A stretch of DNA of 28,960 nt from a virus, in the IMG/VR virus record IMGVR_UViG_3300024344_000095, positions 1-28,960 of that record, one strand, 5' to 3'. Under the pieces are notes generated by a model. The model was not told where the DNA came from. It searched no databases and saw only the letters and a list, made by a program, of their open reading frames with translations. Positions within the stretch are counted from its first letter, which is position 1, and each line of letters begins with the position of its first letter. Shown here piece by piece: positions 1-28,960 of the stretch. The position numbers and the translations under genes were made by a program.

Positions 1-435
1 GGTTTTTATGCATGGGGCGAGTTTAACACACGTCTTTCTGCATTAGAAAATGAGCCTCCTGTTAACTTACAACCATTAAAAACTAAAGATAAAGAATTAG
101 AAAAACAATTTGATGATGTGCTATTATATGCTAATGAATATAAAGTAGACTTAATAGATAGAATTAAAAAAGTTGATGATAAAATACAACCTGTTGATTT
201 AACTGCTGTATTTAAAGAAATAGGAAAAGTAAAAGAACAAATTGCTATGCTTGATATACCAGAACCTTTTATTATAGACCCTATTTTAGCACCAATTCGT
301 CAGACTATTAAATCACTTGAAAATGTAATATCTGAATTATCCAAACAAGTTGCAATAGCTTTAAAAGAAAATGAATTACAAGATTCTCAAATTGAAGAAA
401 TTAAACTAGAATCAAATAACCCATTATCCAACTAA
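1..435 (+). CDS. 3' end of a rightward helical/coiled-coil protein, cut by the window edge
   Basis: The reading frame is open from base 1, so this is the 3' part of a gene starting outside the window; 144 codons are visible. An internal GTG at 118 is not a convincing start because the frame continues upstream without a stop and the coding character does not change. The visible protein is charged and heptad-like (many K, E, I, L; repeated xxIKKVDDKI-type segments), suggesting coiled coil, and ends in NNPLSN. The first residues (GFYAWGEF) are aromatic and could be the end of a membrane segment, as in spanin- or holin-like proteins, but this is only inference. It points right and converges with the leftward operon that ends at 462, so it may be the last late gene if the genome is circular or circularly permuted. 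Family not recognised. Confidence 0.6.
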   Translation, partial: GFYAWGEFNTRLSALENEPPVNLQPLKTKDKELEKQFDDVLLYANEYKVDLIDRIKKVDDKIQPVDLTAVFKEIGKVKEQIAMLDIPEPFIIDPILAPIRQTIKSLENVISELSKQVAIALKENELQDSQIEEIKLESNNPLSN

Positions 436-461
436 ATTTTTTACTAAATTTTAGGTGTAAA

Positions 462-680
462 CTAGTAAGTCATTTTTTGTATATCCTGTAACATAACAGT
501 AAATACTTCATCAGAGTATTTTATCATAGATTCTATTACTGGAGTATTTTCATAAGATGGGTTCCATTTATCCATAGCCTCTGTAAATTCGTTTGCAGGG
601 GCTATTTTTTTTTCTAGGATTATTAATCCTTCGGTAGTTAGTTTTAATTCAAAACTAGCTAATGTACTTGAGGCTGCCAT
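462..680 (-). CDS. Small hypothetical protein, last gene of the leftward operon
   Basis: A 72-aa protein with no recognised family. It is mixed alpha/beta in appearance, with no signal peptide or membrane span; the C-terminal half (VIESMIKYSDEVFTVMLQDIQ) is amphipathic helix-like. The ATG lies 3 nt after the stop of the upstream gene (684-1034), typical of this tightly packed operon. The nearest purine-rich run (GGGAG) is about 17 nt upstream, too far for a standard ribosome binding site, so translational coupling to the upstream gene is likely. It converges with the gene ending at 435, leaving 26 nt between the two stops. Confidence 0.5.
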   Translation of the reverse strand: MAASSTLASFELKLTTEGLIILEKKIAPANEFTEAMDKWNPSYENTPVIESMIKYSDEVFTVMLQDIQKMTY

Positions 681-683
681 ATA

Positions 684-1034
684 TCATTTGTTGGTATCTC
701 CCAAATCTCTAGATGGATATTTTTTATTAAATTGTGAAAAACTCAAATTCTTAACATCCTCTCTAAATTCTCTTACTTTTTTCTTTTCATTCTTTCTTAC
801 TTCTTCATCTGTTTCAAATATTGCCGATGTTTCTTCTGCTTTTGGCCTTTCACTCATTTTTATCTCCCTATTTGTTATCACATTAAGCCCTATTTCAACT
901 AGCTCAAAAAATTGCTCATGTTTTTTATTAATGTGTGTTTCATCTTCAAATGTTATTTTCCAATCATCTTGGTCAATATCATTTAATTTTTGTATTTTAA
1001 CTATTCTTTTTTTCATCTTTAAATCGTATTTCAC
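684..1034 (-). CDS. Hypothetical charged protein with a possible internal second start
   Basis: A 116-aa lysine/glutamate-rich protein of unknown family. The longest form overlaps the DUF6378-like gene by 38 nt; a start at the second Met (MKKRIV) would shorten the overlap to about 18 nt and is equally plausible. Inside the frame, the codon Met at 857-855 (start of MSERPKAEE) is preceded by AGGGAGA at 5-nt spacing, the best ribosome binding site in the area, so a 57-aa C-terminal protein may be made separately, or the upstream part may not be translated as one product. No domain recognised. Its neighbours are small unknown genes at the distal end of the replication operon. Confidence 0.5.
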   Translation of the reverse strand: MKYDLKMKKRIVKIQKLNDIDQDDWKITFEDETHINKKHEQFFELVEIGLNVITNREIKMSERPKAEETSAIFETDEEVRKNEKKKVREFREDVKNLSFSQFNKKYPSRDLGDTNK

Positions 1035-1281
1035 CTGCTATAGCACTATAAGCAGCCATATCTATATATGTATCCTTACTCGTAGCCCCTAATTTAGTGC
1101 GTGCTACCTTCAATAAACCCATCATTATAGCAACATTTTCTGCTGTAACTTCTACATCTAAGTATGCAGACCATAATTTTGCTATATTTGTGTGATTTTG
1201 TACCTTATCACCATAATCTTTTTGTCTATCCCCACCAATTAACTTACTGGCTTCTTCTAAAAATTCTTTTGTTAGTTTCAC
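997..1281 (-). CDS. DUF6378-like phage protein
   Basis: A 94-aa protein matching, from memory, the DUF6378 phage family: an N-terminal GGDRQKDYGD segment, then NIAKLWSAYL, ENVAIMMGLLKVART and DTYIDMAAYSAIAGE. This pattern is frequent in phages of marine and soil proteobacteria, and its function is unknown. The all-helical, acidic pattern is reminiscent of MazG-type nucleotide pyrophosphohydrolases, but the canonical MazG metal-binding motif is not obvious, so no activity is assigned. The start is GTG at 1281-1279, whose G is also the last base of the TAG stop of the 34-aa membrane protein upstream (TAGTG), indicating stop-start coupling. Confidence 0.7.
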   Translation of the reverse strand: MKLTKEFLEEASKLIGGDRQKDYGDKVQNHTNIAKLWSAYLDVEVTAENVAIMMGLLKVARTKLGATSKDTYIDMAAYSAIAGEIRFKDEKKNS

Positions 1282-1385
1282 TATTTTTTTTCTTTCTTAA
1301 ACTTTCTACCCACAAAAAATACAATTAAATTTTGTATGGTATTTATTGTTACCATTAATAGTAGCCAAAATTCCCATATCTCCAC
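1281..1385 (-). CDS. 34-aa single-span membrane protein, unlisted small gene
   Basis: The gap between the oxygenase and the DUF6378-like gene is filled by a 35-codon frame starting with GTG (1385-1383) and ending with TAG (1283-1281). The product begins VEIWEFWLLLMVTI, continues through a hydrophobic stretch to about residue 26 (LIVFFVG), and ends in a basic tail (RKFKKEKK). This is a classic single transmembrane helix with positive-inside topology and a cytoplasmic C-terminus. Both ends share bases with the neighbours: the GTG overlaps the TAG stop of the oxygenase, and its own TAG overlaps the GTG of the next gene, so all three can be translated by coupled re-initiation. No Shine-Dalgarno is evident. 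Role unknown; a host-membrane or takeover peptide is a guess. Confidence 0.6.
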   Translation of the reverse strand: MEIWEFWLLLMVTINTIQNLIVFFVGRKFKKEKK

Positions 1386-2053
1386 TAAAAATTATAACTC
1401 ATATTAAATGATATACTTCGTCTAATTCCTTTTCCTCTAAATGGGTATACTTGGTGCTGTAACCAATTAGGAAATACCATTATTTTTCCTACCTCTGGTT
1501 TTATAGAATACTTAGGATTAACAAAAGGATGAGGGTCTGCAAATAAAAATTCTATCCACCCCGCCTGTTCTCTTTCTTTATCTTCTTCAATAGATTTAGG
1601 AACCTTTAACCATCCTGCTATAGATAACATTCCAGAGTGCATATGAGGTGGATTAAAATCCCCTGCAATAGAATTAACAAGCCAACTATTATGTAATTTA
1701 ATACTTTTAATAGGTTTTTTAGACATTTCTATATCATCTTTATCACCATTAGCAAGATGTGTTTTAATATACATACTAACACAATTTCCTGCCCAATTAA
1801 ATAAACTAGGTAAGTTTTTATTTGGTTTTTCGTACCATATATGGTCTTCAATTTTATGTTCTTGTTTAACATTACCTACAAGATTATTTGACCAATCTAG
1901 CTGTTTTGACTTTTCATCACTTGAAGATATTTTATCTCCATATGTATTTAACATTTTAACATAAGGTTCTGGCATTTTAAACTCTAAAAGCATAGGGCCA
2001 AATGGTGCATGAATTTTACCTCTTAATTTATAATCTTTATAGTTTTCTGTCAT
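1385..2053 (-). CDS. 2OG-Fe(II) oxygenase-like protein
   Basis: A 222-aa protein resembling the putative 2-oxoglutarate/Fe(II) oxygenases common in marine phages (2OG-FeII_Oxy_5 type). The N-terminal half includes HNSWLVNSIAGDFNPPHMH, with candidate metal ligands H137 and H139 in the NPPHxH motif. The distal part holds FPNWLQHQVYPF with the expected distal His (H200), followed by RRSISFN with the Arg (R211/R212) that would bind the 2OG carboxylate. The usual first motif is HxD/E, so HxH here is a variation to note. These enzymes hydroxylate proteins, nucleic acids or small molecules; the substrate is unknown. Its ATG overlaps the upstream stop as ATGA, and its TAG overlaps the GTG of the 34-aa membrane gene. 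Confidence 0.7.
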   Translation of the reverse strand: MTENYKDYKLRGKIHAPFGPMLLEFKMPEPYVKMLNTYGDKISSSDEKSKQLDWSNNLVGNVKQEHKIEDHIWYEKPNKNLPSLFNWAGNCVSMYIKTHLANGDKDDIEMSKKPIKSIKLHNSWLVNSIAGDFNPPHMHSGMLSIAGWLKVPKSIEEDKEREQAGWIEFLFADPHPFVNPKYSIKPEVGKIMVFPNWLQHQVYPFRGKGIRRSISFNMSYNF

Positions 2054-2457
2054 AATGCCACCAAATCTGTTATAGGTACTAAATATCCTTTAGAAGTTAA
2101 CTTGTCACCACCAGAGACAATAGTATATCTATTATACACCTTCTTTCGCAATCTGTCAAGAGGAATCTCAATAGAAAACATATGTTTATCTTTCTTATCC
2201 ACAATTCTAAATATCCAAATGTCAGCTTTGCTAGTTTTTACGCCACTTTCCTTTCCTCTAGACATAAACTCAACAAATACATTTCCTGTTTTATGTGACA
2301 ATCGGTCTGTCTTCAACTCATAATTCTCTCGTGATTTCATTACAAGTTTTTCATGCTTCTTTCCATACTTTAAATCTTTCTTAAATTTAGTTATAGAAAA
2401 ATCATGTGATTTTAATTCTTTTAGTGTCTTTCCATTATTTTGTTCTATTTTACTCAA
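2050..2457 (-). CDS. Putative PD-(D/E)XK-fold phage protein
   Basis: A 135-aa protein whose centre reads YELKTDRLSHKTGN, then FVEFMSRGKESGVKTSKADIWIF, and later VSGGDKLTSKGYLVP. This pattern (ExK, TGN, GKxSG, T-ADxWxF, GGD) recurs in phage proteins thought to have a restriction-endonuclease-like fold. The E47-L-K49 motif and D51 are candidate active-site residues. Cleavage of host or branched phage DNA is plausible but not shown. The start is TTG at 2457-2455 with a 4-nt overlap (TTGA) with the upstream stop; the end overlaps the next ATG by 4 nt. The position next to endonuclease I and the Cas4-like nuclease supports a nucleic-acid role. Confidence 0.5.
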   Translation of the reverse strand: MSKIEQNNGKTLKELKSHDFSITKFKKDLKYGKKHEKLVMKSRENYELKTDRLSHKTGNVFVEFMSRGKESGVKTSKADIWIFRIVDKKDKHMFSIEIPLDRLRKKVYNRYTIVSGGDKLTSKGYLVPITDLVAL

Positions 2458-2789
2458 TGTTTTTTTCCTATATTAACTAATTCTATACTTTCATCATCTA
2501 CTATTTCTGTTGTAGGTGTATCCCCATTATTTTGTATATCTACTATCTTATCCATAATAGCCATTTGACCTAAAGAAACAAGCCTATCTAAATCAGTGTT
2601 CATCATTTCGATTATACCTTTCAACACATAAAAAGCAGGGCTAATAGGCTCTTTAGGGTTTGTTGTATCATATGCCATCATATCAAGACCCCCTTTACCA
2701 TCGTCTACAGGTTTTAAAATTAAATAAAGTCTATCGGGTAGTAGCGATAACTTTTCTGTTTCGTCTATAAGTCTATTTATATCAACCAT
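2454..2789 (-). CDS. Hypothetical protein in the nuclease cluster
   Basis: A 111-aa acidic protein with no recognised domain. The N-terminus (VDINRLIDETEKLSLLPDR) is helical. A middle segment (DRLYLILKPVDDGKGGLDMMAYD) looks like two beta strands, followed by a helix (FYVLKGIIEMM). The C-terminus is acidic. The ATG lies inside the end of the endonuclease I gene (13-nt overlap), and the stop overlaps the downstream TTG start, so it is co-translated with two nuclease genes. Function unknown. Confidence 0.5.
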   Translation of the reverse strand: MVDINRLIDETEKLSLLPDRLYLILKPVDDGKGGLDMMAYDTTNPKEPISPAFYVLKGIIEMMNTDLDRLVSLGQMAIMDKIVDIQNNGDTPTTEIVDDESIELVNIGKKH

Positions 2790-3142
2790 TCTTTAGGTAT
2801 CCTTTTTTCCGCCCAAAGTATTTTATTTTTGTCACACCATTGACCATAAGTAGTTTTACTGGACTTGTTAAGTTTATTTTTAGCATTTACAAACAAAAAT
2901 CGTATATCAAAATCTGGATTCTGTTCTCTAACTAATAAGTGTTTTTGTCTATCTGCTAAATCAAAAAAACCTTTTGCTTCAATAAATATATTCTGTTTAG
3001 GTAAATAAAAATCAGGAGTATATCTCTTAATTTTAGGTTGATACTCAAGATATTGTAGCTCATATTCATATTTTATACTATTCTTAATTAAAAATAAGGC
3101 AACTCCCCTCTCAAATTCAGAGCGAAATCCTTTTCTTCTCAT
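2777..3142 (-). CDS. Endonuclease I, Holliday junction resolvase (T7 gp3-like)
   Basis: A 121-aa protein that aligns along its whole length with the T7 gp3 pattern: an RSxFE..VA N-terminus, YTPDFYLP, IFIEAKGFF, DRQKHLLVREQNPDFDIRF, a KSSKTTYGQWCDK segment, and a terminal IPKEWLI. By analogy with T7, the catalytic residues are E11, D44, E55 and K57, all present. T7 gp3 resolves branched DNA and degrades host DNA during infection; the same role in the cytoplasm is expected. Length is close to T7 gp3 (149 aa) but shorter at the N-terminus. The gene overlaps the upstream stop by 4 nt (ATGA) and the downstream gene by 13 nt, consistent with one polycistronic message. Confidence 0.88.
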   Translation of the reverse strand: MRRKGFRSEFERGVALFLIKNSIKYEYELQYLEYQPKIKRYTPDFYLPKQNIFIEAKGFFDLADRQKHLLVREQNPDFDIRFLFVNAKNKLNKSSKTTYGQWCDKNKILWAEKRIPKEWLI

Positions 3143-3537
3143 ATAAGCGTTGTCATTTTAAATTTATTTGTTTTCTTGATATTATTAGAAAAAATATCTC
3201 CTAGTATAGGGGCGTGTTTTTCCATTTCAATCATAGCCTCATTTATTTCTATGGTAGGTAAGATAGCTAATTTACCTTGTTTTATTCGTATATGTAAAGC
3301 ACTAAAGTAATTATCTATCATTCTTGATTTTCTAGCTATGTTATCCTCTCTAAAATAGCCGTCCTTACCTATTGTTTCTCTTGTTATAAGTGGATGACAA
3401 TTTTCATTTCCTCTCATAAATTCTCTCATTTCACCCCCACCTTCTTGTAATTCATTGTCAGTATAGACCCAAATAGCATCCCTGTTGGATGTAATATCAT
3501 CTTTTCTGAAAGGATGAGATAACCAAAGTATGTTCAT
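3139..3537 (-). CDS. Phage protein with a VYTDN...GGG...RGN pattern, possibly DUF7831-like
   Basis: A 132-aa protein. The segment AIWVYTDNELQEGGGEMREFMRG followed by NCHPLITRETIG resembles a pattern seen in small phage and bacterial proteins (vFvfGDN, a glycine-rich loop, RGxxN, then GIPTK), which suggests a nucleotide- or ligand-binding fold. I recall similar proteins being labelled DUF7831, but cannot confirm this. The later part (NYFSALHIRIKQGKLAILPTIEIN) is mixed alpha/beta. It overlaps both neighbours by 4 nt in ATGA junctions, lying between two nuclease genes. Function unknown. Confidence 0.5.
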   Translation of the reverse strand: MNILWLSHPFRKDDITSNRDAIWVYTDNELQEGGGEMREFMRGNENCHPLITRETIGKDGYFREDNIARKSRMIDNYFSALHIRIKQGKLAILPTIEINEAMIEMEKHAPILGDIFSNNIKKTNKFKMTTLI

Positions 3538-4427
3538 ATGTTTTTTACCTCTGTATTTTTTAATTTATTATACCACACCATAGGCTTTGATTTAGCTTTT
3601 GATGTTACTTTTTCATGCAATACTGCTTTAGGCCAACAATGTTTTCTAAAATCACAGTAACCACATATACTTTCTAGTATAGTATTTCCTGTTTCTATTC
3701 TGATACCTTTTTGTTTACCAGATTTAGGAACATAAGTTTCTGGTATTTCATGAAATAATTTTTCAAATTTTTTATTAGATTCTAAAGCTTTAATATTTTC
3801 ATTAGCTGTTTGTAATACTTCTTTTCTGTCTTCTTCTTGATTTACAGGTGCCTCACATACAGCAAATTCTCCAGTAACTTTATTTATGGCTATCCAACCA
3901 CCAAAAGGAACATTGTCAGCTTCACCATATAAATGACCTTGCATAATGTACCCAAATGGGTCATCACCCTTTATCTTATTATAACTTCCAAACTCACCAA
4001 ATTTACTAACAAAACTAGATGGACTAGCAGACTTTATATCCCAGACTTTACCATCTATTTTAACATCATAAGTACCACCCAATTCGGTGTTTCCTATTTT
4101 TAATTTTACAGGTTCTTGTATTTTTTCAAGTTCTATACCTGCACCTCTCATAACAGCTATAGCAACTGCTTCAAGTAAATCACCCATTAAAAACTTAATT
4201 ATTGTATTGTACTGTAATTCTTTTTCTTTACCTTTTTTTTCTAATTGTTGTTGACATAGAGGTTTACCTAACCCCGACATCCTCATTCTCCATTCAATTG
4301 CTTCATTAAATTGTTTTTCTAAAGCTTTACCACAAGCTTCTTTAAATTCTTCTATAGTTTCGGGGGAAAGTTTTGCCTTCCCCCGAACCGCATCATAGAG
4401 AAAACTCTCTATTAGAGTAGATAACAT
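3534..4427 (-). CDS. PD-(D/E)XK nuclease with Cas4/AddB-like cysteine cluster
   Basis: A 297-aa protein with the core signature of RecB/Cas4-type exonucleases: GDLLEAVAIAV with E86, LGGTYDVKIDGKVWDIKSASP with D121, D130 and K132 (the D...D-x-K active site), and YIMQGHLYG, a QxxxY-like motif. C58 together with C255, C258 and C264 (CGYCDFRKHC) matches the one-plus-three cysteine arrangement that binds a [4Fe-4S] cluster in Cas4 and AddB. It probably degrades or resects DNA, filling the place that gp6 exonuclease has in T7. It stands between the putative ssDNA-binding protein and endonuclease I. The ATG is 3 nt from the upstream stop and no clear ribosome site is seen. Confidence 0.78.
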   Translation of the reverse strand: MLSTLIESFLYDAVRGKAKLSPETIEEFKEACGKALEKQFNEAIEWRMRMSGLGKPLCQQQLEKKGKEKELQYNTIIKFLMGDLLEAVAIAVMRGAGIELEKIQEPVKLKIGNTELGGTYDVKIDGKVWDIKSASPSSFVSKFGEFGSYNKIKGDDPFGYIMQGHLYGEADNVPFGGWIAINKVTGEFAVCEAPVNQEEDRKEVLQTANENIKALESNKKFEKLFHEIPETYVPKSGKQKGIRIETGNTILESICGYCDFRKHCWPKAVLHEKVTSKAKSKPMVWYNKLKNTEVKNI

Positions 4428-4430
4428 ATG

Positions 4431-5273
4431 CTATTCTTGGTCTAACTCGATAGCTAGGGAGTGGTCGCCATCTTTTGTTTTACTTTTAATAGCATTACGA
4501 TGCTTCTCCATGACACTTTCGTTTACGGATTTTATAGCTACCATAAATTCTTTAAGTAATTCCTTATCTGTTTCAGATAAATCAACTGAAGAACCTGTCT
4601 TAATACTAATAGAAAAATAAGTGTTTCCACCCGATTTTTGTTTTTTCGTAGATAGCATAAGATTAGTTCTTATCATTGGCTTTTTCTGTTTTGCTAAACC
4701 AGATAATGCACTACTAAAAGGTAAATAATTTGTACCTTTAGCATATAGCACACATGGAACTTCCTTAACATTTACATCTTTCTCATCAGATAGTTTACCT
4801 GTAAGAGTTGCTACACCGTAAATAACTTGATTACATTTTATCGAACTTTGGATAACTCTCTGTGGGTCATTTTCTGGTAGTTTTTCAAATTCCTCCCTAG
4901 ATAATTTTCCGCACTTATAAGTACCCCTAGAATCGGCAAATTGGTCTCCTAGTGATGGCATTTGCACACTTGATGTAAATTCCTCTTCACTATTATCCCA
5001 ATAACTGTATGCATATAAGCGAAGAAAAGGTCTAAAAGTAACCTCTTTCGCATACACATTGTCACCATCAATAGGAAGAACAAAATGACCTCGTGGTAAC
5101 GGCTTGTCATTGTCATCTTCTGTTTGATAGTTAATTGATAAACGACCTAGCACTGAACCTTGTCCACCGCCATTATCCGTTTGTCCTGTTAGCTTCATTA
5201 ACTCCGCATCACTTAATGTATTAAAGTCAGTTGGAACCGCTAAAGCATTATTGTCTGTACCATTTTCAACCAT
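4431..5273 (-). CDS. Putative single-stranded DNA-binding/replication accessory protein
   Basis: A 280-aa protein without a domain I can name with certainty. It has an acidic N-terminus, a beta-rich centre (GHFVLPIDGDNVYAKEV, FRPFLRLYAYSYW, IYGVATLTGKL), and an acidic C-terminal tail ending SLAIELDQE, as is typical of phage ssDNA-binding proteins. Its place directly after the polymerase and before a recombination-type exonuclease fits that role. Cysteines C121, C147 and C174 are scattered, without a clear zinc motif. The ATG overlaps the end of the polymerase gene by 8 nt. AAGGAGG lies 12 nt upstream, a long spacing. Function is inferred mainly from position. Confidence 0.5.
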   Translation of the reverse strand: MVENGTDNNALAVPTDFNTLSDAELMKLTGQTDNGGGQGSVLGRLSINYQTEDDNDKPLPRGHFVLPIDGDNVYAKEVTFRPFLRLYAYSYWDNSEEEFTSSVQMPSLGDQFADSRGTYKCGKLSREEFEKLPENDPQRVIQSSIKCNQVIYGVATLTGKLSDEKDVNVKEVPCVLYAKGTNYLPFSSALSGLAKQKKPMIRTNLMLSTKKQKSGGNTYFSISIKTGSSVDLSETDKELLKEFMVAIKSVNESVMEKHRNAIKSKTKDGDHSLAIELDQE

Positions 5274-6819
5274 TGGATTTATAAACCTCCTTCATGTTTA
5301 ACCAGTCATTACCAAGTTTTAACTCAATTCCTACTGGCATTGTATATTTAAAGCCATATCTTTCTTCACACTCATTTGATAAAGACATCATAGCCTCCTT
5401 TAAAGTTGTGATAGCTTGTTGTTCTTCGTCTGGATACACATCCAAAACGATACTATCATGTACTGTGTTGCATATAATAGTCTTTAAATTTCTTTTTGTC
5501 AACAAGTTTTTTAAATTAATTAATGCAATAGGCAATAAATCTGCTGTAGCAAAGCCTTGTACAGGATAATTCTTTATAGCAGTAGAATTTGTCACACTAC
5601 CACTCCGTAATCTTTCAACATTTGGAAAGAAATATTGTCTTCCACTCGGTAATTTTATCTTATTTGACATAAGTGCCTCATTTTGTAGTTCTCTATGCCA
5701 TCTTGTAATACCAGAATACTTGTTTTTAAATGCTCTATAATACTGCATCTGTTTTGGAGTACCTAAAATACCCCCATAAAGAGGCTTAAAGGTATCCGAC
5801 TTAGCTTTTTGTCTAGATACACCTAGTATTCTAGCTGTATAACTATGAACATCAACCTCATTTTTAACATCTTTAAGCACTTGTTTGTCATCCGCTAAAA
5901 ATCCCGCTACTCTAAATTCTAATTGAGAATAATCACCCTCTAGTATCTTCCCACCTTTAAATCGTGAAGTGATACATTCTCTAACAGGAAAAGTATTACC
6001 TCTAGGCATATTTTGGAAGTTAGGGTTTCTAGATGATAATCTTCCTGTGCTTGTCACACATTGCATAAATTGTGGATGTACCATACCATCTTTACTTATA
6101 GCTTTTTGCATACCATCTACAAAAGTTCTTAGGTAAGTTCGTATAGCTGAATATCGTATATACTTAACTAAAAACTCATGTACTTCATCACTAGCAGTAG
6201 ATAAATAACTTTCTAATATTTCTTTGTCAGTTTTAAATCCCATAGCAGAACAATCAATAACATTTCTTGGTTTTAATTTTAATCCTGCTCTCTCATCTTT
6301 ATTTGTAAACAGTAATCCTTTTTCATCACAAGTTTTACACTTTCTTTTTACATTACTAGGTGTGCCATCTTTTTTCATGTAAATGTACTTACCTGTTCCT
6401 TGACAGTTATGGCAAATAGTTCCATGTGTTTTAAATATAGGTCTAGCTAAAGAATTTATTTCTATATAAAAATCCTGTATACTTTCAAAATTAGTTCTTC
6501 GTTTAGGTTTTTTTGTATTACCTCTTAATTCGTATCCTATGTTAAATCTTGTCGCCCACATTTTTTTGTCAGTTACTTTCATTGAATAAAAAAGCACCGA
6601 CCTATCTTCTGGTGAATCTAAATTAATTGGTGTGTCGCCCATAAAATATTTTACTTTGTCATTTAAATATTTTTGTAAGTCAACAAGTTCTTTTTCAAAT
6701 TTAACTTTTATACTTGTTAGTATGTCAGTATTAATATGTAAACCATTCATTTCAATGTCAGCTAAAACTTTTGTTAGTTCCATTGAAAGTTTTATAGTTG
6801 GTACTATTCCGTTAGGCAT
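5266..6819 (-). CDS. DNA polymerase, family A, with DnaJ-like zinc insertion and no exonuclease domain
   Basis: A 517-aa protein with all family A polymerase motifs: motif A GDYSQLEFR (D296), motif B R336-xxx-K340-xxx-F344-xxx-Y348-G349, and motif C VHDS (H454, D455). F344 is at the E. coli Phe762 position. The N-terminus (SMELTKVLADIEMNGLHIN) is the region that normally follows the exonuclease domain, so the protein lacks proofreading; that activity is the separate gene at 7017-7565. Residues 136-164 hold CHNCQGTG and CKTC, a CxxCxGxG ... CxxC zinc module like the DnaJ central domain. From memory this partial DnaJ domain marks the polymerase of HMO-2011-type phages. AGGAGG lies 10 nt before the ATG. 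It replicates the phage genome with the helicase and primase. Confidence 0.93.
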   Translation of the reverse strand: MPNGIVPTIKLSMELTKVLADIEMNGLHINTDILTSIKVKFEKELVDLQKYLNDKVKYFMGDTPINLDSPEDRSVLFYSMKVTDKKMWATRFNIGYELRGNTKKPKRRTNFESIQDFYIEINSLARPIFKTHGTICHNCQGTGKYIYMKKDGTPSNVKRKCKTCDEKGLLFTNKDERAGLKLKPRNVIDCSAMGFKTDKEILESYLSTASDEVHEFLVKYIRYSAIRTYLRTFVDGMQKAISKDGMVHPQFMQCVTSTGRLSSRNPNFQNMPRGNTFPVRECITSRFKGGKILEGDYSQLEFRVAGFLADDKQVLKDVKNEVDVHSYTARILGVSRQKAKSDTFKPLYGGILGTPKQMQYYRAFKNKYSGITRWHRELQNEALMSNKIKLPSGRQYFFPNVERLRSGSVTNSTAIKNYPVQGFATADLLPIALINLKNLLTKRNLKTIICNTVHDSIVLDVYPDEEQQAITTLKEAMMSLSNECEERYGFKYTMPVGIELKLGNDWLNMKEVYKSNG

Positions 6820-6835
6820 TAGCTTTATACCTCCT

Positions 6836-7024
6836 CTAGAGTATAGTTTGAGAGATGACTGAATTTAACTTAGCATTTTTATAATCATTTTCATCTAAAG
6901 ATAAATTTCCTTCTAAAGATAACCCACCATCTTTAATTAAAATTTTTCTAGCTTGTTCTTCTGTTTCTGCTTCAACTTCATAAACATAATAGCAAGGCAC
7001 ATCAAATATAAATTTTTTACTCAT
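6836..7024 (-). CDS. 62-aa protein between exonuclease and polymerase
   Basis: A small protein starting MSKKFIFDVPCYYVYEVEAETEEQ. The pattern of a short beta strand, YEVEAETEEQARKI, and then a helix is that of small DpnD/PcfM-like or ferredoxin-fold phage proteins, but I do not recognise the family. It overlaps the exonuclease gene by 8 nt and ends 16 nt before the polymerase start, so it physically separates the two halves of a polymerase that is usually a single chain. The gene at 10594-10791 has a similar strand pattern (VYEVDAKDDADL). A role as a linker or accessory subunit between exonuclease and polymerase is speculative. Confidence 0.55.
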   Translation of the reverse strand: MSKKFIFDVPCYYVYEVEAETEEQARKILIKDGGLSLEGNLSLDENDYKNAKLNSVISQTIL

Positions 7025-7565
7025 ATAAATCTCCCCAATTCATTTTTAATTTACTCAACTGTGCAACTGCAAGTTGGTATGTACTTTCAACATCCTGTTT
7101 ACCATACTCTTCTACAATAGTCCAAGGTATTCTTTCATACGAAGTTTTATTTGTCATAAATGGTTGAATTAGTTCACTTTTTTTAAGTGCTACACCTTTT
7201 CTTTTACAACAATCTTCTAGTGAAAATCCCCACTTAACACCTCGTGCCATAATATATTCCATAACCATAGTGTCATGTAATTTTTTGTCATAAGTAAATC
7301 CACATTGAATTAACCAACTGTAATCGAATTTTATGTTATGTCCTACAAGAACATTAGCTTTGTCTAAAACATCCTGTAAAATATTTTTTGCATTTGGTGT
7401 TGGTGGTTCATCTCTATGATAAAAACATAAGTACTTAACAGGATTGTCATTAACTTTATATCCAACAGAAACTAATGTGTTATCATTAAATGGACTTGAA
7501 GTTATTTTATTTTCTTCATCAACATCAAAAGTTGTTTCTACATCAAGTGTCAGTATCACTTTCAA
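7017..7565 (-). CDS. Stand-alone 3'-5' exonuclease (DEDDy, DNA polymerase I proofreading type)
   Basis: A 182-aa protein with the three exonuclease motifs: Exo I LDVETT (D8, E10), Exo II GHNIKFDYSWL (D81) and Exo III YGKQD (Y154, D158, the YxxxD of the DEDDy subgroup). It corresponds to the exonuclease domain of family A polymerases and is followed, after a 62-aa gene, by the polymerase domain. It probably proofreads for the separate polymerase. The longest frame starts TTG at 7565-7563; GTG at 7559-7557 is an alternative start better spaced from GGAGAGGGG upstream. It overlaps the end of the helicase gene by about 17-23 nt. Confidence 0.85.
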   Translation of the reverse strand: MKVILTLDVETTFDVDEENKITSSPFNDNTLVSVGYKVNDNPVKYLCFYHRDEPPTPNAKNILQDVLDKANVLVGHNIKFDYSWLIQCGFTYDKKLHDTMVMEYIMARGVKWGFSLEDCCKRKGVALKKSELIQPFMTNKTSYERIPWTIVEEYGKQDVESTYQLAVAQLSKLKMNWGDLYE

Positions 7566-8769
7566 ACACCCCTCTCCTAATACTTATAGTTGCATGACGA
7601 GAGCCATGCCAACCATTTAATTTATTTTTACTTATTGTAATACATCTATAAGGGTCTGACAAGTCATGATTGTCAGCACCTCTTCCTATACCTATAATTA
7701 AATCTGCCTCACCTGCCTTACCTGTTCTAGAATTATCTAACATAGAATAATCTATAATTGATTTTCCCTCTGCTTCATAACTTGCTTGTGATACCGCCCA
7801 TAATAAACAGCCATGTCTTTTTGCAATTTCTCTTGCTCTAACATAAACATCTTTTAATTTTTCATCTGTTCTATTGTATTGACCAGTAATGTGAACTTTA
7901 TCTAATTGGTCAACAAACATAACATCGGGTTTATAAACTCGTGCATACTCATTTATTTCATCTATGTGTGTACCTACACTATCAAAAACTGTTAAGTAAG
8001 GTTTTATATTTGTTAGGTACTCTTCTTTGTAATTGTCAATATTGTCAGCGATTTCTTCTTTGGTTTGATTAAAATAGGATTGTACTATTCTAAGTTTAAT
8101 TCTTACTGCGGGTTCTTCATTAGCCCAGTATGTCACTTTTTTTCCTTGTTTAATGTAACCAGAAGCATTAAAACTAGAAAATGTCGTCTTACCTATCTCT
8201 GGTCTAGCAAAAAGAATAACAAAATGACCTCTATCTAATGCGGGAACATTGTCAGCTATTGTCAGTAGTCTATGTTTAAATTCGCCTTGTGACCCATTTA
8301 AAGTAAATAACTCTTCTATATCTTCTTCTACAACATTGTAAGTTTCACTACCTACCATGTTTTGTTCATCTAACATTTCTACTAATCTTCGTAAGCCACT
8401 TACATCTTTGTCAGCCCCTGTGTAAATGTCAACCGCTTTTTCTCCTATTTCTTTTGCTTGTTGTCTAGCCCAAAAGTTTTTTATAGCATCAAAATTTAGT
8501 TCCGATATGGAACTATTTTCATCTAATTCATCTATCTTATCTACTATATTTTGCCTTGTAGCCTTTGGTACTGCGGGATATAAGTCAGCATACATGACCT
8601 TTAATTCTCGCAGTTTTAGTACCTTTTCTGGATATTTTTCATGTATTTTCTCTATTAGGGTGTATACTATACCATAATCACGATTAAACATATCCTTATC
8701 AATAAATCTACGAACTTTTTGGTAATGCTCGTGGTTTAGGCAAATAGATAGTATTTCAGTAAGTATCAT
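7543..8769 (-). CDS. DnaB-like replicative helicase
   Basis: A 408-aa protein with a helical N-terminal domain (about residues 1-140) and a RecA-like ATPase domain. Walker A is ARPEIGKTT (188-196), and Walker B is DVMFVDQLD (282-290), the DnaB-type DQL/DYL motif. WANEEP (215-220) matches the H1a/helicase motif with the catalytic Glu, and LLWAVSQAS matches the sensor motif with Gln. DNSRTGKAGEADLIIG and the arginine-rich end follow DnaB motif H4. It unwinds DNA 5'-3' at the fork, presumably as a hexamer with the neighbouring primase; the two are fused in T7 gp4 but separate here. The ATG overlaps the primase end by 14 nt. Confidence 0.9.
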   Translation of the reverse strand: MILTEILSICLNHEHYQKVRRFIDKDMFNRDYGIVYTLIEKIHEKYPEKVLKLRELKVMYADLYPAVPKATRQNIVDKIDELDENSSISELNFDAIKNFWARQQAKEIGEKAVDIYTGADKDVSGLRRLVEMLDEQNMVGSETYNVVEEDIEELFTLNGSQGEFKHRLLTIADNVPALDRGHFVILFARPEIGKTTFSSFNASGYIKQGKKVTYWANEEPAVRIKLRIVQSYFNQTKEEIADNIDNYKEEYLTNIKPYLTVFDSVGTHIDEINEYARVYKPDVMFVDQLDKVHITGQYNRTDEKLKDVYVRAREIAKRHGCLLWAVSQASYEAEGKSIIDYSMLDNSRTGKAGEADLIIGIGRGADNHDLSDPYRCITISKNKLNGWHGSRHATISIRRGVFESDTDT

Positions 8770-9607
8770 TTTGCCATCCCCAAGCTTTTTTATTCACTTT
8801 ATTAATAAGTTTTTTTACATCTTCATCTAACATTTCTTTTATATCTTCTTCTAACAATAAAAATTTAACATTCATATTTAAAGCTAAGTCATCTAATATT
8901 TTAACAGCTTTTTTACTTGCATCTTTATCAAGTGCTATTCCTACCTTTTTATAGTTCTTTAACACATCTATATGAGTTTGTAAAAGGTTAGTTCCTAATA
9001 AAGCTATTCCAGTACAAAATTTAGATATAGTTAGTGCAGATACCACATCTTCCACTAGAATTGCTGTATCACTATTTCCATGTATAAATGGATACCCAGA
9101 ATTGCCGTATCTATACCATTTAGGTTTCTTGTTTTTGTATAAGGCTCTTCCAACTGCATCAACTAAATTATCATCTTTCTTAACTAAAAAAACTGCTCTA
9201 TGAGTATATCGGTCATATCTAATTATTTTCCCATAATCCATTAAATCATATTTTTGGATATAGTTTTTAAAATCTTTTAAACTTGGGTCTTTATATCCTA
9301 TTCTAGGGGGTAGTCTATCTTCCCAATGATTTCTATAGTAAAATATCTCTGGTTCTTTTTGCTTTTCTAACTCATTAAATAGTTTTTTAGATAATTCATT
9401 TCTAGTTCTACCTTTAATACTACAATCAGCATGAAAACAATTATAAATAGTCTGTGTACCATTATTTAAAGCAGAAAAAGTACTCTTGTTAAAACAAATA
9501 GGACAATCTATTCTAACACTTTCGTTAGTTTTTAAGTTTAGTTCTTTTAAAAAGTTTTGTAGCATACTCCCCTTTATGTTATTAGTTTGGATGTGTTTTA
9601 TACCCAC
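8756..9607 (-). CDS. DNA primase with zinc-binding and Toprim domains
   Basis: A 283-aa protein. Residues 35-62 carry a zinc-binding module of CHC2 type (CPIC and CFHADC; C35, C38, C57, C62). Residues 182-232 form a Toprim domain with AILVEDVVSA (E186) and GIALDKDAS (D227, D229). It would lay RNA primers for the lagging strand and is followed by the helicase, which it overlaps. The longest frame starts GTG at 9607-9605 without a ribosome site. ATG at 9565-9563 (Met15) lies just after AAAGGGGAG and is a reasonable alternative that keeps the zinc module. It is the first gene of the leftward operon, so the 5' leader reaches to about 9770. Confidence 0.85.
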   Translation of the reverse strand: MGIKHIQTNNIKGSMLQNFLKELNLKTNESVRIDCPICFNKSTFSALNNGTQTIYNCFHADCSIKGRTRNELSKKLFNELEKQKEPEIFYYRNHWEDRLPPRIGYKDPSLKDFKNYIQKYDLMDYGKIIRYDRYTHRAVFLVKKDDNLVDAVGRALYKNKKPKWYRYGNSGYPFIHGNSDTAILVEDVVSALTISKFCTGIALLGTNLLQTHIDVLKNYKKVGIALDKDASKKAVKILDDLALNMNVKFLLLEEDIKEMLDEDVKKLINKVNKKAWGWQNDTY

Positions 9608-9765
9608 GATGTCAATTCATCGGGACAGGAACTTAATTATTGACCCATATCCTGTAGTGTCTCATTCGATACTCACTCTCTTTGTCATTTTTGTTTCCAA
9701 AAACTTAGGACAATACTCATAGCCTTCGAGACTTTTCATTGGTAGTCAACCAAACTAATATAACC

Positions 9766-9793
9766 CTTCTAAACTACTAAAAACTAATGTCAA
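9766..9793 (-). promoter_or_regulatory. Possible leftward promoter of the replication operon
   Basis: On the minus strand TTGACA (9793-9788) is a perfect -35 box. The best hexamer at a 16-nt spacing is TAGAAG (9771-9766), only 4 of 6 matches to TATAAT. The 16-nt spacing equals that of the two strong promoters at 16.6 kb. Its position directly upstream of the primase gene, head to head with a rightward candidate across an A/T-run, supports it. The -10 box is weak, so confidence is low to moderate. Confidence 0.4.
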
Positions 9794-9815
9794 TAAAAAA
9801 AAAATAATTTTTTAG

Positions 9816-9843
9816 TTGACTTTTAAATTTAAAGGAGTACAAG
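9816..9843 (+). promoter_or_regulatory. Possible rightward promoter for the early + strand genes
   Basis: TTGACT (9816-9821), a 16-nt spacer and TACAAG (9838-9843, 4 of 6 matches). It lies 48 nt before the first rightward gene, which has a good AAGGAG site. It is back to back with the leftward candidate, with 22 nt of nearly pure A/T between the two -35 boxes. The leader also has a short GGGG/CCCC hairpin at about 9842-9855. The -10 match is weak. Confidence 0.35.
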
Positions 9844-9891
9844 GGGAACACCCCCACTGCGGGACACTTTATATCATTTAAGGAGTAAACT

Positions 9892-10377
9892 ATGAATATA
9901 TTTTTTTTAGACAAAGCACCATACAAATCAGCAAAATATTTGTGTGATAAACATATACCTAAAATGATATTAGAATCAGCACAAATGTTATCTACTGCTG
10001 TTCAAAGATATACAGGTAGAATGGAAGAACTATACAAACCTGCATACCCTAATCATCCTATGACTAAATGGGTAGGAGATTGTCGAAATAACTTTGAATG
10101 GGCAATGAGAAATGCTCATGGTATCCACGAAGAATATGTATCAAGATATTCTAAAGTACATAAATCTTCTAACATTTTAAATATTATTTGGAATGACAAT
10201 TTAAAGAAAGAAATACCAAAGGGAAATTTTACAACACCACCTCAATGTATGCCAGATAAATACAAAGATAAAAATTATGTTGTTGCTTATCGTAGGTACT
10301 ATATAGGAGAAAAAAAGTATTTTGCTAAATGGGAAAAAGGTAGAAAACAACCAAGATGGTGGAGGCATAGTGTATAG
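9892..10377 (+). CDS. Pyrimidine dimer DNA glycosylase/endonuclease V family-like protein
   Basis: A 161-aa protein beginning MNIFFLDKAPYKSAKYLCDKH. It continues with KMILESAQMLSTA, NHPMTKWVGDCRNNFEW, HKSSNILN, and TTPPQCMPDKYKD, ending in a Trp/Arg-rich FAKWEKGRKQPRWW segment. This is the signature of a phage family usually annotated as PF03013-type pyrimidine dimer DNA glycosylase (T4 DenV-related, Pyr_excise), though direct UV repair by this branch is not something the sequence proves. The ATG has AAGGAG at 6 nt. It is the first gene of the rightward early operon and overlaps the next by 8 nt (GTGTATAG). Confidence 0.7.
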   Translation: MNIFFLDKAPYKSAKYLCDKHIPKMILESAQMLSTAVQRYTGRMEELYKPAYPNHPMTKWVGDCRNNFEWAMRNAHGIHEEYVSRYSKVHKSSNILNIIWNDNLKKEIPKGNFTTPPQCMPDKYKDKNYVVAYRRYYIGEKKYFAKWEKGRKQPRWWRHSV

Positions 10378-10597
10378 AATAATTGTTATATCCTTACTAC
10401 TATTAATTGTTTTTGCTACTTGTAGTGGCTGTGCTTTTATGGTAGCTAAAGAAACTGTTAAGGCTATTGATGATGTTTTAGAAAGTAGTCCTAATCCAGA
10501 AAAGAAAAAGAAGATACTAAAGAAACAACAAACCATGAAAGATAAATCTAGGGAGTTTTATTGTAGTAAGGTTAAAGATAAGGAGAAGTGTGGATGA
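10370..10597 (+). CDS. Small lipoprotein-like or membrane-anchored protein
   Basis: I start this gene at GTG 10370, inside the end of the preceding gene, because GGTGGAGG lies 4 nt upstream; a further upstream Met gives an N-terminus that disrupts the signal sequence. The 75-aa product has one basic residue, a hydrophobic core (IIVISLLLLIVFATC), then CSGC, and a long basic/acidic hydrophilic tail rich in Lys. The TCSGC region resembles a lipobox, but neither Cys has a perfect -3 to -1 context. A small early-expressed membrane or lipoprotein could serve superinfection exclusion, as Llp does in T5; this is inference. The gene ends in an ATGA overlap with the next start. Confidence 0.55.
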   Translation: MYRIIVISLLLLIVFATCSGCAFMVAKETVKAIDDVLESSPNPEKKKKILKKQQTMKDKSREFYCSKVKDKEKCG

Positions 10598-10791
10598 CTA
10601 GAAGATATAGAGTAACAATAAAAGTTGAAAAACAAGAAGTTTATGAAGTTGATGCTAAAGATGATGCTGATTTAATTAAAGAATGTCAGTTTTCTCATTT
10701 ACAAAAAAAATCTAGTAATGTAAAACATATTGAAACTAAAAATGAGATAAGACAATTAGGTGGATGGAAAGATATATCAAATGTCAAATAA
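10594..10791 (+). CDS. Hypothetical 65-aa protein
   Basis: The start is chosen at ATG 10594, which overlaps the previous stop (ATGA) and has AAGGAG 8 nt upstream; an in-frame GTG at 10588 is less well placed. The product starts MTRRYRVTIKVEKQEVYEVDAK and has a strand-strand-helix appearance similar to the 62-aa protein at 6836-7024 (YEVEAETEEQ). Family not recognised. It is part of an overlapping gene string ending at 11304. Confidence 0.5.
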   Translation: MTRRYRVTIKVEKQEVYEVDAKDDADLIKECQFSHLQKKSSNVKHIETKNEIRQLGGWKDISNVK

Positions 10792-11155
10792 TAAATTACT
10801 AAAAAACTTAAAAGAATTAGTTAAGCTACCAAAAAATGTCACTATTGGGGCTTATAAAGTAGAACTTGTCAGAATACCACATGATGTCGCTTATGAGAGT
10901 TCTGATTATCAAGGTAGTTTTGTCAGCAAACCACCATTAAAAATTTATTTAGATGAACAAATAATTGATATGGGAGGTATGGATGCTGTTAACTTAGTGA
11001 TACATGAATTTTGTCATCTAGGTTTCTATCAGTATGGTATGAAAGATAAAGAAGAAGAACATATTGTTAATTCCTATGGAAATTTTTTAACAGAACTGTT
11101 AATGAGAAGTGAATTAAAGGAGTGGTTATTATGGCAAATAACAAAAAATGCATGA
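10781..11155 (+). CDS. HExxH zinc metallopeptidase-like protein
   Basis: A 124-aa protein when started at ATG 10781 (MSNNKLLKNL), which overlaps the upstream gene by 11 nt; a GTG at 10760 would add seven residues without a better ribosome site. The key segment is VIHEFCHLGFYQ, with H75, E76 and H79, the HExxH zincin motif, followed by KDKEEEHIVNSYGNFLTELL, in which a Glu (91-93) could be the third zinc ligand. Phage proteins of this layout are common and of unknown role; cleavage of a host regulator or processing of a phage protein are options. Two TGTCA motifs lie at its start and five further within or near it. Confidence 0.65.
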   Translation: MSNNKLLKNLKELVKLPKNVTIGAYKVELVRIPHDVAYESSDYQGSFVSKPPLKIYLDEQIIDMGGMDAVNLVIHEFCHLGFYQYGMKDKEEEHIVNSYGNFLTELLMRSELKEWLLWQITKNA

Positions 11156-11304
11156 GTTGTAATATTAAAGTACCTACCATAAAATACAAAGATACTAGAT
11201 GGTACTGTACTCTATGTTACATAAAAAAGTTTCATCCTGTGGATAACTTTGCTAAGATTTTATTGACAGCAAAAAACAAAGCATATAAAAGGGATAGTGT
11301 TTAG
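11131..11304 (+). CDS. 57-aa zinc-ribbon protein
   Basis: The ATG at 11131 has AAAGGAG 8 nt upstream and starts inside the preceding gene (25-nt overlap). The product has two CxxC pairs (C7, C10 and C26, C29; CMSC and CTLC) separated by a short beta-like stretch with DTRWY, i.e. a small zinc ribbon, followed by a basic helix (NFAKILLTAKNKAYKRDS). Such proteins bind nucleic acid or RNA polymerase; the partner is unknown. It is the last gene before the structured gap. Confidence 0.6.
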   Translation: MANNKKCMSCNIKVPTIKYKDTRWYCTLCYIKKFHPVDNFAKILLTAKNKAYKRDSV

Positions 11305-11745
11305 TGGAGAGAACCCAAGCCTTAGGTTGATAAAGCTCTTATAGGTATATAAAAATGGGACATACAAGCTCTACTAGACATCTTGGGTGGTTGTTCTAGA
11401 CAACAATAAAAACTAGAAAAGCCTGTTTAGGAGTGGGCATGGTAGTCATATCTGTAAGTCCTTTTCCTAAATATGTTAGTTATCTAATCGTTTCGCTCGA
11501 TTTAGCTACGAGCCATTACCTTTAGATAGCAAAACAAGATAAGCCAATAAACGGAGCTATCTTGGTAGGTACGATAACATTCACTAGTGTAGAAACTTTA
11601 GCTTTCTAGTTGTCGTACCTACACTAAGTTTACGCTAGTATCAAACCTGTCGGCGATTGACTTGTAAGTGGTTGGCTGTAGAAAGTGGTTCTAGATAGAT
11701 TCCAGAAACCCTTTGGTACTAGCGTAAATTTATGTGAGGGGAGAA
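11305..11745 (+). ncRNA. Candidate large structured non-coding RNA or structured leader
   Basis: This 440-nt gap has no sizeable coding frame but is full of inverted repeats. Perfect stems include ACCCAAG (11313-11319)/CTTGGGT (11382-11388), TTTAGGA (11426-11432)/TCCTAAA (11465-11471), AGATAGC (11524-11530)/GCTATCT (11556-11562), GTAGGTACGA (11565-11574)/TCGTACCTAC (11613-11622), and TTTACGCTAGTA (11629-11640)/TACTAGCGTAAA (11717-11728), the last extendable to 15 pairs with one G-U. The last stem closes a 76-nt loop with its own GGTTCT/AGAAACC hairpin. G+C is above that of the flanking genes. This is the layout of a structured RNA rather than of a promoter or terminator. The family was not recognised. 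Strand is assumed from the flanking genes. Confidence 0.6.
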
Positions 11746-11751
11746 TAAAAA

Positions 11752-12078
11752 ATGTCAGCAAATTGGATACTAATAGATGCAGATTTGTCATACTATCACA
11801 GCACAAAATTTAGAGCGGGTGGTCGGCTATACTTTTTAAAAACGGGTAGAAAAAATGTCAGCATTTATGACTTAGCCTTACGAAAAAATGTCAGCTTAAA
11901 AATGTCAGCTTTACCACAATTCTTTTATACACCAGAAAATTTTACTCTTACAACACATTTTTTTCCACCTAAAACTTGGAAAAGTATTTTAAAAGATTTT
12001 AGGGGATATACACAAAAAACAAAGAATGAAAAAGATATATTAGATACACTAAAAACAAAAATAAAGTTGACTAAATAA
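11752..12078 (+). CDS. Hypothetical protein whose gene holds five TGTCA motifs
   Basis: A 108-aa protein (MSANWILIDADLSYYH at the N-terminus) with a GGGGAG ribosome site 8 nt before ATG. No domain recognised; it is basic toward the C-terminus. The gene contains TGTCA at 11753, 11786, 11856, 11889 and 11903, four of them as TGTCAGC. These are read in two different frames (Met-Ser-Ala and Asn-Val-Ser), so the DNA word rather than the protein appears to be conserved. It follows the structured gap directly, so the gap RNA may act as its leader. Confidence 0.5.
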   Translation: MSANWILIDADLSYYHSTKFRAGGRLYFLKTGRKNVSIYDLALRKNVSLKMSALPQFFYTPENFTLTTHFFPPKTWKSILKDFRGYTQKTKNEKDILDTLKTKIKLTK

Positions 12079-12123
12079 TTTTTATGTGCAAATTAAACTA
12101 AACATTTTTAAAGGGAGTAAAAA

Positions 12124-12531
12124 ATGATAATAGAAACAGATAAAACCATACCAGAAGCAATTCAGAAAATAGTTGGTACTAATGGTATATTTCATATTCG
12201 TTGGAGAAAAAAAGATAGACGACAATTTGTTGATAATGAGTTTGGGTTTCCTGTAATAAATCCCGATTATGATAAAAACACTATTTTACGAACTGGCAAT
12301 TTTAGGTTGGGTGTAGTAAAAAATCTTAAAGGTGGTAAAAGGAATACAGACCCTAACGAATATTTAATTGCTTTTGATATGAGCAAAAAAGGTTATAGAA
12401 ATATTTATTATAATACGATAGAAAGAATTACAGTAAATAAACAAACTTTTTTTGTTAAGGTAGTTGATACTAAACATTATAGATTTGCTTTAATAGATAG
12501 TACGAATAAAAAAGATATGGAGAATATATGA
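12124..12531 (+). CDS. SH3-like beta-barrel phage protein (tentative)
   Basis: A 135-aa protein with AAGGGAG 6 nt before its ATG. After a helical N-terminus, it has FHIRWRKKDRR, then TGNFRLGVVKNLKGG, EYLIAFDMSKKGYRNI and YNTIERITVN. This order of strands and the Arg/Gly turn pattern match phage proteins often annotated as SH3 beta-barrel fold proteins; they are short early proteins of unknown role. The gene overlaps the next by 4 nt (ATGA). Confidence 0.45.
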   Translation: MIIETDKTIPEAIQKIVGTNGIFHIRWRKKDRRQFVDNEFGFPVINPDYDKNTILRTGNFRLGVVKNLKGGKRNTDPNEYLIAFDMSKKGYRNIYYNTIERITVNKQTFFVKVVDTKHYRFALIDSTNKKDMENI

Positions 12532-12875
12532 AAATACAAGTTAAAGAAGAACATATTAAAAAAGGACGGCCAGAAAATTGTGAGAATTGTGCTCTTGCTT
12601 TAGCTGTAAAAGATAGTTTAAAAGCTGATAGTGTTAGTGTTACTACAGATTGTGACGACAATATTGAAATTTCTGCATGGTTTGACAAGTTAGGTTATAA
12701 GAAACAAAAAGATATAATAATAATGGATAGTGACAGAATACAAGTTAACCATTTTGTTGAAGCTTTTGATAGTTTTTATGATTGGGACGGAAATCAAGCT
12801 GTTAATTTGTTAAAAGAAAACAGTGTTAAGCCTTTTGAATTTGATATAGAATATAACAATCCTTTTACAATATGA
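12528..12875 (+). CDS. Hypothetical protein with N-terminal CxxC
   Basis: A 115-aa protein starting MKIQVKEEHIKKGRPENCENCALALAV. The CENC pair followed by a hydrophobic helix, then the strand SVSVTTDCDDNIEIS, recurs in small phage proteins with no known role. The C-terminal half is acidic and aromatic (FDSFYDWDG). It overlaps both neighbours by 4 nt, so it is translated together with the SH3-like and GP88-like genes. Confidence 0.45.
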   Translation: MKIQVKEEHIKKGRPENCENCALALAVKDSLKADSVSVTTDCDDNIEISAWFDKLGYKKQKDIIIMDSDRIQVNHFVEAFDSFYDWDGNQAVNLLKENSVKPFEFDIEYNNPFTI

Positions 12876-13591
12876 TTAAAGGAAATAAAGAATTACGGAG
12901 ATACACTACTATTTATCCTAAGACAGTAACTACTATAAATTCTTGGAATGATTATAAAAATTATGGTCATAAATTACTTAAACAATCTAATAACAGTAAA
13001 TTAGGTAAGGTGGTTGGTAAGGGGGCTTTTGTTAAAAAGCCTCTCTATTCTTTAAGTTTAGTCGAGCGGGAAATGGGTTGTCCTAAAAGTTGTCATCATT
13101 GGGATAGTTGCTACGGCAATAATATGCCTTTTGCTCATAGGTTTAGAACTGATAAAACCATAGTATTTACAGAAATTTTACGAGATGAATTATTTAATCT
13201 ACACAAAAAACATAAATTTGGTATTCATATAAGACTTCATGTATTAGGAGATTTTTTTAGTAGAGATTACATAAAATTCTGGAATATTATATTAATGCTA
13301 TACCCTAAAATAAGTATTTATGGTTATACAGCCCATAGTCCAAAAAGTATGTTAGGTAAACAAATAAAAAATGCCATCAATAAAATTGGTTTTGATAGAT
13401 TTGCTATTAGGTTTTCAAATTCAGATGTAGAATTGTCAGCGAATAGCACGGAGTATAAACCTAGACTATTAGAAAATGTCAGCTTAAATCCTATTGTTTG
13501 CCCCGAGCAATTAGACAAGGTGGCAAACTGTGTTTCCTGTGGTCTTTGTTGGAATTCCAATGCAAAACAAATTTTATTTAAAACACATTAG
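12872..13591 (+). CDS. GP88-like cysteine-rich phage protein
   Basis: A 239-aa protein with two cysteine regions: MGCPKSCHHWDSCYGNNMPFAHRF (about residues 68-91) and CPEQLDKVANCVSCGLCW near the end. Between them is HIRLHVLGDFFSRDYIKFW and IYGYTAHS. This arrangement resembles the GP88 family of phage and plasmid proteins, which I recall as having the HVxGDF and YGYT motifs and a closing C-rich CxxCxxCW plus H. The cysteines may bind an iron-sulfur cluster or zinc; no activity is established. It has TGTCA at 13091, 13434 and 13477. It overlaps the previous gene by 4 nt. Confidence 0.6.
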   Translation: MIKGNKELRRYTTIYPKTVTTINSWNDYKNYGHKLLKQSNNSKLGKVVGKGAFVKKPLYSLSLVEREMGCPKSCHHWDSCYGNNMPFAHRFRTDKTIVFTEILRDELFNLHKKHKFGIHIRLHVLGDFFSRDYIKFWNIILMLYPKISIYGYTAHSPKSMLGKQIKNAINKIGFDRFAIRFSNSDVELSANSTEYKPRLLENVSLNPIVCPEQLDKVANCVSCGLCWNSNAKQILFKTH

Positions 13592-13596
13592 AAATT

Positions 13597-13815
13597 ATGG
13601 TAGACAAAATAAAAAAAACAATTTCAAATTATCCTTTTGGTAGAAACACTAAAAGCCCAGAATATTACCTTACCCAAGATGTTTTTGGGGATGGTGCAGG
13701 AATTACAGGTCGTAAGAAAAAAAGAAAAAAAGATATTGTATTTAGAGAAAAAAAAACTAAAAAGAAAATATCACAATTAAGTGATTTAAAAACCGAATTA
13801 AACAAGGGAGTTTAA
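13597..13815 (+). CDS. Small lysine-rich hypothetical protein
   Basis: A 72-aa, strongly basic protein. The N-terminal half (NYPFGRNTKSPEYYLTQD) is polar, and the C-terminal half is dominated by Lys/Arg runs, suggesting nucleic-acid contact. No ribosome binding site is obvious before the ATG, which lies 5 nt after the previous stop. The gene ends 1 nt before the DUF932-like gene, and its last codons form that gene's AAGGGAG ribosome site. Confidence 0.45.
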   Translation: MVDKIKKTISNYPFGRNTKSPEYYLTQDVFGDGAGITGRKKKRKKDIVFREKKTKKKISQLSDLKTELNKGV

Positions 13816-13816
13816 A

Positions 13817-14833
13817 ATGCATAAAGAAGAAATAACTAGAACCCATGATAATTTAATGGATGTATCACTATTTGATATGCCTATTAAAAAAGTTATTAAC
13901 CCGCCAATAACTTTACCAGATGAAAACGGGGTACAAACACCCACACTTATGAATGACCAAGTAATTGTCTATAGACCCGATACTATGGAAATTTTAGGCC
14001 GTTCAAGAAGTAATAAGTACAAAATTATTGAGCCTTCAGTACTCTTTCAAAAACACGCTGAGAAAGTTCTGGAGCAGTCAGATTTACCTAAAAATGTGAT
14101 TGTGACTGATAGTATTTTTGAAGGAGGAAGAAAACAAAAAAGGACTGTAGAATATCCAGATTTAACTCATGTAATGCCAGATAATAGCAAGGTTAATATG
14201 AGAAGTGATATTTTTAATTCCGTTGATATGTCGTGGATGTATCAAGCTTTTGCGGGTGCTTATAGGGACTTATGTCGTAATTCTTTAGTTTTTGGCGGTC
14301 AAAGAATGTACCATGTAAAACAAAAACATACTACGGGTTTAAATGTTTCAGCTACACTTAATCAAGTAACTAAAACTATTCAAATGTTTAATGAGAATAA
14401 AGAACTTATGGATAAAATGATTAAGCAAGAAGTTACACTTGAACAGGTCGCTTATATTTTAGCTCAAAATATTGCTAAGAAAAAAAGCGGTCTTAGTCGT
14501 TATGGTATACAACAAAAAGTAGAGGTTAATAAAAAGCTTTTAGACTACTTTTTATTTCAATTTGATAAAGAAAAGGGAAATTTAGGCTCTACTGTCTGGA
14601 ACTTGTTTAATGCTCTTACTCATTGGAGTACACATATTGACGATACCTTTGAAAGAGAGAATGAAAAAACAGGTGAAATCAAAGAGGTTTCAATGACCAG
14701 AATCGGCTCAAAAACACATACGGCTCAAGTAAAAAGAGAGGATAAAGTAAGAGAATTTATGAATAGTGAGGACTGGCAAAATATGTTAGCAGGTGTTTTT
14801 ATTATTCCTAAAGGAGCAAATCTACAATTCTAA
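13817..14833 (+). CDS. DUF932-like phage/plasmid protein
   Basis: A 338-aa protein matching the DUF932 pattern: an early YRPDTMEILGRSRSNKYKIIEPSVLF segment, DMSWMYQAFAGAYRDLCRNSLVF, then a helical stretch and a C-terminal NLFNALTHWSTH. DUF932 proteins are abundant in phages and plasmids and are expressed early. Their biochemical role is unsettled, with proposed links to DNA replication or recombination. AAGGGAG lies 6 nt before the ATG. The upstream sequence (AACAAGGGAGTTTAAAATG) is repeated almost exactly before the gene at 15082. Confidence 0.75.
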   Translation: MHKEEITRTHDNLMDVSLFDMPIKKVINPPITLPDENGVQTPTLMNDQVIVYRPDTMEILGRSRSNKYKIIEPSVLFQKHAEKVLEQSDLPKNVIVTDSIFEGGRKQKRTVEYPDLTHVMPDNSKVNMRSDIFNSVDMSWMYQAFAGAYRDLCRNSLVFGGQRMYHVKQKHTTGLNVSATLNQVTKTIQMFNENKELMDKMIKQEVTLEQVAYILAQNIAKKKSGLSRYGIQQKVEVNKKLLDYFLFQFDKEKGNLGSTVWNLFNALTHWSTHIDDTFERENEKTGEIKEVSMTRIGSKTHTAQVKREDKVREFMNSEDWQNMLAGVFIIPKGANLQF

Positions 14834-14896
14834 TTAAGTTTATGACAATAAATTATAATAAACAACAAATGTCACTTAAACTTATGCGGGGTATCT

Positions 14897-14974
14897 ATGG
14901 GAGATTTAATTCTTTTACTAGGTAGGGTATTCCTAGTTTTGCTATTATTTATAATATTAGCATTAATACTCTAA
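14897..14974 (+). CDS. 25-aa single-span membrane peptide
   Basis: ATG 14897 to TAA 14974 encodes MGDLILLLGRVFLVLLLFII and five more residues, almost all hydrophobic apart from D3 and R10. GCGGGG lies 5 nt upstream as a possible ribosome site. It sits between the DUF932-like gene and a terminator. A second peptide with the same M-x-(S)DLIL start lies at 15850-15924 in the same position relative to a matching terminator, which supports both as real. Role unknown; membrane insertion is near certain if translated. Confidence 0.5.
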   Translation: MGDLILLLGRVFLVLLLFIILALIL

Positions 14975-14988
14975 GACTACAAACTAAG

Positions 14989-15010
14989 CCCCGCAATAGC
15001 GGGGTTTTTT
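14989..15010 (+). terminator. Rho-independent terminator
   Basis: CCCCGC (14989-14994), AATA loop, GCGGGG (14999-15004), then six T (15005-15010) and more T-rich sequence. A strong intrinsic terminator ending the rightward early operon 15 nt after the 25-aa peptide gene. Confidence 0.88.
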
Positions 15011-15017
15011 ATTTGTG

Positions 15018-15045
15018 TTTACAATAAATGAATTTTCTATATAAA
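15018..15045 (+). promoter_or_regulatory. Sigma70-like promoter between two transcription units
   Basis: TTTACA (15018-15023), a 16-nt spacer and TATAAA (15040-15045); both boxes are 5 of 6 matches. It lies directly after a terminator and 37 nt before the next gene, so it would restart transcription for the 15082-15924 unit. The 16-nt spacer is shared with the promoters at 16.6 kb. Confidence 0.6.
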
Positions 15046-15081
15046 ATTATAGTATTAACCATTTAACAAAGGGAGTTTAAA

Positions 15082-15357
15082 ATGGCGACTAAATACTACA
15101 CTAAATCTGAATTAATCAGATTAAATAATAAATCTATTAGAGAAAATAGAAATCAATCTTTAAATAGTGAAAAGGTTAAAAATCTTAACCCTAAATACAT
15201 ATATCCAGTTATGTTTGCAGATTTACATAATGATAACGAAATGCGAACTATCATACTATTTGATGAAAATAATAATCAAGGAATATTAGATATAAGTATT
15301 AATGATTATAATAAGTTAAATACTGTTAAAAAGCTTGTAGGGGGTCTTAATGCCTAG
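15082..15357 (+). CDS. Hypothetical protein, first gene of a small unit
   Basis: A 91-aa protein, asparagine-rich and polar (many N, D, K), with an N-terminal helix (YYTKSELIRLNNKSI) and a later strand region (YIYPVMFADLH, MRTIILFDENNNQGILDI). Family not recognised. AAAGGGAG lies 6 nt before the ATG, in a leader nearly identical to that of the DUF932-like gene. It overlaps the next gene by 8 nt. Confidence 0.5.
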   Translation: MATKYYTKSELIRLNNKSIRENRNQSLNSEKVKNLNPKYIYPVMFADLHNDNEMRTIILFDENNNQGILDISINDYNKLNTVKKLVGGLNA

Positions 15358-15589
15358 TACACCATATATGACCCAGAAACATTTTGAGGTATTAGCGGAT
15401 GAATTAGCACATGATAAGTTTTTTTATGATTGCTTAATCGCTTATCATGAAAAGCTAGATAGAATGATTAAGTATTGCCAAGATTCTAACCCCAGATTTG
15501 ACCTTAAAAAGTTTACCGCTAGAATTGATAAAACTTATAACCTTTTTGATAAAAATATGAGAAAAGCACTTGTTGGAGGTACTAAATGA
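15350..15589 (+). CDS. Hypothetical 79-aa protein
   Basis: A mostly helical protein (TQKHFEVLADELAHDKFFYDC, then a Lys-rich segment) of unknown family. AGGGGGT lies shortly before its ATG, inside the previous gene. It ends with GGTK, where GGAGGT also forms the ribosome site for the following gene, with which it overlaps by 4 nt. Small early phage proteins of this type often target host factors, but nothing here indicates a partner. Confidence 0.5.
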   Translation: MPSTPYMTQKHFEVLADELAHDKFFYDCLIAYHEKLDRMIKYCQDSNPRFDLKKFTARIDKTYNLFDKNMRKALVGGTK

Positions 15590-15846
15590 TAACTAAATTA
15601 GAGAAGGATAGAGTAAATACTGAATATTTCTTAAAATTTGAAAAACCGCACAATCTGAGGGGTAGAGAACACGGGCTTATAAGAGCTTATTCCAGTATGT
15701 ACGATTTTATGATTAATACCCCTACTGTTAATTTAACACCAAAAACTATTAGAGATGAACTACAAAAAAGACTTATTAAGCTTGGCTGTACTCATTTAGA
15801 GGTTAAAGGAGTTCCAGAATATATAGATATTAATGGAGGTACTTAA
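15586..15846 (+). CDS. Hypothetical 86-aa protein
   Basis: A protein starting MITKLEKDRVNTEYFLKFEK, with charged helices and a terminal GVPEYIDINGG. No family recognised. It overlaps the upstream gene (ATGA), with GGAGG 6 nt upstream of the ATG. Its last codons supply GGAGG for the 24-aa peptide that follows at 10-nt spacing, a junction that repeats the previous one (GGAGGTACT). Confidence 0.5.
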   Translation: MITKLEKDRVNTEYFLKFEKPHNLRGREHGLIRAYSSMYDFMINTPTVNLTPKTIRDELQKRLIKLGCTHLEVKGVPEYIDINGGT

Positions 15847-15849
15847 TTT

Positions 15850-15924
15850 ATGCTTAGTGATTTAATCTTATTTATGCTTATAATCTGTGTAGGTTGTTTT
15901 ATACTTGCATTTTATTGGAAATAG
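15850..15924 (+). CDS. 24-aa single-span membrane peptide
   Basis: ATG 15850 to TAG 15924 encodes MLSDLILFMLIICVGCFILA followed by FYWK: a single hydrophobic helix with one Asp near the start and Trp-Lys at the end. GGAGG lies 10 nt upstream. It corresponds in size, DLIL start and position (just before a GCCCCGC terminator) to the 25-aa peptide at 14897-14974. Role unknown. Confidence 0.5.
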   Translation: MLSDLILFMLIICVGCFILAFYWK

Positions 15925-15959
15925 ATATTAATTAGATATTTCATTAATTCCTTCTAATT

Positions 15960-16005
15960 AGCCCCGCAAATTGAGAACTGGGAGAACTCAAGCGGGGCTT
16001 TTTTT
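15960..16005 (+). terminator. Rho-independent terminator
   Basis: AGCCCCGC (15960-15967) pairs with GCGGGGCT (15992-15999), with an inner TTGAG/CTCAA stem (15971-15975 and 15987-15991), followed by seven T up to 16005. It closes the 15018-15924 unit. The outer stem is nearly the same as that of the terminator at 14989, with a different loop. Confidence 0.88.
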
Positions 16006-16594
16006 ATTTCGGGTATTATTGCGGATGCATCCAGATTTATTGAGGGTTTAGTCCTAGTTTACACTTAGCTTCAATTAGTGGCTTATGTGTTAAAATCTAA
16101 GGGTTTTTAGGGTGCTTATTGTTCGCAAATGGGCTAGGGAATAAGCCTAGAATTAAATCGAAACTAGTTAAAGTTGTCAGCCTAGTTTTGTATGCGGGTG
16201 TACCCGAAAAGCCCCTTAAATAAAAAAGGGAAATACCCAGTCATTCTATTAGATTATATCTAGATTAAATTTAGAGTTCATTCTAGGTTACCCCCAGTTC
16301 CCCCGACTACCTTGATTTATTAGTTTCGATAACTGGGATTATCACTAATAGTAACTGTAATTATCGAAAGTAATAGTTCATTATAGGTCAGTACCCTTTA
16401 TTGTAAAAAATGGCGGAATATATATATTTTTGGGGGTACTATAGGGTCACGGGGGGTGGTATGGTAAGGGTTATACAAAGTGAATAGAATTTTATAGAAA
16501 TTACCCTGTTAACTAGGAATCGCTTGCCCCTACGGTACCCTTACATATATATCTATATAATAGATGTAAGCCCCCGGGTAAGGGGGTATCTCCT
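16006..16594. other. Hairpin-rich non-coding control region
   Basis: About 590 nt without a supported gene on either strand. It contains the palindrome GGATGCATCC (16023-16032), a CTAGG/CCTAG hairpin (16134-16150), an AAACTAG/CTAGTTT stem (16161-16188) with a TGTCAGC in its loop, the large stem-loop at 16318-16375, a G-rich run on the + strand (GGGGG, GGG, GGGGGG and GGG between 16432 and 16470) that could form a quadruplex, a TTACAT/ATGTAA stem (16541-16569), and a CCCCC/GGGGG hairpin (16571-16586). The layout fits a regulatory region or replication origin between early and late genes; that function is inferred. Confidence 0.5.
16318..16375. repeat. 15-bp inverted repeat with 28-nt loop
   Basis: TATTAGTTTCGATAA (16318-16332) pairs with TTATCGAAAGTAATA (16361-16375) with a single mismatch. 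Nine central pairs (TTTCGATAA/TTATCGAAA) are perfect. There is no T-run on either side, so it is not a terminator. It may be an operator, an origin element or part of the leftward transcript from the promoter at 16595-16622. Confidence 0.65.
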
Positions 16595-16622
16595 ATTATA
16601 CACCTGTGTGCGTATTTGTCAA
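16595..16622 (-). promoter_or_regulatory. Consensus sigma70 promoter, leftward
   Basis: On the minus strand TTGACA (16622-16617), 16-nt spacer, TATAAT (16600-16595): both hexamers are perfect. It would fire leftward at about 16588 into a non-coding region whose neighbouring genes all point right, so it probably makes an antisense or structural RNA. The RNA would begin with a CCCCC/GGGGG hairpin followed by a TTACAT/ATGTAA hairpin. Confidence 0.8.
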
Positions 16623-16652
16623 GTAAAAAATTATTTTTATTTCAGAATTAAC

Positions 16653-16680
16653 TTGACAACTAGGAGATATCGTGTATAAT
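16653..16680 (+). promoter_or_regulatory. Consensus sigma70 promoter for the late operon, rightward
   Basis: TTGACA (16653-16658), 16-nt spacer, TATAAT (16675-16680): both hexamers are perfect. The start would be near 16687, directly before a hairpin GGTGAGTA/TACTCCACC (16688-16717, one bulge) that may protect the 5' end. It is 111 nt upstream of the first head gene and is divergent from the leftward promoter, the two -35 boxes being 30 nt apart. Confidence 0.85.
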
Positions 16681-16746
16681 ATAATAAGGTGAGTACAAAA
16701 CAAGCACATACTCCACCACTTTAATTAGTAAACACAAAAGGGAGAT

Positions 16747-16794
16747 ATGGTGCAGTCTGTACTAAGTAACACCTTGGGGGATAACATAAAATGA
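16747..16794 (+). CDS. Possible 15-aa leader peptide
   Basis: ATG 16747 follows AAAGGGAGAT and encodes MVQSVLSNTLGDNIK, ending TGA at 16792-16794. The stop overlaps the ATG of the next gene as ATGA. The gene downstream has only a distant GGGGG of its own, so translation of this peptide could deliver ribosomes to it. The spacing of GGGAG to the ATG is short (2 nt), so the peptide is uncertain. Confidence 0.35.
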   Translation: MVQSVLSNTLGDNIK

Positions 16795-17159
16795 CAGAAA
16801 AAACAAAAGCAACAGAACAAGAAAAAGCAGACGAATTTAAAAGAAAGTTTGGGTTAAATAAAGAAGACTCCGCAACTAAAAAACAAGAAGATTATTTAAA
16901 GAGACTTAGAGAGTTTTTTAAAAAGTTTAACGAGAATAGAAAAGAAAAGAAAAGACTTCCTACACTACCTCCAAATTTTTTAAGAAAGAGTATACCTTTA
17001 CCATCACAGTTAAAAAAACAGATGGATGAATATAAAAAGATGATGAGGCAAAATAAAGGTAAAAGTTTTAAGAAATTAACTGAGGCTGAACGCTTAGAAG
17101 GTATGGCTAACCAAAAAACCTATGCTAAAGGCGGCGGAGTTAGAAAAGTTAGATATTAA
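16791..17159 (+). CDS. Basic protein with C-terminal YAKGGGVRK tail, first late gene
   Basis: A 122-aa, highly charged, helical protein (many K, E, R) that ends KTYAKGGGVRKVRY. The same tail closes the proteins at 17560-18204 and 18201-18677, and a relaxed form closes 20705-21676. The body has no recognised domain. The ATG has GGGGG about 10 nt upstream and overlaps the putative leader peptide stop. It precedes the terminase genes; a DNA-bound or internal virion protein is a possibility. Confidence 0.55.
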   Translation: MTEKTKATEQEKADEFKRKFGLNKEDSATKKQEDYLKRLREFFKKFNENRKEKKRLPTLPPNFLRKSIPLPSQLKKQMDEYKKMMRQNKGKSFKKLTEAERLEGMANQKTYAKGGGVRKVRY

Positions 17160-17567
17160 ATGAACCTACTACCTCAAAAACCTAAACAAAAAAAAGAACT
17201 AACAGAAAAACAAGAGGCATTTGTAGATGCTCTTATAGATAACGGTGGAAGTGTACCCCAAGCAATGAAAACCGCAGGATATGAGCCTACATCACGCTCT
17301 TGGTTAGTTAATTCAGTTTCTAATGAGATAGTAGAACGAACACAGAACTATTTAGCGACACATGGAATGAAAGCCGCTAATAATTTGATAAGTGCTTTAG
17401 ACGAAGATGGAACAACCCCCAAGGGTGAGCTTAGATTAAAAGCCGCAGAAAGTCTTTTAAACCGCATAGGTATAGGTTCTAGAGAGACAGTAGACCACAA
17501 TGTGACAGCAATTCATGGTGTTGTCCTATTACCTAACAAACAGGAGGAAAAAATAATAAATGAGTAG
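17160..17567 (+). CDS. Terminase small subunit-like protein
   Basis: A 135-aa protein with LTEKQEAFVDALIDNGGSVPQ followed by AMKTAGYEPTSRSWLVN, the N-terminal helix-turn-helix of phage small terminases, then a helical oligomerisation-like region (ELRLKAAESLLNRIGIGSRE). Small terminases recognise the packaging site and present DNA to the large subunit. The ATG directly follows the previous stop (TAAATG). It overlaps the next gene by 8 nt. A second DNA-binding candidate lies at 18803-19051, so which of the two serves as small terminase is open. Confidence 0.65.
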   Translation: MNLLPQKPKQKKELTEKQEAFVDALIDNGGSVPQAMKTAGYEPTSRSWLVNSVSNEIVERTQNYLATHGMKAANNLISALDEDGTTPKGELRLKAAESLLNRIGIGSRETVDHNVTAIHGVVLLPNKQEEKIINE

Positions 17568-18204
17568 TATTAAAGAATTAGCAAAAGAAATGGATATTAA
17601 ATTACCTTCGTATGCTGTTAAACCTATTAATGATATGATAGCTAAGTATAAGAAAAATAATAAAATATCAGGTAATATAAGTAATAAATTAAAAAAACAA
17701 GCTATTAAAAAACATATGAATAGGTTAACTAAAAAAACTCATGCAGAGGAATATTCTACAGAAATAGCAGGTGCTTTATCTAGAGGTAAGGCTAAAAAAA
17801 GAGACCCTCTTAGTTTAAATGTATCTTATAAAAAGGGTGGCTCAGTAGATAAGAAAAAAAAGAAAAAAAGTAAATTACATATGGATAATCTCACTGGAAT
17901 TGGAGGTGGTGCATATGGGGATAAGGGTCTGGATTATAGTTTTGAAGCAGATAGCGAAAAATCTGTTACTAAAAATGTAAACTATAAAACTGGTATGGTT
18001 ACTGAAACTTTTAAAAAAGATGGTAAAACATATACAACTAAATACTCTTTAGACGCAATGAGACGTAGAGGTGAAGAAGGGGAGGCTAAGTTACCATACC
18101 GAACTTATAAATCTAAGAAGAAAAAGAAAATGGATAAGAAAAAAGGTGGCCCCATTAAAACCTACGCAAAAGGTGGAGGAGTAAGGAAACCTAAATACAA
18201 ATGA
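17560..18204 (+). CDS. Basic protein with C-terminal YAKGGGVRKPKYK tail
   Basis: A 214-aa, Lys-rich protein of unknown family. It has an N-terminal helical part, a KKGGSVDKKKKKKSK stretch around residue 95, a Gly-rich turn (GIGGGAYG), a beta-like segment (NYKTGMVTETFKKDGKTYTTKY), and a final KTYAKGGGVRKPKYK. Basic charge and the tail shared with two neighbours suggest a virion-internal or DNA-bound protein. AGGAGG lies about 12 nt upstream, and the start overlaps the terminase-like gene. It ends ATGA with the next. Confidence 0.55.
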   Translation: MSSIKELAKEMDIKLPSYAVKPINDMIAKYKKNNKISGNISNKLKKQAIKKHMNRLTKKTHAEEYSTEIAGALSRGKAKKRDPLSLNVSYKKGGSVDKKKKKKSKLHMDNLTGIGGGAYGDKGLDYSFEADSEKSVTKNVNYKTGMVTETFKKDGKTYTTKYSLDAMRRRGEEGEAKLPYRTYKSKKKKKMDKKKGGPIKTYAKGGGVRKPKYK

Positions 18205-18670
18205 ATCTAGTAGTTAAATTACTTCTTGCAGGAGTAAGCCGTGCTAATATAATAGCTAAGTATGGTAAGAAAGCTTATGATGCAGCTAAAAAAACTTTTG
18301 ACAAACTTGATAAAGCTGCAGCAAAATCAAAGATACTTAAAAAGGCTAATGAACCAATTTTTAAAAAGAAATTAAAAAAGGATATAGATTTAAAAGGTAA
18401 AAAAACAAAAACAGGTTACCCTGAATCAACACCAATTAATAAAAATAGAGTAACATTTAGAATGTGGAAAGATGGTATAAAAAGAGATTTTTTAGAAACA
18501 ACATCTGCTGATGTTGCTACAATAATTGCTGCACCTCCTACCGTAATGGGTGCTTCTATAGGTTTATCTAAATTACTAAGAAAAAGAGGATTAGGAAAAG
18601 AAAAAGATAAAAAGAATAGAGGTGGAATTATAAAGACCTACGCAAAAGGTGGAGGAGTAAGGAAACCTAA
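18160..18670 (+). repeat. Perfect 35-bp direct repeat encoding the shared C-terminal tail
   Basis: Bases 18160-18194 and 18636-18670 are identical. Both encode TYAKGGGVRKP near the C-terminus of two consecutive genes. The 476-nt distance equals one gene length, so recombination between the copies would remove exactly the gene at 18201-18677. A diverged third copy of the same peptide is at 17116-17156. Confidence 0.85.
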
Positions 18671-18677
18671 GTATTAG
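18201..18677 (+). CDS. Basic protein with hydrophobic segment and C-terminal YAKGGGVRKPKY tail
   Basis: A 158-aa protein: an N-terminal amphipathic segment (NLVVKLLLAGVSRANIIAKYG), a Lys-rich middle, a hydrophobic stretch around residues 104-124 (ADVATIIAAPPTVMGASIGL), and the tail KTYAKGGGVRKPKY. The hydrophobic stretch could interact with membrane or with other head proteins. The tail-coding DNA is identical over 35 bp to that of the upstream gene. It starts in an ATGA overlap and is followed without a gap by the next gene (TAGATG). Function unknown. Confidence 0.55.
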   Translation: MNLVVKLLLAGVSRANIIAKYGKKAYDAAKKTFDKLDKAAAKSKILKKANEPIFKKKLKKDIDLKGKKTKTGYPESTPINKNRVTFRMWKDGIKRDFLETTSADVATIIAAPPTVMGASIGLSKLLRKRGLGKEKDKKNRGGIIKTYAKGGGVRKPKY

Positions 18678-18869
18678 ATGCCCAAACCCTTTTTAACAAC
18701 AAAAAGCCCTAAATTTCATGACTGGATACGAGAAAAATTTAATGAAGACCCATCAACACTTAAACCCCAACAATTACATAATAAATTTATAGTTTACCTA
18801 GCATGGAGAAAAGCACAACCACCCAAGACACAAGAAAAACATCAACAATACCATTCGGATATAAATTAG
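18678..18869 (+). CDS. Hypothetical 63-aa protein
   Basis: A small protein (FHDWIREKFNEDPSTLKPQQL) with a helical, Trp-containing core and a polar Gln/His C-terminus. The ATG directly follows the stop of the previous gene. Its last 67 nt overlap the helix-turn-helix gene at 18803 in another frame, so the polar C-terminal part may be the secondary reading. No family recognised. Confidence 0.45.
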   Translation: MPKPFLTTKSPKFHDWIREKFNEDPSTLKPQQLHNKFIVYLAWRKAQPPKTQEKHQQYHSDIN

Positions 18870-19051
18870 ATGAAACAGACAAAAAGACGTTATTACCTAT
18901 CTCAGAAGAGCTTGAGGCTTATAGAAAAGCAAAAAATTATCTTCAATCTTGCTCTTATAGGGAAGTTGCTACTTGGCTTTCAGCCACAACAGGCAGAAAA
19001 ATATCCCCCCAAGGTCTTAGAAAAAAGGTATTAAAAGAAAAAAGTGAATGA
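18803..19051 (+). CDS. Helix-turn-helix protein upstream of the large terminase
   Basis: An 82-aa protein; after a polar N-terminus it has SEELEAYRKAKNYLQ and CSYREVATWLSATTGRKISP followed by QGLRKKV, a helix-turn-helix of the type found just ahead of large terminase genes. It could be a small terminase or a DNA-recognition partner. It overlaps the preceding gene by 67 nt in a different frame and the terminase gene by 8 nt. No ribosome site is visible, so coupling is likely. Confidence 0.6.
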   Translation: MEKSTTTQDTRKTSTIPFGYKLDETDKKTLLPISEELEAYRKAKNYLQSCSYREVATWLSATTGRKISPQGLRKKVLKEKSE

Positions 19052-20702
19052 AGTACCTCCTCCAAAGCCTAAAAGACAATATAACTACAGTATTGCAACA
19101 AAGGCACGCATGGCGGCTCAAAAAAAGCTTCGTCAAGCTAAAAAAACTGCTGAAAATAAGGTAAAGCAGGTAAAAGCACAAAGAGATAAAGTTAGATACA
19201 TAGAATCTGGCTTAAAAAAGATAGAAGGAACTTTAACAGGTAAAAATCCTTCTGTTTTAACAGAAGATGACTTAAAAATAGCACCAAAAGCTGTAAAAGA
19301 ACAGGTAAATCAAGAAAATGTTATTTTTAAGCCAAATGAAGGCCCACAAACAGACTTTTTAGCATCTCCAGAACGTGATGTTCTATATGGAGGAGCAGCA
19401 GGCGGTGGAAAATCATATGCTCTACTAGCTGATTTACTTAGATATGCTCATTTACCCGACCATAGGGCTTTGTTAATTAGAAGAACACTCGATGAATTAA
19501 CAGAGTTGATTGACAAAAGCAAGCAATTATATCCAAAAGCATTTCCGGGAGCAGTATTTAAGGAATCTAAATCCATGTGGATATTTCCTAGTGGAGCAAC
19601 CGCTTGGTTTTCTTACTTAGATAGAGATAAAGATGTTACTAGATATCAAGGACAAGCTTTTAACTGGATAGGTATAGATGAAATAACACATTATCCTACA
19701 CCTTTTGTGTGGGAGTACTTACGTTCTCGTTTAAGAACAACCAACCAAGAAATAAAACCTTATATGAGGTGTACAGCCAACCCCGGCGGTTTAGGGGGAT
19801 GGTGGGTTAAAAAAATGTATATTGACCCTGCACCACCGCATGAAACATTTGCAGCTAGGGATATTGATTCTGGCGAAATATATAAATGGCCAGAACAACA
19901 CGAAAAAGCAGGACAACCTTTATTTCAAAGAAAGTTTATTCCTGCACGACTAACTGATAATCCTTACTTAATGCAAGATGGTCAGTATGAAGCAATGCTT
20001 CGTTCTTTACCTGATGTAGAAAGAAAAAGATTATTAGAAGGAGATTGGGAAGTTGCTGAAGGTGCGGCTTTTCCAGAGTTCTCTAGACATTTACATACTA
20101 TGGAACCATTTGAAGTTCCTATAGGATGGCAAAGATTTAGAGCGGCTGACTACGGGTATGCTTCTCCATCTTGTGTATTATGGGGTACAGTAGACTTTGA
20201 TGGTAATATTTATATTTATCGTGAGTTGTACTCAGCAGGATATACAGGTGAAGCTTTAGCTAAAATGATTTTAGAAATGGAAAGAACTGACCCTCAAATG
20301 GCTCTATCTATTTTAGATACAAGTTGTTGGAATAAAGTTGGTTTAGGCCCAAGTATAGCAGAAACAATGATACGAAATGGTGTTCGTTGGTTACCTGCTG
20401 ATAGAGACAGAATTTCTGGTAAAGTAGAAGTTCATAGAAGATTACAAATAGACCCTAGAACAGCAGAACCTAAATTAAAAATATTTAGTACTTGTACAAA
20501 TTTAATTAGAACATTAGCAAGTATACCTATATCAAAAACAAATCCAGAAGATGTAGATACAAAAGCTGATGACCACGCATATGATGCATTAAGGTATATG
20601 ATTATGACTAGGCAATCTAATCAACCTACATTAAACACAACACTAAACAGAATAAAGGATAGAGTTGCATATGAGCCTAGTGATGCAACATTTGGTTATT
20701 AG
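19044..20702 (+). CDS. Terminase large subunit
   Basis: A 552-aa packaging motor ATPase and nuclease. After a basic N-terminus, VLYGGAAGGGKSYAL contains the Walker A (G116-S124). IGIDEITHYP is Walker B with catalytic D212 and E213, and CTANPGG (243-249) is the coupling motif III. The C-terminal RNase H-like nuclease has AADYGYASP (D369), LSILDTS (D425) and DDHAYDALRY (D510, D514). It cuts concatemers and translocates DNA into the prohead through the portal. The start is GTG at 19044 (overlapping the previous stop); no strong ribosome site. Length is typical of the family. Confidence 0.93.
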   Translation: MNEVPPPKPKRQYNYSIATKARMAAQKKLRQAKKTAENKVKQVKAQRDKVRYIESGLKKIEGTLTGKNPSVLTEDDLKIAPKAVKEQVNQENVIFKPNEGPQTDFLASPERDVLYGGAAGGGKSYALLADLLRYAHLPDHRALLIRRTLDELTELIDKSKQLYPKAFPGAVFKESKSMWIFPSGATAWFSYLDRDKDVTRYQGQAFNWIGIDEITHYPTPFVWEYLRSRLRTTNQEIKPYMRCTANPGGLGGWWVKKMYIDPAPPHETFAARDIDSGEIYKWPEQHEKAGQPLFQRKFIPARLTDNPYLMQDGQYEAMLRSLPDVERKRLLEGDWEVAEGAAFPEFSRHLHTMEPFEVPIGWQRFRAADYGYASPSCVLWGTVDFDGNIYIYRELYSAGYTGEALAKMILEMERTDPQMALSILDTSCWNKVGLGPSIAETMIRNGVRWLPADRDRISGKVEVHRRLQIDPRTAEPKLKIFSTCTNLIRTLASIPISKTNPEDVDTKADDHAYDALRYMIMTRQSNQPTLNTTLNRIKDRVAYEPSDATFGY

Positions 20703-20704
20703 AT

Positions 20705-21676
20705 ATGGCAGATTTAAGTAAAGGTGATATAATTTTTGGACAAACACACCAAAAGATTAATAAATTAATTACCGACGCTTTTAATACTAGTACATTGCGT
20801 AGAGGTATAACCACTGCTACTCAAAAAGCTAGAATACAAAGTCTAGAAAGAAAGATTAGGTCTTTAATAGGTAGTAAAAAAGTTTTTAATGCTATATCAA
20901 AAGCTCAGTATTATGAATTAGAAAATTTAGCAACAGAAAGAATTGCTAGTTATAAAAACGATAGAGTAACAAAAGCTAAAAAAAAGGAAGGGTTAAAAAC
21001 AAAACCTACTATAATTAAAAAAAATCTTCCTGCTATATCTGAAAAAGCTAAAAAATTTGTAAATGTAAAACCTCAATCAACTGTAAATACTTTAATAAAT
21101 AGTTTAGGGGGTTTTATAGGAGAAAAAAAATCAACAGTAACTTCTGTAGTACCTTATGATGCAATAAAAGCACAAAGTAACAAAATTAATTTTACTTTAC
21201 GAGGATATAAATTATTTGAAAATGTAGCGTACAACGCAAAAATACATGGTGTATCAAATACTATAGAAGAATTAGATTTAGCTATTAAAGAAGGAAAAAT
21301 AGATGCTTCTGAAGCTAATAATATTAAAAAAACTATTACTAAATCAAATATAGTACATAAATTAGACCAAATAGGTACAAAAGACCAAGAAAAAATGTTT
21401 AATAAACCTGCATATCAAAAAGCTTTTAGAACATTTTTAAAAAGTAGTTATAATACCCTTACAAAAATGGGTAAAGTAGTAAGTAAAGTTGGAACTAAAG
21501 CATTTGTTCCAATTGCTATTTATGATGCAAAAAAGCAATATGACCAAATTATGGAACAAAGTAAAAAACCAATTGAACCTCTATTTTATAAATCAGGAGG
21601 TAAAGTTAAAAGAAAACCTTACGCTATGGGAGGTAAAGTCTATGGCAACTCAGTACGAAAACCAAAATTTAAATAA
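20705..21676 (+). CDS. Putative virion protein with C-terminal YAMGGKV...SVRKPKFK tail
   Basis: A 323-aa basic protein, mostly helical. KGDIIFGQTHQKINKLITDAF opens the sequence, and the C-terminus reads KPYAMGGKVYGNSVRKPKFK, a relaxed form of the YAKGGGVRKPKY tail of earlier late genes. No domain recognised. The position between large terminase and portal suggests a head-associated or internal virion protein. It starts 2 nt after the terminase stop, with no evident ribosome site. Confidence 0.55.
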   Translation: MADLSKGDIIFGQTHQKINKLITDAFNTSTLRRGITTATQKARIQSLERKIRSLIGSKKVFNAISKAQYYELENLATERIASYKNDRVTKAKKKEGLKTKPTIIKKNLPAISEKAKKFVNVKPQSTVNTLINSLGGFIGEKKSTVTSVVPYDAIKAQSNKINFTLRGYKLFENVAYNAKIHGVSNTIEELDLAIKEGKIDASEANNIKKTITKSNIVHKLDQIGTKDQEKMFNKPAYQKAFRTFLKSSYNTLTKMGKVVSKVGTKAFVPIAIYDAKKQYDQIMEQSKKPIEPLFYKSGGKVKRKPYAMGGKVYGNSVRKPKFK

Positions 21677-21685
21677 GGAGGCAAT

Positions 21686-21904
21686 ATGCCAGATAATAAC
21701 TATAACTATGGTAAAGACTATATAATGAATTCAGATAAACTAAAAGCTGATAGAGCGGATGCTCCATTAACTAGAATGAAACCGGATTTTAAAGAAGAAA
21801 TTCCAGAAGGAAATGAAAATCCAATTATTCAAGCTACACCAACAGCTAAATCTGCACCATTAGATAAATCAGTTTTAAACGCAGATAAACAAAAAGCATA
21901 CTAA
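21686..21904 (+). CDS. Small hydrophilic protein before the portal gene
   Basis: A 72-aa polar protein (MPDNNYNYGKDYIMNSDKL), rich in Asp, Lys, Ala and Pro, probably disordered. AAGGAGG lies 4 nt upstream of the ATG, the best ribosome site in the region. Small genes of this sort often precede the portal gene in such phages. Function unknown. Confidence 0.55.
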   Translation: MPDNNYNYGKDYIMNSDKLKADRADAPLTRMKPDFKEEIPEGNENPIIQATPTAKSAPLDKSVLNADKQKAY

Positions 21905-21918
21905 AATAAGGACTATTA

Positions 21919-24009
21919 ATGGTCAATGATAAGCAAGGTACAGACCAAGCTTCAACTATGGATGCGGATGAACTTCCGGGTATTATAGGACATGTAACTC
22001 GTAAATACGAGGAATCAAAATCATCTAGACAAACACATGAATCTAGATGGTTAAGAGCTTATAAAAATTATAGAGGAGTTTATGATAGTACAACTCAATT
22101 TAGAGATAGTGAAAAAAGTAAAGTTTTTATTAAAATTACTAAAACAAAAACATTAGCGGCCTATGGCCAAATAGTTGATGTTTTATTTGCTAATAAAAAA
22201 TTTCCTATAACAGTTGAGCCTACACCTGTACCAGAAGGTATAGCAGATGTTGTGCACCAAGCAGTTCCCGGCGAAGAACAATTACAATCTCCGTTTGGGT
22301 ATGATGGTGATGGTAGAGAATTACCTCCCGGTGCTACAGAAGCAACACCTAGTATGGATAAACTTGGTGGTTTAAAAGAACAATATGAAGGTGCTAATTT
22401 AATAGAAGGAGCGGCTAGATTACCTAATCAGCCACAAATATCTCCTGCTAAAAAAACAGCATTAAAAATGGAAAAGGTTATTCATGACCAATTACTAGAT
22501 AATAATGCAGTAAATACTTTACGACACTCTATTTTTGAATCAGTTTTATTAGGTACAGGAATTATTAAAGGGCCATTAAGTTATAATAAAACAGTTCATA
22601 AATGGACACAAGAAAAAGAGTATACGCCTTATGATAGACTTATACCTAAAATAGAAGCAGTATCATGTTGGGATTTTTTTCCAGACCCTGCAGCTACAAG
22701 TTTATCAGATTGTGACTATGTAATACAGCGTCATAAATTTACACGTTCACAAATGCGTGATTTAAAAAATATGCCTTTTTTTAATGAAGATGCAATTGAA
22801 GAATGTTTAGCTATGGGTGGTAATTACACTACAGAATATTATGAAGATATTATTCAAACTTATGATAAACAAAGTTATGGTGAAGGAACAACAACTGATA
22901 GATATGAAGTATTAGAATACTGGGGTATACTAGATAGACAGTTATTAGAGCAAATTGGTGCTGATATACCTAGTTCATTAGACCATTTAAATGAAATGCA
23001 AGTTAATGTATGGGTTGGTAATGCACATGTTTTACGAGTAGCAATAAATCCTTTTACTCCACAGCGAATACCTTATCAAGCTTTACCATATGAAATAAAC
23101 CCTTATCAATTATTTGGTGTAGGTGTACCAGAAAATATGGAAGATGCACAGCTTCTTATGAATGGTCATGTTAGAATGGCTATTGATAATTTAGCTTTAG
23201 CAGGTAATTTAGTTTTTGATGTTGATGAAGCATCTCTAGTACCGGGTCAAAATATGGATATATTTCCCGGAAAAATCTTTAGACGACAATCAGGTGTTAC
23301 AGGAACTGCAATTAATGGATTAAAATTTCCTAATACAGCACCAGAAAATTTACAAATGTATATGCAAGCAAGACAACTTGCAGATGAAGAAACAGGAATA
23401 CCTTCTGTTATGCACGGGCAAACAGGAGTATCAGGCACAGGTAGAACATCATCTGGTCTTTCTATGTTATTAAGTGGGGCTAACCTATCTATAAAAACAG
23501 TTATGAAAAATATAGATGATTACTTGTTAAAGCCATTAGGTGAAGCAATGTTTCAATGGAATATGCAATTTAATACAGAAAATCCAGAAATTGTGGGTGA
23601 CCTAGAAATTAAACCTAGAGGAGTGGCTAGTGTTATGCAAAAAGAAGTTAGGTCTCAACGCTTAACTTCATTACTACAAACTGTTGCTAACCCTATGTTA
23701 GCACCATTCATTAAAATACCTAATCTAATAAGAGAATTAGCTATAGCACAGGATATAGACCCTGAAACATTAGTGAATGATATGGATGATGCGGCTATAT
23801 TTGCCGAAATGTTAAAGGGATTAAATGCACAACAACAACAAGATACTGAACAAGCTCAAGGCACTGGTCAACAGTCACCAATGGGAGCACCTCAAGGAGT
23901 ACCTCTTAATGGAGCAGGAACAGACCCATCGGGCACTGGAGGTGGCAACATCGGAACAGGAAATGTTCCGCAGTCAGGGGAAAGCAATTTTACTGGGCCA
24001 ACTAATTAA
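21919..24009 (+). CDS. Portal protein
   Basis: A 696-aa protein. The N-terminal region (SRWLRAYKNYRGVY, VFIKITKTKTLAAYGQIVDVLF) matches marine podovirus-type portals. The stem and wing parts include ESVLLGTGIIKGPLS, CWDFFPDPAATSLSDCDYVIQRHKFTRSQMRDL, PYQLFGVGVPENMEDAQ and GVSGTGRTSSGLSMLLSGANLSIKTVMKNIDD. The portal forms the dodecameric ring through which DNA is packaged and ejected. The last about 60 residues are Gln-, Gly- and Pro-rich (disordered) and overlap another gene in a different frame (23825-24046). AAGGAC lies shortly upstream of the ATG. Confidence 0.88.
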   Translation: MVNDKQGTDQASTMDADELPGIIGHVTRKYEESKSSRQTHESRWLRAYKNYRGVYDSTTQFRDSEKSKVFIKITKTKTLAAYGQIVDVLFANKKFPITVEPTPVPEGIADVVHQAVPGEEQLQSPFGYDGDGRELPPGATEATPSMDKLGGLKEQYEGANLIEGAARLPNQPQISPAKKTALKMEKVIHDQLLDNNAVNTLRHSIFESVLLGTGIIKGPLSYNKTVHKWTQEKEYTPYDRLIPKIEAVSCWDFFPDPAATSLSDCDYVIQRHKFTRSQMRDLKNMPFFNEDAIEECLAMGGNYTTEYYEDIIQTYDKQSYGEGTTTDRYEVLEYWGILDRQLLEQIGADIPSSLDHLNEMQVNVWVGNAHVLRVAINPFTPQRIPYQALPYEINPYQLFGVGVPENMEDAQLLMNGHVRMAIDNLALAGNLVFDVDEASLVPGQNMDIFPGKIFRRQSGVTGTAINGLKFPNTAPENLQMYMQARQLADEETGIPSVMHGQTGVSGTGRTSSGLSMLLSGANLSIKTVMKNIDDYLLKPLGEAMFQWNMQFNTENPEIVGDLEIKPRGVASVMQKEVRSQRLTSLLQTVANPMLAPFIKIPNLIRELAIAQDIDPETLVNDMDDAAIFAEMLKGLNAQQQQDTEQAQGTGQQSPMGAPQGVPLNGAGTDPSGTGGGNIGTGNVPQSGESNFTGPTN

Positions 24010-24046
24010 ATTAAAAGACGATATTAATAAAATAAAAAAGGAATAA
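23825..24046 (+). CDS. 73-aa helical protein overprinted on the portal C-terminus
   Basis: This +1-frame gene starts inside the portal gene (185-nt overlap) with AAAGGGA 4-5 nt upstream of the ATG. It ends 1 nt before the next gene. The product reads like a true protein: KALVNSHQWEHLKEYL, a helical middle, then SEQEMFRSQGKAILLGQLIKLKDDI. A W..L..Y ... E..R.QG ... L..L..LKD pattern recurs in small proteins directly after phage portals. The overlapping part of the portal is low complexity (Q, G, P), which is what an overprinted frame tends to give. Possibly a head-assembly or chaperone-like protein; function unknown. Confidence 0.7.
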   Translation: MHNNNKILNKLKALVNSHQWEHLKEYLLMEQEQTHRALEVATSEQEMFRSQGKAILLGQLIKLKDDINKIKKE

Positions 24047-24047
24047 T

Positions 24048-26507
24048 ATGGCAGTACCAAACGCAAATGAAATAAATCAATCTTATTTTATAGACCCTAA
24101 TGAAGAGCTATATAATATAGAAGGTAAAACTGGAGAAGTTGATGTTGAGGCGTTTGCAACTGATGATACTGATGATAAAAAAAGTTCATTAAGAAGTACA
24201 GATTATATTCCCTCTGGAAGTGCTACAGTTGATTTAAGTGAAGAAGCACAAGTAAATAACTTATTACAATATGATGCTACTACAGGAGAACCTTATGTAG
24301 ATAACTTTAATGATGCAGTAAATATATATAAAGGTATAACAACTGAAATGGATTATCGTAGAAACTATGATACTAATAAATCTAAATCTCAACAAAATAA
24401 TACTGGAAGCCCAAAAAGTTTTGATAATATTAATGCAGATAATTTTTTTGAAAGAAAAGTAGGAAGTATACAAGGAACTGCTACTACTATAGCTAAAAAA
24501 ATTGGTGGTATTTATTCATTAGATAAAGGCCCAGAAGGTGCTTTTATAAGTGGAATGATGGGTAGTATAATGGGTGGAGGATTTCCATTTGCTACGGCTG
24601 CAGTATGGATGGGTTATGGGTATCAACAAGAAAAAGATAAAAATAACTTTATTAAAAAATTATCTAGTGGTGGAATAACAGAATTATTAGCTGACCCTAA
24701 CAAAGGTTATAAATATACTGGTAAAAATGATATGAACGCTTCTCAATATATGAATCATATTTTATATAATAGTTTTAATCCGGGGTATGATTTAAAAAAA
24801 TATGCTGAGATGGGAAAATCACCGCAAGAAGCATTAGCTAATTTTATGAATACAGGTATTGATAATGGTGTATTTAAACAAGAAGATATACTTAAAATGG
24901 GTTCTTCTAGACATGATATGCAACCCGGAAGTGATTCCTATATGAAAGCTTGGGCTGCAGAAAAAGCTTTAAAAGATAAAGGATGGAGTGGTCGAGGTCG
25001 TTTATGGACTGACCCCCAAGGTAATCAATGGTTAGATGGTAATTTATGGAAACCTGTAAAAACACAAACTTCTGATACTGGTGGAACTGATACTGGTGGC
25101 ACTGATACTGGTAATGGAGTATCATTTGATTCTAATCAAGGATATAATTTTACTACAAATGATAACTATAGTGCAAAAGGAAGTGGTACACAAAGTGGAC
25201 AAGCTAATCCTCATACTGAAAGTGGATTTAGTGGTGGAAATTCTAATACTGGTGGTGCTAATACTAGTTCTGTTTCTAGTTCTCCTCCTAGCGGCCCTGA
25301 TTTAACTAATAGAAAATTAGGTGGCGTAGTTCATCTACAAGAAGGTGGTACACCAGAACAAGCTATGATGGCACAAATGCAAAATCAACCAGTAGAAGAA
25401 GCAGGAAACTTAGAAATGGTTAGTGAACCAAATAAAGATATGAGTGGTGTTGCTGATGATGTTCCTAGAAAACTAGAAGAAGGTGATTTTGTAATTAATG
25501 CACCTGCTGTTGAAATGGCAGGTAGAAGTGATGTAGAACGAATGGTTACAAAAGCTATTACTGAATTACAACGTAAAGGTGTTAAACTTGATTTTGGAAC
25601 TGCAGCAGATGATGTTGATTCTATGGTAGATGCTTTAGTTAGTAATGGTGAAATGATAATACCAAAAGTTTTAGCAGAACAAATTGGTTATGATAGATTA
25701 GAAAAAATAAATAATAGAGGTAAAGAACGAGTTGAAGCAAAAGAAAAAGAAAGACAACAAATACAACAAAACCCAACACAGCCAAATCCTCAACAAGGTA
25801 TGATGGCAGTTGGTGGGCAAGTAAATTTAGATGAAAATAAAAATCAACCTATAGCCGTACCTCAAGAAAGTTTTGCAGGACAAAGTTCAGTAGGAAAAAA
25901 ATTACTTTCTCCTATGTCTCCAGAAGCACAAGATGATGAAAAAGAATTAGCCAATAGGTCACAAAGTTTTGAAGGGTTTATGAAACCCGTTAAATTAGCA
26001 CCCGGAGGAGAAGTATTAACAAGAGGAGATAGAAATAATAATCCTTTTAATTTAGAATCAAACCCTAATACTAATAGATTTTTTGGTGTTGTAGGAAATG
26101 ATATGGAAAATTTATCAAGAGATATGCCTAAAGATGGATTTTTAAAATTTGATAATTCTGATAATGGTCTACGAGCAGGTTTTAGAAATTTAATAAAAAA
26201 TTATAATGGTTTAACTGCTGAAGAAATAGGTAAAAAATATACTGTAACAAATCAAGATGTTTACATTAAAGCAATACAATCAATACTTGGTGATGGCCCT
26301 ATTGATATGACAGATTCTAATAATCTTTTAAAATTAGGAAAAATAATAATTCAAAATGAAGGTAATTCAAAAAACTATAGTGATAGTACATTATTACAAG
26401 CAATAAATAGTGCTAATATTAATAAACCAGATTCTACTGCTATGATTAATAATAAAAATACAATGATAAAATCAAATCCATCACCTTCGGGAATGATGGG
26501 TAAATAA
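24048..26507 (+). CDS. Large virion protein with C-terminal lysozyme/transglycosylase-like domain
   Basis: An 819-aa protein. Residues 1-330 are of unknown fold, with a Gly-rich hydrophobic patch near 165-190 (GAFISGMMGSIMGGGFPFAT). Residues about 340-425 are Gly/Ser/Thr-rich linker. Two related modules follow: VPRKLEEGDFVINAPAVEMAG and ALVSNGEMIIPKVLAEQIGYD, with IGYDRLEKINNRGKERV. The last about 160 residues start RGDRNNNPFNLE and include FLKFDNSDNGLRAGFRNLIK and IQNEG, resembling virion-associated peptidoglycan-hydrolase domains (RNNNPGN type). It may be an ejected protein that opens the cell wall. AAAGGA precedes the ATG. It starts 1 nt after the 73-aa gene. Confidence 0.65.
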   Translation: MAVPNANEINQSYFIDPNEELYNIEGKTGEVDVEAFATDDTDDKKSSLRSTDYIPSGSATVDLSEEAQVNNLLQYDATTGEPYVDNFNDAVNIYKGITTEMDYRRNYDTNKSKSQQNNTGSPKSFDNINADNFFERKVGSIQGTATTIAKKIGGIYSLDKGPEGAFISGMMGSIMGGGFPFATAAVWMGYGYQQEKDKNNFIKKLSSGGITELLADPNKGYKYTGKNDMNASQYMNHILYNSFNPGYDLKKYAEMGKSPQEALANFMNTGIDNGVFKQEDILKMGSSRHDMQPGSDSYMKAWAAEKALKDKGWSGRGRLWTDPQGNQWLDGNLWKPVKTQTSDTGGTDTGGTDTGNGVSFDSNQGYNFTTNDNYSAKGSGTQSGQANPHTESGFSGGNSNTGGANTSSVSSSPPSGPDLTNRKLGGVVHLQEGGTPEQAMMAQMQNQPVEEAGNLEMVSEPNKDMSGVADDVPRKLEEGDFVINAPAVEMAGRSDVERMVTKAITELQRKGVKLDFGTAADDVDSMVDALVSNGEMIIPKVLAEQIGYDRLEKINNRGKERVEAKEKERQQIQQNPTQPNPQQGMMAVGGQVNLDENKNQPIAVPQESFAGQSSVGKKLLSPMSPEAQDDEKELANRSQSFEGFMKPVKLAPGGEVLTRGDRNNNPFNLESNPNTNRFFGVVGNDMENLSRDMPKDGFLKFDNSDNGLRAGFRNLIKNYNGLTAEEIGKKYTVTNQDVYIKAIQSILGDGPIDMTDSNNLLKLGKIIIQNEGNSKNYSDSTLLQAINSANINKPDSTAMINNKNTMIKSNPSPSGMMGK
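25074..25112 (+). repeat. 15-nt tandem repeat within the virion protein linker
   Basis: GATACTGGTGGAACT (25074-25088), GATACTGGTGGCACT (25089-25103) and a partial third copy encode DTGGT units. The repeat is in a disordered Gly/Thr linker and could vary in copy number between strains. Confidence 0.75.
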
Positions 26508-26534
26508 AAGTTTCCTAACGTAAAACTTAGGATT

Positions 26535-26576
26535 AGTACAAGGCTACTTATACATTAGGTATAACCCCAATGTACT
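26535..26576 (+). promoter_or_regulatory. Nested hairpin in the leader of the scaffold-capsid genes
   Basis: AGTACA (26535-26540) pairs with TGTACT (26571-26576), enclosing TTATAC (26548-26553)/GTATAA (26559-26564) with a 5-nt ATTAG loop. It lies in the 119-nt gap before the scaffold gene, which is the longest gap in the late region, and no T-run follows. It may be an mRNA processing or stability element; a promoter is not convincing here. Confidence 0.45.
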
Positions 26577-26626
26577 CAACAACCAAAAATGGCTACTCAC
26601 AATATGTGACCCCATAGGAGGAAATA

Positions 26627-27508
26627 ATGGCTCAAGCAAAAGCTAAAGAAGCAAAAATACAAGAAAAACAAGATGTGGTTGATGAAAAGGCCCCAACAAT
26701 GTATCAAAACCCTTATCATAAGGATTTAGATAAAGAAGTTGAAGACCCTAGACAAACTGTAGAGGACACCCCAGAGGCCACTCCTCAAGAAACAGGTTTT
26801 ATTGGTAACAATGAAACTCAGCCAAACCATGATTATAAGAAAAGATATGACGACCTTAAATCGCACTACGACAGAAAGCAAAATGAAAATAAGCAGAAGT
26901 TGGAAGAGCTAGAGGCTAAAATGAGAGTTGCTGAAAAAAATAAAGCAATGGCGAGTTATACTCCGCCTAAGTCTGATGAAGACCTCGAAAAATTTAAAAA
27001 AAAATATCCAGATGTATATGATGTGGTAGAAACAATATCTCAAAAACAAGCATCAAGACAAGTAGAATCTTTACAAGAAGAAGTTAAAACACTTCGTAAA
27101 CGTGAAGAAGATTTAGTTGTACAAAGTGCTTACAGAGAATTGTTAAATGCTCATCCAGATTTTATTGAATTAAAAGATTCACCAGAATTTATAGAGTGGT
27201 TGAATACTCAACCTTCATCTATATCTGACGGTGTAACTAAAAACAGTAAAGATTCTAAATGGGCAATTCGTGTTGTTGACTTGTACAAAGCGGACAATGG
27301 ATTAAGTAAGAGCAGACCAAATTCGACTACCAGTGCAGCACAGAGCGTGACAAAGACAAAGGCCAAGTCTGTAAATGTTTCTGGCAACTCTGATAAGAAA
27401 ATTTGGAAGGCATCTGAGATTCAAAAAATGAATCCAAATGTCTATGAAAAGTTCGAGAAGGAGATTGATACTGCCTTTAAAGAAGGGCGTGTTGATACTC
27501 GAGCTTAA
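26627..27508 (+). CDS. Head scaffolding protein
   Basis: A 293-aa acidic/charged protein: a disordered N-terminus rich in Pro, Glu and Gln (KEAKIQEKQDVVDEKAPTMYQ), a long coiled coil around residues 70-110 (YDDLKSHYDRKQNENKQKLEE), a further helical region (YPDVYDVVETISQKQ, SLQEEVKTLRKR), and a basic Ser/Thr-rich C-terminal end closing with a helix (MNPNVYEKFEKEIDTAF). The composition, size and position just before the major capsid gene fit a scaffold, whose C-terminal helix would contact the coat. TAGGAGG lies 6 nt before the ATG. Confidence 0.75.
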   Translation: MAQAKAKEAKIQEKQDVVDEKAPTMYQNPYHKDLDKEVEDPRQTVEDTPEATPQETGFIGNNETQPNHDYKKRYDDLKSHYDRKQNENKQKLEELEAKMRVAEKNKAMASYTPPKSDEDLEKFKKKYPDVYDVVETISQKQASRQVESLQEEVKTLRKREEDLVVQSAYRELLNAHPDFIELKDSPEFIEWLNTQPSSISDGVTKNSKDSKWAIRVVDLYKADNGLSKSRPNSTTSAAQSVTKTKAKSVNVSGNSDKKIWKASEIQKMNPNVYEKFEKEIDTAFKEGRVDTRA

Positions 27509-27532
27509 ACTTAACCTTATAGGAGAATAATT

Positions 27533-28441
27533 ATGGCGATTACAGCATCTGCCGGTTATGACAATTTACCTTCGGGCAATTGGTTACCGAGCATTTACTC
27601 GCAGAAAGTTCTCAAATATTTCCGTAGAAGCTCTGTTGTTGAGGGTATCACTAACACTGATTATGCGGGAGAAATTGAGAATTACGGCGATACCGTTAGA
27701 ATTATAAAAGAACCAACAATTTCAGTTAGTTCTTATACGAAAGGTTCTCAAACTAATCTACAAAATCTTGCAGATGACCAAACTACTCTTGTAGTTGACA
27801 CTGCAAATTATTTTGCTTTCAAAGTAGATGATATTGAAGAAAGACAATCTCATGTAAACTGGGAATCTCTAGCTACTTCTTCTGGAGCTTATGCTCTTAA
27901 AAGAAAGTATGATAGAGATGTTCTTGAAGCTATTTCTACTACTTCTGGAATCAATGCAGGTTCAGCAGTAACTGCTAACACAGGTGACTTAGCTCACAGT
28001 GTTATTGCAGAATCTGCTAGACTTCTTGATGACAATGAAGTACCGGAAGAAAATAGATGGTTTGTAGCACCTCCGATTTTTTACGAGCAATTAGGTGCAG
28101 CCGGCTCAAAAGTTATGGATATGTCCGTAATGGGTAGCAGTGGCGAATCCCCGCTTCGTAATGGATTGGTATCAGAAGTTACAATTGCAGGTATGAAATT
28201 GTACAAATCAACAGCGTTAAATAGGTCTGGAACAGATATTATTACAGTATCTGGTACATCTAATGCATATTTTTGCATGGGTGGACATATGTCTGCGGCT
28301 GCAACAGCTTCGCATATTGCGAAAACTGAAGTAGTAAGAGACCCAGATTCTTTTTCTGACGTTGTTAGAGGATTGCACGTTTATGGTAGCAAAGTTCTTA
28401 GAGCTGAAGCTATTACTAGAACTGCAGTTGTCTTAACATAA
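27533..28441 (+). CDS. Major capsid protein
   Basis: A 302-aa protein starting MAITASAGYDNLPSGNWLPSIYS, then QKVLKYFRRSSVVEGITNTDY, GDTVRIIKEPTISVSSYTKG and YFAFKVDDIEERQSHVNWES, patterns of HK97-fold coat proteins of podovirus type. Conserved later parts include VPEENRWFVAPPIFYEQLG and a beta-rich C-terminus. It forms the icosahedral head with the scaffold as assembly guide. TAGGAG lies before the ATG. Its codon use is slightly richer in C-ending codons (e.g. GAC, TTC) than its neighbours, as expected of a highly expressed gene. A short 24-nt spacer separates it from the scaffold gene. Confidence 0.88.
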   Translation: MAITASAGYDNLPSGNWLPSIYSQKVLKYFRRSSVVEGITNTDYAGEIENYGDTVRIIKEPTISVSSYTKGSQTNLQNLADDQTTLVVDTANYFAFKVDDIEERQSHVNWESLATSSGAYALKRKYDRDVLEAISTTSGINAGSAVTANTGDLAHSVIAESARLLDDNEVPEENRWFVAPPIFYEQLGAAGSKVMDMSVMGSSGESPLRNGLVSEVTIAGMKLYKSTALNRSGTDIITVSGTSNAYFCMGGHMSAAATASHIAKTEVVRDPDSFSDVVRGLHVYGSKVLRAEAITRTAVVLT

Positions 28442-28453
28442 TAGGAGGAATGA

Positions 28454-28909
28454 ATGGCAACAGTTGATAAAACTACTGGTGGAACAGCAGGACATCCTTC
28501 TACCAGAAGAAAACCATATTACGTTGAAAATACAGTTGATAACTCATTGTTTGACCCGGCAGCAGCAGACATTATACAATGTTTAAATGTTCCGGCAGAA
28601 ACATTAGTTATGGCGGCAGGATTAGAAGTTTTAACAGCTTCTTCTACTTCCGTAACTTTTGACTTAGGTATTACAGGTTCAACAGCAGGTCACCATGACC
28701 CTGACTGTTGGGTTGATGCCTTTGACGCAACTGGTACAGGTCATGCCCCAGTCGATGCTACAGATGCAGCAGCAATGCTTATCTGTAAAGCGGCTGATAC
28801 TATTGATATTTTAACTGCAGGTGCACAAGACACCGCAGGTAAAGTTCGAGTATGGGCAGTACTTTGTGATATTAGTGGTTCAGATGAAACTGCTTCTAAC
28901 TCATCGTAA
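28454..28909 (+). CDS. Putative head decoration or capsid-associated protein
   Basis: A 151-aa, Ala/Thr/Asp-rich, beta-like protein (VTFDLGITGSTAGHHD, AAAMLICKAADTIDILTAGAQD) with a proline/arginine-rich N-terminus (HPSTRRKPYYVENTVD). AGGAGG lies 6 nt before the ATG. It follows the major capsid gene by 12 nt and is ended by a strong hairpin, so it is expressed at a similar level, which fits a decoration/stabilisation protein. No family is recognised with confidence. Confidence 0.6.
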   Translation: MATVDKTTGGTAGHPSTRRKPYYVENTVDNSLFDPAAADIIQCLNVPAETLVMAAGLEVLTASSTSVTFDLGITGSTAGHHDPDCWVDAFDATGTGHAPVDATDAAAMLICKAADTIDILTAGAQDTAGKVRVWAVLCDISGSDETASNSS

Positions 28910-28921
28910 CTTATAATACTA

Positions 28922-28941
28922 GGGGGCTTTTTAGCCCCCTT
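28922..28941 (+). terminator. Likely intrinsic terminator after the capsid genes
   Basis: GGGGGCT (28922-28928), TTTT loop, AGCCCCC (28933-28939), then TTATGCTT. The stem is very strong but the T-tract is short and interrupted, so it may terminate only part of the transcripts and let downstream structural genes be expressed at a lower level. Confidence 0.7.
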
Positions 28942-28960
28942 ATGCTTAATGGGAGAATAT

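Follow-up and report, generated by a model that had tools for sequence, protein, structure and literature searches.

The early region of an HMO-2011-type podovirus contig

The window analyzed here, the whole stretch of 28,960 nucleotides, is a contig of a marine HMO-2011-type podovirus. Large non-coding gaps are present at 11.3-11.75 and 15.85-16.79 kb, and searches for known RNA families and for tRNA and tmRNA genes found none. The genes of the early region, together with the sites of the word TGTCAG(C) considered below, are as follows (coordinates, strand, feature).

2048..16181, +, polar zone in which TGTCA and TGTCAG(C) are concentrated on this strand; takes in leftward and rightward genes as well as the divergent intergenic gap
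2220..2226, +, TGTCAGC in the leftward gene 2050-2457
3914..3920, +, TGTCAGC in the leftward Cas4-like nuclease gene 3534-4427
5266..6819, -, family A DNA polymerase, polymerase part; the exonuclease part is a separate gene, 7017-7565
6756..6762, +, TGTCAGC in the DNA polymerase gene; the orthologous copy is retained in many relatives
7543..8769, -, DnaB-like replicative helicase (protein match)
7671..7677, +, TGTCAGC in the helicase gene
8043..8049, +, TGTCAGC in the helicase gene
8250..8265, +, TGTCAGC and a second TGTCAG at 8260, in the helicase gene
8409..8415, +, TGTCAGC in the helicase gene
8756..9607, -, T7-type primase with a CPxC...C...C zinc-binding motif and Toprim_2; candidate reader under the model favored below
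10684..10689, +, TGTCAG in the rightward early gene 10588-10791
10921..10927, +, TGTCAGC in the rightward gene 10760-11155
11743..11909, +, array with TGTCAGC at 11753, 11856, 11889 and 11903 and TGTCA at 11786
11752..12078, +, gene containing the array, 108 aa, no Pfam or PHROG match
12124..12531, +, WYL_2-like gene (Sm/SH3-fold family) adjoining the array; candidate reader by position only
13434..13440, +, TGTCAGC in the gp88-like gene 12872-13591
13477..13483, +, TGTCAGC in the gp88-like gene
16175..16181, +, TGTCAGC, rightmost copy, in the non-coding gap between the early and late regions
16595..16680, pair of perfect sigma-70 promoters lying back to back at the zone's right border (leftward 16622-16595, rightward 16653-16680), from sequence
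3456, 6225, 6567, 6723, 7548, 8260 and 10867, +, the other sites with TGTCAG only

A one-stranded word in the replication genes

A direct count on the + strand between 2048 and 16621 yielded 53 copies of TGTCA versus 12 of TGACA; the preliminary description had given 53 and 13, and the 13th TGACA, at 16654, falls just outside this interval. The reported 15 copies of TGTCAGC against none of its reverse complement were recovered in the recount, and the corresponding ratio for TGTCAG is 23:1. To the right of 16621, the + strand carries no TGTCA and 10 TGACA, and to the left of 2048 it carries neither. Most of the early TGTCA copies (47 of 53) are intragenic, their spacing over the zone displayed no regularity, and the conserved flank of the sites is limited to 6-7 bp, the array excepted. 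These counts confirm the one-stranded word in the early replication-gene region as a real observation.

The excess is not explained by coding, mRNA or promoters

As a null model, we used synonymous shuffling, in which the proteins and codon usage are held fixed. Under this null, TGTCAG is the most over-represented 6-mer and TGTCAGC the most over-represented 7-mer of the early genes. On the + strand of these genes, TGTCAG occurs 22 times versus 3.96 expected (Poisson P ~3e-10) and TGTCAGC 14 times versus 1.77 expected (P ~7e-9), with the reverse complement of TGTCAG observed once versus 1.62 expected. The claim that the word is independent of gene direction was upheld as well: beyond the coding null, an excess is found both in the leftward genes (GCTGACA in the coding sense, 7 observed versus 1.03 expected) and in the rightward genes (TGTCAGC, 7 versus 0.59).

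Part of the original signal is nevertheless accounted for by coding. For TGTCA in the leftward genes, 34 copies are observed and 12.2 expected, so that roughly one third of these copies reflect ordinary coding bias. The late region, where a ratio of 0 TGTCA to 9 TGACA had been taken as part of the signal, needs no explanation, because coding alone predicts 2.4 and 11.9 copies, respectively. In a simple codon control, Asp codons flanked as T-GAY-A took the form GAC in 25 of 41 instances in the early leftward genes versus 5 of 46 in the late genes (P 8e-7).

The possibility that the word is a by-product of protein content, codon choice, mRNA, GATC avoidance or -35 elements has to be weighed against these data. 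In its favor, besides the coding share just described, GATC avoidance does yield a false polar word, GACC, in the late region, and two copies are -35 boxes: TGTCA at 16617 and TGACA at 16654 belong to the two back-to-back perfect sigma-70 promoters. However, the excess outlasts synonymous shuffling in four clades (see below), in both gene directions and in several codon frames, which makes a protein- or mRNA-level cause unlikely, as had been proposed; and clades without GATC avoidance show the word equally. When a TATAAT-like -10 element was sought 16-18 bases from the sites, the score was at background for both TGTCAG and TTGTCAA. The extended sites thus lack a -10 partner, and the word was rejected as a set of leftward promoters; in the window clade, only TGTCAA sites include real promoters. 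We consider a by-product origin very improbable; the word is a DNA signal that is selected, polar and regional, and not an effect of proteins, mRNA or promoters.

The genome contains no GATC, and its avoidance of GATC and GGWCC is real restriction avoidance. This also bears on the late region, in which an excess of GACCA and GACCC could be taken for T7 primase sites of the form (G/T)GGTC on the opposite strand, with a strand switch at 16.5 kb. We rejected this reading because GATC is absent and the GACC excess is found only where GAC replaces GAT before C. In phage T7, GACC is strongly in excess too, probably for the same reason, so that T7 is uninformative as a control. Of the borders named in the preliminary description, the word does end near 2 kb and 16.6 kb, but there is no strand switch in the late region. 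As to another of its options, a restriction-type recognition site, restriction avoidance would deplete the word rather than enrich it, and the avoided words are GATC and GGWCC.

Distribution among HMO-2011-type phages

In a complete circular sister genome of 56.9 kb (G016), the word zone is confined to 1.3-14.5 kb (~13 kb), and in the remaining 40 kb TTGTCA is not enriched on either strand. In three more distant clades, the core TTGTCA is likewise strand-specific and is enriched whether the genes run rightward or leftward; TGTCA is the top 5-mer there (z of 14.3, 11.5 and 10.0). Across the four clades, the observed/expected counts of TTGTCA on the + strand are 37/11.0, 21/3.9, 24/7.1 and 19/4.2 in the rightward genes and 97/27.7, 46/16.6, 39/14.9 and 32/12.1 in the leftward genes; the reverse complement is near expectation in most cells and at most ~2.4-fold enriched. 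The core across relatives is TTGTCA, and TGTCAGC is the extended form of the window clade. In all positive clades, the zone covers the polymerase, helicase, primase and adjoining early genes. The bias is common to four clades, but other subgroups lack it, HTVC033P, HMO-2011, CRP-3 and CRP-345 being without a strong word and L079 without the word.

Comparison of relatives shows that the sites are under DNA-level selection and that their number is replenished by gains at new positions: they are retained more often than matched 6-mers, and the gains fall on the same strand. The positive subgroups differ in base composition and share the core and its polarity. We infer that the reader is phage-encoded, because the word spans phage clades that differ in GC content, and the SAR11 genomes searched show neither an enrichment nor a consistent skew of it.

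An array beside a WYL_2-like gene

A denser group of sites, the array in the gene at 11752-12078, consists of irregularly spaced direct repeats beside a structured non-coding gap, and most of its copies are preceded by an A-tract. All 11 aligned sequences are identical over the segment GAAAAAATGTCAGC, which includes the copies at 11856 and 11889. GTC (Val, 6%) and AGC (Ser, 4%) are rare codons here, yet the aligned relatives have them at the array sites. The AlphaFold model of the 108-aa product (pLDDT 53) was too poor to use.

At replication origins, initiators bind clusters of direct repeats known as iterons, for instance those recognized by lambda O. The repeats at 11753-11909 are similar in lying inside a gene, with A-tracts, next to a structured non-coding stretch; in contrast to iterons, the copies extend over ~14 kb, the core is only 6-7 bp, the spacing within the array is irregular and no initiator was identified.

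The WYL_2-like gene next to the array, relatives of which pass the PF10902 cut-off, is the best positional lead for the reader in the phylogenetic profile. In L082, such a gene directly adjoins a dense TGTCA array; none was found in L080 and L083, both weakly positive, whereas the negative HTVC033P has a divergent copy. Its protein could be the reader if the sites are asymmetric double-stranded targets of a phage DNA-binding protein that acts as a stoperator-like roadblock or silencer, a reading on the unlikely side in our judgment. The polarity would then follow the early leftward transcription unit from the conserved promoter at 16.6 kb. Consistent with this scenario, dense irregular arrays with A/T-rich flanks lie beside WYL_2-like genes, the right border of the zone is near this conserved, perfect leftward sigma-70 promoter, and along leftward transcription the word becomes TGACA, a sequence close to the -35 core. 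There is also a precedent in cluster A phages, with 20-30 dispersed, asymmetric, monomer-bound sites (PMC9283540, PMC6550527). The stoperators of cluster A mycobacteriophages resemble the present word in being dispersed, asymmetric, present in tens of copies in one orientation and partly concentrated in the replication arm (PMC6550527, PMC9283540). However, they are 13-14 bp long, follow transcription and are mostly intergenic, whereas here the sites are 6-7 bp long, mostly intragenic and indifferent to the direction of transcription. Stoperators of the cluster A type were rejected on this orientation rule, the word in four clades keeping to one strand whichever way the genes point. Furthermore, no repressor-like protein was detected among the early proteins scanned, many of which are matchless, there was no integrase match, and the lack of WYL_2 in L080 and L083 also speaks against this reader.

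Candidate processes acting on one strand

That the signal keeps so closely to a single strand throughout an unbroken zone suggests that the underlying process lays one strand bare or moves along it, and our guess is that the commonest such process in T7-like replication systems would be lagging-strand priming or replisome assembly. We tentatively favor, as possible rather than probable, a model in which a phage protein reads one exposed strand during replication, the sites serving for priming or replisome assembly. In this model, a fork would travel rightward across the early region with the + strand as its lagging-strand template. The phage primase-helicase would preferentially prime or assemble at TTGTCA, which contains the GTC core of T7-type primases, and the array would be an initial priming zone. 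For T7 primase, the recognition sites (G/T)2GTC, among them TTGTC, are dependent on their 3' flanks (PMC12839067). Like those sites (PMC12839067, PMC11109968), the word would be read on one strand, the lagging template, it has the GTC core within TTGTC, its 3' flank matters, and this phage encodes a T7-like zinc-motif primase; unlike them, only TTGTCA is enriched, in a quarter of the genome.

The primase site was among the options of the preliminary description and is the one tentatively favored here. The one-strand GTC core fits, with TTGTC and TGTCA enriched on the + strand only or far more than on the - strand. However, GGGTC, TGGTC and GTGTC are near expectation in three clades without GATC avoidance, so that TTGTC is the only enriched pentamer of the T7 set; the late 40 kb, which must be primed too, lack enriched TTGTCA; and L079, which lacks the word, has a primase closely similar to those of the positive L074 and L078. 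A rightward fork would also have to start from an origin close to the zone's left end, but no obvious origin-like gap was seen there, the large non-coding gaps being those at 11.3-11.75 and 15.85-16.79 kb.

A polar signal comparable to Chi, through which a phage-encoded helicase-nuclease such as the Cas4/RecB-like protein (3534-4427) would control degradation or recombination from one direction, is unlikely. Similar to Chi of RecBCD/AddAB, the word is short, strongly polar, over-represented and independent of gene direction, and a RecB-family nuclease and replication genes are common to the phages compared. However, Chi is host-specific and genome-wide, whereas this word is phage-specific and local, and the nuclease is also present in phages without the word. 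With SAR11 taken as the host from related pelagiphages, the host search covered AddA: six SAR11 genomes gave only generic UvrD-type AddA matches, none over the cut-off, and TGTCAGC is rare in them (~50-70 per Mb, both strands), with no consistent skew. On these grounds, Chi of a SAR11 host was rejected.

T5 and some T7-like phages have been reported to carry nicks at specific sites in one strand of their virion DNA. Sites of this kind would fit a short word on one strand, in many copies unlinked to gene direction. Such phages have few nicks, and the >50 sites in 14.6 kb would far exceed that number; no nicking enzyme was identified either, and we regard this option as quite improbable. KOPS and AIMS, the polar motifs that guide FtsK-type translocases on chromosomes, are also polar words with a regional gradient, but neither an FtsK-type motor nor a flip point was seen here.

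Implications

Whichever protein is involved, the word suggests an undescribed strand-specific signal read by some phage protein, and in the literature searched we found no mention of it. It may be, although we hold this to be doubtful, that the one-strand word in the early quarter of the genome of many HMO-2011-type phages constitutes a new, phage-encoded polar address system, distinct from transcription and T7-type priming, which would let a phage protein recognize strand or direction in the early region. Published work portrays HMO-2011-type phages as dominant in the sea and as broadly distributed there (PMC9038755). In these phages, of which few members are cultured, the word is a readable mark of a strand-specific process, and it allows one to test in which direction replication runs, or which polar DNA-binding protein is at work. 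More generally, a null model that preserves proteins and codons, applied across relatives, can reveal DNA signals hidden in genes.

Identity and gene content

The window comprises an entire IMG/VR virus record of 28,960 bases. Judging from its DNA polymerase, whose top match is that of Pelagibacter phage HTVC033P (47% identity), from its terminase, which is about 48-53% identical to those of several HMO-2011-type members, and from its gene order, the window can be assigned to an HMO-2011-type marine podovirus. The genes on the left, including those for a family A polymerase, DnaB-like helicase, primase, Cas4-like nuclease, T7 endonuclease I and 2OG-Fe(II) oxygenase, are followed by small rightward genes and then by the rightward late module, which encodes the small and large terminase, a portal-like protein and the major head protein. 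A complete circular sister genome, G016 (56,949 bases in the record, with a 99-base end overlap), encodes a major head protein and a polymerase that are 99.7% and 98% identical, respectively, to those of the window. The features discussed here are as follows:

5266-6819, polymerase part of DNA polymerase A, with a zinc insert of the CxxCxGxG type that corresponds to the DnaJ-like insert known from the HMO-2011 group
7017-7565, exonuclease, a separate gene here, fused with the polymerase into one gene in HTVC033P and HMO-2011
9892-16790, small early genes, many of them rightward; in HTVC033P these run in the same direction as the primase
11305-11751, conserved non-coding stretch of 447 bases, predicted to be strongly structured as RNA on the + strand (z -5.0)
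11752-12078, gene carrying five copies of the word in 155 bases (the array)
15847-16790, long non-coding gap that precedes the late genes; both strands are structured (z about -4), and a hairpin followed by a T-run near 15.96-16.01 kb looks like a terminator
16595-16680, both strands, back-to-back sigma-70 promoters at the early/late border, with 12/12 matches and an A/T-tract between them, kept in relatives

A one-stranded word in the early region

The preliminary description presented TGTCAGC as a strand-specific word indifferent to gene direction, and its counts were correct to within one: on the + strand of 2048-16621, we found 53 TGTCA against 12 TGACA, with ratios of 23:1 for TGTCAG and 15:0 for TGTCAGC, relative to their reverse complements. 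Leftward genes are read against the + strand, and of GAC and GTC, GAC occurs more often in the coding sense. A fair null was therefore required, for which synonymous codons were shuffled within the genes of each strand, preserving proteins and codon usage. In the coding sense of the leftward genes, TGACA occurred 34 times (12.2 expected) and GCTGACA 7 times (1.03 expected); in the rightward early genes, TGTCA occurred 15 times (7.05 expected) and TGTCAGC 7 times (0.59 expected). TGTCAG (22 versus 3.96 expected) and TGTCAGC (14 versus 1.77) were the top over-represented 6-mer and 7-mer of the early genes, with the excess spread over several codon frames and no excess of either reverse complement. 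In a model-free check, GAC was used for 25 of the 41 Asp codons lying between T and A in early leftward genes, versus 5 of 46 in late genes; after another base, it was used for only 4 of 31 in the early leftward genes. Given that the excess beats the synonymous shuffle, spans several frames and agrees with the Asp codons, the one-stranded word of the early region is real, in genes of both directions, with two corrections. First, the late-region ratio of 0:9, previously counted as part of the bias, carries no signal, since the coding null predicts 2.4 TGTCA and 11.9 TGACA. Second, TGTCA at 16617 and TGACA at 16654 are the -35 boxes of the two perfect sigma-70 promoters. The leftward promoter of this pair would read antisense across the rightward early genes.

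In G016, turned to the window orientation before counting, TGTCAG stands at 20:1 within the first 16.3 kb and 1:2 across the other 40 kb, defining a zone of 1.3-14.5 kb. Where transcription diverges (8.45 kb in G016; 9.6-9.9 kb in the window), the polarity does not switch. Nor does the bias flip at the region border, a switch for which the preliminary description had suggested a test: polarity ends short of the late region without a change of strand.

The late region contains a strong polar GACC(A/C) word that looks exactly like T7 primase sites on the other strand. This interpretation was rejected, as the excess is confined to positions where GAC replaces GAT before C and results from total avoidance of GATC (0 versus about 86 expected from base composition in the window, and 0 versus about 165 in G016). 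GGACC and GGTCC are likewise missing, which together represents strong restriction avoidance. GATC is also absent from the genes of the 70% relative L032, but the 55-59% loci tested contain it at its usual frequency. The TGTCA signal is equally strong in clades without GATC avoidance and is thus not an artefact of it.

Conservation and turnover in relatives

Comparison with related phages, proposed in the preliminary description, bears out the same-strand word in close relatives and in three distant clades. In relatives up to 70% polymerase identity, it covers a stretch from ~5 kb upstream of the polymerase start to 1 kb past it, where the denser bins hold about 2-3 copies per kb, versus about 0 on the opposite strand. 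Individual sites turn over, with TGTCAG retained more often than frame-matched 6-mers (0.77 versus 0.53 in G016, 0.60 versus 0.35 in L014 and 0.33 versus 0.13 in L032) and new sites arising on the same strand (0-6, versus 0-1 on the other). In pooled close relatives, array gene excluded, TGTCAG was observed 31 times versus 7.5 expected in rightward genes and 94 versus 22.2 in leftward genes; the corresponding values for its reverse complement were 4 versus 5.7 and 4 versus 10.3. In the distant clades, of which two are AT-rich and one has 44-46% GC (polymerase identity 55-59%), the top 5-mer is TGTCA and the top 6-mer TTGTCA, so that TTGTCA is the common core and AGC the 3' extension preferred by the window clade. 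In these clades, TTGTCA is in excess in both rightward and leftward genes, its reverse complement being mostly near expectation (at most about 2.4-fold), and the zone, whose left end falls within the polymerase gene or immediately to its right, extends ~6-9 kb rightward and peaks at 5-9 TGTCA per kb. The word is absent from loci L079 and L072 and, by individual counts, from L070, and no strong word was found in HTVC033P, HMO-2011, CRP-345 or CRP-3. Across subgroups, the strand of the word is constant while local gene orientation varies.

Other words are over-represented as well: the palindrome CTGTACAG, on both strands, is a further such word in the 59% and 56% clades (L039, L041, L082, L084 and relatives), CGTACG-type words are enriched in the GC-richer clade and L079, and CCCGGG in L032. 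These are perhaps sites of a dimeric regulator.

The array and its neighbors

Within the array gene, GAAAAAATGTCAGC occurs at two places, and its every base is invariant among aligned relatives, although adjacent third codon positions vary and the codons used, GTC and AGC, are uncommon (6% of Val and 4% of Ser). The gene adjoins the 447-base stretch, a candidate non-coding RNA or origin for which an Rfam search returned no match, and a WYL_2-like gene. A dense TGTCA array in the relative L082 likewise adjoins a WYL_2 gene; with ~11 TGTCA in 310 bases (reverse-complement coordinates 18219-18530), it runs from the end of that gene into a short next reading frame. Owing to this shared adjacency, the WYL_2-like protein is a purely positional lead as the candidate reader, that is, the putative protein recognizing the word.

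Possible mechanisms

Collectively, the data demonstrate selection on the word, its strand, its zone and its sharing between clades. The reader is probably phage-encoded, because phage clades differing in GC content share the word and six SAR11 genomes lack the enrichment pattern, containing no more than about 50-70 TGTCAGC per Mb, both strands together, and without consistent skew. No AddA scored over the cut-off in these genomes, which, with the missing skew, argues against the proposed Chi-like signal being one of SAR11.

A one-stranded word covering a continuous zone regardless of gene direction is best accounted for by a process in which one strand is exposed or tracked. Priming or replisome-assembly sites rank first, as a tentative possibility, because replication genes are common to nearly all members compared, the window primase has a T7-type zinc motif, and T7 primase initiates at (G/T)2GTC sites, TTGTC among them, and responds to the 3' flank (PMC12839067). 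Three observations weigh against this primase-site option of the preliminary description: the late 40 kb lacks TTGTCA enrichment on either strand, other T7 primase sites of the (G/T)2GTC set are not enriched, and the word-free phage L079 has a similar primase. The main rival, which we consider rather unlikely, is that the word would be bound, as an asymmetric double-stranded site, by a phage regulator, with the stoperators of cluster A mycobacteriophages as the model. Stoperators, however, are oriented with transcription and mostly intergenic (PMC9283540, PMC6550527), whereas the word is neither, unless it acts on a putative leftward transcript that starts at the 16.6-kb promoter. The word therefore resembles primase sites, Chi and stoperators but departs from each family tested in a defining respect. 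It is a genuine DNA word, under selection, confined to one strand and one region, and shared by several subgroups of an abundant group of marine phages.

Follow-up and report, generated by a model that had tools for sequence, protein, structure and literature searches.

Probable arrays of exchangeable structured-RNA cassettes in marine viruses related to HMO-2011-type phages

The locus and its folding signal

The window, that is, the whole stretch of DNA analysed here, is a virus record of 28,960 bases (IMGVR_UViG_3300024344_000095). The nearest public-phage relatives of its terminase are HMO-2011-type marine phages, e.g. Pelagibacter phage HTVC115P (52.7% identity), and similarity of the terminase, portal and head-tail adaptor suggests a podophage affinity of the virus. 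Genes for a family A DNA polymerase, a DnaB-like helicase and a Toprim primase lie on the − strand. The region of interest is a gap between two + strand ORFs (Table 1), neither of which has a match in Pfam or PADLOC. The word AAAATGTCAGC occurs five times in the window, at 11749-11909 and 13473-13483, where 0.01 copies are expected; four of the five form the start of, or lie within, the downstream ORF, such copies are kept in relatives, and the word could be a DNA- or RNA-binding site.

On the + strand, positions 11305-11745 fold with a minimum free energy (MFE) of −132.8 kcal/mol (z −4.69), and none of 100 dinucleotide shuffles was as low; the − strand has z −3.16, also with 0 of 100 shuffles as low. 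Among 64 segments of 440 nt, folded on each strand with a base-pair span of at most 150, the gap has the lowest z on both, −7.84 on the + strand (next −6.13) and −6.34 on the − strand (next −4.54), values that are rough with 12 shuffles each. The preliminary description of this DNA, which called the gap strongly structured, is borne out in this respect. Its impression of unusually dense long perfect stems holds in part: the gap contains one perfect Watson-Crick helix of 10 bp (11565-11622) and another of 12 bp (11629-11728), so that two of the seven stems of at least 10 bp crowd into 1.5% of the window, and the energy is unusual; the window-wide count of seven is within the range of three whole-window shuffles (7, 4 and 3). 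Elsewhere in the window, 28265-28704 on the + strand has the second lowest + strand z (−6.13, 12 shuffles), though it is mostly coding, and another region with few genes, about 940 nt long (15847-16790), has a strong GC-rich hairpin with a T run near 15960-16005, further inverted repeats and − strand folding z of −3.13 and −3.61 (12 shuffles, rough).

No + strand ORF of at least 50 aa lies inside 11305-11751, one 58-aa TTG ORF overlaps the gap on the − strand (11630-11806), and a terminator scan of the gap found none. The stems had been described as not explained by a sizeable coding frame, terminator or promoter; the first two points stand, and the third is put in question by a TTGAC box that precedes the first stem, although the promoter scan of the window, which found no excess, did not list it. 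The box stands 33-35 nt 5′ of the first stem in all 15 site-1 arrays examined (L083 and L093 were left out of this count; site 1 is the position of the window's gap). The putative promoter has a short, 15-nt spacer and overlaps the end of the upstream ORF, and thus coding conservation may contribute to the recurrence of the box. The left border also moves from 11305 to 11297, because the first stem starts within the last codons of this ORF; with the corrected start, 11297-11736 has z −4.94.

Most likely, 11297-11735 is a real folded RNA that consists of individual hairpin and pseudoknot units set one after another, and single cassettes each fold better than their own shuffles (z −2.2 to −5.4). 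The 5′ order is fixed at site 1: the TTGAC box, P1 with its insert V1, which is unlike between phages, then TTGGGTGG, the H-type pseudoknot PK and the hairpin HP. PK is present in all 16 site-1 arrays, its S2 occurring as TCTAG/CTAGA, TCTCG/CGAGA and TCTCA/TGAGA, with one mismatch in the first copy of L097; a nested-only MFE is unable to show it. After HP, the set of units varies by phage (V3a, V3b or others, M4, M5, M6 and more). In L126 and in six of the remaining site-1 arrays, V3b takes the place of V3a, and the terminal loop of V3a contains the palindrome TAGCTA, a possible kissing loop. Since an AGGGGAG resembling a ribosome-binding site follows, the array can be continuous with the downstream ORF's mRNA.

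Table 1. Coordinates of the array, its flanks and the primase-leader cassette in the window
Feature	Position	Strand	Remarks
Upstream flank, short Cys-rich ORF	11122-11304	+	
Putative promoter	11263-11289	+	TTGACA 11263-11268, 15 nt, TATAAA 11284-11289; TTGAC box recurrent in site-1 arrays
Cassette P1/V1	11297-11381	+	closing stem P1, 11297-11304 with 11374-11381, around variable insert
H-type pseudoknot PK	11390-11417	+	S1 11390-11394/11400-11404; S2 11395-11399/11413-11417; A-rich third loop
Conserved hairpin HP	11424-11473	+	GTGGGCATGGTAG loop strand; signature in 17 of 28 arrays; z −3.51
Cassette V3a	11479-11530	+	common to L082 and L089 only; z −3.88
Cassette M4	11535-11564	+	signature in 13 of 28 arrays including the window; stem pattern in 12; z −3.10
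Cassette M5	11565-11622	+	GTAGGTACGATA stem, loop unique to the window phage; z −4.44
Cassette M6	11623-11735	+	long stem between TAAGTTTA and TAAATTTA; stem pattern in 6 arrays; z −5.41
Ribosome-binding-site-like AGGGGAG and spacer	11737-11751	+	next gene starts with ATG 11752
Downstream flank ORF	11752-12078	+	function unassigned
Likely single cassette in primase leader	9580-9760	−	closed by TATTAGTTTGG/CCAAACTAATA; read from sequence

Relatives, covariation and exchange of units

A search with the HExxH-bearing protein encoded just 5′ of the gap found 33 loci. The 16 closest (L082-L097) have a homologous gap at the same place, and the 17 more distant (L098-L114) have no match to it. A motif search found the same RNA at a different place in one extra contig, L126, which is without the window's flanking genes, and one L126 unit as query led to eight further contigs (L189-L196), giving 26 contigs including the window, 16 of them same-site homologues and nine with related cassettes elsewhere. 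The array comparison covers 28 arrays, from related contigs that are not independent, and 40 unit signatures, leaving out L093 (a repeat of L092), L195 and L196 (repeats of L189), and L025 and L084 (contigs of L095 and L010). A 16-base core motif matched 24 stretches of viral contigs, 17 in arrays and seven in unrelated DNA; its 47 matches in genome contigs were taken as noise, because by our estimate the length of the DNA by itself would yield about 120 chance matches. With the gap, the core and three arrays as queries, distant blastn comparisons with a phage collection, aimed at cultured phages, returned chance-level matches only. A host origin was also considered, and when the L095 array was compared with 385 genomes from the class to which G008 belongs, a single 42-nt match at chance level was returned (E 3.9e-4 per genome).

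Site 2 is the leader of the − strand primase gene, where the cassette number differs by phage: there are one or more in L085, L095, L010 and L097 and no recognisable one in L091, L092 and L096, and the likely cassette of the window folds weakly (z −1.13, obtained on 9600-9890, which truncates one arm). Site 3 is 5′ of a + strand primase gene and holds the arrays of L126, L190, L192, L193 and L194, each finishing in a terminator-like hairpin with T-rich DNA behind it. A fourth setting is that of L191, where the promoter match is 12/12. Strong sigma-70-like promoters head the arrays of L126, L194 and L189, and the first two of these arrays run from a TTGACA-17-TATAGT promoter to a hairpin-plus-T-run terminator; the terminator scan omitted the one of L126, the loop of which is longer than the scan allows. 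In most relatives with a site-1 array the downstream ORF likewise comes next, whereas in L126 it does not. In L090 (1210-2700) and L091 (8440-9500), an HNH-like gene, judged by eye, lies directly 3′ of the array and replaces the usual downstream gene.

In 13 helices with 327 base-pair cells, distinct versions being counted once, 323 cells hold standard pairs, against 33-43% with the partners slid by 1-3 positions; this share is biased upward, because the helices were named from the sequences themselves, 12 of the 13 by patterns leaning towards pairing, and the related phages are not independent. Less biased are the double changes, found in 16 of 102 pairs (0-1 with slid partners), and the excess of G-U over A-C cells (31 to 3), which points to the + strand RNA, since A-C is how the G-U pairs of the other strand would look. 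P1 is paired in 56 of 56 cells (seven distinct versions from 15 arrays, without L097, which has a bulge in this stem), with six of its eight pairs changed on both sides, and the stems related to M5 carry at least five unlike loops, with five of 12 pairs changed on both sides. PK S1, the HP inner stem and PKb S2 are invariant and hence uninformative; HP has little covariation, as its sequence is almost fixed. A large structured RNA had been proposed earlier, with covariation among homologous gaps as its check, and the compensatory changes in related phages support a structured non-coding RNA, here on the + strand.

Between close relatives, L088 has an extra 93-nt hairpin unit compared with L087, with 1,199 of 1,199 aligned upstream bases identical and 99.6% identity downstream, and L086 has a 93-nt insertion compared with L085 (99.1% upstream, 99.4% downstream), the 3′-end units of this pair also being different. 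L096 and L087 differ by clean units of 75, 63 and 109 nt, M6 being the missing 109-nt unit. The ends of eight indels lie at hairpin edges, with fewer predicted pairs crossing them, more often than those of random same-array segments (single p 0.017 to 0.252, combined p 7e-5; independence is incomplete, three segments being from a single array), and two of the eight, 75 nt in L096 and 94 nt in L087, cut 9-11 predicted pairs. Since whole cassettes of 52 to 109 nt are gained and lost, there is no conserved reading frame through the gap; such a frame would have spoken against the RNA.

The turnover of cassettes is faster than the change in neighbouring genes, and half of the unit signatures (20 of 40, in the 28 arrays) are found at two or more kinds of genomic site. 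Unit c27, for instance, is shared by the primase leaders of L085 and L095 and the terminator-ended arrays of L126 and L194, and the same cassette can stand 5′ of unlike genes. In L189-L196, cassettes exist without the constant P1-PK-HP part. Several units are H-type pseudoknots, and the PKb type is recognised from sequence in L189-L193, L195, L196, L010 and L083. Few units are repeated, namely PK in L097, PKb in L193, PKc in L191 and V3c in L092, each twice; the PK copies of L097 are at about 8493 and 8555, and the doubling in L097 and L193 hints at unit duplication. Judging from these comparisons, we hold with high confidence the joint claim of structure, sense strand, unit-wise turnover and several sites.

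The cultured phage HTVC115P has a 403-nt gap 5′ of its ssDNA-binding-protein gene, in which TGGT[TGGAGTAGT]ACCA is followed by AAACTACTC; compared with the PKb scheme, TGGC[TTGGGTAGT]GCCA ... AAACTACCC, the changes are compatible in both stems. It is likely that HTVC115P carries one pseudoknot related to PKb. With a loosened descriptor, HTVC115P was the sole match in a set of nine stretches, made up of the window plus eight pieces from seven public phage records, and shuffles gave one match in 60 rounds, a test that is not unbiased, as the descriptor was loosened after the pseudoknot had been seen; a stricter descriptor missed it. Because it was spotted by eye before the loosening, the pseudoknot is a lead and not a proof. 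The HTVC115P gap as a full array was rejected, its overall fold being not significant (z −1.25), and the single pseudoknot alone is claimed.

Known RNA families and systems compared

The window and six array loci gave no match at gathering score to Rfam covariance models, including GOLLD, ROOL, IMES and group I and group II introns, and 11250-11800 searched to E 10 gave six unrelated matches, all below the gathering scores. The earlier statement that no family is recognised is therefore upheld, and IMES and the introns were rejected for want of an Rfam match. PK looks by eye like a preQ1-I riboswitch, an identity rejected on the same ground. GOLLD and ROOL are large, elaborate, pseudoknotted phage RNAs, GOLLD having a variable part (PMC12286853), and the arrays share this large, elaborate, pseudoknotted character and variability. 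A homo-oligomeric cage is a further mark of GOLLD and ROOL. These RNAs often lie near tRNA genes, whereas no tRNA gene was found in the window or in any of the 16 loci, and the arrays consist of exchangeable units that also exist without the core. The likeness to RNAs of GOLLD, ROOL or IMES type, drawn in the preliminary description, is thus not supported in the sense of a single RNA with a fixed architecture, and an array is preferred.

Type III antitoxin RNAs (ToxI, CptI) consist of several pseudoknots in succession, in some cases with a terminator behind them, and phage pseudo-ToxI copies, which defeat the RNase toxin, arise and change through expansion and recombination (PMC3475682, PMC5086642). 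The arrays appear similar in their H-type pseudoknots, with PK constant at site 1 and covarying in S2. They differ in that their units are mostly unlike one another instead of tandem repeats. No endoribonuclease toxin gene was found among nine proteins (PADLOC) or ten (Pfam), mostly array neighbours, of the window and L126. We accordingly place the arrays in none of GOLLD, ROOL and the type III antitoxins.

Integron gene cassettes are arrayed units behind one promoter that are gained, lost and shuffled, as the array units are; here the units are structured RNAs without reading frames, and no integrase or attC site was identified. The mRNA leader of T4 gene 32 contains a pseudoknot, and the one in HTVC115P also stands 5′ of a replication gene; the present arrays differ from this leader in having many units, in often ending at terminators and in being optional at the primase gene. 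No description of such arrays was found in the open-access literature covered, and the main text of a paper on HMO-2011-type phages has no wording on noncoding RNA or RNA structure (PMC9038755).

Possible functions of the arrays

We propose, at somewhat less than even confidence, that the best overall explanation is a promoter-proximal array of small structured-RNA cassettes on the + strand that act in trans. The constant 5′ part comprises the closing stem with its variable insert, the H-type pseudoknot and the conserved hairpin; at least two further hairpin or pseudoknot cassettes come after it, and these are gained, lost and exchanged whole among related marine phages and genomic sites. The array would be transcribed as one RNA, in which each cassette may work independently. 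As to the mode of action, our tentative suggestion is that the cassettes serve as decoys or mimic antitoxins and so engage RNA-binding proteins of the host, with ribonuclease toxins or other RNA-sensing host defences as candidate targets; the rapid exchange would then reflect an arms race, each phage holding the set its hosts demand. In favour of this mode are the compactness of the units, the H-type pseudoknots among them, a turnover faster than the change in neighbouring genes, and the precedent of phage PhiTE, which escapes ToxIN by an expanded pseudo-ToxI pseudoknot RNA (PMC3475682). Against it, the units are mostly non-repeated, unlike ToxI, and a ribosome-binding site closes the arrays of the window and the primase site. 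PADLOC and Pfam revealed no toxin or defence gene next to the array; ORF 12528-12875 has a weak match to the KwaB defence-protein model (PADLOC, E 6e-4) and nothing convincing in Pfam.

Phage anti-defence studies have mostly centred on proteins. It is conceivable, though we think it somewhat unlikely, that marine HMO-2011-like phages possess an RNA-only cassette system, in which mutually unlike, independently folding units recombine whole between phages and between sites and make up a combinatorial anti-defence RNA set behind phage promoters. If this is true, swappable small folded RNAs would add a new level to anti-defence in a widespread group of marine viruses, and the cassettes would be ready-made targets for finding RNA-binding defences in hard-to-study hosts; HTVC115P, being cultured, may permit tests. 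Even if the arrays are regulatory, they represent a new, large family of structured phage RNAs, with unit-by-unit evolution visible between near-identical genomes.

The main rival to the decoy proposal, which we regard as unlikely yet serious, is a cis-acting leader, in which cassettes between promoter and start codon control the stability or translation of the mRNA of ORF 11752 or of the primase, in the way that the leader pseudoknot acts on gene 32 of phage T4. The ribosome-binding site at the end of site-1 and site-2 arrays suits a leader function, as do the position of the likely related HTVC115P pseudoknot and the repression by T4 Ssb of its own mRNA (PMC535899). The arrays are, however, not always part of the transcript of one downstream gene: those of L126, L190 and L192-L194 end at terminators, the same cassette precedes unlike genes, and some primase leaders have no recognisable cassette. 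Less probable still is one large ornate RNA in the manner of GOLLD or ROOL, with a constant 5′ scaffold and an exchangeable hairpin periphery, perhaps forming an oligomer through loop contacts. The constant P1-PK-HP order in 16 of 16 site-1 arrays and the palindromic loop of V3a fit such an RNA, but array length and content vary freely, and the single RNA loses ground because units live without the core, as in L189-L196.

It is very improbable that the units are DNA-level elements, that is, mobile or recombination-site hairpins for which a single-stranded DNA form is relevant. Units are gained and lost whole, both strands fold, and TAAGTTTA stands at several junctions, as this would have it; the excess of G-U over A-C cells points instead to selection on the RNA of one strand, the pseudoknots and the promoters heading arrays also speak against it, and the proteins of the window that were scanned include no transposase or integrase. 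That base-biased intergenic DNA merely folds by chance deserves practically no credence, for while the G+C of the gap (0.388 vs 0.321 in the window) lowers the raw energy, the dinucleotide shuffles control for base bias, and the double changes in the covariation result already refute it.
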